A DNA stretch of 64,000 bases from Rosistilla ulvae (lineage in GTDB: Bacteria; Planctomycetota; Planctomycetia; Pirellulales; Pirellulaceae). Position 1 is the first letter of the stretch, and every line of letters starts with the position of its first letter. Under the pieces are notes generated by a model. That model was not told the DNA's origin. It searched no databases and saw nothing but the letters and a program-made list of their open reading frames with translations. Positions 1-64,000 of this stretch are shown piece by piece. The position numbers and the translations under genes were made by a program. Location of the stretch: positions 682,001-746,000 of the forward strand of contig NZ_CP036261.1 of NCBI RefSeq assembly GCF_007741475.1, given 5' to 3'.

Positions 1-919
1 GCTTGCTGCGATCGAGAAGCAGACCGATCGCAGCGACGCCGCGGAGACGGAGATCCGAAACCTGCGACGACAGATCAATGAAGAGCTGCGGCAGATCTAC
101 GCCAATCTCGATCCGTGGCAGACGGTTCAGGTCGCGCGGCACAAAGACCGTCCGTATACGAACGACTATCTGAAGCTAGCGTTCGACGAGTTTGTCGAAC
201 TGCATGGCGACAAGCAGTTCGGCGACGACCGGGCGCTGTTGACCGGGTTTGCGAAGATCGATCGCTTCAAAGTGATCGTCGCCGGGCATCAGAAAGGCCG
301 TACCTATAAGGAACGCGCCGCGTGCCACTTCGGATGCGCCCATCCCGAAGGCTATCGCAAGGCGATGAGCAAGATGAAGATGGCCGAGAAATATCGGCTG
401 CCTCTGATCTGCTTCATCGACACTCCCGGTGCCTATCCCGGCGTCGGTGCCGAGGAACGGGGCCAGGCTCAAGTGATCGCCGAAAGCATGTTCCAGATGA
501 GCCGGCTGAAGACGCCGATCATCTGCGTCGTGATCGGTGAAGGGGGGAGCGGCGGCGCTTTGGGGATCGGCGTCGGCGATCGCGTGGCCGTGATGGAGAA
601 CGCGTATTATTCCGTCATTAGTCCCGAGGGCTGTGCGGGCATTCTGTGGAAGAGCCACGAGCACGCGCCGAAGGCCGCCAAGGCGTTGAAGTTCACTTCG
701 AAGGATTTGCCCGGACTTGGCGTCGTCGACGACGTGTTGCCCGAACCGCTGGGCGGTGCGCATCGCGATCATCATCAAGCGGCTTCGCGTCTGCGTAGCT
801 ATTTGACGCGGACGCTGACTCAATTGGAATCGCTGCCGGTCGAAGAGTTGCTGGCTCAGCGTTACGAGAAGTTTCGCCGGATGGGCGTCTTCCTGGAGGC
901 GGCCGAAGCGGCTGTCTGA
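1..919 (+). CDS. accA: Acetyl-CoA carboxylase carboxyltransferase subunit alpha (5' end outside window)
   Basis: Alpha half of the carboxyltransferase that moves the carboxyl group from carboxybiotin to acetyl-CoA, the committed step of fatty acid synthesis; cytosolic, partner AccD. The frame is open from base 2, giving about 305 visible residues. The family is about 320 long, so only a short N-terminus is missing. Recognisable family segments are DPWQTVQVARHKDRPYT near the start, the FIDTPGAYPGVGAEERGQ block and GEGGSGGALGIGVGDRVAVM followed by YSVISPEGCAGILWK. The C-terminus ends with a helical tail as in other AccA proteins. No accD is in the window. Identification is firm. Confidence 0.96.
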   Translation, partial: LAAIEKQTDRSDAAETEIRNLRRQINEELRQIYANLDPWQTVQVARHKDRPYTNDYLKLAFDEFVELHGDKQFGDDRALLTGFAKIDRFKVIVAGHQKGRTYKERAACHFGCAHPEGYRKAMSKMKMAEKYRLPLICFIDTPGAYPGVGAEERGQAQVIAESMFQMSRLKTPIICVVIGEGGSGGALGIGVGDRVAVMENAYYSVISPEGCAGILWKSHEHAPKAAKALKFTSKDLPGLGVVDDVLPEPLGGAHRDHHQAASRLRSYLTRTLTQLESLPVEELLAQRYEKFRRMGVFLEAAEAAV

Positions 920-1158
920 TCTTCCGGGCGTCCGCGCCTTCGCGGCTCGGAAGCAAAGTCCTTGGTGCGACCGCCGCAGATGCTGGCGTTCGCCGGGGTG
1001 GGGCCTGGTTTTCAGGCCCTTAGAAACCGCCCCGCAACGTCCGATAATGCCTCTTATGTTGTATTAAGGCCCCCGTTTTCCCTGGGTTTTACGAACATTC
1101 TGGTTCTGAGGATCGCACGTTCCCCCGCCCTGAATTCCACAGCGACTGGGGCCAGCGG

Positions 1159-1845
1159 TTATGGCTGGAGCTGGTCGAAGAATTTGGGCGTCAGCAGCTC
1201 GGCTGGAATCAGGTTCTCGCTGTCGTTGGGCAGTTGCAGATTCTGCTGCACCGCGTCGACGATCGCGCCGGCCGCGGATTCATTGTCGCTCCACGGCAAC
1301 GGTTGCGCCGGACCGGTCGACGCGTTGCCGTCGGCTCGCAATTGTTCGTCCAGTCGATCCAGGTACGGACCGACGATCTCTTGCAGTTCGGCCGGGATGA
1401 CTTTGTCGCTGTAGCTGAGGAGCTTGGCGATGTAGTATCCGCTCCGCGATTGCACGATCTGCGTGCGGACCGAATCGCCCAGCAGCGAGAGCGCGAACAT
1501 CGTGATCAGGATGCAATAGATCACGCCCTTGGCCAGTCCGAGGATTCCGCCGAGTTGATGGTCGAAGGTTCGGAGTCTCAGGCGGTCGATCGTGCGCGAT
1601 AGCATTCGGAATAAGATCCAGATCGCGATCATCGTGCCTGTGAACAGGATGAACATCGCCAGGAACATATTCCACGGCGGCTCGGCATGAATCTGTTGCG
1701 AGAACGGTTCGCGGAAACGCATCGCCACCCAGTAGCTGAGCGAGATCGATGCGAGCGACGCGACTTGCCAGGCGAAGCCTTTGATCGCGCCGAGGATCGT
1801 GGCGGCAGCCAGCGCGATCAGCATGATGATGTCGTAGGTTTCCAT
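1159..1845 (-). CDS. CvpA-family membrane protein
   Basis: Integral membrane protein of the CvpA (colicin V production) family, 228 residues from the ATG at 1845. An in-frame ATG 48 bases further upstream would add a charged stretch that does not fit the family. It begins METYDIIMLIALAAATILGAIKG, the usual first membrane helix followed by a glycine-rich turn. Hydrophobic segments follow at about 25-45, 60-85 and 100-125, with the LGGILGLAKGVIYCILI segment typical of CvpA. The soluble C-terminal tail (about 150-228) is poorly conserved. CvpA proteins affect envelope integrity and secretion, but the exact function here is unknown. It stands alone, divergent from the YdjM-like gene. Confidence 0.8.
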   Translation of the reverse strand: METYDIIMLIALAAATILGAIKGFAWQVASLASISLSYWVAMRFREPFSQQIHAEPPWNMFLAMFILFTGTMIAIWILFRMLSRTIDRLRLRTFDHQLGGILGLAKGVIYCILITMFALSLLGDSVRTQIVQSRSGYYIAKLLSYSDKVIPAELQEIVGPYLDRLDEQLRADGNASTGPAQPLPWSDNESAAGAIVDAVQQNLQLPNDSENLIPAELLTPKFFDQLQP

Positions 1846-1973
1846 GATCGGTGGATTTGGGGATTTCGAGCGGCGAAGAAGCAAAGGTGCCAAGTATACG
1901 TAGGTCCGCGCCGCGGGCGAAGATCAATCAGATCGGCCTTGGCAGCGAGGGGCGATCGCGGTTATTTAATAGC

Positions 1974-2702
1974 ATGGCCGGATTCAAGACACACATGACG
2001 GGAAGCACCGTCGTCGGCATCGGATACGGTTATCTGGGAGCAACCCAATTTGGGATGTCTCTGGAATCGTGCTTGTTAGCCGGAGGCCTGTGCAGTGTCA
2101 GCGGGATGCTGCCCGATTTGGACAGCGATTCAGGGGTACCGCTGCGCGAAACGGCGATGTTCGCATCGGCTGTGGTTCCGATGATGTTGCTCCATCGGTT
2201 GCAGGACTTGGGCCTGCGGCGCGAGACGATGATTGCGGTGGCCGGCGTCGTCTATGCCTTCATGCGATTTGTCCTCGTCGAAGTTTTCAAAAAGTACACC
2301 GTTCATCGCGGGATGTGGCACAGCATTCCCGCGGCCGTTTCGGTCGGCTTGATCGCGTATCTGTTGCTGCATTGTGCGGAGGAGGATGTGCGGATCTACA
2401 AAAGCATGGGAGTCTTCCTCGGCTTCATGGTCCATCTGGTCTTGGATGAAATTTGGTCGATCGAGTTTGGGGTCACTGGGCTCCGTTTCAAAAAGTCGTT
2501 TGGGACGGCGATGAAATTTTGGGGCAACAACTTTTTGGCCAACGTCTCGGTCTACGGGAAGCTTGGCATCTTGGTCTACATGGTCTATCACGACCACTCG
2601 TTCATGTTGCATCAGCATCTCCCCGAAGCGCCGCAGTTCGAACAGATGGCCGAGCCGTGGATGCTGCCGCAATCTCCCTCGCCGCAACCGGGCTGGCGCT
2701 AG
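1974..2702 (+). CDS. YdjM/DUF457-like membrane-bound metal-dependent hydrolase
   Basis: A 242-residue protein starting MAGFKTHMTGSTVVG, which matches the N-terminus of the YdjM/DUF457 family. The HMTGS histidine, the PDLDSDSG acidic cluster (residues about 45-52) and HRGMWHS (about 112-118) are the likely metal-site residues of this family. Four or five hydrophobic segments suggest an inner-membrane protein. An upstream in-frame ATG at 1851 would add 41 residues without family similarity, so the ATG at 1974 is preferred. Substrate unknown. It converges on the EVE/nuclease gene across a short gap that holds a C-rich repeat copy. Confidence 0.75.
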   Translation: MAGFKTHMTGSTVVGIGYGYLGATQFGMSLESCLLAGGLCSVSGMLPDLDSDSGVPLRETAMFASAVVPMMLLHRLQDLGLRRETMIAVAGVVYAFMRFVLVEVFKKYTVHRGMWHSIPAAVSVGLIAYLLLHCAEEDVRIYKSMGVFLGFMVHLVLDEIWSIEFGVTGLRFKKSFGTAMKFWGNNFLANVSVYGKLGILVYMVYHDHSFMLHQHLPEAPQFEQMAEPWMLPQSPSPQPGWR

Positions 2703-2752
2703 CAACGGGATCTTTGCTATCGCCGGGCATAGTGGTCTCAAAAAAATTCAGT

Positions 2753-2767
2753 CCCCTGCCCTGCTCC
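2753..2767 (+). repeat. C-rich dispersed motif, copy 1
   Basis: CCCCTGCCCTGCTCC between two convergent genes. It matches the recurring intergenic motif C(n)TGCCCTGC(C/T)CCG, here with the CTCC variant. Confidence 0.75.
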
Positions 2768-2780
2768 ATTGTTTTGGAGC

Positions 2781-4367
2781 TCAGGAAGATTTCGCCATCG
2801 CCGCCGGTTTGCCGATCCGGTCACGCAGTTCGGCGAATCGATCGGCGGTTCCGAGTTCGATCCAGTTCCAGAACTCGAAGCGGTCTTTGTCGAAGTCGCC
2901 GAGATCGTTTTTGTACAGCCAGATTCCTTGGCGTGCCGCCAGCAGGATCTGGTGGGCGTTAAGGACCTTGCCGTAGGATCGTGCTTGCCGGAAATCGACG
3001 TCTCGTTGTCGCTCCGAGAGGATATCTAGTTTAGCTTCGATCAGAATCGATACCGTAGTCTGGCCGTTGTGCGCTCGAAGTCCAATCGCGTAATCGGGGA
3101 TGATCCGTTCTCGGCGGCCAATTTTGACCGTCAGTTGACGAACGTAGTCCGGCGTCGCGTATCCCAGCCTTTCCAGGAGCGGTTCGATCAGTTGTGTCTC
3201 GACGTCCCGTTCGTTTTTCAGATTGAGGTCAAGGGTCGGCAGGTCTGCGGGTGCTGACGGGAGGATTGATGTGTCGAATCCTTTATCCGCGGCCATCTCG
3301 AGGATAGCGTTGTATTGCGATGTTGGGATCGGTTTCCCGCCGCGACCTTGAAATCGCGCGCGAACCGCTGGGGTGTCCGCGAATGTTGGGTGGACTGATA
3401 GTTCGCTGAATGGGATGTCGGGGATTTTGATGGGGCGAGAGATCCGCGATGTTGAATAGTAATAAAAAAACGGGTCGACGAAGCCGGGAGCGACCGCTCG
3501 CCAGATCGAATGGACGCAGCTGCGAGGCGACGAGCACCACAAGACGACGATATCTCCCGGTCTTGTTTCTACTCCACATTGCCAGAAGGAGACGTCGGTC
3601 GGTTGGGCGTTGTCGACGAAGTCGAAATCTTCGTGGGTTCCGCGACCGCCGATCACAAACCAGACGCGAGACGCTGCCGGGAGCTCGTTGTGGTGTGTTG
3701 CAAGCTTCAGATCTTTAAACGCGAAGTCGTAAAGGAAAGCGTTGAATTCGGCGGGCGTTAGTCCGTGTGCGGTTCGGAATTTTTGGAGTTGCTCGTTGAT
3801 GCGTGCGTAATAAATGGCGCGTTCGCGTTCTTGCCGTTTGCCCGGAACGGGCGGGAGTTCGATTCCGTAGTTTCGGCAGATGGTTGAAAACTGATCGAAG
3901 CGATAGCTGAAGAAATAGGGTGCAAAAAGTTCTGGCCATCGCATGTGAAGCCCTGCGGAAATATGAGCTATCAGCGTGTAGATCTCCGAGTAGTATCGTT
4001 TGGATTCGTCCTCGCCTTTTGCGTCGTTAAGTATTGAAAAGTAGAAAGAATCAGTGTCGTCGAACTCAATCACGATCCCATTGTCGACGATCTCTTCAAA
4101 TAGATTTATTGCTGCGTCTTGCGATGGGATTTCAACGTCACGCACTAGCTGGTTGATGAACGTTGCAATATCTATCGGCTCATCGAAGAAAGTGTTGTCG
4201 CGGTTGTCGTTGTACTGCCGCATCCAGCGGAGTTCGTGCTCGAAGTTCTGAGGGGTATCGAGTTCCGCTAGTTGTTGAAGGTGCGAGATCAATGGCCGGC
4301 TGATCGCCTCTTTTCCTTCGTCGGATTGTTTGTAGAGATCCCATGCGAATGAAGAAAATCGTGACAT
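2781..4367 (-). CDS. EVE-domain / PD-(D/E)XK (HsdR_N-like) nuclease, putative modification-dependent restriction enzyme
   Basis: A 528-residue protein in three parts. Residues 1-230 are mostly helical and include a WPELFAPYFFSYRFDQF segment. Residues about 235-355 look like an EVE (PUA-like) domain, with VWFVIGGRG, GDIVVLWCSSPRSCVHSIWR and a PIKIPDIPFSEL stretch. Residues about 385-510 resemble the type I restriction HsdR N-terminal nuclease, with PDYAIG (Asp near 425) and ILIEAK (Glu 444, Lys 446) forming a PD-(D/E)XK site. EVE domains bind modified bases, so a stand-alone type IV-like restriction role is inferred. The start at 4367 has a strong GGAGG eight bases upstream. No methylase, specificity subunit or helicase is adjacent. 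By eye its base composition is less GC-rich than its neighbours, suggesting transfer. Confidence 0.7.
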   Translation of the reverse strand: MSRFSSFAWDLYKQSDEGKEAISRPLISHLQQLAELDTPQNFEHELRWMRQYNDNRDNTFFDEPIDIATFINQLVRDVEIPSQDAAINLFEEIVDNGIVIEFDDTDSFYFSILNDAKGEDESKRYYSEIYTLIAHISAGLHMRWPELFAPYFFSYRFDQFSTICRNYGIELPPVPGKRQERERAIYYARINEQLQKFRTAHGLTPAEFNAFLYDFAFKDLKLATHHNELPAASRVWFVIGGRGTHEDFDFVDNAQPTDVSFWQCGVETRPGDIVVLWCSSPRSCVHSIWRAVAPGFVDPFFYYYSTSRISRPIKIPDIPFSELSVHPTFADTPAVRARFQGRGGKPIPTSQYNAILEMAADKGFDTSILPSAPADLPTLDLNLKNERDVETQLIEPLLERLGYATPDYVRQLTVKIGRRERIIPDYAIGLRAHNGQTTVSILIEAKLDILSERQRDVDFRQARSYGKVLNAHQILLAARQGIWLYKNDLGDFDKDRFEFWNWIELGTADRFAELRDRIGKPAAMAKSS

Positions 4368-4441
4368 GCTGGGAGCCTCCGCCGGTCGGTTCCGCAATTA
4401 GTGAATGTGCAAGAGTTGTGTAGGCCAGCGATTATAAACCG

Positions 4442-4456
4442 CCCTGCCCTGCTCCG
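4442..4456 (+). repeat. C-rich dispersed motif, copy 2
   Basis: CCCTGCCCTGCTCCG, 75 bases upstream of the minus-strand nuclease start, on the + strand. Confidence 0.8.
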
Positions 4457-4657
4457 TGTTTTGGGAGACGCGGAATTGTTGAGTAGCCAAGGGTGGTAAG
4501 TTGGGCTGCGGTTCCGGTGTGCCTGGGGCTGGCGCTGGCTTGCTTTGGAGTTTGCTGCCGTTCGGGGCATTAGGTCCATGTGGTCGTGCCGGCCATGTGA
4601 ATCGCGCAGTCGACGATATGTGGTAGGTTCCAGGTCCGGTTGGTTGCGGTGTTCTGC

Positions 4658-4876
4658 AGTCGCGAAGGCGACGGTATTTGATAGCCTGGGACGCAAGTCT
4701 CAGATCCGGTGGACGATGTTGTTTAGAAGTCGCGAAGGCGACGGCATGAGTTTTGGTCTGGTCCGTCGGGCGATCGCATGTCGTCGCGTTCGCGACTTGC
4801 TGGGTTGGGATTGAGGTGGCGTCGGCGTACTTGTGACTTGCGTCCCGGGCTGTTGCATGTCGTCGCGTTCGCGACT
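4658..4876. repeat. Cluster of four palindromic units, two direct and two inverted
   Basis: Units AGTCGCGAAGGCGACGGTAT (4658-4677) and AGTCGCGAAGGCGACGGCAT (4728-4747) are followed by two inverted units of the form ATGTCGTCGCGTTCGCGACT (4778-4797 and 4857-4876). Each has a GTCGC core that can fold on itself, and direct and inverted copies can also pair with each other. The pattern resembles a small REP/BIME cluster. I saw no further copy elsewhere in the window. Confidence 0.7.
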
Positions 4877-4930
4877 GGTGGCGATGCCCGTGGGCTGGAG
4901 GTTGTGTGGGGGGGGCAAGATTTTTGTCTG

Positions 4931-4945
4931 CCCTGCCCTGCTCCG
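4931..4945 (+). repeat. C-rich dispersed motif, copy 3
   Basis: CCCTGCCCTGCTCCG, 30 bases beyond the end of the minus-strand desuccinylase-like gene. Confidence 0.8.
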
Positions 4946-4974
4946 ACTGGGCTGGGGCTGTGTTGAGGTTTGGC

Positions 4975-6060
4975 TCAATCGACGTTTTCGTTGTTGTCTT
5001 CGGCGGGAGCGTCGACGACTTGGATGTTGGTTGCCAGGTGTTCGTGAGCGGTTCGTTGGACCTCGTCGCCGGCGACTTGTTTTTCGTGTCGGCGGACCGA
5101 TTTGGGGTTCGACAATCGGCCGATGTGGACCACCGGTTCGCCTGGTTGGACGGCGGGCAGCGTGGTCATGCCGATGATGATTCCCGAGAAGGGAGCCTCC
5201 AACCGGTTTTGGTCTTCGGCTAACAGATTGCTGTTCGTGGCGATCGCTTGTCCTTTAACGATGCTGTCGCCGGGCGAGACGTGCATCGCGAGGAAGCCGC
5301 CTCGCTCGGCGCGGATCCATTTGGTTTCGCGAATCGTCGCCTGGGTGTCGGGAATGTCCGGTTCGCCCGACATCATCTTCAGCTCCATCAGCACGTTGAA
5401 GATCCCGCGGGTCATGCATTCGACGACCGACGATTCAACTTTCCAGACCTCGCCTCCTTCGACGATGATCGTTGGGCAGCCGGCGCGAGTCGCTTCGCGG
5501 CGGAGCGAGCCTTTGGGGCCTTTGGTTTGCAAGATGATTCCCGATCCGAAGGCTTCGGCCATGCGGCGGCAATCGGGATGGGAGAGGTCGGCTCGGACGT
5601 TGGGGAAATTTGTCCGCCGGACCGCCGCGGTGTGCAGGTCGATGCCGAAGTCGCAGCGGGCGATCAGCGATTCGAAAATCACTTTGGCGAGTCGCGAGGC
5701 CATGCTCCCCGAGGCCGATCCGGGAAAGCAGCGGTTCAAATCGCGGCGATCGGGCAGGTAGCGAGAGTGCCGTTCAAATCCGAGCATATTCAGTACCGGA
5801 ATCATCAGCACGGTGCCGGACTGCAGCGACCATTCCTTGTCCGATAGCATTGTCCGAATCGCTCCGGTGCCGTTGAGTTCGTCGCCGTGCAGTGCGGCGG
5901 TGACAAAGACGGTCGGGCCTGGTTGCAGTCCGCGGCGGATGTTGACTGGAATCGAAACGTTTCGGCTGCTGTAACTTTCACTGACCACCAATTCGGTGCT
6001 CAGCGACTCTCCCGGGGCGATATCGTGGCCGAACCAATTCTGGGTTTCCGCGGCGCTCAT
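4975..6060 (-). CDS. Succinylglutamate desuccinylase/aspartoacylase-family (M14-like) hydrolase
   Basis: Zinc-dependent amidohydrolase-like protein of 361 residues from the ATG at 6060 (MSAAETQNW). Longer upstream starts read through unrelated sequence. The family signature is clear: TAALHGDELNG with the HxxE zinc pair (about residues 56-59), DRRDLNRCFPG, GIDLHTA carrying the third zinc ligand, and IIVEGGE near the catalytic Glu. After residue 270 there is a beta-rich domain with APFSGIIIG, like the barrel-sandwich C-terminus found in many members. The substrate (an N-acyl amino acid or similar) cannot be told from sequence. It is divergent from the mechanosensitive channel gene. Confidence 0.85.
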   Translation of the reverse strand: MSAAETQNWFGHDIAPGESLSTELVVSESYSSRNVSIPVNIRRGLQPGPTVFVTAALHGDELNGTGAIRTMLSDKEWSLQSGTVLMIPVLNMLGFERHSRYLPDRRDLNRCFPGSASGSMASRLAKVIFESLIARCDFGIDLHTAAVRRTNFPNVRADLSHPDCRRMAEAFGSGIILQTKGPKGSLRREATRAGCPTIIVEGGEVWKVESSVVECMTRGIFNVLMELKMMSGEPDIPDTQATIRETKWIRAERGGFLAMHVSPGDSIVKGQAIATNSNLLAEDQNRLEAPFSGIIIGMTTLPAVQPGEPVVHIGRLSNPKSVRRHEKQVAGDEVQRTAHEHLATNIQVVDAPAEDNNENVD

Positions 6061-6263
6061 TTTCGGTTTCTTGGGCTGGATTGTGGAAAAAACACGTGGC
6101 AACGACTCAATATAGCAAGTCGAAGCCTGGGCGCGTGATACGTCTTTGGCGGGCCCAATTCGGGCGACTCGAATTCGACTTTCCTCGCTTCTCCAGGGTT
6201 GATAGTGTGCGCCTGAGCAGAGGTCTCTCATCTCTTCCCACACTTCTCCCGCTATCAAAGTCA

Positions 6264-9200
6264 ATGCGTTTCAATACTCCGCTTCGATTTGTTTGCTGCT
6301 GTCTATTAGGTCCACTTGGACTGGCCGTAGCGCAGCCTGCTGAGAACGGTTGGCGGATGCCGCCCGTTGCAAGCAATCCCGTTGCCGTACCCGCAGCGAT
6401 GCCGGTGCCACCAGCGGGCGCGATGCCTGTTGTAGCCCCGGGTGCAGTCCCTGTCGCGGCACCGGTGGAGTCGCAGCGCGTGGTGCCAGCAAGCTTTAAT
6501 GAGTCGCCGTCGCTCGAGACGGCGGTGGTGACGCGCGAGTTACTGGCGTCGGAGTTGGCGGCGATCGAAGCGACGACCGATCTGGCGGAGGAGATTCGTA
6601 AAGCTTGCACCGAGCGAATAAACAAAGCGAAGGAATGGATCGACAGCGAAGAGGCGTCGCGGAAGCGTCAGCAGGAGATCGAGGCCTATCTGCCGACGAT
6701 CGGCGATCTTGTCGCGGAGACCAAGGCGGCGCTCGAGAAGCCTGCCGATGCCGAGTTTGGAGCGAACCCAAGCGGCAATACGATCGCAGAACTGGAGAGC
6801 CAGTTGGCGGCGCTGCGTCAGCAGGTGGAAGCGGATGAAGCGCAGTTTGCAGCTAAAGGGAAAGAGCTTGAAGGGCGGACCGCGAGACTGGCGGATCTGG
6901 CAAAAGAAGTTGTCGAACTGGAACAGAAGATCGCAGAAAACGCCAAGCAGGCTGCGGCAGCAACTGGTACCGATTTAAACGCTCACGTGCAAGCCTTGGA
7001 ACTGAGGGCCAAATCACAGTGTCGGCAACAGCAGTTGGTGACGACCAAGTTGGAGCGGCGGCGGTTGGACGAGACGGGGACGTTGTTGCCGTTAGAGCAC
7101 GATTTGGCGCAGCGCAATCTGAATGGTCGCAAACGGATGTTGGCGCGTTGGCAGACGGCGATCGACCAGTGGCGGAAAGAGGAGTCGCTGCGTCAAGCGA
7201 CCGAAGCGCGGCGGATCGCCGAGACATCGCATCCGGCTTTGAAGTCGTTGGCTGAACAGAATGCGGAGATCGCAGAGCGCCGGATCGCCACGGCAGCGGG
7301 GATCGAACGCGTCACGAAAACGATCAAAGAACTGAAGGAGAAGATCCAGCAGTACGAGGCGGATTTCGAGACGCTGCGCGACAAGGTCGAGCACGCGGGA
7401 ACGACATCGACGACCGGGTTGTTGTTGCGCAAGCAACGCAGCGAATTGCCGCGGATGTCGGAATTCGAGGAGCGAACGAAATACATTCAAGCGGAGATGC
7501 CGGCGGCGCATCTGCAGTTGACCGAATGGAAACAGATGCGGCGCGCCGTCGCCGATCCTGAGGAAGCGGCGGCGGAGATGTTCGATTCGCTCGACGCGTC
7601 GTTGGGAGATTACGATCGTCAGCAAGTCATCGACGTCCTGGTACGCGTGCTCCGCGACCGCCGCGATCTGCTGGCCAAAGCGATCCCCGATCAGGATACG
7701 CTGCTGCAGGATTTGAATGAACTGGAACTTGTCGATCACCGATTGGAAGCATTGGTTGAGGAGTTTCGCGAGTTTCTGAACCAACGCGTGTTGTGGATTC
7801 GCAGCAGCGATGCGATCGAATTAGAGGATGTGCGGGCCGGAATTCAGGGGCTCGGTACGTTGGTCAATCCCGTTCGTTGGGGACAGGTGTTGCGTGTTGC
7901 AGGGGTCGATCTGTTGCGACGTCCCGCGGCCGCTCTTTCGCTGTTGGCGTTTGTGATCCTGTTGATCATCTTCCGCGCTCGCTTGCGGCAGACGCAAAGC
8001 AATCTGTCCGATCCGCCGGCTGCCGGTCAAGAGGCGAAGTTCTCGCGCTACGCCGCTGCGTTTATGATCGCTGTGGTCTTGTCGGCTCGCTGGCCTGCCC
8101 TGCTGTTGGTCGTCGGATATCGCTTGCGGACCGCGGCGGCATCGACCGAATGGACGCAAGCTGTCGGCGACGCCTGTCTGACGATGATCCTGTTTCTGTT
8201 GGGCTGCGAGTTGTTGCGCGAACTGTGTCGCAGCGAGGGTGTCGGCGAGAAGGTGTTTGGTTGGCCCGAGCGGGCGACCGCGTCGGTTCGCAATACGTTG
8301 GAGATCACAGCACTGGTCGGAACACCGATCTTTGGGTTCTTGCTGCTGTCGCAGTTCGGCGAATTGGCGGACCAGCAAAGCTCGCAGCGGTTGTTGTTCA
8401 TCTCGATTCTGGCTCTATTTGTTTTGCAGATCGGTTGGTTGGTGCGACCTCGCGGGCCGTTGATGAAATGTCTGTCGGCGGATTCGCCGCAATCGCTTGT
8501 GGTGCGATTCAAGAAGCCGATCTGGTGCGCCGTCGCTGGCGCACCGCTGGCGTTTGCGATCCTGTCGCTGGTCGGATATCACTTCTCTGCCTATCAGTTG
8601 TCGGGCCGTTTGGCCGAAACGGGAGCTGCGGTGGTGGCGGCGATCGTCCTCTATTCGCTCGCCCTACGATGGTTGGAAGTGATTGGATACAACCGCGCAC
8701 TGCGAGATGCTCCGGCGGCGGTACGGCACGACGAGGAGCGGTTGGTGATCGATTCGAGCCTGTCCGAGGAGAGCGTGGTTGTTGAGCCCGAACCGGTTGC
8801 GACAGTTTCGATGCACGCATCGGCCGACAGCGAATTCCGCGACCTGTTGCGGTACGCGGGGATCATGCTGTTGGTCTGCGCCGGATGGTTTATTTGGTCG
8901 GAAGTCTTTCCGGCCCTGCGAGTGTTGGACCGCGTGGTGCTGTGGCAGAACATCGAATCGGTCGCCGAAACGGTTGTCGATTCGGGGGGCGGCGAGTCGA
9001 TCAAGCTGAGCGACCGAACGGTCCCGACGACACTGACCGATGTCTTGATGGCTGTGTTGGTCGTCGTGGCCACGATGATGGTCGGTCGGCGTTTGCCGGG
9101 CGTCGTTGAGTTTGTGGTGTTGGAGCGGTTGCCGATGGAACAAGGAGGCCGCCAGGCAGTGGCGATCTTGGTTCGCTACGCGGCGACGCTTGTCGGGCTG

Positions 9201-9854
9201 TTGTTCGCGTGTCACATCATCCGACTCTCCTGGGGCAGCGTTCAGTGGCTAGCCGCTGCGATGACTGTGGGGCTAGGTTTTGGTTTGCAGGAGATCTTTG
9301 CAAACCTAGTCAGTGGATTGATCATCCTGTTCGAACGTCCGATCCGATTGACCGATCTGGTGACCGTCGGCGATGTGACGGGGAACGTCACGCGGATGCA
9401 GATGCGGGCGACGACGATCACCGATTTCGATCGCCGCGAGTTGATCGTGCCCAACAAAAAGTTCATCACCGACAACGTCATCAACTGGACGCTCACCGAT
9501 CCGGTCAGCCGCGTCGTGTTGCCGGTCGGAGTCGCCTATGGCACCGACGTCAAAAAGGCACAGGGGATTCTGTTGCGGTTGGCGAAAGAGTGTCCGTATG
9601 TGATGCGTGAACCAGCGCCATCGACGCTGTTCAAATCGTTTGGCGATAGTACGCTCAACCTGGAACTGCGAGTCTTCATCGCCAAGCGGGATGTCTACTT
9701 GGATGTCGTCAACGAATTGAATTTGGCGATCACGCGTGAATTCCAGAAAGCGAATATCGAGATCGCTTTCCCACAACGCGATCTCCACATCAAATCGGTC
9801 GAAACGCTCCAGGCGATCCTGCCCGATGTCCAGCAGCAGCGGAGCGCCGCCTGA
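6264..9854 (+). CDS. Large MscS-family mechanosensitive channel (MscK/MscM type)
   Basis: A 1196-residue inner-membrane channel. The start at 6264 gives a signal peptide (MRFNTPLRFVCCCLLGPLGL, cleaved around AVAQP). An Ala/Pro/Val-rich linker (about 30-75) and a long Glu/Lys/Gln-rich coiled coil (about 90-480), presumably periplasmic, come next. Many membrane helices follow from about 545. The MscS pore and beta domain lie at about 970-1190: AAAMTVGLGFGLQEIFANLV, FERPIRLTDLVTVGDVTGNV and VPNKKFITDNVINWTL. This layout matches MscK/MscM (about 1100 residues), which release osmolytes during hypo-osmotic shock. An internal acidic loop at about 820-850 is not obviously conserved. Family is firm; the exact subtype is inferred. 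Confidence 0.9.
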   Translation: MRFNTPLRFVCCCLLGPLGLAVAQPAENGWRMPPVASNPVAVPAAMPVPPAGAMPVVAPGAVPVAAPVESQRVVPASFNESPSLETAVVTRELLASELAAIEATTDLAEEIRKACTERINKAKEWIDSEEASRKRQQEIEAYLPTIGDLVAETKAALEKPADAEFGANPSGNTIAELESQLAALRQQVEADEAQFAAKGKELEGRTARLADLAKEVVELEQKIAENAKQAAAATGTDLNAHVQALELRAKSQCRQQQLVTTKLERRRLDETGTLLPLEHDLAQRNLNGRKRMLARWQTAIDQWRKEESLRQATEARRIAETSHPALKSLAEQNAEIAERRIATAAGIERVTKTIKELKEKIQQYEADFETLRDKVEHAGTTSTTGLLLRKQRSELPRMSEFEERTKYIQAEMPAAHLQLTEWKQMRRAVADPEEAAAEMFDSLDASLGDYDRQQVIDVLVRVLRDRRDLLAKAIPDQDTLLQDLNELELVDHRLEALVEEFREFLNQRVLWIRSSDAIELEDVRAGIQGLGTLVNPVRWGQVLRVAGVDLLRRPAAALSLLAFVILLIIFRARLRQTQSNLSDPPAAGQEAKFSRYAAAFMIAVVLSARWPALLLVVGYRLRTAAASTEWTQAVGDACLTMILFLLGCELLRELCRSEGVGEKVFGWPERATASVRNTLEITALVGTPIFGFLLLSQFGELADQQSSQRLLFISILALFVLQIGWLVRPRGPLMKCLSADSPQSLVVRFKKPIWCAVAGAPLAFAILSLVGYHFSAYQLSGRLAETGAAVVAAIVLYSLALRWLEVIGYNRALRDAPAAVRHDEERLVIDSSLSEESVVVEPEPVATVSMHASADSEFRDLLRYAGIMLLVCAGWFIWSEVFPALRVLDRVVLWQNIESVAETVVDSGGGESIKLSDRTVPTTLTDVLMAVLVVVATMMVGRRLPGVVEFVVLERLPMEQGGRQAVAILVRYAATLVGLLFACHIIRLSWGSVQWLAAAMTVGLGFGLQEIFANLVSGLIILFERPIRLTDLVTVGDVTGNVTRMQMRATTITDFDRRELIVPNKKFITDNVINWTLTDPVSRVVLPVGVAYGTDVKKAQGILLRLAKECPYVMREPAPSTLFKSFGDSTLNLELRVFIAKRDVYLDVVNELNLAITREFQKANIEIAFPQRDLHIKSVETLQAILPDVQQQRSAA

Positions 9855-9879
9855 TTCGGCGGGGGAGGAATTTCTATCG

Positions 9880-9897
9880 CCCCCCTGCCCTGCCCCG
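9880..9897 (+). repeat. C-rich dispersed motif, copy 4
   Basis: Six C then TGCCCTGCCCCG, 26 bases after the channel gene stop. Confidence 0.85.
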
Positions 9898-9912
9898 CAG
9901 TGCAAATCACGG

Positions 9913-9987
9913 TTTCAATTTGAGGTATCAGCCGCCACGCGTTTGCGTCCGGTTGTCCAGGGGAGCCGGACGCTAACGCGTGGCGGC
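9913..9987. repeat. REP-like hairpin, copy 1
   Basis: TTTCAATTTGAGGTATCA leads into a stem (9931-9952 with 9966-9987) of 22 bp with one mismatch, carrying GCCGCCACGCG and its complement CGCGTGGCGGC. A near-identical copy lies at 19083-19167, including the same leader. The structure is typical of REP elements mobilised by RAYT transposases; no such transposase is in the window. Confidence 0.85.
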
Positions 9988-10016
9988 TAATCTGGCTAAG
10001 CGCAGCCAGTTAACGG

Positions 10017-10031
10017 CCCTGCCCTGCCCCG
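10017..10031 (+). repeat. C-rich dispersed motif, copy 5
   Basis: CCCTGCCCTGCCCCG, 70 bases before the corA start. Confidence 0.85.
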
Positions 10032-10101
10032 AGATGGAAATTGTGTTTCGCAATTCGGTCGCCTAGATTAGGGTTTACATTGCCCATTCTAGGATCCGAT
10101 T

Positions 10102-11295
10102 GTGTCACTGCAGGCCGCGCGAAACATCATGCTCGAATCGATCGACAAGCTATCGAAGCGGATGTCGCGTCCGCGGGTTGTCGTCGGAGGCATTCCGGGA
10201 GCGCTGGAATCGCATCCGGGGAGCGTCAAAGGGCAGATTCGTCTGATCCAGTACAACGAACATTCGTCGACCGATAAGGTTGTCGAATCGGTGGCTGAGT
10301 TGGTCGATTGGGTGTCGCATCGCAAGCCGCCCGAATCGTACGCTGGGTTGGCGCCGACGGTTCCTGGCAATGGTGCCACGCCAGCACACGCTCGCCGCAC
10401 GACCTGGATCGACATCGATGGTGTCGGCGATGTCGCGATGTTGGAAGAGCTTGGTAAGCTGTTCGATATCCATCCGTTGGCGATGGAAGATGTCGTGAAT
10501 GTTCATCAGCATGCCAAGTTTGAATATTACGGCGACACGATGTTTTTTGTCGCTCGGATGCCGATCGACGGAGGCGGGTTTAATACCGAACAGGTAGGCA
10601 TCTTTCTGATCGGTGATGTCGTGATCACGATTCAAGAGCGACCCGGGGATTGCTTGGAACCGGTTCGCCATCGAATCGCCAACGCTGCGGGACGGATTCG
10701 CGAGCGGCATTCCGACTACCTGGCCTATTCGATTATCGACGCGGTCATCGATGGCTACTTTCCGTTGTTGGACCGGTATGCCGAAGTGTTGGATGACGCC
10801 GCCGAGGTGTTGCAGCAAGGAGGCGACCGATCGCTGCCGCTGCAGTTGCATGCGATCCGCGCCGATCTGTTGTTGATTCGCAAAGTCGTCAACCAGCATC
10901 GCTCGGCAATTAATGTTGTGCTGCGCGATGTGGGCTATCGGATGGAGGAGGATACCGCGTTGTACTTCCGCGATTGCCAAGACCATTTGCAGCATTTGAT
11001 CGAAGCGGCCGACACCGATCGCGAAACCTGTGCCGAACTCCGAGAGCTTTACTTCGCCATGCTCAGCGAACGGAACAACGATGTGATGAAAGTGCTAACG
11101 ATCATCGCGACGATCTTTATTCCGATGAGCTTTGTCGCCGGGATCTATGGGATGAATTTCGACAGCAACGTATCGGAATGGAATATGCCCGAACTGCAAT
11201 GGACCTATGGGTATCCGTTTGCGTTGGGGTTGATGACGTTGATGGCGGGCGGCCTGCTGGCCTATCTGTATCGCAAGGGTTGGCTGACGAAGTAG
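10102..11295 (+). CDS. corA: CorA magnesium/cobalt transporter
   Basis: Pentameric inner-membrane channel for Mg2+ (and Co2+). The protein has 397 residues from a GTG at 10102; an ATG at 10129 is an alternative. The soluble N-terminal alpha/beta domain contains WIDIDGVGD and the LFDIHPLAMEDV motif. The long stalk helices run from about 200 to 320. The first membrane helix ends with the diagnostic GMN signature in VAGIYGMNF (about residue 350), followed by a short loop and second helix, and the protein ends in the basic tail RKGWLTK. Length and order match CorA. It is a single gene flanked by C-rich motif copies. Confidence 0.95.
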   Translation: MSLQAARNIMLESIDKLSKRMSRPRVVVGGIPGALESHPGSVKGQIRLIQYNEHSSTDKVVESVAELVDWVSHRKPPESYAGLAPTVPGNGATPAHARRTTWIDIDGVGDVAMLEELGKLFDIHPLAMEDVVNVHQHAKFEYYGDTMFFVARMPIDGGGFNTEQVGIFLIGDVVITIQERPGDCLEPVRHRIANAAGRIRERHSDYLAYSIIDAVIDGYFPLLDRYAEVLDDAAEVLQQGGDRSLPLQLHAIRADLLLIRKVVNQHRSAINVVLRDVGYRMEEDTALYFRDCQDHLQHLIEAADTDRETCAELRELYFAMLSERNNDVMKVLTIIATIFIPMSFVAGIYGMNFDSNVSEWNMPELQWTYGYPFALGLMTLMAGGLLAYLYRKGWLTK

Positions 11296-11320
11296 TTGGG
11301 CTTCCCGTCGTTTCGCCTGT

Positions 11321-11337
11321 CCCCCTGCCCTGCCCCG
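11321..11337 (+). repeat. C-rich dispersed motif, copy 6
   Basis: Five C then TGCCCTGCCCCG in the gap between convergent corA and dtd. Confidence 0.85.
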
Positions 11338-11398
11338 CGGTTTGTATGGCCGGGCGTTTGACGAACTTCACGCGGTGGTGTTGCGGATTGCTTCCCGT

Positions 11399-11848
11399 CT
11401 ACCAACGTTTGCGGCTGTCCAACAGCAGCGTCACGGGGCCTTGGTTCACCAAGTGGACCTGCATGTCGGCGGCGAAGATACCTGTCTGGACTTCGATTCC
11501 CGCGGTGCGGATACGTTGGCAGTAGTGTTCGTACAGCTGCCGAGCGATCTCGGGATCGGCGGCGTCGGTGAACGCCGGGCGGCGACCTTTACGACAGTCG
11601 CCTAACAACGTGAACTGGCTGACTGCCAACAACTTGCCGCCGACCTGCGCGATGTCCAGATTCATCTTGTCGTCGGCGTCGGCGAACACTCGCAGCCCAA
11701 TCGTCTTGTCGGCCAGATAGTTCGCGTCGGTCTCGGTGTCTCCATTTTCGACTCCCAGCAAGACCAGGAACCCAAGCTCGATCGCTCCGACTACTTGGTC
11801 GTCGACAGTAACCGATGCTTCCGAAACTCTTTGGATGACAGCTCGCAC
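11399..11848 (-). CDS. dtd: D-aminoacyl-tRNA deacylase
   Basis: Homodimeric cytosolic enzyme that hydrolyses D-aminoacyl-tRNA (and Gly-tRNA-Ala), recycling mischarged tRNA. The 149-residue length is typical. It starts MRAVIQRVSEASVTVD, carries SQFTLLGDCRKGRRPAF (the SQFTL motif), and has NQGPVT near residue 135. That last motif forms the chirality-selecting site and is NxGPVT across the family. A single ATG fits the conserved N-terminus. It is divergent from the zinc-ribbon DUF1559 gene. Identification is firm. Confidence 0.96.
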   Translation of the reverse strand: MRAVIQRVSEASVTVDDQVVGAIELGFLVLLGVENGDTETDANYLADKTIGLRVFADADDKMNLDIAQVGGKLLAVSQFTLLGDCRKGRRPAFTDAADPEIARQLYEHYCQRIRTAGIEVQTGIFAADMQVHLVNQGPVTLLLDSRKRW

Positions 11849-11949
11849 GATGTCTCTTTCCTTTTCTTCACGATTGCGGTGGCGATGAACCGATCGGCCT
11901 CAGTCGATACAATAACGGGGGCTGATTGTAGGGCAAAACGCGACATCCG

Positions 11950-11964
11950 CCCTGCCCTGCTCCG
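11950..11964 (+). repeat. C-rich dispersed motif, copy 7
   Basis: CCCTGCCCTGCTCCG in the divergent gap, 34 bases before the DUF1559 gene start. Confidence 0.85.
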
Positions 11965-11997
11965 TTGTTGCTTCATCCTTTTTGTGTTGCCGTTCCC

Positions 11998-12930
11998 ATG
12001 CCGCTGCTCTTTACCTGTCCCCATTGCCAAACGCAGACGCTGGTGGAAACGCAGTACGCCGGTCAGGCGGGAGCTTGCGCGGCGTGCGGTAAACCGATCA
12101 CGGTCCCCGATTTTCAGGAGGAGACCGGCAGCATCGCCATGGAACCGCGGAAATCGATCGGTCGGCCGATTCGGTTGATCGCCACGATCTGTGTCGGGGC
12201 GGTCGTTGTGTTGGCGGGCGGGATGTTGATGTTTCGTTACGGGGTTTCCGGGATCGCTCAGATTCGTGCGAATTCGCTGCGCGGGGCCTGCCGCAACAAC
12301 GTTCGTTTGATCGCGGCGGCGCTGAACGCGTACGCCGATGATTATGGAACCTATCCGACTCCGATGGTGACCGATGCGGCGGGGAAGCCGATGTACAGTT
12401 GGCGCGTTTTACTCCTTCCCTATCTTGGCCACCAGTCGCTGTACGGTCAGTTCAATCTGGCGGAGCCGTGGAGTTCCGAGACGAACATGGCGCTCGCTTA
12501 CAGTCGGCCGGCGGAGTATGGATCTCCTGCAGTGGGAAGCAATGTCTGGAGCGAGCCCAATTACATGTTAATCACCGGCCCGGGGACGCTTTTCCCCGCG
12601 TCGGGACCGCTGAGCCCACGCGATGTGATCGACCGACCCGATCAGACGTTGTTGGTCGTCGAGGTCGCGCGGCCCGCAAACCCGATGGCGGGCAGCGAAC
12701 TGCTGTGGACTCAGCCAGCCGATCTGGACGTCGCCAAGATGGTTCCCGCGATCAACGGGAAGGATGGCGTGGAGATCGGTGGCAATCATGAAGGAGGCGC
12801 GACGGCGGCGACTAGCGACGGACGCGATCACTTCTTGAGCGAGTCGCTGTCGGCGGGGGAGATTCGCGGCTTGATCACACCACGCGGCGGTGAACCGCTG
12901 CCCGATGATCTTCTCGACGACTGGGAATGA
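11998..12930 (+). CDS. DUF1559-type protein with N-terminal zinc ribbon
   Basis: 310 residues from the ATG at 11998. The N-terminus is MPLLFTCPHCQTQ followed by CAACGKPI, a four-cysteine zinc-ribbon-like module. A single membrane helix (about 57-78, IATICVGAVVVLAGGMLM) precedes a periplasmic DUF1559 region: RNNVRLIAAALNAYADDYGTYP, then MYSWRVLLLPYLGHQ, and near the end GGNHEGGATAATSDG, a variant of the usual GGxxxxxxDG motif. Classical planctomycete DUF1559 proteins start with a prepilin N-methylation motif, which is absent here. The role is unknown; family placement is from the helix-plus-DUF1559 pattern. Confidence 0.7.
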   Translation: MPLLFTCPHCQTQTLVETQYAGQAGACAACGKPITVPDFQEETGSIAMEPRKSIGRPIRLIATICVGAVVVLAGGMLMFRYGVSGIAQIRANSLRGACRNNVRLIAAALNAYADDYGTYPTPMVTDAAGKPMYSWRVLLLPYLGHQSLYGQFNLAEPWSSETNMALAYSRPAEYGSPAVGSNVWSEPNYMLITGPGTLFPASGPLSPRDVIDRPDQTLLVVEVARPANPMAGSELLWTQPADLDVAKMVPAINGKDGVEIGGNHEGGATAATSDGRDHFLSESLSAGEIRGLITPRGGEPLPDDLLDDWE

Positions 12931-12984
12931 TCGGCGGTGTGTGGCCGCAAGAAAACGATCGCAGCGAGATGCGGATCGATTGGA

Positions 12985-14247
12985 TTATCGCTTCAGGTCG
13001 TCCGGACGCATTCCGATCTCGACATCCAGCAGCCGCGTGCTGTCGCCGCGATAGATCTCCATCGAGACGGTGGAACCACCGGTTGTGTCGCCAACCATCC
13101 GCATCAATGCGCCCATGTCGCGGACGGGTTGGCTGTTAAAAGCGATGATGATGTCGTCGGGCAGGATGCCAGCGTTGCGAGCGGGCGAGCTGCCGTTGGC
13201 CAGCCCTCGCACCAACGCGCCTCGGATCAATGGATCGTCGCCGTGGCGTCGCGATTCGGGAACTTCGTCCAATGCCACGCCCAACCAGCCGCGGTTGACG
13301 TAGCCCGAACTTCTCAGCCGCTCATAGACCTGCTTGGCGACGTTGCTGGGAATCGAGAAACTAACTCCGCGATAGGTCTCTCCGACGATGGCTGTGTTGA
13401 TGCCGATCAATTCGCCAGCGGAATTGATCAACGGGCCGCCGCTGTTGCCGGGATTGACCGCGACGTCGCTCTGCATGAAATCTTGGTACCGCGTCCCCGC
13501 TTTGGTCGCTCGATGCTTGCCGCTCAAGATGCCAAAGGTGACCGTGCGGTCGAGTCCAAAGGGGCTGCCGACAGCCCAGACCGGCGTGCCGACTTCCGAT
13601 TTGTCGCTGTCGCCCCAGCGAACGGGCAGCAGGCCATTGGCTTCGATTTTTAAGATCGCGATGTCGGTCAACGCGTCCATCCCCACAACCTCTGCCGAAA
13701 CGCGGCGTCCGTCGCTGAGACCGACATGGATATCCGAACCCCCTTCGATCACGTGATAGTTGGTCAGGACAAAGCCTTGGTCGTCGACGATCACGCCGCT
13801 CCCTTGATCGCCTGGCAATTCCATCCCCGACCCGCGGCGGATGGCGACGGCAAGTTCGCGTTCCTGTTCGGTTAGGTCGCGTTCGACGTCGATGTGGACG
13901 ACGCTAGGGCCAACGCGTTGGGTGACCATTTGATAGGCTTGTGCTAGCGAATTCATCGAGACATTTCGCAGCCCCTCGCCGCTCGATTCATATTCGGCTC
14001 GCAGTTCCCCTCGATGCCATGCGTACCGGATCTCTTCGACCAGCGTCGGGACCAGGAAGCGGGTGGCCAGCAGCAGAACGCCCAGCATCACCAGGCTGAC
14101 CAATGCTTGGGCCGCACCGGGGCTGGAGGATTGGTTCCGCAGTGGAGGGATTTCTTTCGGTGGTTTCGGCGAAGGTGTAGACTGGGGCCAGGCGTCCGCG
14201 GGACGCGAATATTCGGCCGGTTCGACGTCGAAATCCAGGTGATTCAT
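12985..14247 (-). CDS. HtrA/DegP-type serine protease with PDZ domain
   Basis: Envelope quality-control protease of 420 residues. The start at 14247 has GAGG nine bases upstream. A Pro-rich cytoplasmic segment is followed by one membrane anchor (about 45-70, LVSLVMLGVLLLATRFLVP), so it is membrane-tethered like DegS rather than secreted. The chymotrypsin-like domain (about 105-310) shows the triad: His in TNYHVIEGG, Asp in ALTDIAILK, Ser in VNPGNSGGPLI. One PDZ domain (about 320-410) contains GILPDDIIIAFNSQPV. It is divergent from aat by 115 bases. Confidence 0.93.
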   Translation of the reverse strand: MNHLDFDVEPAEYSRPADAWPQSTPSPKPPKEIPPLRNQSSSPGAAQALVSLVMLGVLLLATRFLVPTLVEEIRYAWHRGELRAEYESSGEGLRNVSMNSLAQAYQMVTQRVGPSVVHIDVERDLTEQERELAVAIRRGSGMELPGDQGSGVIVDDQGFVLTNYHVIEGGSDIHVGLSDGRRVSAEVVGMDALTDIAILKIEANGLLPVRWGDSDKSEVGTPVWAVGSPFGLDRTVTFGILSGKHRATKAGTRYQDFMQSDVAVNPGNSGGPLINSAGELIGINTAIVGETYRGVSFSIPSNVAKQVYERLRSSGYVNRGWLGVALDEVPESRRHGDDPLIRGALVRGLANGSSPARNAGILPDDIIIAFNSQPVRDMGALMRMVGDTTGGSTVSMEIYRGDSTRLLDVEIGMRPDDLKR

Positions 14248-14362
14248 CGCTTCACACCTCAACCAAACGGTTTGGGGCTGCTGAATAGGAGAAGATTGCC
14301 GATCCGCGAGCGAATCGCCTTGCGTCTCATTGTAACGAAATCTTTAGCCCGCGACATAAAAA

Positions 14363-15082
14363 GTGGCCAATCCGCCGAAGCCTCACTTTTTCCCTCCCCC
14401 CTCCAGCGCCGATCGTAACGGTTTGGTTGCCATTGACCCCCGGTTCGATCGACCGCGGATGTTGGACGCCTATCGGCACGGAATTTTCCCCTGGCCGTGC
14501 CGTTGGGCCGACCAGTGGTTTGTCGGTTGGCACAGCCCCGATCCGCGAGCGATCCTGCCTCTGGATGACGTGCGGATTCCCAAGCGTTTGCTGCGGAAAT
14601 TGCGAGCTGGACACTTCCGTTTCCGTTGGAACAGCTGTTTCGACAGCGTGTTGGAACATTGCGCCAGCGTGGGGGATCGCAAGGAAAATGCTTGGCTGTG
14701 CCCCGATTTGCTCGACGCGATCTCGTCGCTGCATCGATCTGGCGACGCCCACTGCATCGAGGTCTACGACCGCGACGGAACCCTCTGCGGTGGACTGTAT
14801 GGGATCGCCGTTGGAGCTGCGTTTTCGGCCGAATCGATGTTCCATCTGCAGAGCGATGCGTCGAAGGCGGCGGTCTGTGGGCTGGTCGCGGTCTTGCGCC
14901 ATGCCGGCTTTGAATTGATGGACATTCAGCAAACCTCGCCCCATTTGCTCGCCTTTGGCGCTGTCGAAATCGATCGCTGCGATTATCTTGTAGCTCTCCA
15001 GCGGGCGCTGGGCAAACAGCCGTCGTGGCCCGCGACGACCGAACATCCGATCCCCATCGACCGGATTGGCGCGGAGGATTGA
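14363..15082 (+). CDS. aat: Leucyl/phenylalanyl-tRNA--protein transferase
   Basis: Adds Leu or Phe from tRNA to N-terminal Arg/Lys of proteins, marking them for ClpS/ClpAP degradation (N-end rule). It has 239 residues from a GTG at 14363. Family motifs are FPPPSSAD, GLVAIDP, MLDAYRHGIFPWP, WHSPDPRAILPLDD, and FSAESMFHLQSDASKAAV with the conserved ESMF. The C-terminal DIQQTSPHLLAFGAVEI also matches. It is divergent from htrA, placing two protein-quality genes together, though they need not be co-regulated. No clpS is visible here. Confidence 0.93.
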   Translation: MANPPKPHFFPPPSSADRNGLVAIDPRFDRPRMLDAYRHGIFPWPCRWADQWFVGWHSPDPRAILPLDDVRIPKRLLRKLRAGHFRFRWNSCFDSVLEHCASVGDRKENAWLCPDLLDAISSLHRSGDAHCIEVYDRDGTLCGGLYGIAVGAAFSAESMFHLQSDASKAAVCGLVAVLRHAGFELMDIQQTSPHLLAFGAVEIDRCDYLVALQRALGKQPSWPATTEHPIPIDRIGAED

Positions 15083-15102
15083 GCGGCGGTGATATCCGAT
15101 CG

Positions 15103-15122
15103 CCCCCCCCTGCCCTGCCCCG
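15103..15122 (+). repeat. C-rich dispersed motif, copy 8
   Basis: Eight C then TGCCCTGCCCCG, ending 39 bases before the uronate isomerase-like start. The long C-run plus C3 and C4 runs gives G-quadruplex potential on the minus strand. Confidence 0.88.
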
Positions 15123-15161
15123 TTTTGTATTTGAACCCAACTTGCGAGCCGAACAAGACTT

Positions 15162-16448
15162 ATGACCAGCGAACTACGACAGCGAATCTATCAACAACTT
15201 GCCAGCGTCGAACTGATCGACCCGCATACGCACATCAACCCATTGGATGCCGGTTCGCATACGCTGGTCGATATCTTGGGTTACCACTACTACACCGAAT
15301 TGGCCCACTCGGCCGGCATGCCACGCGAGCAGATCGAAGATCCCGCGATCTCGGCGAAGGAGAAAGTGGGCCGACTGATCGAAGGCATTGGCCCGATCGA
15401 CAACACAATCCAATACAGTTGGTTGATCGATATTTGCCAGCGGTTCTTCGGTTTCGAAGGCGACCGTTTGGACGCGTCGAACTGGGAGGCGTTGTTTGAT
15501 TCGTCGGAGGCGCAGATGGCCGACGCGGGTTGGAGCGACGAGGTGCTGCGACGCAGCAACGTCAAGTCGGTCTTTTTGACCAACGATTTCGACGACCCCT
15601 TGGCCGGCTTCGACACCGCTAAATATGTTCCTTGCCTGCGGACCGACGATCTGGTTTTCCATCTTGGCAAACCCGAGGTGCGGCAGCGATTGGAAGCCGC
15701 GACAAAAGTCTCGGTTGGCAGTTGGACCGAATTGCGGGAAGCGATCGGCGTGCTGTTCGAACACTTTACGACGAACAACGCCCGCGCGTGTGCGATCTCG
15801 ATTCCTCCATCGTTTGCTCCCGAACCGGTTTCCGACGGCCGCGTCGAAACGGCGCTGGATGCCGTGCTAAAGGATGGCGTCAATTCCGACGAAAGCCATC
15901 TGCGGGCGCTCAGCCACCGCATCTTCTGGACCTTGGCCGAGATGTGCGACCAATACGAATTGCCTTTCGATCTGATGATCGGCGTCAATCGTGGCGTCTA
16001 CCCAACGGGCGTCTTCCAGGGGCAAGACCTCTACGACAGCCGCGTCTCGTTGATCCAGTATCAACAACTGTTGAACGCCTTCCCGCGGGTCACCTTCCCG
16101 ATCAGCGTTTTGGCGAGCGTCACCAACCAGGAACTGGCCAGCTACGCTTGGATCTTCCCTAACGTTGTCACCAACGGACACTGGTGGTACAGCAACACGC
16201 CAAGCATCATCGAACGCGACGCAGCGCATCGCTTGGAAGCGGTTCCGCGAACCAAGCAGATCGGATATTACAGCGACGCCTACAAGCTGGAGTTTGTCGC
16301 ACCGAAGTTCGACATGTATCGCAAGATCTTGGCCAAGGTGTTGGAGCAGTATTACGTGATCGATCGATCGTGGAGCGAAGAGCGAGCTGTCGAGTTCGGC
16401 ACGCAAGTCCTGCGCGGCAACGTCGAGACGACGTTCAAGATCTCGTAG
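15162..16448 (+). CDS. Uronate isomerase-like amidohydrolase
   Basis: 428 residues of the amidohydrolase superfamily, closest by pattern to glucuronate/uronate isomerase (UxaC-type). The metal-binding HxH is in LIDPHTHINPLD (about residues 22-24). Later family segments are PFDLMIGVNRGVYPTG and FPNVVTNGHWWYSNTPSIIE, and the C-terminal half includes QIGYYSDAYKLEFVAPKF. The length is somewhat shorter than E. coli UxaC (470). No uxuA, kduD or other uronate-pathway gene is next to it, so the substrate is inferred only from family. A MITE-like repeat region follows the stop. Confidence 0.7.
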   Translation: MTSELRQRIYQQLASVELIDPHTHINPLDAGSHTLVDILGYHYYTELAHSAGMPREQIEDPAISAKEKVGRLIEGIGPIDNTIQYSWLIDICQRFFGFEGDRLDASNWEALFDSSEAQMADAGWSDEVLRRSNVKSVFLTNDFDDPLAGFDTAKYVPCLRTDDLVFHLGKPEVRQRLEAATKVSVGSWTELREAIGVLFEHFTTNNARACAISIPPSFAPEPVSDGRVETALDAVLKDGVNSDESHLRALSHRIFWTLAEMCDQYELPFDLMIGVNRGVYPTGVFQGQDLYDSRVSLIQYQQLLNAFPRVTFPISVLASVTNQELASYAWIFPNVVTNGHWWYSNTPSIIERDAAHRLEAVPRTKQIGYYSDAYKLEFVAPKFDMYRKILAKVLEQYYVIDRSWSEERAVEFGTQVLRGNVETTFKIS

Positions 16449-16470
16449 ACAGCTGGCTTCTTCTTCACAT

Positions 16471-16690
16471 TCCCGGCTGCGCTGAGCGGGTGAAGTTGCG
16501 CAGCCCTTCACCCTCCCTCAAACGAAGTTTGAAAGGGAGGGTCGAACGAGCGAAGCAAAGTTCGGGGAGGGGAGTCCGTGATGCAATTCCTCGCCGTTTG
16601 ATCCTGGCGGTAGGCCCTCCCCGAAAAACTCGCTAAACGCTTGTTTTTCGACCCTTTCGGCTGCGCCAGGCGGGTGAAGTTGGGCGATGG
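16471..16690. repeat. MITE-like repeat family, two partial units
   Basis: The right part of a unit (16471-16573, ending GAGCGAAGCAAAGTTCGGGG) is followed by the left part of another (16614-16690, beginning CCCTCCCCGAAAAACTCGCT). Full-length relatives are at 44182-44503. The terminal segments CCCTCCCCGAA and TTCGGGGAGGG are complementary, so each intact unit folds into a long imperfect hairpin. Confidence 0.75.
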
Positions 16691-16748
16691 CATGCGCGGT
16701 GCGATGTATCTGAAACGCCAGTTTTCACTATAATCTCTTCTTTGGGAT

Positions 16749-16769
16749 CCCCCCCCCTGCCCTGCCCCG
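16749..16769 (+). repeat. C-rich dispersed motif, copy 9
   Basis: Nine C then TGCCCTGCCCCG, ending 27 bases before the start of the unknown gene at 16796. This is the longest C-run of all copies. Confidence 0.88.
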
Positions 16770-16795
16770 ACTGCTTGTTGTTGAAGAGTCTATCG

Positions 16796-17224
16796 ATGAC
16801 CGAACCCGCTGACGACTCTGCCAACTCTCCGCTGTCGCATCTCTACGAGCTGGGCAAGGTGACTGTCTTCTATCTTCCGTCGCACAAGTTGGACGACCCG
16901 AGGTATTACGAGGGAACGCAGACCGCGCGGACGGCGACTCACGATTTTATGATGGATCGCTACCGCGCGTACACGCATTCGCCGACTCCCGTTAAAGGCT
17001 ATTGGGTCGATTTCAATGGCCAGTTGGTGCACGACGTGATGGAGCGATTCGAGGTCTCGTTTGGCAGCGAGGCGGAGTTCGAGCGGCTGATCATTTTTCT
17101 GATCGAACTGTGTGGGCGGTTGAGCGAAGACGCGGTCTATGTGACGCGGGGCGAGCGGAGTTTTCTGGTCCATGGCCAGCCGCGGCAAGAGATCGCAAGC
17201 GACAGCGATCATGACAACCGATAG
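16796..17224 (+). CDS. Conserved-looking hypothetical protein upstream of truD
   Basis: 142 residues from the ATG at 16796. I do not recognise the family. It is soluble, with no signal peptide or membrane helix. It contains KVTVFYLPSHKLDDPRYYEG, a basic-aromatic middle (FMMDRYRAYTHS) and a helical acidic segment, SEAEFERLIIFLIELCGRL, then a VYVTRGERSFLVHG strand pair. The stop overlaps the first possible start of truD (17211), so the two genes are probably translated together. Confidence 0.6.
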   Translation: MTEPADDSANSPLSHLYELGKVTVFYLPSHKLDDPRYYEGTQTARTATHDFMMDRYRAYTHSPTPVKGYWVDFNGQLVHDVMERFEVSFGSEAEFERLIIFLIELCGRLSEDAVYVTRGERSFLVHGQPRQEIASDSDHDNR

Positions 17225-18266
17225 TGTTTTGAAATGGACCGCCATGAATCCGATCGATCCTCCCCGTCTGCTCGGTCCTCCGCTGGGCTCGGTGATCTTC
17301 AAGTCGCAGCCGGAAGACTTTGAGGTCGAAGAACTGCTTCGCTTCGAACCATCGGGCGAAGGGGAGCACTGCCTTGTTTGGATGGAGAAGAGGCATCGCA
17401 ATACCAACGATGTCGCGTCGGAGCTGGCGACCAAACTGGGGCTGCGGAAGCGGTTGATCAGTCATTGCGGATTGAAGGATAAAGAGGCAGTAACGCGGCA
17501 ATGGTTTAGTCTGCATCTGCCTGGAAAGCCGTCCCCTTCGGTTGAGGATTTAACTGTCGAAGGAGTGCGTGTGCTGCGGATCGTGCGCCACTTGCGCAAG
17601 CTGCACCGCGGCGCGCACGATGGCAATCGCTTTTGGATCCGTTTGCGAGGTTGTGAATTCTCCAGAGAAGCTGCCGCCGCGCGATGGCAGCAGATGATCG
17701 ACCGTGGCGTTCCAAACTACTTCGGCACCCAGCGATTTGGCCGCGACGGTGGGAACGTGCCACAGGCGCTGCGATGGTTCAAGGACGAGATCCAAGTCCG
17801 CGATCGGATGCTGCGTGGGATCCTGTTGTCCGCCGCCCGCAGCTATCTGTTCAACGCCTGTGTCGGCCATCGCGTGCTCGACGGGACATGGGATACGCCG
17901 CTGTCGGGCGACGTGTTTGGGTTCGCCGACAATCGCAGCCTCGTCCTGCCGCACAATCTGCATGGCGATGAAGCCGATCGAGTACGGCAGGGAGCTCTTG
18001 AGTTAACCGCTCCGCTATGGGGCGAAGGGGAGCTGCAGAGCCAAGCCGCGGTCAAAGCGATGGAAGAGCAAGTCGTCGCTGCCTATCCCGATCTGTTGGC
18101 CGGTTTGGCTCAGTTCAATTTGCGGCAAGAGCGGCGTGTGATGCGGCTGCGACCGCTGTCGGCCGAACTGACCTGGGAAACTGATTCGACGCTCGTGCTG
18201 CGGTTCGATCTTCCCAAAGGAACCTACGCCACGACGCTGCTGCGCGAGTTGGTCGATATTGGTTAG
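17211..18266 (+). CDS. truD: tRNA pseudouridine synthase D
   Basis: Forms pseudouridine 13 in tRNA. It has 351 residues from the ATG at 17211 (overlapping the previous gene) or 340 from the ATG at 17244; neither has a clear ribosome site. Family marks are KSQPEDFEVEELL at the N-terminus, the catalytic Asp in CGLKDKEAVTRQW, and the GVPNYFGTQRFGRDGGNV block of the TRUD insertion domain. The C-terminal LPKGTYATTLLREL also matches. E. coli TruD has 349 residues. A MITE-like fragment follows the gene. Confidence 0.93.
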   Translation: MTTDSVLKWTAMNPIDPPRLLGPPLGSVIFKSQPEDFEVEELLRFEPSGEGEHCLVWMEKRHRNTNDVASELATKLGLRKRLISHCGLKDKEAVTRQWFSLHLPGKPSPSVEDLTVEGVRVLRIVRHLRKLHRGAHDGNRFWIRLRGCEFSREAAAARWQQMIDRGVPNYFGTQRFGRDGGNVPQALRWFKDEIQVRDRMLRGILLSAARSYLFNACVGHRVLDGTWDTPLSGDVFGFADNRSLVLPHNLHGDEADRVRQGALELTAPLWGEGELQSQAAVKAMEEQVVAAYPDLLAGLAQFNLRQERRVMRLRPLSAELTWETDSTLVLRFDLPKGTYATTLLRELVDIG

Positions 18267-18287
18267 CGCCGATGAATCGCTGCGTTA

Positions 18288-18466
18288 ATTCACCCGCCCG
18301 GCGGAGCTGGGAGGGTCGGGAAACGAGCGTTTAGCAAGTTTTCCGGGGAGGGTTTGACCGCTGGATTGAACGCCGTCGATTTACCTCGCAACTCCCCTCC
18401 CCGAACTTTGCTTCGCTCGTTCGACCCTCCCCTTCAAGCTGCGCTTGGGGAGGGTGGATTTTTGTA
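18288..18466. repeat. MITE-like repeat family, two partial inverted units
   Basis: Two fragments in the reverse orientation to those at 16.5 and 44 kb: one around 18288-18351 (contains GGGAGGGTCGGGAAACGAGC) and one around 18389-18466 (contains CCCTCCCCGAACTTTGCTTC). Both halves match the family at 44182-44503. It occupies most of the gap between truD and the next, convergent gene. Confidence 0.7.
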
Positions 18467-18503
18467 AGCCGGGGACTTCAGTTCGGTTGCCCGTTCATGA
18501 GGT

Positions 18504-19052
18504 TTAGCTTGGCGGTTGATGCTGTTGGACGATGTCCAGGTGGACTTCGTGCATCGGCAACCAGAAGTCGTTTTTGAGTTTGGGATCGTTGGAGCGGACG
18601 ATGTTCAGGCTGACCTGCAGCTTCTTCATCGCCGTGTCGAATTGGCTCTTTGTACATGCGAGCCTTTCGAGCGCTCGCTTTCGCAGCGGACCGGTGTAGT
18701 CGGGTTCGAGGCGGATGAATTGGTAGATCTCTTGTGCCAGCGAATCCAATTCGCAGACCGGTTGGAACGCCGCGGGGTAATGGACCTCGCGGAAGTACTG
18801 CATCTCGATCAACGCCGCATCGCCACCGGGCACTTTTCCGTAGAAGACCGATTCGGGATAGGTCTGCGGAATCCGAGTCTTCCAGTCCCAGACGGCTTTG
18901 ACCTTGGGGCTCCATCCGCCCTCCTTGGGCTTTGCTTCCGGTAGGTCGGTGTTGTCCCACAGCGACGGGTAACTCGAGCATTGGCTGCCAAAGACCGTGC
19001 AGACTTTGTGAGCTAGCACAAATTGGTAGGCTTGATCAAATGTCTTTAGCAT
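18504..19052 (-). CDS. Hypothetical protein, possibly AlkZ-related
   Basis: 182 residues, soluble, no signal peptide. Notable segments are CTVFGSQCSSYPSLWDNTDL, EGGWSPKVKAVWDWKTRIP and ESVFYGKVPGGDAALIEM. A helical C-terminal half resembles a winged-helix arrangement, with RKRALERLACTKSQFDTAMK. The W-rich middle recalls small proteins annotated as related to the AlkZ/YcaQ DNA glycosylase group, but I am not sure of this and no catalytic motif is evident. It is isolated between a MITE-like fragment and a REP-like hairpin. Confidence 0.5.
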   Translation of the reverse strand: MLKTFDQAYQFVLAHKVCTVFGSQCSSYPSLWDNTDLPEAKPKEGGWSPKVKAVWDWKTRIPQTYPESVFYGKVPGGDAALIEMQYFREVHYPAAFQPVCELDSLAQEIYQFIRLEPDYTGPLRKRALERLACTKSQFDTAMKKLQVSLNIVRSNDPKLKNDFWLPMHEVHLDIVQQHQPPS

Positions 19053-19082
19053 TGGAGCGAGACCCGGCCGGACTGGTAGTGT

Positions 19083-19167
19083 TTCAAATTGAGGTATCAG
19101 CCGCCACGCGTTAGCGTCCGGTTCCCTCCCCCGCCTGGCAACCGGACGCTAACGCGTGGCGGCTGAT
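19083..19167. repeat. REP-like hairpin, copy 2
   Basis: A TTTCAAATTGAGGTATCA leader, then a perfect stem of 28 bp (19096-19123 with 19140-19167) around a C-rich 16-base loop. Almost identical to the copy at 9913-9987. It could also stop transcription, but it is T-poor. Confidence 0.88.
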
Positions 19168-19207
19168 TTGCGCAGGTGCAACGGAATGGTGTGGCTGAGG
19201 GCCGCCG

Positions 19208-19645
19208 TTACAACGATGTCGGTGGTTGTTGCAGGTGAATGTTTCCAGGTGTGGAGCCCGATGCCGGTTCGTCTTGCAGGATGAAGCTGGCGGTCAGGAT
19301 CGCGGCGGCTGCCAACAGGTTGCAGAAGACGGCCAGCACCCAAAACGGCATCGCGTTGCGGGCCGCTGGTTGGCAATATTTGATGCCGCGAGCGTATCCG
19401 ACAAATCCGATCGCAAACGAGAGGACGGCGACGAATACGAGGATCATTCCCAGGGTGGTGACGGCCCATCGCGGTTCAGCGTTGGGCATCACCTTGGCAA
19501 TCGCCAGCCCCGTCGCCATCGATGCCAGCCCCGTCCGGACCCATGCCGAACAGGTTCGCTCTTCCGCCATCAACGTTCGATCCAAGCCGGTGTCGGGTTG
19601 GGCGTTGGCGTTCTGGTTCTCTGGGCTCGCGTTATCGTTGCTCAT
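19208..19645 (-). CDS. DUF202-domain membrane protein
   Basis: 145 residues from the ATG at 19645. The DUF202 signature is LDRTLMAEERTCSAWVRTGL (about 19-38), followed by three hydrophobic segments: SMATGLAIAKVM, AVTTLGMILVFVAVLSFAIGF and MPFWVLAVFCNLLAAAAILTASF. Function is unknown; related YidH-type proteins are small inner-membrane proteins. Its start overlaps the end of the upstream small gene by 14 bases, making it the third gene of the yeiH-like operon. Confidence 0.85.
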   Translation of the reverse strand: MSNDNASPENQNANAQPDTGLDRTLMAEERTCSAWVRTGLASMATGLAIAKVMPNAEPRWAVTTLGMILVFVAVLSFAIGFVGYARGIKYCQPAARNAMPFWVLAVFCNLLAAAAILTASFILQDEPASGSTPGNIHLQQPPTSL

Positions 19646-19883
19646 CTGACGCCTTGTCGAGAAGTTGTTCGGCTCGCTGCCGTTGTAAAATCTGTTCCAT
19701 GACTTCCAGTTCGGTGTAATACATCGCACTGGGGTCGATTCCTTGATCGTCGAGCCACTGCAGGTGCTTCGTCATCGCCGGTTGGCGGGCGTAGGCTGGC
19801 AGGATCACCAGCCAAACGACCGCGACGCCAGCGATGGCAAGCACCAATGACAGCAGCTTTTTGGTGTCGGTTAGACCGATCAT
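19632..19883 (-). CDS. Small single-helix membrane protein
   Basis: 83 residues. An N-terminal membrane helix (about 9-28, [20 protein letters not shown]) is followed by a charged soluble tail with [17 protein letters not shown] do not recognise the family. Its start overlaps the stop of the YeiH-like gene by four bases (ATGA) and its end overlaps the DUF202 gene by 14, so translational coupling of all three genes is likely. It may be an accessory subunit of the transporter. Confidence 0.65.
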
Positions 19884-21331
19884 TGTTCAACCACAGGGGC
19901 AAAGACGACTTCGAACATCAGGTAGGCCATCAGAAGGGTCAGGCACAGGTTCAGTGTCTGGCCGCAGACGTAAAGGATCAACGGCTTGCCACCCTTGAGT
20001 TGCGGAAGGAGTTGCTTGAAGTTGGTCTCCAGCCCGATGCTGACAAAGGCGAGGCAGAAGAGCCAGCCACGCAGCGTTTTGGTCGAGCCTTTGATCATCG
20101 CGTTGATCAATTCGGGGCCGGCGGTCATCGTCGAATAGAGTACCGAAAACAGGATCGACATCGCCACGAAGCCGAGGACAAACTTTGGGAATCGGTACCA
20201 GATCTCCGACGCTCCCACGCGGGGCGCCGACGGATCGCGTTCGACATACGTCACCCAATAGATCGCGACGCAAAAGGCTGTCACGCCGATCAGGATGTTC
20301 TGGATCATCTTCACCGTCGCGGCAACTTCTAACGCTTCGTCACCCAACACCGCACCGGCGGCGGCGACCGCGCCTGTCGAATCGATCGTCCCGCCCAGCC
20401 AGGCACCGCCCAGAGTCGGGCTCATTCCCGTCGCTTTGATGATCGCGGGCAGCACGACCATCATGATCACGGTGAAGCTGAGCGACATGCCGATCGCAAG
20501 CGATAGCTCTTCCTTTTTGGCTTTGCACGAGGCCGCGGTCGCGATCGCCGCGGAGACGCCGCAGACCGACATGTCGGCCGAGATCACCATGTTCAACGAG
20601 CGCGATGGGATCTTCAAAACCTTCTGGCCGAATATGTAAGTGGATACCAAGACGATTGGCGTTACGACCCAGGCGACAAAGACGCCGGGCAGGCCAAGAG
20701 CCAACAAGCGGCTCATCAAGACCTCTGCTCCCAACAGCACCAAACCGGTCTTGATGAAGAACTCCGTCATGATCGCCGGCCGCAGAAATGCCGGAGTGCC
20801 GATTGTGTTACTGATGATCAATCCGACCAGCAATGCCCACAACGCGTATTCCAGGTTGTACGCTTTGAGCACGCTTTGCCCGGCCAGCACGTAGGCCAGC
20901 GTGGCGAGCAGGAAGACGATCGGGAACCCTGCCAGAAAGGCGGCGGCCGATTTGCCGCGACACCACATCGCGAAACCGCACAGGACCGCCAGCACGAGGA
21001 AGACGCCGCCGATGCCGATCAGTTTGCCATCGAGCGACGCCAGCGGATCCGCTTCCCAGGAGCCCGGTTTGGAGAGGTACGCCTTCAGAGGGCTCACGAC
21101 TTCCAAAGGTTCTCCCATCCCGATGCTTTCGGCCAGCCCATCGGGCCGACCCAGCCAGACCGCACCAAATGCAAAGACCAACAAAAGTGCGGCACACCAA
21201 ATCGCCCACCAATCTTCGGCGGTCCGCATGTCGGTCCATAAACTGTGGCGTTCCGGCGGCAACGTGACCGTGTCATCACCGTCGGGGGCGGCATCGTTGT
21301 CGGATGGTTGAGAACCTGGTTCGTTGCTCAT
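19880..21331 (-). CDS. YeiH/UPF0324-family putative exporter
   Basis: 483-residue polytopic membrane protein of the YeiH (UPF0324) family, often annotated as a putative sulfate exporter. It has a soluble N-terminal region and about eleven helices. Family segments are [56 protein letters not shown] and [19 protein letters not shown]. It is longer than the E. coli member (about 350), with an extended N-terminus and an extra pair of helices. First gene of an overlapping three-gene operon; a MarR regulator lies 79 bases upstream on the same strand and may control it. The transported substrate is unproven. Confidence 0.83.
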
Positions 21332-21409
21332 CGTGAATACTTTCGTCGTTGGTGGGAGAATGGTGGGGGAAGCCGACAGCTTTGGGGACTGCAGCTTAAA
21401 CGCAATCGC

Positions 21410-21919
21410 TTAATTCGATTGGCGGTTGCCGCTGGCCGCTCTTTGCTTGGCGGCGCAGTTCATGCTGGCGCGAACCAATTGCAGCAAGCGGATCAGTTCT
21501 TTCTGCTCCTTCTGTTTGAGGCCGTTGATCAAGTTGTCTTCAAATTCGCGAAGCTCCTCGCTGGCGGGACGAACAAGCTTTCTGCCCGCGTCGGTGATCG
21601 CGACATAAACGGTCCGCCGGTCCTCTTCGGATCGCTCGCGCGTGACGAGATCGCGGCGCAGCAAACGGTCGACCAGCGCGGTGACGGCGGGGACGATTTG
21701 CACCAACCGGTCACCGATTTCGCCACAGGTTAGCGGGCGATCTTCCATGTCCAGGATTCGCAACAGGTTGTATTGCGAAAACGTCAACTCGCGAGGACGG
21801 AAAAATTGTGACAGTTGATTGTCTAGTTGGTCGCCAGTTCGTGCCAGGCTGACAATCGCCTCTTGGGCAACGCTCGCAAAGGGTTGGCAGCGTTTTAATT
21901 CGTGACGCAGGTCGTCCAT
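21410..21919 (-). CDS. MarR-family transcriptional regulator
   Basis: 169 residues from the ATG at 21919 (MDDLRHELKR). It is a winged-helix dimeric repressor type. LTFSQYNLLRILDMEDRPLT leads into the HTH helices (CGEIGDRLVQIVPAVTALVD), and the wing is RRDLVTRERSEEDRRTVYVA, the usual DRR motif of MarR. The C-terminal helix is Lys/Glu-rich (LKQKEQKELIRLLQ). It lies directly upstream of the YeiH operon on the same strand and divergent from the FAD-protein gene, so either may be its target. The ligand cannot be predicted. Confidence 0.9.
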   Translation of the reverse strand: MDDLRHELKRCQPFASVAQEAIVSLARTGDQLDNQLSQFFRPRELTFSQYNLLRILDMEDRPLTCGEIGDRLVQIVPAVTALVDRLLRRDLVTRERSEEDRRTVYVAITDAGRKLVRPASEELREFEDNLINGLKQKEQKELIRLLQLVRASMNCAAKQRAASGNRQSN

Positions 21920-22102
21920 CGGTTGGATGCTCGTAGGCAGGAGGGGGGCGATCGCGGGTGGGGGAGACGCTGAAAGACGTTGACTCAGTAAAATCTTATG
22001 GATAAAATAATCGGCGATCAAGCGTTGTTTGCCGATTTTTGGCGGATCGGTCGTTAGCGCCCTGCGAGGCTCCGGTTTTCGGTCGCCCGTTGGGATTTTC
22101 TA

Positions 22103-22121
22103 CCCCCCCCTGCCCTGCCCC
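22103..22121 (+). repeat. C-rich dispersed motif, copy 10
   Basis: Eight C then TGCCCTGCCCC followed by A instead of G. It ends 5-14 bases before the two possible starts of the FAD-protein gene, so it overlaps the place where a ribosome site would be. Confidence 0.85.
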
Positions 22122-22126
22122 ACGTT

Positions 22127-23560
22127 ATGCCTACCATGCAAACCACAGCCATCATCGGTGGCGGCTTCAGCGGAACGCTGGCGGCCGTCAATCTCGCTCG
22201 CTTCGCCACCACGCCTCAACGCGTCGTGATCATCAACTCGGGGCGCCCGTTTGGTCGCGGCACCGCCTATGGAACCACTCGCGGCGAACATTTGTTAAAC
22301 GTTGCGGCGCGGAACATGTCGGCGTTTCCCGACCACCCCAGCCACTTCTTCGATTGGTTGCGATCGCGCTGCGATTACGACGGGCTCAGCGACGATGTGC
22401 TGCGAGAGACGTTTATCCCGCGGCGGATCTTCGGCGACTATGTTCGCGGGCTGGCGTCGCATTATTTGGGCGGAGCCGATCCTCGCAGCCAAGTTGAGTG
22501 TCAGGTCGTCGAGGATTCCGCCGTCGACATCCAGCCGCGAGGCGAAAACGGCGGTGTGGTGATGTTGGAGCATGGCGATCCGATCGAAGCGGAATCGGTG
22601 CTGCTGGCAACGGGCAACCAACCGCCGGCTGGGCTGCCCGGATCGGGCAAACTGGCCAACGATCGTCGCTACTGCGGCAATCCTTGGACAGCGTGGCACG
22701 AAAACCTGCCCGACGACGACAAGCACATCGTGATCTTGGGGACCGGGCTGACCGCCGTCGACGTGATTGTGACGCTGCGGCACAAAGGATGGAACGGCAA
22801 GATCACCGCGATCTCGCGGAATGGGATGCTGCCTCAGCGTCACTTCCGTGGCATCGCCTGGCCGACCTCGATCCCCGACGACGGCCAGACGCGATCGTTG
22901 AAGGAGTTGGTCAGCCTGATCCGTCAGGACTGTCAGCGGTTGCGTGGTGCCAGCCAGAACCCCGCGATCGCTGTCGACAAGCTGCGCAGTCGGACGCAGC
23001 AATTATGGCGGGATCTTTCGATCGATGAAAAACGCCAATTCTTGAAGGACTATGCGGCCGATTGGAATGTCATTCGGCATCGCATTGCCGGGCCGATCCA
23101 CGACGCGGTCACTGATTCGTTGGACTGTGGACAGTTGACGATCCTTCCCGCCACGATCGAATCGTTGGATGCGGGGGAGACATCGATCGAAGTTCAATTG
23201 GCTGCCGGCGGCGATGGTCCTGATCGGATTCATGGCGATATGGTGATCAATTGCACCGGGCCGAAGTCGCGGTTTTCCGATTCACAGATTCCGCTGTATC
23301 GCGCCCTGTTCGATCGCGGCATCGCCAAGCCGGATTCGATGGACATGGGAATCGCCGTCACCGATGACTTTGCGGTGGTTGGGGATGATGATCGCCCGTC
23401 GTCGTTTCTGTATGCGATCGGTCCGATCTTGAAGGGGACCCTGTGGGAAACGATCGCCGTTCCCGAGCTTCGCCAGCAAGCGATGGCGGTCGTCCAAACG
23501 ATCCTCAAGCAAAAACCGATTCGCGTGGCCAGCCCCGAGACGATCGAGTACTGCATCTAA
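22127..23560 (+). CDS. FAD/NAD(P)-binding oxidoreductase-like protein
   Basis: 477 residues from the ATG at 22127, or 474 from the ATG at 22136. The N-terminal Rossmann dinucleotide motif is IIGGGFSGTLAAVNLA. This is followed by GRGTAYGTTRGEHLLNVAA and a second nucleotide-binding motif near 200 (IVILGTGLTAVDVIVTL), the pattern of the FAD-NAD(P)-binding group (NAD_binding_9). CTGPKSRFSDSQIPLY near 385 contributes to FAD binding. The substrate is unknown; related proteins sit near siderophore or hydroxylation genes, but none are adjacent here. It is divergent from the MarR regulator. Confidence 0.82.
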   Translation: MPTMQTTAIIGGGFSGTLAAVNLARFATTPQRVVIINSGRPFGRGTAYGTTRGEHLLNVAARNMSAFPDHPSHFFDWLRSRCDYDGLSDDVLRETFIPRRIFGDYVRGLASHYLGGADPRSQVECQVVEDSAVDIQPRGENGGVVMLEHGDPIEAESVLLATGNQPPAGLPGSGKLANDRRYCGNPWTAWHENLPDDDKHIVILGTGLTAVDVIVTLRHKGWNGKITAISRNGMLPQRHFRGIAWPTSIPDDGQTRSLKELVSLIRQDCQRLRGASQNPAIAVDKLRSRTQQLWRDLSIDEKRQFLKDYAADWNVIRHRIAGPIHDAVTDSLDCGQLTILPATIESLDAGETSIEVQLAAGGDGPDRIHGDMVINCTGPKSRFSDSQIPLYRALFDRGIAKPDSMDMGIAVTDDFAVVGDDDRPSSFLYAIGPILKGTLWETIAVPELRQQAMAVVQTILKQKPIRVASPETIEYCI

Positions 23561-23963
23561 CCTCGCCCCTGGTGGCGACTGCTTAGGCGCGTCTGTTTCC
23601 TACCAGTCATCTCGCTCGCGATCGGGGTTCCGCCTGCCGATCGCAGCCAGTTTGCCCGCGATCGGATGGCGTGAAGGTACCACCCTGCCCTGCCCCGATC
23701 TCTTGTGTCGCCGCGCGGGATACCAGATTTTTGTTAAAGTCTGGAGAGTATCGATAGTCTGACTGGTTTCCGTTTCGCCTGTTCTCGGCGTGTTGGTGAG
23801 TAATGTTGATTCGCGGGGCGGTTCGCGAAGGACAGGTTAAGAGTGAGCGAATTTTGTCGTGACTGGCGGTCGCGATTGTTGCCATTGAGGCACTATGGCT
23901 GATAGAACTTTCGGTCCCCTGAAGTTTCCCGCCCAAGACTGCCTCCCTCAGTTTAAAGACAAC
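23561..23963. other. 403-base gene-free stretch
   Basis: Holds C-rich motif copy 11 and presumably the promoter of the PHP-domain gene. I see no convincing coding frame. Two in-frame ATGs (23895 and 23964) precede the PHP protein; the second is preferred because it places the twin-arginine motif close to the N-terminus. Confidence 0.6.
23683..23697 (+). repeat. C-rich dispersed motif, copy 11
   Basis: CCCTGCCCTGCCCCG, between two + strand genes and far from either start. Confidence 0.82.
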
Positions 23964-25229
23964 ATGCCCTCATTGCCTCGTATTGCTTCGACCCGCCGGA
24001 ACTTTCTATCGCTTGCCGTCGGAACCGGAGTTGGCATTTTGCAGCCGCGCTCCAGTTGGGGTGCCAGTTCGGCCGCGCGGGAAGACCAGCCCTATGCGCA
24101 GATCGATTGGGACCGTTGTCGGCGGATCGGTTCGGTGACGCATGCCCATTGTCGCTCGCAACGCTCGCTCGACTTGCTCTGTCGTCGCGGGCTGACGCAT
24201 TTGGCGATTTCCAACTACTACCCGTCGGCTCCCTGTGCTCCTACCGAGCAGATTGGGCAGTGGAAGGTTGGGCAGGACTTCTGCACACTCAAGGGGGAAG
24301 GCTACGTCGAGCGGGAGTTCGCGTGGAACGAGATTATCCGCGATCCGGAGACCGGTTGGTTCGATGAACTTCCCACTGCGATGCAGGAGAAGATGCCGTT
24401 CCAATCGGAGAAGCCTTGCTTCACGCAGATTCTTCCCGAAGTCATTTTGTGTCCCAATGCGGAACATCATTCGATGACCGATTGCAACGGTCACTTCAAT
24501 GCCGTCGGATCGAACTTCGCAAGTGGAACGTTTGATGTTCGCAGTTACTACAAACTGAACAACCACGGCTATGCGATGGGGACGGGGATGCCGTGGCGAG
24601 AGGCGTTTGGGCGGATGTTGGATGGGCTGCAGTTTGCCGATGGTGGCGGGATCACGATCAACCATCCGAAGTGGAGTCATGCTTCGCCAAAACAAATAAT
24701 GGAATTCTTGGACTTCGATCCGCGCGTGATGGGAATTGAGATCTGGAATAGCACCGCGGAATTTCTCAGTCAAACGGGTTGGTCGTTGGACGAATGGGAT
24801 GCCGTGTTGGCAACCGGTCGTCGTTGTTATGGCTTCTCCGTTTCCGATCACGCCCACAATTCCGATCCTGCGTTTCAAGGCCGCAATGTGTTGTTAGTCG
24901 ATGCGGCGACTCCCGCCAGCGAAATGCCAGCGGCTTGTTTGCGAGCGTATCGCAACGGCAACTTCTACGCTTCTTTGGATGGTGTTTTGGAACTCAAACG
25001 CTTCCATTGTTCAGCCGATGGGAAGTTGGATGTGGAGATTTCGGGCGGTCCCAGCAAGTTGCGAGTCCTGTCGGCGAAGGGAGTCGTTCACGAACAAGCG
25101 GGTGAGTCGATCTCGTGGGCATTGCCCGAAGGGAAGTCGTCGGCGCAAGAACATGTCTATCTGCGTGTTGAAGCGGACCAGGTCGATGGCGATGACCGTC
25201 TGCTAACTCAGGCGATCCAGTTGGTCTAG
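23964..25229 (+). CDS. Exported PHP-domain-like metal-dependent phosphoesterase
   Basis: 421 residues from the ATG at 23964. The N-terminus has a twin-arginine signal, STRRNFLSLAVGTGVGIL, predicting export of a folded protein. The body resembles PHP-type phosphoesterases: VTHAHCRSQRSLDLLCRRG (HAH metal motif), CPNAEHHS, GGGITINHPKW and a late SVSDHAHNSDP Asp/His cluster. A C-terminal beta-rich segment (about 335-421) follows. Substrate unknown. No close partner gene; DUF1559 follows after a long gap. Confidence in the PHP fold is moderate because it rests on spaced His/Asp motifs. Confidence 0.68.
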   Translation: MPSLPRIASTRRNFLSLAVGTGVGILQPRSSWGASSAAREDQPYAQIDWDRCRRIGSVTHAHCRSQRSLDLLCRRGLTHLAISNYYPSAPCAPTEQIGQWKVGQDFCTLKGEGYVEREFAWNEIIRDPETGWFDELPTAMQEKMPFQSEKPCFTQILPEVILCPNAEHHSMTDCNGHFNAVGSNFASGTFDVRSYYKLNNHGYAMGTGMPWREAFGRMLDGLQFADGGGITINHPKWSHASPKQIMEFLDFDPRVMGIEIWNSTAEFLSQTGWSLDEWDAVLATGRRCYGFSVSDHAHNSDPAFQGRNVLLVDAATPASEMPAACLRAYRNGNFYASLDGVLELKRFHCSADGKLDVEISGGPSKLRVLSAKGVVHEQAGESISWALPEGKSSAQEHVYLRVEADQVDGDDRLLTQAIQLV

Positions 25230-25707
25230 CTCGCGAGACATCCTGTCTTTTCGTGGTGGGGCCTGGTCGCGTCGCTGCTGTTCGGATCGAAAAATACGCT
25301 ACTTGAGGAGGCGCGCGCCCCGCACTTCGCTGTGTGTTGGATATAAAGTCCGCTCTTGTTCGTTTTGCAAGGTTTGGTCTGGTGCGAGTTTAGCTGCTGC
25401 GTGTTATGGATAACGCCATCGTTGCAGGAAACGTTAATAAATAGTGAACTTCTTGCTGGTGGTGCCGTTGCAAATTGACAAGAGATGGTGTCCGGATAGA
25501 TTGTCCATTTCGTGCCGTGCTTCGTCGGTTCTGAGGTGCATCGTTGGATCTGGAATGCGAACGGGACACGGCGATCGCGACTAAACGACATGTCAAGAAT
25601 TGCTTCGGATGGCGTCTCGCAAGACTTGCCGCAGTTCCAGTATCGGGAAGCACTTCTTGCTCTGTCCTTCATTGCAGAAAAACTCTCTCTCCTTTCGGAA
25701 GTGAAAC
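25230..25707. other. 478-base gene-free leader of the DUF1559 gene
   Basis: AT-richer than its surroundings. No convincing gene: the one long minus-strand frame lacks family features and has unusual residue content. It ends with CTCTCTCCTTTCGGAAGTGAAAC just before the DUF1559 start, where GGAAGTGA could act as a ribosome site. It probably carries the promoter and a long untranslated leader. Confidence 0.55.
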
Positions 25708-26586
25708 ATGAAAACGACTAAGAATAGAAACGCGTTTACGCTCGTCGAATTGTTGGTGGTGATCGCCATCATCGGCATTTTGGTTGGTCTGTTGTTGCCG
25801 GCGGTTCAGGCCGCACGCGAAGCAGCGCGTCGGATGCAGTGTAGTAACAACATCAAGCAGATGGGCCTGGCTTTGCACAATTACCACGACACATATAACT
25901 CCCTGCCGCCAGGATGGATCGATGATTCGACCAATCAGAATCGCATGGGGTGGCCGACGTATCTACTTCCGTTCATCGAGCAATCGGCCGTCTACGACGG
26001 GATGAAAAGCGTGGGCGCGTACAATGTGACTTGGTATACGTTGCCTGAAATGACCACTGGCACCGCGGCAGTTCCGACGCCATACGCCAAGATGGTTTTG
26101 GATTCCTACGTCTGCCCTTCCGACCCTTCGCGTGGCATCAATGAAAATCTCGGTGGATACGGTAAGTCGAATTATACCGGCGTGGGGGGGGCACACTACA
26201 TTGCTTCGGGTGGTGCAAACGGAACCTTCTACGATCACTCCTTCATTCGCTTTCGTGACATGCTTGACGGGCTGAGCAATGCGATGATCATTGGCGAGCG
26301 GAGCACCGTCGATCAGGCGAGTCGCGGCTTTGTGAAAAAGGGGACGATTTGGATCGGCGCCTATTCTGCGGGTACGTACTACCACAACAATGCGATCGCC
26401 AACGCGTCGGTCTACTACAGCCTTAATGGTAAGGCTGGCAACTACAACTTCAGCAGTGCCCATCCGGGCGGAGTCCAGTTTGCGTTTGGAGATGGATCGT
26501 CTCACTTCATCAGCGAAACGATTGACCTGATCACCTACCGCGACTTGGCTTCGATTGCTGACGGAAACCCGCTAGGCGAATACTAA
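25708..26586 (+). CDS. DUF1559 pseudopilin-like protein
   Basis: 292 residues. The N-terminus MKTTKNRNAFTLVELLVV is a prepilin leader with the cleavage and methylation motif before FTLVE, followed by the hydrophobic helix IAIIGILVGLLLPAVQAARE. The DUF1559 domain follows: RRMQCSNNIKQMGLALHNYH, SLPPGWI, WPTYLLPFIEQSAVYD, and the terminal motif SAHPGGVQFAFGDGSSHFIS with the DG pair. Planctomycetes carry many such genes. Role: presumably an envelope-attached, pseudopilin-like protein of unknown function. A strong hairpin and a small lipoprotein gene follow. Confidence 0.93.
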   Translation: MKTTKNRNAFTLVELLVVIAIIGILVGLLLPAVQAAREAARRMQCSNNIKQMGLALHNYHDTYNSLPPGWIDDSTNQNRMGWPTYLLPFIEQSAVYDGMKSVGAYNVTWYTLPEMTTGTAAVPTPYAKMVLDSYVCPSDPSRGINENLGGYGKSNYTGVGGAHYIASGGANGTFYDHSFIRFRDMLDGLSNAMIIGERSTVDQASRGFVKKGTIWIGAYSAGTYYHNNAIANASVYYSLNGKAGNYNFSSAHPGGVQFAFGDGSSHFISETIDLITYRDLASIADGNPLGEY

Positions 26587-26615
26587 TCGATTCGTCTGCT
26601 CTCAATAAATTCACT

Positions 26616-26648
26616 GCCGTCGTTCCCGGCTCTGGTGGGAACGACGGC
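26616..26648 (+). terminator. Perfect hairpin between DUF1559 and lipoprotein genes
   Basis: GCCGTCGTTCCC (26616-26627) pairs perfectly with GGGAACGACGGC (26637-26648) around a nine-base loop and is followed by the T-rich TCTATTTA. It is either a partial terminator that lowers lipoprotein expression or an mRNA-stabilising stem. The following start codon is only 27 bases away. Confidence 0.75.
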
Positions 26649-26675
26649 TCTATTTACATCAAAAGGAAATCGATC

Positions 26676-26981
26676 ATGCGTTTTGTATTTGTGTCTCTTC
26701 TCGCCTTTACCATCGGATGTGGAGCCGAAGAAGTTGTGGAGCTGCCCGCTCCTGTCGAGAAGACTCAATTGGTTGCGACCATCGATCAAATTGCCGCCAC
26801 GGGGCAGTTCGATGAAGAAATGCTGACGGGGCTGACCATGGGGCTTGAAGAGGCGGGACTGATGGGCGAAGCCGCGCTTGTTCAACAGTATCCAACCATG
26901 GGCGATGAAGCTCAGGTCAAAAAAAAGGCCAAACAGCTTTCCAAAGACGTCAAGAAGAAGCTTGAAGCGGGTGTCGAGTAG
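26676..26981 (+). CDS. Small lipoprotein downstream of DUF1559 gene
   Basis: 101 residues. MRFVFVSLLAFTIGC is a lipoprotein signal with Cys 15 as the lipidation site. The mature part is acidic then basic: a predicted helical region (LVATIDQIAATGQFDEEMLT) and a Lys-rich tail (VKKKAKQLSKDVKKKLEAG). The AAGGAAATCGATC before the start gives a weak AGGA site. Planctomycetes often place a small lipoprotein after a DUF1559 gene; the two products may interact, but no function is known. Confidence 0.8.
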   Translation: MRFVFVSLLAFTIGCGAEEVVELPAPVEKTQLVATIDQIAATGQFDEEMLTGLTMGLEEAGLMGEAALVQQYPTMGDEAQVKKKAKQLSKDVKKKLEAGVE

Positions 26982-27147
26982 TTTCGAGCGAGGCTAAACC
27001 TTGTGCGAAGTTGTCGTTGCGGTTCGTTCCTCGTCGCCCCGATCTGAATCGAAGGAGAATCACCGGCCGATTTCACATCGCGGCCCTGCAGCGTATATCA
27101 TCATGACTCCCCCCCCTTCTCCCTTTGCTCACCTGGAGTTGCTTGTC

Positions 27148-28761
27148 ATGATGTTTCGCTGTGCAGCCTTTCCTTTGTTGTTCGTCTTGGGGCTGATGGC
27201 TTCGATTGTTCGAGCGGATGAACCTGTCGCCAAGGAGTATTCCACTGTGATGCTCTCGGGCGACTGGGTTCCAGACGATCCTCATCAAATTGATTTCGAC
27301 AACCTGCCGAGGATACCGTCGCAGCATGTTGTGATCAGCGATGTCCGGAAATCGAAGGGGGTGCATCAGCACAATTATTTGACCTTCCACGATGGGAAAT
27401 ATTGGGCGATGTGGAGCGATGGTCCAGCGGTTGAGGATCGTGTTGGTCAACGCGTTTCGTACGCGACCAGCATGGACGGGATCGATTGGAGCAAGCCATG
27501 GTACCTAACGCCCGAACCGCCGGGATCGGGGAAGGGTTCCAAATATTACAACACGCGCAGCAGCAAAGGCTTTCGTTGGATCTCGCGTGGCTTCTGGCAG
27601 CGCGATGGCCAGCTGCTCGCTCTCTGTTCGCTCGACGAAGGAGCGGGCTTCTTCGGCAAAAGTCTCCAGTTGCGGGCATTCCGCTGGGACGTTCAGAAGG
27701 GTGTTTGGGGCGACCATGCCTTAGTGCACGAAAACGCCATCAACAACTTCCCGCCCAAAAAATTACCCGGTGGCGATTGGATGATGTCGCGGCGAACGTG
27801 GGACTACAAGAAACGTGGCGTCGATTTTTTAGTCGGTGGCGTCGATGCGGTCGACGACTGGGATTCGTTTCCTGTGCTTGGCACGAGTCAGGAATTGGCG
27901 GCCGAAGAGCCGTATTGGTGGGTGCTGCCCGGTGGGCGTTTGACGGCGTTGTTCCGCGACAATCGTCGCAGCGGATACCTGTACCGATCGTTTTCCGAAG
28001 ACGGCGGCCGGACGTGGAGTCGGCCGCACCGCACCGATTTTCCCGATGCGCGGTCGAAGTTCAGCGGAGTTCAGTTGGCGGATGGTCGCTATGTATTGGT
28101 CTCCAATCCACATCCAAAGCAACGCGATCCGTTGGCTCTATCGGTAAGCGACGACGGTGTTGTCTTCAAGAAGATGGGCTATCTCGCTGGAGGGCGGCAC
28201 GTCGATTATCCCCATGTGATCGAACACCGCGGGCATCTGTTGGTCGCCTTCGCCACGCAAAAGCAGACGGTGGAAGTGCTGAAGATCAAGCTGGAAGATC
28301 TCGACGCATTGGCCATGCCCGATAAAACGCTGGCCGTCCCGCCGCCGTATCAACCGAAAGCTGGCGATACGATTGTGGATGCCGGCAGCAGCGATCAAGT
28401 GACCGTCACGGGGCCATGGAGGTCGAGCGACCGCGATTCCGAGCGGCATGGCGACGGCTATCTCGTTCTCGATCCATCAGCTGGTGGCGCGGTTCGCTTC
28501 GACTTGAACGTGCCTGAAGAGGGAACCTACGAGATCTTTGCGATGTGGAGTGCCCGAGGACAACGCGCGAAGGATGTTCCGTTTGCGATCACTCACGACG
28601 ATGGGACGAAGACGGTCCGCGTCGATCAGGGACGCGATGGCGGTGTCTGGAACAGCTTGGGAACGTATTCGTTCTCCCCGGCGAAGGCGTCGGTCGAAGT
28701 GGCTATCGAGAAGGCGAAGAACTACGTCATCGTCGATGCCATCCTGGTCGCACCGCGCTGA
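27148..28761 (+). CDS. Secreted sialidase-like (BNR) protein with golvesin-type C-terminal domain
   Basis: 537 residues from the ATG at 27148 (GGAG nine bases upstream). A signal peptide (MMFRCAAFPLLFVLGLMASI, cleaved near VRADE) is followed by a beta-propeller-like region (about 55-400) with BNR/Asp-box-type repeats, best seen as SFSEDGGRTWSRPH (about 280-293) and SVSDDGVVFKKMGY. The C-terminal 130 residues (VDAGSSDQVTVTG to NYVIVDAILV) resemble the golvesin/xanthan-lyase-associated domain. A poly-C/CTCCC segment lies 30 bases upstream. Probably a secreted glycan-binding or exosialidase-like protein; catalytic residues are not clear. Confidence 0.72.
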   Translation: MMFRCAAFPLLFVLGLMASIVRADEPVAKEYSTVMLSGDWVPDDPHQIDFDNLPRIPSQHVVISDVRKSKGVHQHNYLTFHDGKYWAMWSDGPAVEDRVGQRVSYATSMDGIDWSKPWYLTPEPPGSGKGSKYYNTRSSKGFRWISRGFWQRDGQLLALCSLDEGAGFFGKSLQLRAFRWDVQKGVWGDHALVHENAINNFPPKKLPGGDWMMSRRTWDYKKRGVDFLVGGVDAVDDWDSFPVLGTSQELAAEEPYWWVLPGGRLTALFRDNRRSGYLYRSFSEDGGRTWSRPHRTDFPDARSKFSGVQLADGRYVLVSNPHPKQRDPLALSVSDDGVVFKKMGYLAGGRHVDYPHVIEHRGHLLVAFATQKQTVEVLKIKLEDLDALAMPDKTLAVPPPYQPKAGDTIVDAGSSDQVTVTGPWRSSDRDSERHGDGYLVLDPSAGGAVRFDLNVPEEGTYEIFAMWSARGQRAKDVPFAITHDDGTKTVRVDQGRDGGVWNSLGTYSFSPAKASVEVAIEKAKNYVIVDAILVAPR

Positions 28762-28846
28762 TAGATTTGATGCGGATCCGGCGGCGTTCTTCCCGTTGTG
28801 GTCAATCCAAGTGGTCGAGTTGTCGGTAGCGTGGCGCAAAAGAAAA

Positions 28847-28881
28847 CAGGTGATGTCCGCTGGTAAAGCGGACACCACCTG
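28847..28881. terminator. Bidirectional hairpin terminator
   Basis: CAGGTGATGTCCGCT (28847-28861) pairs with AGCGGACACCACCTG (28867-28881) with one mismatch. It sits between convergent genes ending at 28761 and 28909, so it can serve both. Confidence 0.75.
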
Positions 28882-28908
28882 TTGATGAATCGATCAATTA
28901 GCTTGCGT

Positions 28909-31035
28909 TCAGTTGGCGCGTGCCAGGTTCTGACGCTTGAGCGCTTCGACGTAGTCGCGAGTGATGTTCAAGACTTCGTCGTTGTAGAAGTTGTGGCGGA
29001 AGACTTCATCGTCGGGCATCTCGGCGTCCAGCAATTGCTTCTCCTCTTCCTTCTGTGAATCGAGTTCTTTGCGTCGGGCGAAGAACTTGTCTTCTTGCAG
29101 CGAGACAAACTTCTCCGATTTCTGTCGTTGGTACGATTCGATACGACGCAACAGGTCGACGAAGTCCTCGGACTGTTCGATCCGTTTTGCCGATCCGGTG
29201 CGGACGGTATTCAAGACATCGTTGCCCAGCATGCTGTATTTACGATGCTTCGTCTTTTCGACGCGGTCGTGCTCGAGTGCGTACTCCAAATCCGCTTCGC
29301 CAACATCCATGTGCGTGGTCAGCGAAGGCAAGATGATGTCGGCTTTGACGCCTTCCTTTTGCGTGCTTTCGCCATCGGGCAGGTAGAATTGCTGCAGCGT
29401 GACTTTCAGAGCGCCGAAGTTAGGGGCGCGATTGCTGTGGAGGATCTCTTGGCCAAGATCCATCAGCGTTTGTACGGTCCCTTTCCCGTGGGTTGCCACG
29501 TCGCCAACAACGATTCCACGACCGTAGTCTTGGATCGCACCGGCTAGAATTTCACTGGCACTTGCGCTGAACTTGCTGGTCAGTACGACCAACGGTCCGT
29601 CCCAGGCAACGCCGCTGTCTTCATCCGCATAGGGAGTGACGCGTCCATCGCTGTCCTTCACCTGGACAACGGGGCCTTGGTCGATGAACAGGCCGGTCAG
29701 GTTGATCGCTTCGGTCAAGCTGCCGCCACCGTTCATCCGCAGGTCCAAGATAACCGCGGCGATGCCATCGTCTTTGAATTCGTTCAAGCGGTCGCGAACG
29801 TCCTTGGTGCTGCTGCGGTAATCGCGGGCATTGCGGCGAGCGGCTTCCATGTCCAGATAGAAGCTTGGTAGGCTGATGTAGCCGATTTTCATCTTGGGGC
29901 CGGTTTCGCCGTCGGTCTCGACGACCTGGCTGCGAGCAGCGCTGTCTTCGAGTTCGACCTTGGCACGCGTGATCGTGAGGATCTTGGTCTCGCCGGTGCC
30001 GCCCGATTTGATGCCCAGTCGGACAATCGTGCCAGCGTGGCCGCGGATTTGTTCGACCACGTCGTCCAGTGGCATTTCGACGATGTCGACCATTTCGCCA
30101 TCGGTCCCCTGCCCTACGCTGACGATATAGTCGTCGGCTTTGAGTTCGCCCTGCTTGTCGGCCGCTCCACCAGGGATCACTCGCGAGACGACGGTGTGGC
30201 CATCTTTTTCACGCAGTGCCGCTCCGATCCCTTCCAGGTTCAGACGCATCATGATGCGGAAGTTGTCGAGCGATTTGGGCGACATGAATGTTGTGTGCGG
30301 ATCGTAGCTGGTGGTGACCGAAGTCAGGAACAGTTCCAGCAGTTGATCCGAATCGGTCTCGTGCCAACGCTTTTGGTTTCGCTTGTAACGACGCAGCAGT
30401 TTGGCTTTGGGGTCTTCCAGGTCTTCTTTGGTCGGTTTGTATTCTTCGCCCGATTCTTCCGCCTTGCGTTTCCGCTCGACGGCTTCATCTTTGGCGACCA
30501 GCAGGTTGAATTTAATCTGACGACGCCAACGGTCCTTCGCCTCTTCAGGAGATGTTGGATAGCGGGCCGCATCGGGTTCCACGACGATCGATTCGTCGAC
30601 GGTGAAATCGAAATCTTCGGTCAACAGTGTTTCAGCAACCGCGACGCGTTCATCGATGCGTTGCAGGAAACGTTTGAAGACGACATAGGCGACATCGAGG
30701 TCGCCTCCCTTGACCATGTCGTCGATCGTCAAGTTGTACTTGCTGAATTCATCAACATCCGATTGGTAGAAGTAAAGTTTCATCGGATCGAGCGCCTTCA
30801 GGAACAACTCCATCGCGCGGGTACTCAGTTCGTCGTTGAGTGCGGTACGCGATACGTGTCGACGTTCCAGCAAGGCTGCGACGATCTTCGCCACATTCTG
30901 GTCGGTCTTGGTGGGGGCGACCAGATCTTCGGCATCGCAGCGTGTTGCCTGCGGGGCGATGAATGAGATCGTGCAGAAGGCCAACAGCAGCAGCGGTCGG
31001 GCAAAGCGAGTTTGGGGAGACGTCATTGAAGCCAT
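28909..31035 (-). CDS. Carboxy-terminal processing protease (tail-specific protease, S41)
   Basis: Exported serine protease of 708 residues from the ATG at 31035. A longer start at 31101 and a shorter one at 31026 are possible. The signal-like segment is RFARPLLLLAFCTISFIAPQ. A Prc-type N-terminal helical domain (about 35-230) precedes a PDZ domain (about 245-345, with GIGAALREKDGHTVVSRVIP). The S41 catalytic domain shows TSKFSASASEILAGAIQDYG with the nucleophilic Ser and HGKGTVQTLM with the catalytic Lys. The C-terminal 130 residues are Glu/Lys-rich. Length and order match E. coli Prc (682). It likely degrades envelope proteins with exposed C-termini. Confidence 0.93.
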   Translation of the reverse strand: MASMTSPQTRFARPLLLLAFCTISFIAPQATRCDAEDLVAPTKTDQNVAKIVAALLERRHVSRTALNDELSTRAMELFLKALDPMKLYFYQSDVDEFSKYNLTIDDMVKGGDLDVAYVVFKRFLQRIDERVAVAETLLTEDFDFTVDESIVVEPDAARYPTSPEEAKDRWRRQIKFNLLVAKDEAVERKRKAEESGEEYKPTKEDLEDPKAKLLRRYKRNQKRWHETDSDQLLELFLTSVTTSYDPHTTFMSPKSLDNFRIMMRLNLEGIGAALREKDGHTVVSRVIPGGAADKQGELKADDYIVSVGQGTDGEMVDIVEMPLDDVVEQIRGHAGTIVRLGIKSGGTGETKILTITRAKVELEDSAARSQVVETDGETGPKMKIGYISLPSFYLDMEAARRNARDYRSSTKDVRDRLNEFKDDGIAAVILDLRMNGGGSLTEAINLTGLFIDQGPVVQVKDSDGRVTPYADEDSGVAWDGPLVVLTSKFSASASEILAGAIQDYGRGIVVGDVATHGKGTVQTLMDLGQEILHSNRAPNFGALKVTLQQFYLPDGESTQKEGVKADIILPSLTTHMDVGEADLEYALEHDRVEKTKHRKYSMLGNDVLNTVRTGSAKRIEQSEDFVDLLRRIESYQRQKSEKFVSLQEDKFFARRKELDSQKEEEKQLLDAEMPDDEVFRHNFYNDEVLNITRDYVEALKRQNLARAN

Positions 31036-31290
31036 ACTTGAATTCCGATTTGGTAAAGACACGTGGCGTCGGACAGGCGAACCTTGATCCACGGTGTTCA
31101 TAGTAGAACAGGGTTCAAGATATCACAAGTTCGATCGGCTGATAGCAAATAGGCCCCGTTGCGGTTGGCGGGGAGGAGTTGGGCCGAGGCAAGGCGGCCG
31201 ATTCGTTTTGGCAGCGGGATGCAGATCGGCTTGGCGTGAGGCGAGTCTAGTGAGCCTTTGCGGCGATTTTCCTGTTGGAAATCGTCGGTT

Positions 31291-33348
31291 TTACGGTCCC
31301 GTGTCACTCAATCGGATCGCCCACCAGAGCTGATTTAGAGCGGCTTCGTCGCTGTCGGTGAGTCGGCGGATTCGCTTCGCCGCCTCCAACTGTTGGTCGC
31401 TGGTGTGAGGGTTTCCTGCGACATAGAAAAGATGTTTTACTTGTTGGTCAAAGCCACCATTTTTGCTTAACGCCGCCAGCCAGCCCGCAGGCAGGTTGCT
31501 GGAATCGAGGCTGGAGGGGAATGCCCGGCGGAGGGCTTCGGTCCGCATTTGGGCTTTCGTTTTTTGGTTGGGCTTGGCGGCGGAACCGTTGTCGGTCGCT
31601 TGAGCTAAGAGGCCCGATGGTGCAACCAGCGATCCCTTTCCGCTGGCGCGGTTGAACGTCTCGGTTGCGGCGACCAGTTCCTCGAACGACCAGTCGCGTG
31701 GTTCGTTGGTGAAGCCGGCGAAGGCACGCTGTTGAATCTCTGACCGATTCAGCAGCGCCTTGGTGGCGACGAGCGAATCTTGGTCGAAGGGGGAGAGTGT
31801 CGATTGCAGTCGCATCGGGCGTGCCGCGATAATCCAAGCCACTGCCGCGCCGAGGTCGTAATCGTAAGCTTGCAGTTGTTGTGCCAGGAGGTTTCTCGCC
31901 GCGACGAAGGCTTCGTCGGCTGGCGGTGCAAGCGGGTCGCTGGTCCGACCGACGATGCGATTGCCGTAGATGACTTTCCAGAGTCCGTTGACCGTCGCAC
32001 GCGCCAGTTGGTCGCTGTGCCCGATGCCAGCGGCCAGGTCGCGAAGGTTTGTTGGCCCGTCGGAGGTTGTTGTGTTGCCGATCCAGTCGCCGACGACGGC
32101 TGGTGATGCGACCAATTGGCGGCCGTCTTCGGATTCGTAGAAGACGGCATCTTGGGAGCGGTCGCGTTGAAGGTCCAATGCGATCTTCAAGCCCCCCTGC
32201 TGCCCCAATTGCCACTGGACGCCTGTCTGGAAGACGGCGTTTAGATTCCAGTAGTTCCGCTGCGTGACGTTCCCTTCCAGCGGGTGTGCATGGCAGCGTC
32301 CACAGGCGACATCCATGTCAAGCAGGACATCACAAAACTGATTGGTCAACGGAATCGCGGAAGCTCCCGCCAGGCCAGCCATCCAAAGCGTGGCCGGTTT
32401 AAACTCGGGGTCCTCAGGAGAGGAGGAGCCTTCGGATGTGAGCAGTTCTTGGACGAGGGAATCGAAGGCTTGTTCGCCACGGAAGGTGGATGCAAACAGC
32501 TTGCCCGCTTCCGACTTTTGGGCTGCCGAGAGCCGATTCCAGGCGGCCTCACCGAGCAGGTGTTGGGCCCAGCGGTTTCCCAGGTGATTGGATGTCTGTT
32601 GGTCGTCAATGTATTGATCGATCAATGCATTGGTATCGCCAGCCAGCAGGTTACGAACCGCTTCGGTATCGAGCACCTCTGCCGTGGAGCGGCCAGCGAC
32701 GACTGTCGCAAGCCGTTGGATCAATTCATCGGATGAGACTTCGTTTTGCGGGCGGATGTCCATCCGCTGCCAAGCCTCTGCCAGTAATTCATCGACTCGC
32801 GAAATGATCTCTTCGGAGGGCAAGCGATCCATCTTGGGGCGGTCGGCAACATGTGTCGACGTGGGGGCCGGGGATGTCTTGGCTGGTGGTGTACCAAACG
32901 GAACGTCCTTAATTCCGATTTCAAAATTGCCGCGTGGCGCCGCATCGTGGACTATCGTTTCTGCCGTCGGTGCATCGATTGTCGGAGCGATGTCGCTGTG
33001 AGGGTCAGCCGCCGCAACGGCTTGCTTTTTCGTCGGTCGGGGAGCGGCGGTGGGGGCGTCGTGTTGCGCGATCGATGCATCGCCGGGGATGGGCTGCCGT
33101 TGGTGGCTTCGTTCCCAGAGGTAACCGGAGACGGCGATCAGCAGCGCGGCGGCCAGTGTCAAAGGGAGCCAAGCATCCGAGCGGCGTTTGGTGGTAGGTG
33201 TGGTGTCGATCTGTGGCAAGCCGACGACGGGGCTCTGTTCGGCTTCCAGGATCGCAAGCACCTGGGCCGAGACATCGGGGGGCGCAGATTCCCCCAGGGC
33301 CTCGCTCAGCATCGTATCCAGCAGACGTTCGTCGGCTGGGTCGTTCAT
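31291..33348 (-). CDS. Anti-sigma-like N-terminus fused to DUF1549-type protein
   Basis: 685 residues. The start at 33348 overlaps the sigma factor stop (ATGA). Residues 1-45 (MNDPADERLLDTMLSEALGE onward) look like the cytoplasmic part of planctomycete anti-sigma factors. A single helix follows (WLPLTLAAALLIAVSGYLWE, about 59-78), then a Pro/Ala-rich linker. From about 170 onward the protein resembles DUF1549/DUF1553: the c-type haem-like motif DVACGRCHAHPLEG near 345 and the YGNRIVGRTSDPL block near 460. A fused sensor for the sigma factor is inferred from the overlap and layout, not shown. Confidence 0.75.
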   Translation of the reverse strand: MNDPADERLLDTMLSEALGESAPPDVSAQVLAILEAEQSPVVGLPQIDTTPTTKRRSDAWLPLTLAAALLIAVSGYLWERSHQRQPIPGDASIAQHDAPTAAPRPTKKQAVAAADPHSDIAPTIDAPTAETIVHDAAPRGNFEIGIKDVPFGTPPAKTSPAPTSTHVADRPKMDRLPSEEIISRVDELLAEAWQRMDIRPQNEVSSDELIQRLATVVAGRSTAEVLDTEAVRNLLAGDTNALIDQYIDDQQTSNHLGNRWAQHLLGEAAWNRLSAAQKSEAGKLFASTFRGEQAFDSLVQELLTSEGSSSPEDPEFKPATLWMAGLAGASAIPLTNQFCDVLLDMDVACGRCHAHPLEGNVTQRNYWNLNAVFQTGVQWQLGQQGGLKIALDLQRDRSQDAVFYESEDGRQLVASPAVVGDWIGNTTTSDGPTNLRDLAAGIGHSDQLARATVNGLWKVIYGNRIVGRTSDPLAPPADEAFVAARNLLAQQLQAYDYDLGAAVAWIIAARPMRLQSTLSPFDQDSLVATKALLNRSEIQQRAFAGFTNEPRDWSFEELVAATETFNRASGKGSLVAPSGLLAQATDNGSAAKPNQKTKAQMRTEALRRAFPSSLDSSNLPAGWLAALSKNGGFDQQVKHLFYVAGNPHTSDQQLEAAKRIRRLTDSDEAALNQLWWAIRLSDTGP

Positions 33349-33878
33349 GTCAGTTTGGTTTGAACGCATTCTTTTAGTTGTTGCTTTGCACGCTGTACCA
33401 AATTCTTGGCACCATGTTCGGTGATCCCTAATTTATCACCAATTTCGACTCGATTCGCATCGTCGGTAAATCGCATTCGGAGTGCCAGTTGGGCTCTTTC
33501 GGTCAGCCCGTTAAGGCATTCTTTCAGAGCGCTGACAAACTCCTCCCCATCCTCTTCGGCGCCGATCCAGCGATCCCAGACCGCATCGAGCGATTCGACC
33601 GCGGCGACCAGGTGCATTCGCTTGTCGCGACGCTTCAAAGAGATGAACAGGTTTCTCGCGATTCGCCGTAGGTAGGCCGCAGTCGCTTCATCACTGTATT
33701 GGTTAAACGGTGGACGTCGCAGAATGGTCAGAAAGGTCTCTTGAGTGAGGTCGTCGGCAGTCGCGTTGTCGCAACCGAGCAAGCGCAGGTATCTCCAGAC
33801 GCCAGCTTGGTGGCGAGTGATTAATTCCTGCGGGTTTAAATCAGTTTCGCTTCTCTGCGACACTGCCGATCTATCCAC
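33345..33878 (-). CDS. ECF-type RNA polymerase sigma factor
   Basis: 177 residues. Sigma region 2 is GVWRYLRLLGCDNATADDLT (about 26-45) continuing QETFLTILRRPP and RRIARNLFISLKRRDKR. Region 4 is LNGLTERAQLALRMRFTD, then RVEIGDKLGITEHGAKNLVQ (about 140-160), the recognition helix. There is no extra C-terminal domain. It lies four bases over the start of the anti-sigma-like DUF1549 gene, the usual sigma/anti-sigma arrangement, so it is probably held inactive by that protein until an envelope signal arrives. Target promoters are unknown. Confidence 0.92.
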   Translation of the reverse strand: MDRSAVSQRSETDLNPQELITRHQAGVWRYLRLLGCDNATADDLTQETFLTILRRPPFNQYSDEATAAYLRRIARNLFISLKRRDKRMHLVAAVESLDAVWDRWIGAEEDGEEFVSALKECLNGLTERAQLALRMRFTDDANRVEIGDKLGITEHGAKNLVQRAKQQLKECVQTKLT

Positions 33879-33945
33879 AATCGCTTACTGAAACCTTCTG
33901 AACCTCCTGGTTGTGCGAGATCCAAATACCTTTCATCTGTTGGCC

Positions 33946-35247
33946 TTAAACGAACAGATCCTTGATGATTTTGCCACCGCCGGCGATCTTCATCGGGCGT
34001 CGGTTATTGGCAGTATACGTGGTGTCGGGTGAAATCCCCAAGGCTTTGCAGACCGATGTCATCAGATCCTCGGAACTGAACGGTTCGGTTTCGACAGTCG
34101 TACCGTCGCTGTTGGTCTCGCCGATGGTGATGCCTCCCTTGATTCCCGCGCCGCCGACAACCACGCTCCAGGCTCGCGCGAAGTGGTCGCGGCCGGCGTT
34201 TTGGTTGATCCGCGGTGTGCGGCCAAATTCACCCATCCAGATGATCGCGGTGTCCTGCAGCATCCCGCGTTGCTCCAGGTCTTCGGTCAACGCGCTCATC
34301 GCCTTGTCGAGGACTGGCAGGTGCCGGTTTGTTAGCGTGTTGAAGATGTCGCTGTGGCTGTCCCAGCCCCCCAAGTCGACTTCGACAAACGGAACGCCCG
34401 CTTCGACCAAACGACGTGCCAACAGGCAGCCTTGGCCAAATCCGCCTCCACCCATGCCCATGCCGGTTGCGCCGTATCGCTCTTTCACCGCTTCGGGTTC
34501 TTCGGAAACCTTGAACGCTTGCATCTGTTCGCTGGACATCAGGTCGAAAGTCTTCTTCAGGACCTTCTGGTGATCTTCGGCTGCGGTGCCACGGTTCTTT
34601 TTGACGAAGTCTTTCTCGATCAGATCCAACGCCGCCATCCGTTGCATCAAACGCTGTTGTTCCAGCTTCATCTGCAAGTTGCGGATCTGGCCGTTGCTAG
34701 TCACAGCAAACGGAGCCCAGGCCATCCCCAAGAAACCGGGGCCAGCGCTGCCACCACCAACGGTCACGAAAGGAGGGATCTCCAGTTCGGGGCGTTGCCC
34801 GATCAATTCGTGTGCCAGCACCGAGCCGTAGCTGGGGTGATCGATGTTGGGGTTGGGAACAAAACCGGTGTGCATGTAGTAACGACCGCGATCGTGATCC
34901 GCTTCACGCGTGCTCATCGATCGGATGACCGCCATGTGATGCATCTGTTTCGCCATCAACGGCATGTGTTCACAGATCTGCCCGTCGCCCGATGTGCTGA
35001 TCGGTTTGAACGGACCTCCGGTGGGGGCGCCTGGCTTCATATCCCACATGTCAATCGTCGACGGGCCACCCCCCATCCACAACAGAATCGCTGACTTGCG
35101 ATTTTTTTTCAGGACGTCGGCGTTGGCTTTGAGTGTTTGCCCCAGCGTAAATGCCGCGCCCGCCATCGCTGCGGAGCCGCCTGCCATGTGACTCATGAAG
35201 TGTCGGCGAGTCATCCCGGCGGGCGTGGTCCATTGGCTGTTAAACAT
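33946..35247 (-). CDS. DUF1501 (sulfatase-like) exported protein
   Basis: 433 residues. The N-terminus has MTRRHFMSHMAGGSAAMAGA, a twin-arginine signal, so export in folded form is expected. DUF1501 features are SAILLWMGGGPSTIDMWDMK, PGAPTGGPFKPI, MAVIRSMSTREADHDRGRY and TAIIWMGEFGRTPRINQNAG with the conserved GRDHF that follows. The fold is related to alkaline phosphatase/sulfatase. In planctomycetes these genes are paired with DUF1549 genes, here 162 bases upstream on the same strand. The pair is likely co-transcribed; biochemical function is unknown. Confidence 0.93.
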   Translation of the reverse strand: MFNSQWTTPAGMTRRHFMSHMAGGSAAMAGAAFTLGQTLKANADVLKKNRKSAILLWMGGGPSTIDMWDMKPGAPTGGPFKPISTSGDGQICEHMPLMAKQMHHMAVIRSMSTREADHDRGRYYMHTGFVPNPNIDHPSYGSVLAHELIGQRPELEIPPFVTVGGGSAGPGFLGMAWAPFAVTSNGQIRNLQMKLEQQRLMQRMAALDLIEKDFVKKNRGTAAEDHQKVLKKTFDLMSSEQMQAFKVSEEPEAVKERYGATGMGMGGGGFGQGCLLARRLVEAGVPFVEVDLGGWDSHSDIFNTLTNRHLPVLDKAMSALTEDLEQRGMLQDTAIIWMGEFGRTPRINQNAGRDHFARAWSVVVGGAGIKGGITIGETNSDGTTVETEPFSSEDLMTSVCKALGISPDTTYTANNRRPMKIAGGGKIIKDLFV

Positions 35248-35409
35248 CGGGTCTCTCCAGAGGGGCTGCGTAAAAGTAAGGCGATTTCGGCGGGGGGGCC
35301 GTCGAGCCGATTGTGTTTATTGTTGGATCGGTGTTCGATGCAGCGTGTCGCCAAGACACGCCGCTGTTTCGTTGACTTGGAAAGGCGTTGAGCCTTCCCA
35401 CTGGTTCAA

Positions 35410-37071
35410 TCAGTGGTTGATGATGAATTCGTTGCTGTTCAGAATCGCCCACCACATATCTTGCAGCATCGCCGCTTGATCTCCCTTGCGGGCAGCCAGC
35501 AATTTATTGGCGATTGTCAATTCATCGCGCGATGCCCGTCGTCCCATTCCGGCGAGGAATAGACGGTGGACCTTGTCGCCTGGCTTCATGTTTTCGCGAG
35601 CCAGGTCGCCAAGGAAGCTGCCGCTGTCGGTCGTGGTTGAGTTTCGGACCAGGTCGCCGTTGAACATCATCAAGGCTTGAGGGATCGATCCGTTAAACGA
35701 TGTCGATTCATCTCCCTCGTCGGTTCCGAACGCTGTCACGAATTGTTGCAACCACCGGTTGCGTTCAGCCTCTTGGCTTTCATAGGAACCTCGGGCGCTC
35801 GCCTTGTTTGTCGAGACAAGCGATTGATACAGTTGTTCGGCCGACATTTGGCGAAGGTAGAAGTGGGTGAACTTCGGCGGTTCGCCTTGTTGTGGATCGT
35901 CCGATGCATTGGATCGGGTGGTCTGGCTGCTCAATCGATACGGCTCGCTGAGCGCAATCCACTGGATCAATTGTTTTAGATCAAAGCTGGCTTTGCGGAA
36001 TTCGGCCCCCAGTTCTTCCAACAGCATTGGATGCGAAGCGACGTTGTGCGGTCCCAAATCGTCGACAGGTTTGGTGAACGCATATCCCATAAAGTGAGCC
36101 CACATGCGATTCACGATCATCTTGTCCATGAACTCGCTCTCGATCATCATCTTGCCGAGTGCTTCGCGGCGATTGACATCGCTGACATACCCGCTGACGT
36201 CGACTTCGGTGCCGTCCATGAAGACTGGGCCGGCAGTTCGGGTGACGCCATTGCGAAGTTCGTAGAAGACGATCGCTTTGGAGGGATCACCCGCTTCCCC
36301 TGCAAAATCTTCATCGACCAATTCGGCATGCGAGACGTCGCGGGTTCCTTCGGCATAACGACGCAAGGCGCGGGTTTGTCGGAAGAACGAATTGAACTCC
36401 CAGAATTTCTGTTGCTTCCATTGGTTGAATGGATGGTTGTGGCACTGCGTGCATTGCACCTGCAGTCCCATGAAAATTCGCGAGGTCGACGACGTGGCCA
36501 ATGTCGCTTGGTCCTCGTTGACCTTCATCGCCAGAAAGTTCGTGGCACCATTGAAGTTTTCGGTCCCCGGTTTGGTGCTGCCCGTCGCTGTGACCAGTTC
36601 GAAAACCATGTCGTTGTAGGGCTTGTTGCGAGCGAACGAATCTCGCAGGTATTTGCTCATCCCCGGTCGGCTGGTCAGCGAATTCCGTTCATTGCCGCCG
36701 GTTTGACCGATCAGGATGTTGGTCCAAACCGTCGCCCAGTTGCGGGCATATTCTTCGGTATAGCGATCGTCATGCAACAGCATGTTGACCAGGCGATGGT
36801 CCTTGTCGGCCCCTTTGTCTTGTAGGAACGCGTCCAATTCCGCGGGGGTTGGAATCCGGCCGATGATGTCCAAGTAGACGCGGCGGCACCACTTTCCATC
36901 GGGGGATGCCGGCGATGGCTTCAGTTCGTAATCGATCCAACCCTGTTGGATATGCTTGTTGATCAGTTGAGTCTGGCTGGGCAAGTTCGATTGCGCACAG
37001 GCCCAACTGGCTGGAAGCAGCGCGGCCAAGACCACTGCGATTCGCGTAATCGTTTGTGGGCATAAAGTCAT
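35410..37071 (-). CDS. DUF1549/DUF1553 exported protein
   Basis: 553 residues from the ATG at 37071, which begins a clear signal peptide (MTLCPQTITRIAVVLAALLP, cleaved near WACAQ). DUF1549 occupies about 30-240: WCRRVYLDIIGRIPTPAELD, YARNWATVWTNILIG and the haem-like motif QVQCTQCHNHPFNQW. DUF1553 follows (about 270-530), with NRMWAHFMGYAFTKPVDDLG and RLFLAGMGRRASRDELTIA. It pairs with the downstream DUF1501 gene. Upstream in-frame ATGs would only add an unrelated, basic stretch. Confidence 0.93.
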   Translation of the reverse strand: MTLCPQTITRIAVVLAALLPASWACAQSNLPSQTQLINKHIQQGWIDYELKPSPASPDGKWCRRVYLDIIGRIPTPAELDAFLQDKGADKDHRLVNMLLHDDRYTEEYARNWATVWTNILIGQTGGNERNSLTSRPGMSKYLRDSFARNKPYNDMVFELVTATGSTKPGTENFNGATNFLAMKVNEDQATLATSSTSRIFMGLQVQCTQCHNHPFNQWKQQKFWEFNSFFRQTRALRRYAEGTRDVSHAELVDEDFAGEAGDPSKAIVFYELRNGVTRTAGPVFMDGTEVDVSGYVSDVNRREALGKMMIESEFMDKMIVNRMWAHFMGYAFTKPVDDLGPHNVASHPMLLEELGAEFRKASFDLKQLIQWIALSEPYRLSSQTTRSNASDDPQQGEPPKFTHFYLRQMSAEQLYQSLVSTNKASARGSYESQEAERNRWLQQFVTAFGTDEGDESTSFNGSIPQALMMFNGDLVRNSTTTDSGSFLGDLARENMKPGDKVHRLFLAGMGRRASRDELTIANKLLAARKGDQAAMLQDMWWAILNSNEFIINH

Positions 37072-37398
37072 TTTGTAACGTCCCGTCGTGGGTCCCAGGT
37101 GTGGGGGGTGCATTGCTTTGCTTCTCTCTACGTTTGAACGGCTCCCGAGCCAAATCGTACTCAGCGAATCTTCGTTCATTATCGTGTAAAGCCTTACTTA
37201 TTTTATATACCACGTCGTGCAAAGTCTGCTGTATTGCACGAATTGCCAGCGATCGGCGCGATTCAAGGCGCGTCTCCAATCGTCGTGCGGATTTCCCGTC
37301 CTTGGGAGGGAATTGCGGAGAAGGAGACCGTTGGCGGGCGATGCTTTGGGGGCAAGGTTTGCTTCGCTGCTGTTATGGATGCCTTGTCGGGCTGTCGA
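37072..37398. other. 327-base gene-free stretch upstream of the DUF1549/DUF1501 pair
   Basis: It should hold the promoter of the minus-strand pair. On that strand an AT-rich block with TATATAAAAT stands out (about 37200-37207 on the + strand), and an inverted repeat lies at 37215-37241. No coding frame is convincing. Confidence 0.55.
37215..37241 (-). promoter_or_regulatory. Candidate operator: 8-base inverted repeat
   Basis: TCGTGCAA (37215-37222) and TTGCACGA (37234-37241) are perfect inverted repeats with an 11-base spacer, about 145 bases upstream of the DUF1549 start and next to its AT-rich block. It may bind a dimeric regulator. There is no further support. Confidence 0.3.
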
Positions 37399-38205
37399 TT
37401 AACGTTGGAAATGAGCTAGATAGCGAGATTTCCAGTCCGGTAGCTCTGTTGCGACGCGGCGGCTCAGTTGCCCCGGAGGGGAATGGGCTTGCAATTCTTG
37501 TAAAAAACGAATCAGCACGCCCCGCGATTGGTCGCTCTCGTGCAGTAGAAAGTGGACCCAGGACCACGCTTCTTGATATTCGGTCGCCCCCATTGCGGAG
37601 AGATCGCCGACAGCTTCGAGCGATTCGATCGAGGGGACCTGTCGCCAAAAAGCCTTCCGCCGCGTGCTCGCTTGGTGGATGTGCTGTCGCGCAGCGTCTG
37701 TCGGGGGGCTTTCGAAGTATTCCGCTAGACCTTCGTCGAGCCACAGCGGGACGTAGGGGAGCGAAGCGTTCAGCAGCGCATGGGAGGTCTCGTGCCGCAG
37801 GTCGATGTGCATCTGATCGCTCTTGTACGCGAAGACCATGCCGGGCCCGCGTCGCTTGATAAAGAGCGCTCGACGAAATGGGACGTTGGGGAAGTAGCGC
37901 TGCATGTACCCTTGGTAGTTCGATTGATGTTCGAACAGGATCAAGTGGATCGGTTCGGGGTAGATCTCGATCTGCAGCGTCTTCTTTAGATCCGCTTGCA
38001 ACGATCCCAGTTGGGCGACGATCTGCGGATCGGCGGCGACGTTGAAGTCTGAATGGAGCGCAAACTGGCCGATCTGCGCTTCGAACGGCCACCGATTCGC
38101 TGTGCTCGTCTGGGCATCGACGACACCACCGCACAACACCCCGGCAAACATTAGCACCAGGCGGAGAAGGTTGGTTGTATTCAATCGATCACCGTCGGCG
38201 TGCAT
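37399..38205 (-). CDS. Exported gluzincin-like metallopeptidase (DUF1570-like)
   Basis: 268 residues. The signal peptide at about 10-31 is LLRLVLMFAGVLCGGVVDAQ. The zinc site is DLRHETSHALLNASL (HExxH, His 134 and 138), and the third ligand is supplied by LWLDEGLAEYFES (Glu about 155), the gluzincin pattern. A region of about 40-130 with HLILFEHQSNYQGYMQR matches the peptidase-MA/DUF1570 group. The C-terminal part is helical. The substrate is unknown. It is downstream of a CpsB-type phosphatase gene on the same strand, 43 bases apart, so the two may be co-transcribed. Confidence 0.75.
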   Translation of the reverse strand: MHADGDRLNTTNLLRLVLMFAGVLCGGVVDAQTSTANRWPFEAQIGQFALHSDFNVAADPQIVAQLGSLQADLKKTLQIEIYPEPIHLILFEHQSNYQGYMQRYFPNVPFRRALFIKRRGPGMVFAYKSDQMHIDLRHETSHALLNASLPYVPLWLDEGLAEYFESPPTDAARQHIHQASTRRKAFWRQVPSIESLEAVGDLSAMGATEYQEAWSWVHFLLHESDQSRGVLIRFLQELQAHSPPGQLSRRVATELPDWKSRYLAHFQR

Positions 38206-38248
38206 GTCGGTCGGGGGAGTCGTTTAGGATTTGAGGCGGTGGGAACCG

Positions 38249-39046
38249 TTAAGCGGCCTGTCGTTTCAGGATCCGGTCCATCCAGCCGCGGCGTTTGATC
38301 GGCGGCAGTTTGGCGACGGTCTTCCCGTTGACGACCGCCAGCGGATTGTGGCAACAGATCGCGGTGGCATACGCTTCGCCAACCAGTTCGCTGGCGCGGT
38401 CGAAACTGCGCCGCATCAATGGCTTGCGTCGCCGCGTGCCGTGAGCGTCCGAAGCGATGAAATGGGTTAACCCATTTTGCAGCAACCATTCGCTCAACTT
38501 CTTCGGTGCGCTACCGAAGACACCCGTCAGGCTGTCGGCGGTGATCTGCATCAGGCAACCTGCCTGAACCAGCGGTGGAATCAGTTCGGGGCGTTTTAAG
38601 ATCCCTTCGTTCCGCTCGGGGTGCGAAAGGATCCCGACCATTCCCAGCTTCTTTAAGTTGGCCAGTACGGGTTCCAACGGAAAGTAGAGTTCGTGTGGTA
38701 GTTCCAACAGCACGTGTTTGCTGCGGTCGGACAGCGAGACGCAGTCGCCGCTAGCCAAGCGTTCGATCATATCCAAATCGATCCTCACGTCGGCACCGGG
38801 GCGCACGACCAGCGGGATCTCTTGCTCTTGCAGGCGGGTTTGGAATTCGGCGGTCAACCGTCGGATCTCATCGCCGGTTGTCAGCGAATATTGTCCCAGT
38901 TGATGCGGAGTCAAAACGGAGCAACGAATGCCATCCTGGACAGCAATCCTTGCCATCGCGAGCGATTCGTCCCAGTCCCTCGCGCCATCGTCGATACCCG
39001 GCAGCAAATGGCAGTGAATATCAATAAAAGCGAGTTCCTCGTCCAT
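38249..39046 (-). CDS. CpsB/CapC (YwqE)-type tyrosine phosphatase of the PHP family
   Basis: 265 residues. The metal-site motifs of the PHP fold are clear: IDIHCHLLPGIDDGARDWDE (about 8-27), VLTPHQLGQY, VRPGADVRID, VGILSHPERNE and IASDAHGT near 205. In Gram-positives these enzymes dephosphorylate BY-kinases that regulate capsule and exopolysaccharide synthesis; a similar role here is inferred. No BY-kinase or capsule genes lie within the window. Confidence 0.88.
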   Translation of the reverse strand: MDEELAFIDIHCHLLPGIDDGARDWDESLAMARIAVQDGIRCSVLTPHQLGQYSLTTGDEIRRLTAEFQTRLQEQEIPLVVRPGADVRIDLDMIERLASGDCVSLSDRSKHVLLELPHELYFPLEPVLANLKKLGMVGILSHPERNEGILKRPELIPPLVQAGCLMQITADSLTGVFGSAPKKLSEWLLQNGLTHFIASDAHGTRRRKPLMRRSFDRASELVGEAYATAICCHNPLAVVNGKTVAKLPPIKRRGWMDRILKRQAA

Positions 39047-39410
39047 CCAACGACATCCTTGTCACGGTGATTGAAGCGATACGTTGGGGAATCTCCCATC
39101 GAGTCCAAACGCTGTCAAGTTCATTCGCTGCGATCGTCGGCGATTCGGCGGTCACGAGACCCTTTGGTCTGGCGAATCGCTGCGCCAGGACAAGTATTTG
39201 CTAGCGTTGGCGGGGTCGCGATGGAGTCGCTGGCAATGCGGAACCGCCGCTGCGTCAATCTGTGACATAGGTTTCAGTTGACCCTTGCGGCGGTGGCAGT
39301 TAGAAAGATGCATGGTTTTTGCAGCTTTGTCGGTGGGCGATCGATCCTGGTCCGCTGCTGCTGTTCACGCCCCCCCCTGCCCTGCCCCGCCTTTTTGTTG
39401 GTACCACACG
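39047..39410. other. 364-base divergent intergenic region
   Basis: Lies between the minus-strand phosphatase gene and the plus-strand haem-domain gene, so it should contain two promoters. The only clear element is C-rich motif copy 12 near its right end. Short open frames here look spurious. Confidence 0.55.
39370..39389 (+). repeat. C-rich dispersed motif, copy 12
   Basis: Eight C then TGCCCTGCCCCG, ending 21 bases before the start of the haem-domain gene. Confidence 0.88.
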
Positions 39411-39962
39411 ATGAAATACAGAGTCACCGCGTTTGGAGTCTTCTTCGCCATCGGATGCTCGCTGGTAACGCTTCGCGCCGAACAGCCGGAGGCCGATCCG
39501 GCTTCCAAGCGAGTTGCCGTGGCGAGTTCCTTAGTGGAAGCTCGCAGCCGGGCGACGCTGTTGCACGAAACAATTCATGGCACGCTGCAGGTCGTCCATC
39601 GCGATCTGTTCGACGAGGACGATGCCCACACGATTCCGTCGGCATCGTTGGAGGACGTCTTCCACGCGATGGCCGACAGCTTTCAGGTCGAGATGAAATG
39701 GTTGGTCGTGAATACCGATGTTGTGAACGTCGACCATCGCCCCGAAGATGAATTCGAACACGCGGCGGTCAAAGCGTTGGCGGCGGGGAAACCCTATTTC
39801 GATCGCGTGCAGAAAGATCGGTATCGCTTTGCGGGCTCGATCCGCTTAGCCTCACAGTGTTTAAAATGTCATGTCAAACATCGCACCAGCACTCACGATC
39901 GGACAGCCGGTCTGTTGATTTCGATGCCGCTGAAGTTGGACGCTGCGGCAACGCAGGAGTGA
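39411..39962 (+). CDS. Tll0287-like (DUF3365) exported haem-domain protein
   Basis: 183 residues from the ATG at 39411. The signal peptide is MKYRVTAFGVFFAIGCSLVT, cleaved near LRAEQ. The body matches the Tll0287-like/DUF3365 pattern, and near the C-terminus SIRLASQCLKCHVKHRT carries a c-type haem attachment motif CxxCH. Such domains are predicted haem-binding redox sensors, often fused to signalling modules. Here it is a stand-alone periplasmic protein. A C-rich motif precedes it. No obvious partner. Confidence 0.72.
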   Translation: MKYRVTAFGVFFAIGCSLVTLRAEQPEADPASKRVAVASSLVEARSRATLLHETIHGTLQVVHRDLFDEDDAHTIPSASLEDVFHAMADSFQVEMKWLVVNTDVVNVDHRPEDEFEHAAVKALAAGKPYFDRVQKDRYRFAGSIRLASQCLKCHVKHRTSTHDRTAGLLISMPLKLDAAATQE

Positions 39963-40061
39963 ACCCGTGGCCCCGGCCCTCGTGGCGGATTGGGTGCTGC
40001 TTGGTGAGTCGATGCGATTTTGGCTGCTGAAATTTTGCTTGGGAACCTAGGGAGAGATCGC

Positions 40062-40538
40062 ATGGCGTTGAATCCGTTGATCGAAGAATACGCTGCCGGC
40101 GGTGCGGTGTTGCGAAGGGCTGTCGCTGGTTTTTCGGAGGCGCAGTTCGATGCGGTGCCGATACCGGGCAAATGGTCGACGCGGCAGGTGCTCTGCCATA
40201 TCGCCGACTTTGAATTGGTCTACGCCGACCGGATGAAGCGAGTGATCGCCGAGGACGAGCCAACGTTTTTCGGCGGCGATCCCGACCTGTTTGCCGCGGG
40301 GCTGGCTTATGACCAGCGCGACGCCGAAGAGGAGTTGCAGTTGGTCGAAGCGGTCCGTGCTCAAGTGACGCGAATCTTGCGAACGCTGGATGACGCCGAT
40401 TTCCAACGTATCGGGAACCATCATGAAGACGGCCCGCTGACGCTCGCGGCGCTGTTGGAAAAGATCGCGGGGCATCTGCAGCATCACGTCCGCTTTATCG
40501 AAGAAAAGCGAGTTGTCCTCGAGGGGATGCAGCGATGA
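40062..40538 (+). CDS. DinB-family protein
   Basis: 158 residues; GGGAGA seven bases before the ATG at 40062. DinB four-helix-bundle features are IPGKWSTRQVLCHIADFELV with the first metal His, and IAGHLQHHVRFIEEKRVV with the terminal His pair. The family includes thiol-S-transferases such as bacillithiol and mycothiol-dependent enzymes, but the specific activity is not predictable. It overlaps the MOSC gene by four bases (ATGA), so they are co-translated. Confidence 0.85.
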   Translation: MALNPLIEEYAAGGAVLRRAVAGFSEAQFDAVPIPGKWSTRQVLCHIADFELVYADRMKRVIAEDEPTFFGGDPDLFAAGLAYDQRDAEEELQLVEAVRAQVTRILRTLDDADFQRIGNHHEDGPLTLAALLEKIAGHLQHHVRFIEEKRVVLEGMQR

Positions 40539-41233
40539 ACGGTTCGCGGCAAGCCGAATTGTTGTCGGTGCAAGTGGGGCTGCCGCGGACGATCACGGCC
40601 GATAAGGAATGGACGACGGGGTTCTGGAAAGAACCGATCCGTGAGCCGTTGTGGCTGGGGACGACCAATCTGCAAGGAGATGGTCAAGCCGATCTCGTTA
40701 ATCATGGCGGGCCTCACAAAGCGGTCTGCGTCTATTCCGCCGCCCATTTTCCGGTCTGGCGGGAAACGCTTGGGATCGACGACTTGGGGGCCGGCGCGTT
40801 TGGTGAGAACTTTACCGTCGCCGATCTGACCGAAGCCGATGTTTGTATCGGCGACGTCTGGTCGGTTGGCGATGCCGTGGTTCAAGTCTCTCAGCCGCGG
40901 CAGCCGTGCTGGAAATTGGCAAAGCGTTGGGCTATCAAAGACCTCGCATATCAAGTGCAACAGACGGGGCGAACCGGTTGGTATTTTCGTGTGCTCGAAG
41001 AGGGATTGGTCGGGCCGGGGATGCGGTTGCGACTGCAGCAACGGCAGTGGGACGATTGGACGGTCGCTGCCGCCAATCGCGTGATGCATCACGACAAGCA
41101 GGATCTCGAGGCGGCGGCGGAGTTGGCCGCGGTGCCAACGCTTTCGCCCAACTGGCAAGCGACGCTGAACAAGCGGATCGCCAAACAGCCGAAGGTCGAC
41201 GAGAGCTTGCGGCTCGATGGACCCGGCGGTTGA
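40535..41233 (+). CDS. MOSC-domain protein (YiiM-like)
   Basis: 232 residues. MOSC-domain features are VNHGGPHKAVCVYSAAHFPV, GAFGENFTVADLTEADVCIG and QVSQPRQPCWKLAKRW, which contains the conserved Cys. The C-terminal extension resembles YiiM (3-alpha domain). E. coli YiiM detoxifies 6-N-hydroxylaminopurine using the molybdenum cofactor; the same type of activity is likely. Translationally coupled to the DinB gene, which may hint at a joint detoxification role. Confidence 0.87.
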   Translation: MNGSRQAELLSVQVGLPRTITADKEWTTGFWKEPIREPLWLGTTNLQGDGQADLVNHGGPHKAVCVYSAAHFPVWRETLGIDDLGAGAFGENFTVADLTEADVCIGDVWSVGDAVVQVSQPRQPCWKLAKRWAIKDLAYQVQQTGRTGWYFRVLEEGLVGPGMRLRLQQRQWDDWTVAAANRVMHHDKQDLEAAAELAAVPTLSPNWQATLNKRIAKQPKVDESLRLDGPGG

Positions 41234-41259
41234 ACGCGACAGTTGCGTGGGCGCGTTTG

Positions 41260-42627
41260 TCAGTGCAGCCCGTAGCGGCTCATCTTGTAGTGCAGCGTGC
41301 GGACGCTGACGCCCAACCGCTTGGCGGTGTTCTCGCGGTGGCAATCGCAAGCGGCCATCGCCGCGGAGATCGTCTCGCGTTCGCACCGCTCGACAGCTTC
41401 GGCCAAAGTGCAAGCGGTTGCCGAGGGGGCGTTGGAACTGGCTTGCAGTTGCAGTTCCTGGGGCAGTTGATGATCGTGGATCAGATCGTCGGTGTGGGTG
41501 ACGACCATCCGTTCGACGACGTTCCGCAGTTGGCGGACGTTGCCTGGCCACTTTGCTGCGACTAGAGTCTGCATCGCTTCGGGAGAGATCTGTTTCATCG
41601 GACGCCCGTGGCGATCGCAGAAGTGTTTTAAGAAGTGTTCGACCAGCAGCGGGATGTCCTCGCGGCGCTGCCGCAGCGACGGGACTTCGATTGGGATCAC
41701 GTTCAAGCGATAGAACAGATCTTCGCGAAAGGTCCCCTCTTCGATCATCGCCTGCACCGACTTGTTCGTCGCCGAAACGATCCGCACGTTGGCTGAAAGC
41801 AGTTGTTCACCTCCGACGCGGATGAACTGGCCCGATTCGAGCACTCGCAGCAGATCGACTTGGCTCTTGGCCGACATCTCGGTGACTTCGTCCAGGAACA
41901 GGGTCCCGCCGCTGGCCTGTTCGAAGCATCCCGGTTTCTGCCGCGAGGCACCGCTGAAGGATCCCTTCTCGTGGCCAAACAGTTCGCTTTCGAGCAGCGA
42001 TTCGGGCATCGCACCGAGGTTGACGGCGACAAACGGTCCATCGCCGCGGGGGCTGAGATCGTGGACCGCTCTGGCGATCAGCTCCTTCCCCGTCCCGCTC
42101 TCCCCTTGGATCATCACCGTCGCTTCGGTCGTCGCAACCTGCCGGATCTGATGGAACACATCCTGCATCGCGGCGCAGGTGCCAAGGATGTTGGAGATCT
42201 GCCCGGCGTCGGCCAATCGGCTGCGCAGTTGTTGGTTTTCGATCCGCAGCGCATGGTGCTGCCGCGCTTTGCGAACCTGTTGCCGGACGAGGTTCAGGTC
42301 CAATGGTTTGGAGATGAAGTCGAACGCGCCGGCTCGCATCGCATCGACAGCCGTTTCAACGGTGCCATGAGCGGTGATCACGATCACGGCGGTCTGGGGA
42401 TGAGTTTGCCCAAGCTGGCGGAGCAGTTCGATTCCGTCGATCTTGCCGCCCAGGCGGACGTCGGCGATCACCAGCTGATAAGTCGACTGTTCGAACTTGT
42501 CGAGCGCCGCTTCGGCGTCGCTGGCGGTCTCGACGCGATCGGCTTCGCCAGCCAAGCCCTTGGCCAGACCCGATCGGATGTTGGGTTCGTCGTCGACGAT
42601 TAGAACGCTAAAGTCCGATGTTTTCAT
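41260..42627 (-). CDS. NtrC-family sigma-54-dependent response regulator
   Basis: 455 residues. A receiver domain (1-120) has the phosphoacceptor Asp in LVIADVRLGG (about 56). The AAA+ domain (about 150-375) has Walker A GESGTGKE and Walker B-region GGTLFLDEVTEM. The sigma-54 contact loop reads GSFSGA where GAFTGA is usual. The C-terminal Fis-type HTH is ENTAKRLGVSVRTLHYKM (about 435-452). The start overlaps the histidine kinase stop (ATGA). It activates -24/-12 promoters; one good candidate lies at 47371 upstream of dabA, though the link is not shown. Confidence 0.94.
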   Translation of the reverse strand: MKTSDFSVLIVDDEPNIRSGLAKGLAGEADRVETASDAEAALDKFEQSTYQLVIADVRLGGKIDGIELLRQLGQTHPQTAVIVITAHGTVETAVDAMRAGAFDFISKPLDLNLVRQQVRKARQHHALRIENQQLRSRLADAGQISNILGTCAAMQDVFHQIRQVATTEATVMIQGESGTGKELIARAVHDLSPRGDGPFVAVNLGAMPESLLESELFGHEKGSFSGASRQKPGCFEQASGGTLFLDEVTEMSAKSQVDLLRVLESGQFIRVGGEQLLSANVRIVSATNKSVQAMIEEGTFREDLFYRLNVIPIEVPSLRQRREDIPLLVEHFLKHFCDRHGRPMKQISPEAMQTLVAAKWPGNVRQLRNVVERMVVTHTDDLIHDHQLPQELQLQASSNAPSATACTLAEAVERCERETISAAMAACDCHRENTAKRLGVSVRTLHYKMSRYGLH

Positions 42628-44060
42628 TCCTGGGTACCTCGAGGCAGCAGCACGGTGAATTCGGTTCCATCGGGGCTGGTGCGGAAATCGATACTGCCAT
42701 CGTGTTGGCGGATGATCTTGTCGCAGAGCGCAAGCCCCATCCCGGTCCCTTCGCTGCGGGTCGTGAAATAGGGATCAAAGATTTGTGATTGGATCTCTGG
42801 AAGGATCCCGTTGCCGGTGTCGGCGATGTCGATGCGAATCTGGTCGTTGAGTTGGCCGACGCGGAATCGCAGCAGACCTCCGTCGGGCATCGCCGCCATC
42901 GCGTTGAGAGCCAGGTTTAAGAAGACCTGTTCCAAGCGAACCGAATCGGCTTGGATCAAGCCGAGCATTTCGGGGGGCGATTCAATTTTGATCTTCACCT
43001 GTTGCTGGTCGGCTTGAGGTCGCAGCAGGCGAACCAGTTTATCGATCAACAGCGTGACATCGACCGCCGATCGACCGATCTCCGACATCGAGGCGTAGTT
43101 GCGGAATCCGTCCAAGACATTGTTGATCCGCTGGACTTCGGTCTGCAGGACGTCCAGCAGTTCGGCGACCTCCGGATCGTACGGTTCGCTGGCAAGATGT
43201 TCGCACAACAATTGGATATGAATCGAGACGGCACTCAGTGGGTTCTTGATTTCATGCTGCAGTCCGGCGGCCAGAGACCCGAGTCCCATGTAACGCTCCA
43301 TCCGACGCAGCCGTTCTTCGATCAGCGCCTTTTCGGTGACATCGCGAACGTGCAGCACGGTGCCGATATCTTCTCCCTGCTGATTGCTTAACAGCGTGCA
43401 TCCGGCGCGAAGCGTCTGCCGATGGCCGTTGCTTGTCACGCAGTAATCGCGGTCGCGGATCGCATCGTGGTAGGTGCGGACCTCGCTGCAGATCGAATCG
43501 AGCAGAGCATGTTCATCACCTAGGTCGGAAAGATACTGTCCCACGCCTTCGTTGTCGGGGCTGCCGAGCAACGTTTGTGCCCGCGGGTTGGTGCTGCTGA
43601 TCCTCCCGTTGCGATCGGTCGTAATCACACCCGCATCCATGCTGGCGAGAATGTCGGTTGCGAGAACTTTGACGGCTCGCAGCGAGCGTTCGCTGCTCAG
43701 ATAGCCGCGGACGACAAGCGCCAAAGCGATCGTGGTGCCGCTGAGATTGACGACCAGCAGGATCGTCAGCATCCGATCGAGACGCAGTTCGCCCAGCAGT
43801 CCCTCTGCCGCCGCGGCATCGCTGGGTGGGAGATGTAGCACCAAGCGGGCCATGATCTCATGTTCGTGATGGACGTCCAGCAGGATCTTGCCGGTCAGCA
43901 GCAGGGACGTCAGGCTCAGGACGGCCAGCCCCGCAGCAATCCGCCGGATCCCGCGGCCAATTGGTCCATCTTGAATTTCAAACATGAGTGGCTCGAGCGG
44001 ATCGGCCCGGTGGAAAAGCGGGCTACGGATTGTGAAGGGGCGCTGCAGCGGATGCTTCAT
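42624..44060 (-). CDS. Sensor histidine kinase, partner of the NtrC-type regulator
   Basis: 478 residues from the ATG at 44060; an ATG at 43985 is also possible. Longer starts would read into a MITE-like repeat. Two membrane helices (about 44-62 and 97-118) flank a short periplasmic segment. A PAS domain follows (about 140-240, with VITTDRNGRISSTNPRAQTL). The HisKA segment is GLQHEIKNPLSAVSIHIQLL, with the phospho-His. HATPase motifs are LNLALNAMAAMPDGG, DTGNGILPEIQ, FDPYFTTRSEGTGMGLALC. The stop overlaps the regulator start (ATGA). The signal is not known. Confidence 0.92.
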   Translation of the reverse strand: MKHPLQRPFTIRSPLFHRADPLEPLMFEIQDGPIGRGIRRIAAGLAVLSLTSLLLTGKILLDVHHEHEIMARLVLHLPPSDAAAAEGLLGELRLDRMLTILLVVNLSGTTIALALVVRGYLSSERSLRAVKVLATDILASMDAGVITTDRNGRISSTNPRAQTLLGSPDNEGVGQYLSDLGDEHALLDSICSEVRTYHDAIRDRDYCVTSNGHRQTLRAGCTLLSNQQGEDIGTVLHVRDVTEKALIEERLRRMERYMGLGSLAAGLQHEIKNPLSAVSIHIQLLCEHLASEPYDPEVAELLDVLQTEVQRINNVLDGFRNYASMSEIGRSAVDVTLLIDKLVRLLRPQADQQQVKIKIESPPEMLGLIQADSVRLEQVFLNLALNAMAAMPDGGLLRFRVGQLNDQIRIDIADTGNGILPEIQSQIFDPYFTTRSEGTGMGLALCDKIIRQHDGSIDFRTSPDGTEFTVLLPRGTQE

Positions 44061-44694
44061 ATATAAGGCATCGTTGTTGGTTTCCCAACCATGCGGATTG
44101 TAAATCGCAGGTTCTGGTAGCGCCCGCTCAGCAAGGGGGCGTACTTGAGTCGAACCCTGGGCGGTTGATTCTGCTGGTAAGCCCTCCCCGAAAAACTCGC
44201 TGAAGGCTCGTTTTTCGACCCTCCCAGTTCCGCCGGGCGGGTGAAGGCCGGGCGCTTCACCCGCCCCCAAACGCAGTTTGAAGGGGAGGGTCGAACGAGT
44301 GAAGCGATGTTCGGGGAGGAGCGTCTGTTGAGTCACTCCTGTGCGTTTCTCCACGTTGTTAAGCCCTCCCCGAAAAACTCGCTGAAGGCTCGTTCTTCGA
44401 CCCTCCCAGCTTCGCCGGGCGGGTGAAGGCCGGGCGATTCACCCTCCCCCAAACGCAGTTTGTTGGGGAGGGTCGAACGAGCGAAGCGATGTTCGGGGAG
44501 GGGTGTCTGCGATGTTGCCTGCAGCAAATTGCACGATTGCTGCCAAATTTTGGCTCGACGCTGTGCTCTTTGGGCGGGTTGTAGCGGTTGGCTTTTTGTC
44601 GGTTCAGCCGCCTGGTAGGGCTCGCCGAAATTTGTCGTATGTTCTCCATGGGTGGGTGGGAACAGATGTTCGAATGGAAGGGAGAGTGGCGGTT
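44061..44694. other. 634-base divergent gap with tandem MITE-like units
   Basis: Between the histidine kinase start and the porin start. Two full MITE-like units (44182-44319 and 44364-44503) occupy its middle. The rest should hold the promoters of both genes; no recognisable -24/-12 or other strong promoter was seen on either strand. Confidence 0.7.
44182..44503. repeat. MITE-like repeat family, two full tandem units
   Basis: Units 44182-44319 (138 bases) and 44364-44503 (140 bases) are about 90% alike by eye. Each starts CCCTCCCCGAAAAACTCGCT and ends in TTCGGGGAGG, so the ends are inverted repeats. The two halves of each unit are imperfect complements, giving a hairpin. There is no coding capacity. 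A mobile, non-autonomous element is inferred. Fragments occur at 16471-16690 and 18288-18466. Confidence 0.82.
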
Positions 44695-46119
44695 ATGGGA
44701 TACCCTTTAGAACAAGCGACACGAGGCCGTGGATGGTGCCGCGCGGTGTTGGCGTCGATGGGTGTCGTGCTGCTTGGCAGTTTGACGACGCTCGATGCGC
44801 AAGAGCCTGTTCTTTTGCCAGCTGTCACCGACCAGCCGCAGGTCGAAAGCGAATCGAACATCCAGTGGGAACTGCAGCGGTTGCAGCAGCAGATCGATGA
44901 ACTGCGTGCCGGGGCGGTGACGCCGGTGGTCTGTAGCCCCGATCCGATTGCGAAGCCCAAATTTCCTTCGGTGCGAGTCACGGGACTGATCCAAACTGAT
45001 GCGCTTTGGTTCGACCAAGACGAAGCGAACCGCACGACGCTTGGTGCCGGCGATCCGGTTCGCGGAGACATCCAGGACGGCGCCGATTTTCGTCGCGCCC
45101 GACTGGCCGCGACTGGGCAGGCTTGGGACAACGTCAGCTATATGCTGGAGATGGACTTCGGGTTTCCCGGGCGTCCGAGTTTTATGGATGTCTGGTTGGA
45201 CATCGATGACGTGGTCGGATCGAACAACCTGCGGATCGGTCAGTTTCGCCAACCGTTTGGCATGGACGGGCTGACAAGCGTCCGAGAGATGACGTTTCTC
45301 GAACGCGGTTTGCCATTCGCCTTCCTGCCGTTTCGCCAGATCGGTGCGACGCTGTATGGCTGCGACAGCGATGAAGTCATGACCTGGGCGGTTTCGGGTT
45401 TCCGGTATCCCACCGACTTCAACGGTGGCAACATCGGCGACAACGGCGGCTATGGCATGGCGGCTCGGTTGACCGGTCTGTTGATGAACAATGGCCCCGG
45501 TCGCGGATTGGTTCATCTTGGCGGCGGATACAGTTTTGTCGATCCATCGAACGACAGCTTCCAGTATCGCAGTCAGCCCGAGGTCGGCATATTCGAAACG
45601 GGTGGCGGAGTGCCCGCGGCCGCTCCCACGTTCGTGCCACCCTTTGTCGACACCGGCATATTTCAAGCGAACAACAGCAATCTGTTCAACGTCGAATTTG
45701 CGACAGCTCTCGGTTCGTTCTACTCGCAAAGCGAGTTCTACTTCGTCGTCGTCGATCGCCCCGGTCAATCGACTGTTGGGTTCACGGGAGCCTATTCGCA
45801 AGTCGGTTACTTTTTGACCGGCGAATCGCGGACCTACAACAGCAAGGGGGGCGTGTTTGGCCGCGTCAAGCCAAATCATAGCGTCGGTAGAGGCGGTGGT
45901 TTGGGAGCTTGGGAAGTCGCCGGGCGATGGTCTTATCTGGATCTCACCGACGACGATATCCTCGGCGGTACGCTTAACGATCTGACAGCCGGTTTGAATT
46001 GGTACATAAACCCCTTCACCAAGTTCCAGTTCAACTACATCTACGCGATGTTAGATAATCCGATCTACGGCGACAGCGAAGCGGGGATCTTTGCGATGCG
46101 AGCTCAGGTCGACTTCTAA
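44695..46119 (+). CDS. Outer-membrane porin, OprP/OprO-like
   Basis: 474 residues from the ATG at 44695 (GGGAG upstream); an ATG at 44674 is possible. The signal peptide includes CRAVLASMGVVLLGSLTTLD, cleaved after LDAQE. A short coiled coil follows (about 45-65, WELQRLQQQIDEL). The rest is a beta-barrel resembling phosphate-selective porins O and P: VTGLIQTDALWFDQDE, DGADFRRARLAATGQAWDNV, YMLEMDFGF and GQFRQPFGMDGLTSVREMTF. It ends in VDF, with the terminal aromatic needed for outer-membrane insertion. The transported solute is unknown. Confidence 0.85.
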   Translation: MGYPLEQATRGRGWCRAVLASMGVVLLGSLTTLDAQEPVLLPAVTDQPQVESESNIQWELQRLQQQIDELRAGAVTPVVCSPDPIAKPKFPSVRVTGLIQTDALWFDQDEANRTTLGAGDPVRGDIQDGADFRRARLAATGQAWDNVSYMLEMDFGFPGRPSFMDVWLDIDDVVGSNNLRIGQFRQPFGMDGLTSVREMTFLERGLPFAFLPFRQIGATLYGCDSDEVMTWAVSGFRYPTDFNGGNIGDNGGYGMAARLTGLLMNNGPGRGLVHLGGGYSFVDPSNDSFQYRSQPEVGIFETGGGVPAAAPTFVPPFVDTGIFQANNSNLFNVEFATALGSFYSQSEFYFVVVDRPGQSTVGFTGAYSQVGYFLTGESRTYNSKGGVFGRVKPNHSVGRGGGLGAWEVAGRWSYLDLTDDDILGGTLNDLTAGLNWYINPFTKFQFNYIYAMLDNPIYGDSEAGIFAMRAQVDF

Positions 46120-46128
46120 ATGAGTCGT

Positions 46129-47091
46129 TCACGGAGCCAGCGGGATGTCGCGAAATTGGCGATGGCACGATTTGCAATTTGCCTCGATCCGATCGGTGAA
46201 TTGTCGCCGCACATCGTTGGGCAAGCCCTGGCGAATCGCAGCTTCTAACCCCGCCGCTGCATCGCGGCTGTCGCGGATCGATTGCTGGAAAGCTTGCGAC
46301 TGGGGAGCGTCCCTATCGCGAAGCATCTCGGTGAAGTGCTCCCGCATCAACAGCGCTTCGTGAGCTGGGTCGAGGTCGGGATGTTTGTCGGAGACTTTCC
46401 AGTCGGCGGCGGCTAGCCGCTTGAGGTTGTCGTGCGTCTGCTCGATCGCAATCATCTGTTCGACCATCGGCGGTGGGCTGACTTGCGCTTCAAAGCGAAC
46501 CTGCAATGCGTCCAGTTCGGCGGTGGCGATCGGCTGGGCTGATTTGGCGGCGCGATAGAGTCCTTGGTAATTCGGGCTGGTTCCAGCCAGCTGCAGAATC
46601 GCGGTGGCGTCGCCGGCTGGAATCTGCCCAGCAGCGACGCATGCGACGGTGGCCGCGGCGGGGCTGCGATGTTTCCCGTGGTGGCAATGAATGTAGATCG
46701 CCCCTTCGAGATCGCGAACCGCTTTCGCCAGCTCTTGAACTCGCGCGGATGGGATCCCGTTGTAACCGTGCGGCAGGTGGACGTATCGGAGCCCGAACCG
46801 CGATGCCATCGCGACGTCGGGCCGGGCGCCGTCGACGCTGATGATCGTCTTGACTCCCAGCGATCGCAGTTCGGCAAAGGCTTGTTCGTCTTCGGGCAGC
46901 CCGCCAGAGATCACTTTGTCGCCGATCTGCACTGGATTGGGCAGATGGGACGCCTGCACGCGGTGAGCGGCGATCGCCCGGTCGGCCGCCGCCGGCGGTG
47001 ATTGAGCCGCAGCGTCGGAGGCGAAGTGGAGCGGTGCTGCGGCGGATTGCAGCAAGGCCAACGCGACGATCGGAAGTGAGTGTCGAATCAT
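46129..47091 (-). CDS. Exported Cys-phosphatase-like protein with C-terminal c-type haem motif
   Basis: 320 residues from the ATG at 47091. A frame open 1 kb further upstream has no relation to it. The signal peptide is MIRHSLPIVALALLQSAAAP. A dual-specificity phosphatase-like domain (about 45-175) carries the P-loop in YIHCHHGKHRSPAAA: C-X5-R, with Cys near 138. The next 110 residues are helical. ANCKSCHRQFRDIPLAP ends the protein with a CxxCH haem motif, as in cytochrome c'-like proteins. An exported fusion of phosphatase and haem domains is unusual. Substrate and haem binding are unproven. Confidence 0.78.
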   Translation of the reverse strand: MIRHSLPIVALALLQSAAAPLHFASDAAAQSPPAAADRAIAAHRVQASHLPNPVQIGDKVISGGLPEDEQAFAELRSLGVKTIISVDGARPDVAMASRFGLRYVHLPHGYNGIPSARVQELAKAVRDLEGAIYIHCHHGKHRSPAAATVACVAAGQIPAGDATAILQLAGTSPNYQGLYRAAKSAQPIATAELDALQVRFEAQVSPPPMVEQMIAIEQTHDNLKRLAAADWKVSDKHPDLDPAHEALLMREHFTEMLRDRDAPQSQAFQQSIRDSRDAAAGLEAAIRQGLPNDVRRQFTDRIEANCKSCHRQFRDIPLAP

Positions 47092-47198
47092 TGGGGGAGA
47101 GACTCGCGAAGGAACGGGGATCGCAGCCGGCGGTGCGGCCGGCCGAGTACCGGAGATTATAAGTTCCCGCCGGAGCAAATGGAGGTAACAGGCCTCGG

Positions 47199-47215
47199 CC
47201 CCCTCCCCTGCCCCG
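47199..47215 (+). repeat. C-rich dispersed motif, copy 13 (variant)
   Basis: CCCCCTCCCCTGCCCCG, which lacks one G of the usual spacer. Same strand as the other copies. Confidence 0.6.
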
Positions 47216-47370
47216 GCCTGCAAGTTTTTGCATCCGCCTGCAGAGGCTTGCAGGGATCCTCCGCCGGTGTTGCTGCGACAATCTGTCGTTGGATGGGCGG
47301 GTCTTAGAAATGGAGAGGTTTTTCGCGTCTCATACCGACTTTGCTGAATCCTGCGTGATTTTTCAGTGAT

Positions 47371-47386
47371 TGGCATAACCGTTGCT
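47371..47386 (+). promoter_or_regulatory. Sigma-54 (-24/-12) promoter upstream of dabA
   Basis: TGGCATAACCGTTGCT: GG and GC are separated by exactly ten bases, with the TTGC of the -12 element followed by TTTT. It matches the TGGCAC-N5-TTGC consensus at all but one core base and points towards dabA, about 95 bases on. An NtrC-type activator is encoded at 41260-42627. Confidence 0.75.
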
Positions 47387-47481
47387 TTTGAACCGTGGGG
47401 CCCCTCTTTATTAGGTTGATTGCTGCAACACGGTTGCCTCGATTCCCGCCTCTCTCCCACGCGATTCAGGAAATTTCTTCG

Positions 47482-50400
47482 ATGCACGATGCAACTTCGA
47501 TTCTGTCGCCAGCGGAAACTTCCGACGGCAACGGATCCGGTCGCTGCGATCCCGATAGTTTGCGAAAGGCGATCGACCACGCGATCCATTTCCTCCCCGC
47601 ACAGGGTCCGATTTCGATCTTCGTGCATCACAACACCTTGCACTCGATGGAGGATCTGCCGTTTGAAGAGGCGGTGATCGAGGGGGGCAAGCGGTTTGGA
47701 TGCGAGCCCTATCTGGCGGAAGATCGCTATCGCAGCGAACTGCACCGCGGGCGGATCTCGGTCGACGATCTTCGCCAGGTCTTGATGGACGATCTGGACG
47801 AAGGGGCTGACGAATTGGTCGCCAGTTTTGGGACGCGTTATACGTTGCAGCTGGCGATGTTGCAGATGACGTTGCATTCCGCTCCGGATGCCGAGCTGCA
47901 TTGGTTGCTGGCCGAGACCGATCTGTTGAAGCGGTTCCAAGCGGAGATCTCGCCGCAGCGTCGCGAGCAGATGATCGCGCAAACGCGCAGCTGGGTGATG
48001 CGGCATCGCGATCTTTCCCGCCGCGATGGTGCGGTAAGCGAATCGACGTCGCAGTTGCCCGCGGTGGTCGATTCGGTGATCGATCAATCTCGCGATAATC
48101 GAATTCAATCGTGGACCGATCCGCAGTGGGAAGCGTTTGTGTTGAGACTGTTGTGGCAGGTTTGCCGCGACGGAGTGCAGGCGGCGAATCTTCCAGAGCC
48201 CGAGTTTGTTGCTCCCGTACGTCTCCGCGATCTGCTGTTGGCGGCTACCGGTGAAGATATCGATGTGTCGGTCAATGAAGTGTTGATCCGATTTTGCGGC
48301 GGCTTCTTAGATCAGGGCCTCGCCGATTGGAGTCTCCCCGATCGTGAGCAGGGATTTGCGGTAGCGTTTGCCAATCTGTTCCTTCAGCCGATGGCCGTTA
48401 AACCCGCCTGGATGAAAGGGATCGGAGCGACGCTGCAGCCGATTGCGGCGGGAGGATTTGATCCGCTGGCCTCGATCGCCGAATCGCTTCAAGCGATGGA
48501 GGTTCCACATGCGGACGTCGAAGAAAAACTGTGTGCAACGCTGCTGGCGCTGCGTGGTTGGGCGGGGATGATCTGGCAGACCGAAGCGAATACGCCCTGG
48601 TTGCCTCATCCGATTCCAGCGGGATCGCTCGACGAATATCTGGCGATTCGATTGATTCTCGAACGCTTGGCGATCGCCGATCTGGGGCAGCGGCAATTCG
48701 GGACGCGGCAGATGTCGGAGATTCGTCGACTTGCCGAAACGCGGTTGCCCGGTCGACGAGGACCCTCGATCGACGAACGAACTTATACCGTGTTCCAGCT
48801 GGCTCAAGCGGGCGGTTGGACGCCGGAGAGCTTGGTCAGCATGACCGGCGAGCAATGGGCGTGTTTGGTCCGCGAGATCGGGTTGTTCGATTCGACAGCG
48901 CGGCGGCGCATACTTCATCTCGCCTACGAACGTCACTATCAAGTTGCAGCGCTCGACGCGCTTGCACTCCATTCGGCGCGGCGTCGCACCGCGGAGCGTC
49001 CCGCCGCAGCGAAGCCCGCTTTTGTGGCGATCTTCTGCATCGATGATCGCGAGGAATCGTTCCGACGCCATCTGGAAGAGGTCGATCCGGAATGCGAAAC
49101 CGCGTCGGCGGCTGGCTTTTATGCCGTGGCGATGTATTACCAGGGAGCCGACCACGCGCACTACAGGCCGCTCTGCCCTGCGATCGTCACGCCGAAGCAC
49201 TACGTTCGCGAGGAGCCTTTATTTTCGGCGGTCGATGACAGCCAGCGGCGGGCTCAACGGAGGCGTCAAATCGGCTGGTTCACGCATCAGGTGCATGCCA
49301 ATTCACGGACGCTGTTGGGCGGATGGGTGACCGGCATCTTCGGCGCGGTGGCGACGTTCCCGATGGTGGCTCGCATTCTTGCCCCGCGGTTGACGTCGCG
49401 GATTCGCGAGTCGGTCGGAACGTTTGTTCGTCCGCCAGCGACCGAACTGCATATCGAACGGACTGCGGAACAGCCCGGTTCGGATCCCGAGGCGTTGGGA
49501 TACAGTCTGGATGAGATGGCGGGGATCGTTGTCCGGATCCTTCAGGACATCGGGTGCGTCGACAACTTTCCACCGATCCTGCTCTTCTTTGGGCACGGCA
49601 GCGGCAGTCTGAACAATCCCCATGAATCGGCTTACAACTGCGGTGCTTGCAGCGGTGGTCGCGGCGGCCCGAACGCTCGCGCTTTTGCGACGATGGCAAA
49701 CGATCCGCGAGTGCGGCGGTTGGTGGCTGATCAGGGGATCGAGATTCCCGAAGACGTTCGCTTCGTCGGCGCGTTTCACAACACCTGCAACGACGCCGTC
49801 GAATACTACGATTTGGATCTGTTGCCTCGCACCCATCGGCCCTTGTTTCGGCGGATCGAACAGAGTGTGAATGAGACGCGGGCGCGGAACGCTCACGAAC
49901 GATCGCGTCGGTTTGAATCGGCGCCGTTGGATCTGAGTCCCGCCGCGGCGCTGGAACATGTCGAACAGCGAGCCGAGGATCTGTCGCAAGCACGGCCCGA
50001 ATACAACCACGCGACCAATGCCTTGGTGACCGTCGGACGCCGCGATTGGACACGCGGTCTGTTCATGGATCGCCGCGTCTTTTTGACGGAATACGATCCG
50101 GCGGTCGACGACGAAAACGTCGGTGTGCTGACGCGGATCCTGCAGGCGGCGATCCCCGTTTGTGCCGGCATTAACTTGGAATATTACTTTTCCACCGTCG
50201 ATACCGAAGGCTACGGATGCGGGTCGAAGCTGCCGCATAACGTTGCATCGATGTTAGGCGTGATGACCGGAGCGGCTAGCGATCTGCGGCCGGGCCTGTC
50301 GCAGCAGATGGTCGAAATTCACGAGCCGGTGCGGATCTTGTTTGTCATCGAAACGACGCCCGAGAAGATGGATAAGATCATCGCCGCAAACCCTGGGATC

Positions 50401-50607
50401 GCGCGACTGGTTGAAGGGGCGTGGGTGCAGTTGGCACTGATCGATCCGGAGACCTCGACGCTGCTGCGTTACGTCAAAGGAAAGTACCAACCGTATACGC
50501 CTGAATCCACCGAACTGCCGGTGGTCGATTCGTCGATCCAGTGGTACCGCGGACAGCGTGGCCATCTTGGTTTTGCCTCGGTCTCCGATCCTGCCAAGCC
50601 TGCATAA
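47482..50607 (+). CDS. dabA: DabA-type inorganic carbon transporter subunit (DUF2309)
   Basis: 1041 residues from the ATG at 47482 (AGGAAA nine bases upstream). DabA is the carbonic-anhydrase-like subunit of the DAB complex, which takes up CO2 and converts it to bicarbonate inside the cell, driven by a membrane proton-conducting partner. The zinc site is visible: FCIDDREES gives Cys and Asp (about 519 and 521), and FFGHGSGS supplies His (about 706), with NCGACSGG giving Cys about 15 residues later, the spacing known from characterised DabA. The protein is longer than the roughly 800-residue proteobacterial form. The two antiporter-like genes follow. Confidence 0.92.
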   Translation: MHDATSILSPAETSDGNGSGRCDPDSLRKAIDHAIHFLPAQGPISIFVHHNTLHSMEDLPFEEAVIEGGKRFGCEPYLAEDRYRSELHRGRISVDDLRQVLMDDLDEGADELVASFGTRYTLQLAMLQMTLHSAPDAELHWLLAETDLLKRFQAEISPQRREQMIAQTRSWVMRHRDLSRRDGAVSESTSQLPAVVDSVIDQSRDNRIQSWTDPQWEAFVLRLLWQVCRDGVQAANLPEPEFVAPVRLRDLLLAATGEDIDVSVNEVLIRFCGGFLDQGLADWSLPDREQGFAVAFANLFLQPMAVKPAWMKGIGATLQPIAAGGFDPLASIAESLQAMEVPHADVEEKLCATLLALRGWAGMIWQTEANTPWLPHPIPAGSLDEYLAIRLILERLAIADLGQRQFGTRQMSEIRRLAETRLPGRRGPSIDERTYTVFQLAQAGGWTPESLVSMTGEQWACLVREIGLFDSTARRRILHLAYERHYQVAALDALALHSARRRTAERPAAAKPAFVAIFCIDDREESFRRHLEEVDPECETASAAGFYAVAMYYQGADHAHYRPLCPAIVTPKHYVREEPLFSAVDDSQRRAQRRRQIGWFTHQVHANSRTLLGGWVTGIFGAVATFPMVARILAPRLTSRIRESVGTFVRPPATELHIERTAEQPGSDPEALGYSLDEMAGIVVRILQDIGCVDNFPPILLFFGHGSGSLNNPHESAYNCGACSGGRGGPNARAFATMANDPRVRRLVADQGIEIPEDVRFVGAFHNTCNDAVEYYDLDLLPRTHRPLFRRIEQSVNETRARNAHERSRRFESAPLDLSPAAALEHVEQRAEDLSQARPEYNHATNALVTVGRRDWTRGLFMDRRVFLTEYDPAVDDENVGVLTRILQAAIPVCAGINLEYYFSTVDTEGYGCGSKLPHNVASMLGVMTGAASDLRPGLSQQMVEIHEPVRILFVIETTPEKMDKIIAANPGIARLVEGAWVQLALIDPETSTLLRYVKGKYQPYTPESTELPVVDSSIQWYRGQRGHLGFASVSDPAKPA

Positions 50608-50673
50608 CATCGCGGCCGTCCAAGCCCCGATCGATCCCAATCATTCCCGTTTCTGTCGTCTTTGCGAATCACT

Positions 50674-52068
50674 ATGAATTATCTCGACACGACTTTTCAG
50701 GCACTCGGAACCGCGGTCGTCGCAAGTCCCGCGATCCTGCTGGCGATCCTGGGGCTGGCAGCGTTGGTCAATTGGCAGTTGAGCGAGGCGACGATCTCGC
50801 GGTTGACTCAGGCTGCGGTGCTGTTTTCGTTGCTGCCAGCGATCGGCATCTTGGTGATCATGTTGGCCACCGGGATCCGTTACGTTCCGATCGAGCTAGG
50901 GAATTGGGTGTCGATCCCGGAGCAGGAATTTCATTTTCATTTGAAGTTCGTGTTCGATCGGTTGAGCATCCCGTTCCTGATGCTGTCGTGTGTGTTGTGT
51001 GGCGTCGTCGGCGCATTCACTCGCCGCTACCTGCATCGTGAAGAGGGGTACCGGCGGTTCTTTTTGTATTACGCCGTCTTCTTCTGCGGGATGGTGTTGT
51101 CGTCGTTGGCCGGCACGATCGAAGCGTTGTTTGTCGGCTGGGAACTGGTGGGACTGTCGTCGGCCCTGTTGGTCGCCTACTTCCACGAACGCGTCAATCC
51201 GGTTCGCAATGGTCAGCGGGTGTGGTCGATCTACCGTTTGTCGGACGCTGCATTTTTGATCGCCGCACTGATGATGCATCACTTGAGTGGCGAGGGGGAC
51301 TTTGGCGGTTTGATGAGTTCGGGCGTGTGGCCCGAAGGAACCGCGGCAATCAGTTCGACGGAGGCGTTGTGGGTTGGTTCGTTGTTGCTGGTGGCGGCTG
51401 CGGGCAAATCGGCGCTGTTTCCCTTTAGCGGCTGGTTGCCGCGAGCGATGGAAGGACCGACGCCGTCGAGTGCGATCTTCTACGGGGCGCTGTCGGTTCA
51501 CTTGGGAGCGTTTTTGTTGTTGCGTTTGAGCCCGATCCTGGACGCTTCGCTGACGCTGCAGTTGATGGTGATTGCGTTGGGCGTCGTTTCGGCAGCTTGT
51601 GGTGCGGTGATGTCTCGCGTGCAGAACGATATCAAGGTTTCGCTGGCCTACGCTTCGCTGACACAAGTTGGAATCATCGTTGTCGAGATCGGATTGGGCC
51701 TTCGCTACTTGGCGTTGATCCACATCATCGGCCACGCCTGCATGCGAACGATGCAGTTGTTGCGAGCGCCGACGCTGTTGCGCGACTACAACGAATTGGA
51801 AAACAAGATCGGCACACGTTTGCCGCACCAGGCTTGGGCTGGTGCCGCCTCGCTGCCGGCGAGCGTGCAGCGGTGGTGCTATCGGTTTGGATACGATCGC
51901 GGTTTCATGGACCTCGCCTTGGACAAGTGGATCGTGCGGCCGTTTTTGCAAACGTTTGGCTGGTTCGATCGCTTGGAGCGGCGGATCACCGATTCGATTT
52001 CTCATGAGCCATCGCGCGAATCGGATCGCGTCGAACCACATCCCGAGGATCTGCAGAACGTCGCTTGA
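50674..52068 (+). CDS. NuoL-like proton-conducting subunit, probable DabB partner
   Basis: 464 residues from the ATG at 50674. It is a polytopic membrane protein of the complex I antiporter type (NuoL/NDH-5). The characteristic helices include [37 protein letters not shown] and [20 protein letters not shown], the last containing the LPxAMxGPTPxS motif with the Lys and Pro of the proton path upstream. A soluble C-terminus of about 65 residues follows. In DAB systems such a subunit (DabB) energises DabA. It begins 66 bases after dabA and is followed by a second antiporter-like gene. Confidence 0.85.
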
Positions 52069-52163
52069 GCGACCGCGGCGTCCAGTCGCCGCTGATTCAC
52101 CGTCGTATCCGATTCCTGTTGCCTTCATCCGCTCGATCAATCTTCAACCTGTCGAACCGCCAA

Positions 52164-53621
52164 ATGCCTGAACTCCATTTTCCTTGGATCGAAGTTTCCA
52201 TCCTGGTTCCATTATTTGGAGCCTTGTGGATTCACCTGCTTGGCAACCGCGAAAGCGTTCTGCAGCATGCGATTGCGATCTGCGGGGTGACCCTAGCGTT
52301 GACCGTCGGTGAACTTGTCGACTTTGTCTCGATCGGGTCGTTCGAAGCGCACGACCATTGGCTGTTCCTCGATTGGTTGTTTCAACGCGATATATTTGTC
52401 GTCGATGAACTGAGCGCGTTCCAGTTGCCTCTGGCTGCGTTGATTTTTCTGGTCACCGTGATGTCGACGCTGCGGACCAAAGCGCCACGCTTTTCGTTGA
52501 AGCTGACGCTGATTTCCGAGTCGCTGGTGCTGGCGACGTTCAGCTGTCGATCATCCTGGACCTTGATCGCACTGCTGATCGCCGCGACGATCCCGCCTTA
52601 TCTGGAGCTTCGCAGTCGGCAGCGTTGCACGCGGATCTACGTGCTTCACATGGCAGTCTTTGCTCTGCTGTTGGTCGTGGGATTCGCTTGGTTAAGCCAC
52701 TCCGACGGCTCCTCGACACAGGCCTTGATCGCCGGCGCGTTGCTGACCGCGGCGGCGCTTTTGCGCAGCGGCATCTTTCCGTTGCACCTGTGGATGACCG
52801 ACCTGTTTGAGAAGGCGACCTTCGGGACAGCGATCCTGTTCACCACGCCGTTGGTTGGGGCTTATGCGGTGATGCGGTTGGTGTTGCCGATGGCTCCGTC
52901 GTGGGCGTTGCAAAGTATCGCCGTGCTGTCGTTGGTGACAGCGGTTTACGGCGGGGCGATGGCGTTGGTTCAACGCGAGGCGCGGCGGATGTTCTGTTAT
53001 TTATTGTTGAGTCAATCGTCGTTGGTGTTGGTCGGACTGGAACTTGTCACACCGATCGGTTTGACCGGGGCGTTGTGCATGTGGTTGTCGGTGGGACTAT
53101 CGCTGACAGGTTTTGGGATCACGCTGCGATGTATCGAAGCGCGAATCTCGCGGGTGTCGCTGGTCGATTATCACGGCTTGGCTCGCCAGATGCCGATGCT
53201 GTCGGGCTTCTTTCTGTTGACCGGTTTGGCGTCGATTGGGTTTCCCGCGACGGTTGGGTTTGTCGGCATGGAGTTGTTGATCGAAGGGGCGGTCGATGTC
53301 TATCCACTGGTTGGCACGATGGTCGTGATCGCTGCGGCGCTTTGTGGAATCACCGTGCTGATGGCTTACTTCCGCGTCTTTACCGGACACCACAACCGGA
53401 CTCTGGTGCCAATGCATGCTCGCCCCGCCGAACGCGTGGCGGTACTGATTCTGACGCTGTTGATTCTCGGTGGCGGTCTGGTGCCGCAGCCGGGCGTCGC
53501 GTCGCGATATCACGCCGCCGAAGCACTCACCCGGCAACGGCAGACCAATCCGATGACCGAGCAGCAGGTCGGCGAATTGGAGATCGAAACGGTGGCGATC
53601 GGCAAACACTCAGCTGAATAG
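52164..53621 (+). CDS. NuoM/L-like proton-conducting subunit, second DAB partner
   Basis: 485 residues from the ATG at 52164 ([10 protein letters not shown]); a start at 52065 would overlap the preceding gene. Polytopic, with the antiporter-family segments [40 protein letters not shown] and [20 protein letters not shown]. It diverges from the standard motif, having [14 protein letters not shown] where NuoL/M have a KSAxxPFHxWLPDA-type sequence, so the conserved Lys is replaced. It may be a structural rather than proton-pumping subunit. Part of the DAB module. Confidence 0.8.
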
Positions 53622-53698
53622 ATCGAAGCGGACGCGGCGGATGACCGAAACCGCGGCGTTCAAATATGGCTTACACATTTTTTACGAAAGCAGATACC

Positions 53699-55735
53699 AT
53701 GAGCGCGCCTGTTGCATCCGACCGAGAGATCCCCTGCGGGAATTTGCAGGGTTTCAAGCGTTACTTTAAGCACGACTTTATCTCTGGGCTGTTGGTCTTC
53801 CTGATCGCCCTCCCGTTGTGTTTGGGAATCTCGATCGCCAGTGGTTATCCGCCGATCGCCGGTATCTTTACGGCCATCATCGGTTCGGTCGTCGCCACGT
53901 TGATCAGCAATTCGGAGCTGACGATCAAGGGGCCAGCGGCTGGTCTGATCGTGATCGCGATCGGATGCATCAATGCGTTTGGCGGCGATGGAACGGTTGG
54001 CGGTTGGACCGAAACCGACATGGATGCCTATCGCGCGGCGTTGGCTGTGGGCGTGGCAGCGGCTGTGCTGCAGGTCTTCTTTGGAATCTTTCGAGCGGGC
54101 ATCTTGGGCGAGTTCTTCCCGATCTCGGCGGTCCACGGAATGCTGGCTGCGATCGGCGTGATCATTATCGCCAAACAGATTCCGGTGGCGCTGGGAGTGA
54201 GCGCGTCGGGAGGTCCGTTGGAACTGCTGCGGAAGATTCCGGAGTTCATCGCGACGGCGAACCCGGCGATCGCCGCGATCGGTTTGACGAGCGTGTTGAT
54301 CATGTTTGTCTGGCCTTTGGTCGTTCGGAAGTTTCCGGTGATGAAGGTCTTGCCCTCGCCATTGATCGTGTTGATCGTGGCGATTCCGATGGGCATGTCG
54401 TTCGATTTGATGCACGCCCACTCGTATACGCTGCAAAACCACGAGTATCAGTTGGGAGAGAACTATCTGGTTGCGATGCCCGACCGCGTCTTTGGGATGT
54501 TCGATTCCCTGACGACCCCCGATTTCAGCGCGTTGCAGCAGCCGTTTGCTTGGAAGTGGGTCTTTATGTTCTTCATCATCGGTAGCCTCGAATCGCTGCT
54601 GAGTGCCAAGGCGATCGACATCATCGATCCTTGGAAACGCAAGACGAACATGGATCGCGACATGGTCGCGGTGGGGATCGGCAACCTCGGTTGCGCGATG
54701 GTCGGCGGGTTGCCGATGATCTCGGAGATCGTGCGTAGTAAAGCGAACATCGACAACGGAGCCCGCACGCGGTTCGCCGACTTCTGGCACGGGATGTTCC
54801 TGTTGGTCTGCGTCGCGTTTATCCCGATGGTGCTGCACCGGATTCCGATGGCCGCGTTGGCTGCGATGCTGATCTACACAGGTTTTCGCCTGGCCCATCC
54901 GACCGAATTCATGAACGTTTGGAAGATCGGCCGCGAGCAACTTGTGATCTTTGTCGTCACGCTGGTCGCGGTGTTGGCAACCGATCTGTTGATCGGGATC
55001 GCGATCGGAATCGCGACCAAGGTTGTGATCCACCTGTCCAACGGTGTCTCGCTGCGTTCGCTGTTCAAACCGGAGATCGAACTAGCCGAAGACGATGGCC
55101 AGACGGTGCGGTTGACCGCTTACAATTCCGCTGTCTTCAGCAACTGGATCCCGATTCGTCGGCAGATCGAACGGCTGGGATTGGTGGAACGCAAGAATGT
55201 CGAACTGGATCTATCGAGTGTGCAATTGGTCGATCACACGGTGATGGACAAGTTGCATGAGATGGAAAGCGATTTTGAGCAGCAGGGGCTGACCTTCACC
55301 GCCATCGGGCTCGAGACGCATCAACCGTTTGCTGGCCACGCGCAATCGGCTCGCCGCAAGGGATTGTGGACCGCGCGACGGTTGACCGTGGTCTCGGAGC
55401 TCGAGAACCAAGCGATGCTCGAAGCGGCGTTGGTCCGCTTGGGAGCGAGCGGGTTTACGTCGATGCAGTGTGTGGGGGCGGGCCGCCACGAACTGCTTGA
55501 GAATGCAGGTCAGCCGAAGCCGATGGTGCGGATCGAAGTCATCGCTCCCCAAGAGGCATGCGAACAGATGATGAGCTATCTGCGTCGCGAGGTGCAACTG
55601 AAGCATCGCGTGACGTTTGCCGTCGAAACGGTGCAGGTCGCTCGGATGGATGCGTTTGATCAATCGGTGCCGACGATTCCGGCGGAGGCCCAGCCGAATG
55701 CCGATGAGTCGTCGCTGGAACCGGCGGCTCACTAA
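53699..55735 (+). CDS. SulP-family anion transporter with STAS and PII-like C-terminal domains
   Basis: 678 residues from the ATG at 53699; an ATG at 53666 is also possible. The SulP/SLC26 transmembrane domain (about 15-430) has [20 protein letters not shown] and [40 protein letters not shown] and [25 protein letters not shown] domain (about 460-560) includes [20 protein letters not shown]. The last 130 residues, with [20 protein letters not shown], look like a PII/ferredoxin-type regulatory domain. The gene follows the DAB module at 78 bases, and bicarbonate uptake (as for BicA) is the likely role. PII-like control by nucleotides is inferred. Confidence 0.85.
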
Positions 55736-55748
55736 ACCGCAAGCGAAT

Positions 55749-55778
55749 CAATCGTCGCCGAATTCTCGGCGGCGATTG
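55749..55778. terminator. Hairpin terminator between SulP and Rrf2 genes
   Basis: CAATCGTCGCCGA (55749-55761) pairs with TCGGCGGCGATTG (55766-55778), 13 bp with one wobble pair and a four-base loop, then TT. It sits between convergent genes and can serve both. Confidence 0.75.
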
Positions 55779-55785
55779 TTTCGGA

Positions 55786-56205
55786 TCATTCGATGCACTC
55801 TAGCTGTTGGCGGGTTGGGACGACATCGGCGAGCGTGACCGTGTCGAGGTAAGCTCGCTGCACTCGTTCGGCTTCCGCCAAGACGCCTTTGAGCTTGCAG
55901 AATGCGTCGATCGCACAGCCGCGATCGGTGCCGACGCAGGCGAGCAGGTGCAGGTCTCCCTCGATCGCTTGGATCACGTCGCCCAAACCGATCTCGTTTG
56001 GCGGGAGTGCCAGCTCGATGCCACCGCCGATTCCGCGGGTGCTGCGGATGTAGCCATGCCGCGCCAGCAGGTTGACGACTTTGGCGACGTGGTTGACCGA
56101 GATCCCAAACAGCGATGCGACATCGGCAACGTTGGCGCGGGAGGTTCGTGTCGCCAAGAACATCAGCGTTCGCAAAGCGTAATCGGTTTGCGTCGTGAGC
56201 TTCAT
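55786..56205 (-). CDS. Rrf2-family iron-sulfur regulator (NsrR-like)
   Basis: 139 residues from the ATG at 56205 (MKLTTQTDYALRTLMFLATR). The winged-helix N-terminus includes VADVASLFGISVNHVAKVVN and the glycine-rich wing TRGIGGGIELA. Three cysteines, in HLLACVGTDRGCAIDAFCKL (about 92, 99, 105), can hold an iron-sulfur cluster as in NsrR and IscR, and the spacing C-X6-C-X5-C is close to NsrR. NO or redox sensing is likely. The DUF542 gene is upstream on the same strand and is a typical NsrR target. Confidence 0.88.
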   Translation of the reverse strand: MKLTTQTDYALRTLMFLATRTSRANVADVASLFGISVNHVAKVVNLLARHGYIRSTRGIGGGIELALPPNEIGLGDVIQAIEGDLHLLACVGTDRGCAIDAFCKLKGVLAEAERVQRAYLDTVTLADVVPTRQQLECIE

Positions 56206-56279
56206 GATTGGAATGAGTCGAGGCGAGAGAAGCGGGCAAGATCTAGCAATCGCTAGCCTATTGCCGAAGTCGGCCGTCG

Positions 56280-56510
56280 TCAATTCGGAGCATCGCGCCG
56301 GCGACTGCCTTCTCGCTCTTCTGGAGGCGTGCGGATCATGTGGTAGAGCGTTTGTAGGACCTCCGAAGGGTTAAGCCCTCGATGCTGGCAAACGTACCGC
56401 AGCGATTTGCCGCCACAGCTGGTATCGAGCCCGAGTTGGTCGAACACGGGCATCGTCTCGGGATGCTCGATGATCCACTCGGGAATCGTCGTCTCTAGAT
56501 CGCAGTCCAT
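56280..56510 (-). CDS. DUF542 (ScdA/RIC N-terminal domain) protein
   Basis: 76 residues. It matches the N-terminal DUF542 domain of ScdA/YtfE-type iron-sulfur repair proteins: PEWIIEHPETMPVFDQLGLD (about 10-29), then TSCGGKSLRYVCQHRG with the conserved Cys pair. The C-terminal haemerythrin-like di-iron domain of YtfE is absent, so this is the stand-alone form. The Rrf2 gene follows 74 bases downstream. A role in nitrosative stress or di-iron repair is inferred from the pair. Confidence 0.82.
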   Translation of the reverse strand: MDCDLETTIPEWIIEHPETMPVFDQLGLDTSCGGKSLRYVCQHRGLNPSEVLQTLYHMIRTPPEEREGSRRRDAPN

Positions 56511-56688
56511 GCGTGAGATTGTAGCGGAGGAATTCTGGGGAGGGAAACGCCGCGGAAGCCCCTTGCTGGGGCTAATGCGCGGCAGTGCTCAGCCGAGTTG
56601 GCTGGCAGGCGTTAGCGCGGCGTTGCCGGAGGGAACCGGAGGCCATCGCATGGCGGATGGTACCTCGGTTTGAAACCCTGCTTATCCG

Positions 56689-56703
56689 CCCTGCCCTACC
56701 CTG
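56689..56703 (+). repeat. C-rich dispersed motif, copy 14 (variant)
   Basis: CCCTGCCCTACCCTG, lying between two minus-strand genes. The last block diverges from TGCCCCG. Confidence 0.6.
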
Positions 56704-56717
56704 TGCTGGCAAACGAA

Positions 56718-57407
56718 CTACCAGGAATCATCCATGCCCAGACGGGTCTTGAGGACTTCGAACTGGTGCTGGTACTTTTCGTTGCTGCTGTGCACGTGTT
56801 CCGCTTCGGTGACAAAACGAATGTCAGCGTCGGGGTAGACGTCGTGCGCGATGAACGACTTTTCAAAGTCTTTCAACGGATCGCCGTACGTGATCAACAA
56901 CTTGTGCTCGTCGAACTGGACTTCCTGCTTGCGTCGTGGATTGACGATCGCGATCCCGGTGCAGCCATCGTTGAGCAACAGGTCCTCGAAATCCCAGAGG
57001 GTGCTTTTCAGGACGGGCATGTCGATGTGTTCGCGATACAAATCGTTGTGTCCATGTCCCGATTGGTGGCTGGTTTCCAGCACCACATCGACAACCGGAC
57101 CGAGTGATTCGATCAGGTCCATGAACAGATGCATCAAGTTGTTTCGCGAGACGGCACCCATCAAAACCGGCACCTTGGTCGACGAGGCATCGTCGACATA
57201 TTCATCGCGGCGGAACCCTTGCTGCGGCACCACTTGCAGGTCGTAGGAGGGTCGAATTGCGTCGGTCAATTCAAATGCTCCGTAGGTGGCAATGCCCAGG
57301 TGAGTGCGCAGTTCATCTTCAGAAAGTTGTTGGAAGCTGGCCGGCGAAGCCACTTTGGACGTGGTGTCGGGACCGCCGGTGCGAAGGATGCGCTTCAGAA
57401 AGCCCAT
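56718..57407 (-). CDS. Conserved-looking hypothetical soluble protein
   Basis: 229 residues; GAGAG precedes the ATG at 57407 by five bases. Family not recognised. It is soluble, without a signal peptide. Features: MGFLKRILRTGGPDTTSK at the N-terminus, LTDAIRPSYDLQVVPQQGF, a Val-rich strand VPVLMGAVSRNNLMHLFMDL, and a Gly/His-rich VVLETSHQSGHGHNDLYREH. The C-terminal part is acidic (ITYGDPLKDFEKSFIAHDVY). It is divergent from the transglutaminase gene. Confidence 0.6.
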   Translation of the reverse strand: MGFLKRILRTGGPDTTSKVASPASFQQLSEDELRTHLGIATYGAFELTDAIRPSYDLQVVPQQGFRRDEYVDDASSTKVPVLMGAVSRNNLMHLFMDLIESLGPVVDVVLETSHQSGHGHNDLYREHIDMPVLKSTLWDFEDLLLNDGCTGIAIVNPRRKQEVQFDEHKLLITYGDPLKDFEKSFIAHDVYPDADIRFVTEAEHVHSSNEKYQHQFEVLKTRLGMDDSW

Positions 57408-57713
57408 AATATCTCTCATCGTTTGCGTGCCCGCACGTCAGCGTGTGGACACGGCATGGGTGGATCAGTTTGGTTGATACCCAACGTTAGGTCACCTGCG
57501 CGGCGGGGGATGATGATCTTCAAATGCTTCTTCTGTCGTATTTTTTTGCGAAACCCCAAAATTCGCCCGATCCTTAAATCGTGTAGATTGATTAATGTTG
57601 GTAACATCGCGCCAGGTCGCCGCCTGGGCTCGCAGAACCAGCACAATCGTTACAACATGACGGTTTTGGCACTTGTATTGATCGCCTTTCCTCCCCTTTG
57701 GCACACACGACGC
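57408..57713. other. 306-base divergent gap
   Basis: Contains promoters of the unknown gene and the transglutaminase gene. A T-rich/AT-rich run at about 57537-57600, including TTAAATCG and GATTGATTAATG, is the only base-composition feature. No repeat or clear promoter match. Confidence 0.5.
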
Positions 57714-59390
57714 ATGGATCACTCATCGCTAACTTTTTTTCGCCGTTTGGTTATGTTGCCTAGCTGGTCTTTGTGTCTGTTGTCGGTTGTTGCTTTGGTT
57801 CCGTTTTCTGGGTGCGATCGAGTTCCGCCAAGGCCGGCGATCGGTGCCGATGCGAAAGGTGAGATCCGTCAGTTTGAAGAGGCGGGGCAAGCATCGACGC
57901 CTGTGGTGGCCGCCCCCGCGGTGGCGGAGGGCGACGACGAACCGAGCGATTTGAAAGTCGAACCGCCGGCGAAGATTGTCGACCGCGATCTGGAACGCTG
58001 GGATGCCTATCTGGTGGGACGCGAACAAGTGGGCTTCAGCGTCACAAAAGTGGAGCCGGTTGGGGGTGGGGATGCTTACGTCCGTTACAGCATGGAGGAG
58101 CAGCTGAAGATTCGCCGGGGTAAGCAGGTGGTTCAGCAGTGGTTGAAGCAGACGAGCTTGGAGAGCGTGAGTGGGGTGTTTCAGGAATTCGAGAGCGAGC
58201 TGAGTCGCGGAGGGGAGATCGTGATCAGCCGCGGCGCGGTGGGGTACAACCAAATGAATGTCACGGTCCGCCGTGGTGAGCAGAAAGAGACGCATGCGAT
58301 CCCCTGGGATGCGAAGTACCGCGGGCCGTTTGCAACGCAGCAATCGCTGCGAGCCAATCCGATGAAGTCGGGGGAGGAGCGGTTGTTGCAGTCGTTGTTG
58401 CCGGTTCAAAACGTCGTCGGAACGATCCGGTTGAAAGCGACCGATGTGATCAATGTCGCGATGCTGACGGGCGATTCGCAGAAGCTGTTAGAGATCGAAT
58501 CGACGGTGAAGGTTGACGATCGCATCGTGCTGACCCAGTTGTTGTGGGCGAACGATCAGGGGGAAGTGCTGAAGACCTACACCCCTGCCCTGGACTTTGC
58601 GACCTACCGCACCGATCGCGATACGGCAACCAAGGTGGGGACGCCCAAGAACGACCTCTTGTCCGCCACAGCGATCCGTGTTCAGTCCGACGCGGATTGG
58701 GCGTCGATCGGCGAGCGGTCACCGATCACTTATCGGATCAAACATCGGACGCAAGATCCCGCTGCGTTGTTCGAATCGTCTCCCAGTCAGACGATCACGT
58801 CGGTCGATGATCGTTCGCTGCTGGCGGTGTGTGATCCGTTTGGGGCGGAATCGTCCGATAGCGAGCCGGTTGGCGAAGCGGACGAGATCGCCAATTCGTT
58901 GATCCAAAGCGATCATCCAACGATTCGGCAAATGGTGAAAAGCTTGCTTGTCTCGGAAGATGCAAGCCTCGACCAGAAGGCGGAAACGCTGCGATTGGGA
59001 GTGCATCGGCACGTACGCAAAAAGAACTTCTCCCGCGGCTTTCTCTCCGCGGCCCAGGTCGCGACCGAAGCCGAAGGGGATTGCACCGAACATGCGATTC
59101 TGTTGGCCGCACTCTGTCGGGCGGCGGGCATTCCATCGCGAGTAGCCGCCGGATTGTTGATGCTGCCACCTGGCGAAGGTCAGTCGCAACCGTTGATGGC
59201 GTACCACATGTGGACGCTGATTTGGACGGGGGACCGTTGGGCTGCGTTGGATGCAACGCTGGCAGAACAGCCGAAATTTGCGGATCGGATCATGCTCGTC
59301 TCGTCCGACTTGGCATCGGGCAATGAATACAGATCTCTGTTGCCGGTGTTGCAAGTGATGGGCCAGGTCGACGTCGCGATCGAAGATTGA
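57714..59390 (+). CDS. Transglutaminase-like lipoprotein
   Basis: 558 residues from the ATG at 57714; the in-frame ATG at 57657 is possible. The lipoprotein-like signal is LPSWSLCLLSVVALVPFSGC, with Cys about residue 34. A beta-rich middle (about 85-330) with LVGREQVGFSVTKVEPVGG lacks known motifs. The transglutaminase-like domain is at about 400-540: EGDCTEHAILLAALCRAAGI (Cys), PSRVAAGLLM, YHMWTLIWTGDRWAALDATL (His and Asp). Probably a membrane-anchored protease- or cross-linking-type enzyme of the envelope. The motif assignments are clear; the activity is not. Confidence 0.83.
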   Translation: MDHSSLTFFRRLVMLPSWSLCLLSVVALVPFSGCDRVPPRPAIGADAKGEIRQFEEAGQASTPVVAAPAVAEGDDEPSDLKVEPPAKIVDRDLERWDAYLVGREQVGFSVTKVEPVGGGDAYVRYSMEEQLKIRRGKQVVQQWLKQTSLESVSGVFQEFESELSRGGEIVISRGAVGYNQMNVTVRRGEQKETHAIPWDAKYRGPFATQQSLRANPMKSGEERLLQSLLPVQNVVGTIRLKATDVINVAMLTGDSQKLLEIESTVKVDDRIVLTQLLWANDQGEVLKTYTPALDFATYRTDRDTATKVGTPKNDLLSATAIRVQSDADWASIGERSPITYRIKHRTQDPAALFESSPSQTITSVDDRSLLAVCDPFGAESSDSEPVGEADEIANSLIQSDHPTIRQMVKSLLVSEDASLDQKAETLRLGVHRHVRKKNFSRGFLSAAQVATEAEGDCTEHAILLAALCRAAGIPSRVAAGLLMLPPGEGQSQPLMAYHMWTLIWTGDRWAALDATLAEQPKFADRIMLVSSDLASGNEYRSLLPVLQVMGQVDVAIED

Positions 59391-59401
59391 TCGCGCGTCC
59401 G

Positions 59402-59833
59402 CTAAGTCGCTGTTTCCCTGTTCCGATCGAAGTAGGTTTGGGCATATGCGAGCAACGGATCGATCGTTGCGGGTTGGATCTGGTGTGGCGGCGACCAATC
59501 GAACCATTCGAAGCCGGGATGTTCGGTCGGCACGATCTGGATCTCGTCCCTTTTTAGTTGGGCCAGGAAAATCGTAACCTGTTTGTCTTTCGGTTTGCCC
59601 GACTTGCGACTTGTCACGCGGTACTGGATCTGGAAACAGAAGTCCTCGGCGTGCGTGAAGTCTTCCGGCCCGATTCCGGTCTCTTCCAACAATTCGCGGC
59701 GAGCGGTTTGCAGGATCGATTCCCCCGCATCGACGTGCCCCTTGGGCAGGTCCCAGCGGTCGGCGTGCCGCATCAACAGGAATTGGCGACGTGGGTGATT
59801 GCGAAACACGAGATAACCAGCGGCTTGGATCAT
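59402..59833 (-). CDS. Nudix hydrolase (Ap4A-type)
   Basis: 143 residues from the ATG at 59833; longer starts add an unrelated Ser/Arg-rich stretch. The Nudix box is GHVDAGESILQTARRELLEE, followed by TGIG, matching GX5EX7REUXEEXGU. N-terminal IQAAGYLVFRNHPRRQFLL and WDLPKGH fit the asymmetric diadenosine tetraphosphate hydrolase group. It likely removes Ap4A or other nucleotide diphosphate-linked compounds. Divergent from the adenosyltransferase gene and convergent with the transglutaminase gene. Confidence 0.88.
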   Translation of the reverse strand: MIQAAGYLVFRNHPRRQFLLMRHADRWDLPKGHVDAGESILQTARRELLEETGIGPEDFTHAEDFCFQIQYRVTSRKSGKPKDKQVTIFLAQLKRDEIQIVPTEHPGFEWFDWSPPHQIQPATIDPLLAYAQTYFDRNRETAT

Positions 59834-60083
59834 TACGTTTTGCGGCCGCTTCGAGGGCCTTGCCTTGCGTGATAGAGTGAAAGGATTACTGGCCCCGTCG
59901 GTTTCCGCCGCGCCTAGGACAGATCTGTTTTGGTACCGAGGCCGATCAGCCGTCGAGCGCTGGCTTGCGGTTGCATGGAGAACTGGACGCGATCCCGTTT
60001 GGGATGATACCGCAAATTGAAACACCGATGCGTCCTGCCGCCGCGCTGGCCTGTCCAGGATGCTATACGAAGAACAAAGCAAA

Positions 60084-60641
60084 ATGAAGATCTATACACG
60101 TACCGGAGACGCCGGAAAGACCGGATTGTTCGCTGGGCCACGCGTTGCCAAAGACGATCTGCGGATCGAAGCCTTTGGGACGGTCGACGAATTGAATTCC
60201 GTTCTGGGGATCGTCCGCTCGCATCCCTTGGATGTGGACATCGCGGAACAGTTGGAACGGGTGCAAGCGGATCTGTTTACCGTGGGAGCCCGGTTGGCAA
60301 CAACCCAGCCCGAACGATTGACGATTCGTTTGGTGGATGAACAGGATGTCGCGCGGCTTGAAAATTGGATCGACGCTCACGAGGCGTCGCTTCCCGAGTT
60401 GACGCACTTCATCCTGCCAGGGGGCGACATCGCGGCAGCGAATGTACATCATGCTCGAACCGTCGGTCGACGGGCTGAACGACACGTCGTCGGACTCTGT
60501 CACGCCTATCCGGAAGATGGCTACGAGGCGGTCGTCGTCTATTTGAATCGCTTGAGCGATTATCTGTTTGTCGTGGCCCGCGCGATCAATCATCGGGCGG
60601 GGATCCGCGAACCGATTTGGTTGGGAGATGCATCGAAATAG
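60084..60641 (+). CDS. PduO-type cob(I)yrinic acid a,c-diamide adenosyltransferase
   Basis: 185 residues from the ATG at 60084 (MKIYTRTGDAGKTGLFAGPR), preceded by AAAGCAAA. It transfers the adenosyl group of ATP to cob(I)alamin in the cytosol. Family motifs are YTRTGDAGKTGLF (ATP loop), IEAFGTVDELNSVLGIVRSH, FILPGGDIAAANVHHARTVG and RRAERHV with LNRLSDYLFVVARAIN near the end. Length is typical. It is followed by glnB at 137 bases; the two may share a transcript, but their roles differ. Confidence 0.93.
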   Translation: MKIYTRTGDAGKTGLFAGPRVAKDDLRIEAFGTVDELNSVLGIVRSHPLDVDIAEQLERVQADLFTVGARLATTQPERLTIRLVDEQDVARLENWIDAHEASLPELTHFILPGGDIAAANVHHARTVGRRAERHVVGLCHAYPEDGYEAVVVYLNRLSDYLFVVARAINHRAGIREPIWLGDASK

Positions 60642-60703
60642 TACCCAGAAATGTGGGTCCAGCGAGGTATCGCCAAGGCGGGCTATGCGATGTTACAATT
60701 TAG

Positions 60704-61117
<414 letters not shown>

Positions 61118-61212
61118 TCGATGGATCGCTGACGAAGTTTATTTCGTGTGATGGCGGGTCGCACAGCATTTGCTCTCTTGGGGTGCAAGTCTTTTCTTGC
61201 TGCTGGGTTGAT

Positions 61213-63858
61213 ATGGTAGGTTCGACGCCTGTGCGCGAGGTGGTTCAGCGCTCGAAGCAATACTTGCTCGTAGAACGCGAGAAGCTGCGGATTCAGCACG
61301 ACAGTGGCTCTCCCGGACCGCAGGTCTCCGCCGCCCTGTCGCAATTAGCCGATGAGATCGTGCTGGACGTGTATCAACAGTGTCTGCACGACGCCAAGTT
61401 GGAACATCTGGCGGATCAATTGGTCTTGATCGCCCACGGCAGCTATGGCCGTGGGGTTCTGTCTCCGTTTTCCGATATCGACCTGATGTTGCTGCACACC
61501 GCGGCGGCAGAAAAGCATATCAATCCTCTGATCAGCCAGCTTTCCCGCGATATCGTCGATGTTGGTTATGTGCTCGGGTTTTCGGCTCGCACCGCTGCGG
61601 AAACTTACGCTTGGGCCTGGAAGGAGATCCCCGTCTTCACGTCGATATGTGAGGCGCGATTCCTGGCGGGGAACCAAGACCACTTCGAGCGTTTCTTTCA
61701 TTCCTTGCGGCAGCGTGCGATGCGGCGCAAGAACCGGCTGACCAACGGGATCATCGCGGCCCGATTGGAGGAGCGAGAAAAGTGGGGCGAATCATCTTAT
61801 CTGTTGCGTCCCAACGTGAAACGGTCGCGGGGGACGTTGCGCGATGTGCAGATGATTCGCTGGCTGGGGTTCGCAAACGCGGGCGAGACCGACATCGGAA
61901 AACTTGTCGACCTGGGGCTCTTCAACGAAGATGATTATCGCCATGTGAAACGGGGCAATTCGTTTCTGCTGCGGCTTCGCAACGAGCTGCATTTCATGTC
62001 GGGCAAACAGAGTCAAGATCTCTTGGATCGGCACTTGCAAATTCAAATCGCCGACCGCTGGGGCTACCACGGTGAAACCGGGGTGCTGCCGGTCGAAGAG
62101 TTCATGCGAGACTACTTTCAGCATACCGGTGAAGTGCGGTATGCCGTGTCGCACTTTCGCGACACCTGCCGCAACCGATCGATCTTTGGTGCCGCAATCG
62201 ATCGGGCATTTTCCAAGACTGTCGATGAAGACTTCAAAGCCGGGCCGTATCACATTTGGATCAAGCCGCGGGCGTTGGAACGCGTCGCGAACAGCGTTCC
62301 CGCAGTGCTGCATCTGATGGATATCGCTAATCAACGCTGTCTGCGGATTCGACATCAATCGTGGCAAGCGATTCGAACCGCGATGCGTATCCGACAGCCG
62401 GAATCGCCCACGGTGGAGACGACGCAACGTTTCTTGTCGTTGATCAGCCAGCCTGGGCGGTTGGCCGATCTACTGCGTCGCTTGAACGAATTGCGAGTGT
62501 TGGAGCAGATCATTCCGGGGATGAAGCACGCCCGGCGGTTGTTGCAGTTCAACCAGTATCACAAGTTTACCGTCGACGCGCATTCGATTCGGGCCGTCGA
62601 AGCGGCGACGAATCTAATCGACAACGAAGATTGGCCGGGTGATATCTATCGCGCGATCAAGGATAAGACTCGACTGCATTTGAGTCTGTTGATCCACGAT
62701 CTGGGCAAAGGGTTCGACGAGGACCACAGCGAAGTGGGCAAAAGGATCGCCGAACAGACGGCCGATCTGTTGCACATGTCCGAAGACGATCGCGAGCTGT
62801 TGGGGTGGATGGTTCACAAGCATTTGTTGATGGCGCACACCGCGTTTCGGCACAACCTGAACGACCCCGATATGCTGACGACGTTTGCGTCGGAAGTTGG
62901 GACACCGCAGAGATTGGATCTGTTGGTGTTGCATACAATCGCCGACCTGACGGCGGTCGGGCCTGGTGTGTTGACCGATTGGAAATTGAATCTATTGCGC
63001 GAGCTTTACGACAATACCAAACGTTACTTCCGCACCGGCGAATTGCCCGACGATCCCGATATCGCGGTGTTGGAAACGAAGAACCAATTGCTGACCGCGT
63101 TGGAAAAAGCTCACGCGTCGGCCTTGAGTTTTGAATGCGTCAAAAACATGCCCCCTTCGATGTTGCGACATCACGATGCCGACGAATTGTTGGAAGAGTT
63201 GATGTTGGCCGATAAATTGAGCAGCGCCGATCGTGTTGCCGTCGTCATCCCACGCTCGATTCCCGACAGTTATGCGTTGGAATATACGGTGATCATTCGG
63301 CAGGACGATCGCCCGATCGGTACGTTTTCGCGGATCACCGGGGCGCTCTCGGGGATGGGGTTGGAGATCTTGCGAGCCGACATCGAAACCGTCGGCGATA
63401 ACCTTGCTTGGGATCGATTCCTTGTCAACGATCCCGAGGCGGTGGAAACGTCCGACGCCCGCCGCAACGCAGTCTGTAAAGCGATCGTCGATTATTTGGC
63501 CGCCGATGAAATTCCGAAACCGACTTTCCGTCGGCGTTGGAATCGTGCCGCGGTCAAGCAGGATACGGGGCTGCAGCAATTGCCGACCCGAGTGACCTTC
63601 GACAACGAAACTTCCGAACGCTCGACGATCATCTCGCTATTTGCCTACGATCGTCCAGGGCTGCTGTTCACGATCGCCAAAGCGCTCGCAAATCTCGGCG
63701 TCGTCCTGAATTTTGCGAAGATCTCGACCCATCTGGATCAGGTGGTCGACGTGTTCTATGTCACCGAACTCAATGGCGATAAGCTCGATTCGCCCCAGCG
63801 GCGACAGATTCTCCGCGAGCATTTGCTCGAATCGGTGCAGAGTTTGGGACAGCAGTAG
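61213..63858 (+). CDS. glnD: [Protein-PII] uridylyltransferase/uridylyl-removing enzyme
   Basis: 881 residues from the ATG at 61213; a GTG at 61183 is possible. Adds or removes UMP on PII in response to glutamine. The nucleotidyltransferase motif is GSYGRGVLSPFSDIDLML (about 76-93). A helical domain follows (to about 440). The HD phosphohydrolase domain has LLIHDLGKGFDEDHSEVG, with the HD pair near 495. Two ACT domains lie near 690-770 (YTVIIRQDDRPIGTFSRITG) and 810-881 (STIISLFAYDRPGLLFTIAK). Length and order match GlnD. It follows glnB. Confidence 0.95.
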   Translation: MVGSTPVREVVQRSKQYLLVEREKLRIQHDSGSPGPQVSAALSQLADEIVLDVYQQCLHDAKLEHLADQLVLIAHGSYGRGVLSPFSDIDLMLLHTAAAEKHINPLISQLSRDIVDVGYVLGFSARTAAETYAWAWKEIPVFTSICEARFLAGNQDHFERFFHSLRQRAMRRKNRLTNGIIAARLEEREKWGESSYLLRPNVKRSRGTLRDVQMIRWLGFANAGETDIGKLVDLGLFNEDDYRHVKRGNSFLLRLRNELHFMSGKQSQDLLDRHLQIQIADRWGYHGETGVLPVEEFMRDYFQHTGEVRYAVSHFRDTCRNRSIFGAAIDRAFSKTVDEDFKAGPYHIWIKPRALERVANSVPAVLHLMDIANQRCLRIRHQSWQAIRTAMRIRQPESPTVETTQRFLSLISQPGRLADLLRRLNELRVLEQIIPGMKHARRLLQFNQYHKFTVDAHSIRAVEAATNLIDNEDWPGDIYRAIKDKTRLHLSLLIHDLGKGFDEDHSEVGKRIAEQTADLLHMSEDDRELLGWMVHKHLLMAHTAFRHNLNDPDMLTTFASEVGTPQRLDLLVLHTIADLTAVGPGVLTDWKLNLLRELYDNTKRYFRTGELPDDPDIAVLETKNQLLTALEKAHASALSFECVKNMPPSMLRHHDADELLEELMLADKLSSADRVAVVIPRSIPDSYALEYTVIIRQDDRPIGTFSRITGALSGMGLEILRADIETVGDNLAWDRFLVNDPEAVETSDARRNAVCKAIVDYLAADEIPKPTFRRRWNRAAVKQDTGLQQLPTRVTFDNETSERSTIISLFAYDRPGLLFTIAKALANLGVVLNFAKISTHLDQVVDVFYVTELNGDKLDSPQRRQILREHLLESVQSLGQQ

Positions 63859-63885
63859 CGCCCGCGTCCGAAGGGTTGTAACGTC

Positions 63886-63900
63886 TGGCACCGAGTTTGC
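63886..63900 (+). promoter_or_regulatory. Sigma-54 (-24/-12) promoter downstream of glnD
   Basis: TGGCACCGAGTTTGC: GG and GC are separated by ten bases, TGGCAC is exact and TTTGC matches. It lies 27 bases after the glnD stop and points rightwards out of the window. The following gene is not visible; nitrogen genes such as glnA or amtB would be expected. Confidence 0.65.
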
Positions 63901-64000
63901 GTTCTCTATCGGCGGGTGTCGTCCCGTTGGGGCACTCGCAATCGCTGTAATGCGTTTGACCCGATGTCCAATGCGATAACTCACGCGTTCCCTGCCAATC

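Follow-up and report, generated by a model that had tools for sequence, protein, structure and literature searches.

The closest described counterparts of the locus analysed here are the FtsK-orienting sequence KOPS (GGGNAGGG) of Escherichia coli and Pseudomonas aeruginosa, which is oriented toward dif, and the XerCD/dif system, with an 11-6-11 site present in one copy per genome. A skew shift at dif is the usual correlate in typical chromosomes and lies outside the mechanism itself. In P. aeruginosa PAO1-UW, segregation rather than replication ends at dif, and the GC-skew switch is placed within 15 kb of the site (PMC6199493). For Planctomycetes, Kono et al. 2011 reported that dif prediction failed (PMC3025954). 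We find that a stretch of 64,000 nucleotides of the Rosistilla ulvae chromosome (the window; contig NZ_CP036261.1, 682,001 to 746,000) very probably lies just to the right of dif and that its dispersed C-rich motif is the planctomycete-family KOPS of an FtsK/KOPS/XerCD-dif system, a reading to which we give a probability of about 0.93. We base it on the identity and polarity of the motif, on a dif-like site that occurs once in the genome where the polarity flips and is conserved among family members, and on the presence of FtsK gamma, XerC and XerD.

The one-strand C-rich motif that the original prediction described in this window is real. With at most one mismatch, TGCCCTGCYCCG has 14 matches in the window, all on the + strand, against 0.91 expected, and none of 100 shuffles gets to 14. 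These matches comprise 13 of the 14 copies listed originally and a match at 4929 that overlaps the 4934 copy. Copy 56689, which is degenerate, falls outside the match set, yet the sequence there is as it had been described. The sequence CCCTGCCCTGC gives 12 matches, again all on the + strand, where 0.05 are expected. Common to all 14 listed copies is CCCTGCCC, which reads as GGGCAGGG on the minus strand and thereby fits E. coli KOPS, and the + strand of the whole window holds 24 occurrences of CCCTGCCC and none of GGGCAGGG. An overlapping pair of GGGCAGGG is present in 8 of the 14 copies. The match near 30105, previously put down to chance, is in fact a CCCTGCCC at 30107 in the minus-strand ORF 28909-31101; since its orientation is the same, it may belong to the set. 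The candidate sites, in window coordinates, are as follows.

2754..2761, minus strand: candidate KOPS GGGCAGGG
4442..4449, minus strand: candidate KOPS GGGCAGGG
4931..4938, minus strand: candidate KOPS GGGCAGGG
9883..9895, minus strand: overlapping double candidate KOPS GGGCAGGGCAGGG
10017..10029, minus strand: overlapping double candidate KOPS
11323..11335, minus strand: overlapping double candidate KOPS
11950..11957, minus strand: candidate KOPS GGGCAGGG
15108..15120, minus strand: overlapping double candidate KOPS with dif-proximal G-run
16755..16767, minus strand: overlapping double candidate KOPS with dif-proximal G-run
22108..22120, minus strand: overlapping double candidate KOPS with dif-proximal G-run
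23683..23695, minus strand: overlapping double candidate KOPS
30107..30114, minus strand: candidate KOPS GGGCAGGG, in ORF 28909-31101
39375..39387, minus strand: overlapping double candidate KOPS with dif-proximal G-run
47201..47213, minus strand: GGGCAGGG (47206-47213) overlapping GGGGAGGG (47201-47208)
56689..56701, minus strand: GGGCAGGG (56689-56696) overlapping GGGTAGGG (56694-56701)
58583..58590, minus strand: candidate KOPS GGGCAGGG, in ORF 57129-59390

When all 6- to 9-mers were scanned over about +/-200 kb with the flip point hand-set at 683,050, GGGCAGGG emerged as the top 8-mer (36 toward and 2 away on the left, 39 and 3 on the right). In the surrounding 406 kb, 75 of the 80 copies point to a single 4-kb interval and 5 point away; sliding the flip point gives 680,701-684,751 as the best interval, and it is here that the dif-like XerC/XerD site lies (window 1037-1064). 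Nearly all GGGCAGGG to the left of dif are on the opposite strand and point right. The one-strand pattern of the window arises because the window sits just right of the flip point, so that each GGGCAGGG in it points left, to dif. Across the whole genome (7.48 Mb) there are 33 copies of CCCTGCCCTGC, 14 on the minus strand at 520-678 kb and 14 on the plus strand at 685-801 kb; the other five, on the plus strand between 1.08 and 1.15 Mb or on the minus strand at 5.96 and 7.09 Mb, fit too, and all 33 therefore agree in strand with one flip point near 683 kb. A positive control in E. coli K-12, over ~100 kb on each side of dif, gave 20 GGGNAGGG toward and 0 away. The density of GGGCAGGG is 7.5 per 10 kb beside dif and drops below 1 at distances of more than 100 kb. 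Far from dif the single 8-mer is weakly polarised, with 10 toward and 6 away in 35 sampled right-arm segments, 14 and 4 in 27 left-arm segments, and 24 and 10 in the 62 segments together; the evidence for whole-arm polarity comes from the 33 double copies and from these samples, in which the polarity is weak.

The R. ulvae motif shares the 8-mer and the orientation toward dif with the KOPS of E. coli and P. aeruginosa. It differs from them in that a C at N gives the strongest polarity, the other N-variants being less polar in the 406 kb (toward/away, GGGGAGGG 28/11, GGGTAGGG 9/2 and GGGAAGGG 5/4), in the frequent overlapping doubles GGGCAGGGCAGGG, and in that 45 of the 75 toward-pointing copies lie within 50 kb of dif, with enrichment between ORFs. 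A replication origin at 683 kb was considered and set aside: the motif points there as KOPS do to dif, a dif-like site is present, and a skew shift is rejected.

Judged with a crude ORF caller, 11 of the 14 copies, all described as intergenic, lie between ORFs, and the other three (16749, 39370 and 56689) fall within ORFs with TTG starts. In-frame ATG codons follow the motif at 16796 for copy 16749 and at 39411 for copy 39370, and both copies can therefore precede the true start. At 56689, the covering ORF has its next in-frame ATG not before 57054 and shares sequence with a longer ORF on the minus strand (56718-57419), so the covering ORF may not be a gene. Some copies do end shortly before + strand ORF starts (11950 before 11965, 22103 before 22127), as would an upstream leader or promoter element that controls + strand genes. 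However, copies 4442 and 4931 lie between minus-strand genes with their orientation unchanged, and orientation tracks the side of dif; no Rfam family reached its gathering score in the window. We regard such an element as extremely unlikely, in keeping with the earlier preference for a chromosome-polarised motif, which the single flip point bears out.

The site on which the motif converges is a strong dif candidate, with the following parts and neighbours.

1037..1064, plus strand: candidate dif, ACGTCCGATAA-TGCCTC-TTATGTTGTAT, inside the 680,701-684,751 flip interval and single copy in the genome
1037-1047, 1048-1053 and 1054-1064: XerC-type arm, centre and XerD-type arm, by alignment to E. 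coli dif
ending at 919, and 1159-1893 (minus strand): accA and a Colicin_V/CvpA-family gene, respectively, from Pfam

Like known dif sites, the 28-bp candidate has the 11-6-11 layout with partly palindromic arms (self-complementarity 5/11 in the site itself, 6/11 in the family form and 6/11 in E. coli dif) and a conserved XerD-side TTATGTT. The XerD-side arm is identical to that of E. coli at 9/11 positions, whereas the XerC-side arm AACGTCCGATAA is diverged (5/11). The total of 14/22 is equalled or bettered many times elsewhere within the 406 kb and is not outstanding by itself. Among 170 genomes of the family (Pirellulaceae), the site pattern occurs in 152, of which 151 have a single copy and G101 has two, and the reversed-pattern control gives 0; the exact pattern is absent from the other 18, 7 of which belong to one genus. 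A shorter core is found in 88 of 294 genomes of the phylum. In a search of 60 family genomes, the four genomes of other genera with a flip visible among the matches listed all have the site inside the flip region.

Conservation in relatives extends to the convergence itself. Out of 377 named accA loci, the best 80 include 70 with the site, and around it 527 of 552 GGGCAGGG point toward and 25 away; the site was not found in the remaining 10 of these 80, some of which are truncated at contig ends. Convergence is the same whether the site lies on the accA strand (52 loci; 349 toward, 13 away) or is inverted (18 loci; 178 toward, 12 away), and the site's own orientation is without effect on it.

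The original prediction took the motif to follow chromosome skew, and G-rich oligomers are often skewed. GC skew over 100 kb is +0.077 to the left of the flip point and +0.076 to the right, whereas in E. coli it flips at dif; TA skew likewise shows no switch at dif in the R. ulvae genome. With both skews alike in sign and similar in size on the two sides, a functionless oligomer produced passively by replication-polarised strand composition would be predicted not to flip. The 55 other arrangements of the GGGCAGGG letters show a mild excess toward dif in the 406 kb (616 toward, 413 away), to be set against 75 and 5 for GGGCAGGG itself. The top-ranked of these permutations, GGCAGGGG, GGGGCAGG and GCAGGGGG, overlap extended KOPS. 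In addition, GGGCAGGG is enriched between ORFs, where 41 of the 75 toward copies lie in 14.7% of the 406 kb and 154 of 433 copies lie in 17.5% of the sequence of 51 named loci. The present samples indicate no skew switch at 683 kb, and we consider a passive origin very improbable. With no GC-skew switch at dif, strand skew does not explain KOPS polarity in R. ulvae.

In R. ulvae, the candidate dif and the GC-skew shift point do not coincide, and forcing the shift to dif costs 46-53 error-variance units. Across the 51 named loci, raw GC skew is higher to the left of dif than to the right in 48, and no step at dif is seen once skew is corrected for gene strand (four-fold sites, 0.012 left and 0.019 right). 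In G157 the fit does not reject a skew down-shift at dif, in G018 skew is weak, and in G045 skew was sampled at 11 places only. The fitted skew origin of R. ulvae lies near a dnaA-like/dnaN/dciA locus, 0.68 Mb (~9% of the chromosome) from dif, and strand-composition skew runs straight across dif. A stretch of ~1.9 kb that surrounds the dnaA-like gene holds three exact DnaA boxes (TTATCCACA), of which one is, by eye, inside an upstream coding region, and one exact box lies ~0.3 kb upstream of full-length dnaA; the 4 kb at the start and end of each contig contain none in G157 and G018. The dnaA-like gene has changed its position in G085, G125 and G134. parABS and dnaA of R. ulvae are at 4.8-5.5 Mb. 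In each of the 18 single-contig genomes analysed, parB and dif are 35-48% of the chromosome apart. As in PAO1-UW, dif is away from the spot expected by replication symmetry, in R. ulvae relative to the skew origin; unlike in PAO1-UW, no skew switch is seen at dif.

The runs of 8-9 C in four copies place four G-tracts on the minus strand, and such copies might form G-quadruplexes at which forks pause or that delimit a domain. In the 406 kb, however, there are 11 toward-pointing G-quadruplex motifs, 9 of which contain KOPS, and 2 that point away; those lacking KOPS are balanced at 2 toward and 2 away. With 75 toward-pointing KOPS against these 9, most KOPS lie outside such motifs. G-quadruplex potential thus looks incidental, and we find this explanation scarcely credible.

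For the preferred FtsK/KOPS/XerCD-dif reading, the R. ulvae genome encodes the expected proteins. Its FtsK has 4TM, alpha, motor and gamma domains, and the gamma domain (PF09397, E 7.6e-23) aligns to solved FtsK entries including 2j5o and 2ve8/2ve9, the latter pair being P. aeruginosa FtsK gamma and including a KOPS complex. XerD and XerC score above the NCBIfam equivalog cut-offs (TIGR02225, 357.4 bits against 329.6; TIGR02224, 352.7 bits against 335.15). From analogy with E. coli and Pseudomonas, we infer FtsK binding, the direction of pumping and XerCD recombination. KOPS would serve as 8-base polar signposts read by the FtsK gamma domain, and FtsK at the division site would load at them in one orientation and pump toward dif. 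There it would meet and activate XerC and XerD, which would allow circular-chromosome dimers to be resolved before the cells separate.

These results provide a strong candidate for dif, together with its KOPS, in a phylum for which the published survey failed (PMC3025954). Planctomycetes are reported to lack FtsZ, and ftsK is essential in one member, Planctopirus limnophila (PMC10632474). It is possible, at somewhat less than even odds, that in this family the segregation axis, which has parABS at one end and dif and the KOPS converging on it at the opposite end, is established without reference to the replication axis, that KOPS polarity around dif is under selection, and that these cells, from a phylum reported to lack FtsZ, perhaps depend on an FtsK pump guided by a map separate from the replication strand. 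In R. ulvae, KOPS polarity and GC skew are naturally uncoupled, and this makes it testable whether KOPS orientation is selected or merely inherited from strand bias.

The original prediction described a C-rich motif confined to one strand, and counts on both strands bear out both its presence in the window and its one-sidedness. Read on the minus strand, the motif becomes CGGGGCAGGGCAGGG, with GGGCAGGG present once or as an overlapping pair; the KOPS, the polar 8-mer signpost for FtsK, is given as GGGNAGGG (PMC6199493). The window covers 682,001-746,000 of a single contig of 7,475,804 bases. When 6- to 9-mers were scanned over 406 kb for a flip point (where the motif switches strand) set by hand at 683,050, GGGCAGGG ranked best among 8-mers, with 36 copies pointing toward dif and 2 away on the left and 39 and 3, respectively, on the right. 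Its 55 same-letter permutations sum to 616 toward and 413 away over the same 406 kb. Sliding the flip point along the sequence gave a best interval of 680,701-684,751, and all 33 copies genome-wide of the double form CCCTGCCCTGC lie on the strand expected for a flip near 683 kb. GGGCAGGG reaches 7.5 copies per 10 kb in the first 10 kb from dif and falls below 1 past 100 kb. Of its 75 toward-pointing copies, 45 lie within 50 kb of dif and 41 lie between ORFs, versus 14.7% of the sequence as judged by a crude ORF caller. Far from dif, in 20-kb segments sampled from chromosome arms divided at parS, the single GGGCAGGG is only weakly polar on both the right arm (10 toward, 6 away; 35 segments) and the left (14 toward, 4 away; 27 segments). 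As a positive control, GGGNAGGG in Escherichia coli K-12 gave 20 toward and 0 away over about 100 kb per side of dif. The candidate dif site and the other repeats of the window are as follows.

Features in window coordinates
1037-1064: candidate dif (XerC/XerD) site, between accA and a Colicin_V/CvpA-family gene, inside the flip interval
9932-9986, 19101-19162 and 53431: REP-like hairpin element, intergenic, with the 12-mer AACGCGTGGCGG
9975, 19151 and 53431 (+ strand), 9932 and 19101 (- strand): copies of AACGCGTGGCGG
16535, 18416, 44284 and 44466: repeat GGGAGGGTCGAACGAG, three copies + and one copy -

The candidate dif, at 683,037 on the chromosome, matched the E. coli dif arms at 14 of 22 positions, a score equalled or exceeded at many other places in the 406 kb. 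Its support comes instead from flip regions in other genera, conservation in the family and polarity at named loci. Sixty family genomes were searched for the motif, and among the matches listed several showed a clear flip. We inspected four of these, from four other genera; all four carry the same dif site inside the flip region, one having a single wrong-strand GGGCAGGG about 1 kb beyond it. The pattern CGTCCGATAATN5TTATGTT occurs in 152 of 170 family genomes and 51 of 55 genera, once in 151 genomes and twice in G101, and its reversed control has no match in the 170. A shorter core was found in 88 of 294 phylum genomes (reversed control, 8 matches in 7 genomes). Seven genomes of genus g37 (G037, G074 and G076-G080) lack the exact pattern, which G075 has; this genus may have a variant site. 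The labels on database loci with accA include Rhodopirellula, Rubripirellula, Stieleria, Roseimaritima, Pirellula and Pirellulaceae, so the family is probably Pirellulaceae. The best 80 of 377 such loci were taken, and 70 of these carry the full pattern, with 527 GGGCAGGG toward it and 25 away. In 52 loci the site shares the strand of accA, a median of 155 bases beyond the accA match, with 349 GGGCAGGG toward it and 13 away; 18 loci have it inverted, at a median of about 1.5 kb, and there the numbers are 178 and 12.

GC skew in the window's genome is +0.077 in the 100 kb left of dif and +0.076 in the 100 kb right of it; GC and TA skew gave the same result at four-fold sites (mean over gene strands) and in intergenic DNA. 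Mean GC skew of 10-kb blocks across dif in the E. coli K-12 control goes from +0.018 to -0.043, and the published norm is a switch whose mean distance from dif is 13 kb (PMC6199493). The 51 named loci show no step at dif after correction for gene strand. Kono et al. relied on score, palindromy and position to confirm small-phylum candidates and report that prediction failed in Planctomycetes (PMC3025954); the absent skew switch may have caused that failure. Full-text searches of the open literature listed no other paper on KOPS or dif in Planctomycetes, and in the accessible passages of PMC10591338 and PMC7901474 neither is described for a planctomycete.

Fitting two shifts to the raw GC-plus-TA skew of 82 segments sampled from the window's genome gave an up-shift at 0.05 Mb (about 7.3 to 0.1) and a down-shift at 3.3 Mb (about 1.2 to 3.4). 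A shift forced at dif cost 46-53 error-variance units; at parS the cost was 44-76 and at the full-length dnaA 52-69. In G157, another genome of the family, the up-shift is likewise at the contig start and a down-shift at dif is compatible with the data; the signal in a further genome, G018, was too weak. Along the window's chromosome the skew profile has an unusual shape: GC and TA skew peak around dif and, near parABS, are weak or change sign.

This genome has two DnaA-type genes: a short dnaA-like one (363 aa, with the DNA-binding domain), beside dnaN and dciA at the contig start (1-3013), and one of full length (5,547,911-5,549,431); at least two DnaA-domain matches occur in each of 18 complete genomes, with 8 in G157 and 12 in G160. 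Two parS sites lie at 4.81 Mb, with parA and parB within 6-7 kb. An exact parS is present in 5 of 26 genomes (reversed-control site in 3) and ParB in all 26. Across 18 single-contig genomes, using the best ParB match (two genomes have a second) and mostly rounded sizes, parB lies 34.7-48.4% of the chromosome from dif (50 being the maximum) and full-length dnaA 28-50%, so both tend to sit opposite dif, as in ordinary chromosomes. The skew of the window's genome differs in pointing elsewhere. The dnaA-like gene lies at 7.6-38.8%; in the window's genome dnaN is next to it. Either replication starts near dnaN, with a separate segregation axis, or its start is near parABS and the skew arises in some other way.

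The FtsK gene, at 4.538 Mb, encodes 4TM, alpha, motor and gamma domains by Pfam, and its gamma domain aligns with 2j5o, 2ve8/2ve9 and further FtsK entries. XerD (611 kb, at a distance of 72 kb from dif) and XerC (4.708 Mb) each score above their NCBIfam equivalog cut-offs. In Planctopirus limnophila, ftsK is reported as essential (PMC10632474) and no FtsK domain as dispensable; the latter report (PMC12283558) also has this FtsK without PF17854, there named the gamma domain. In Pfam, PF17854 is alpha and PF09397 gamma, and both are present in the FtsK of the window's organism. Pumping by FtsK in these FtsZ-less cells would be directed toward dif.
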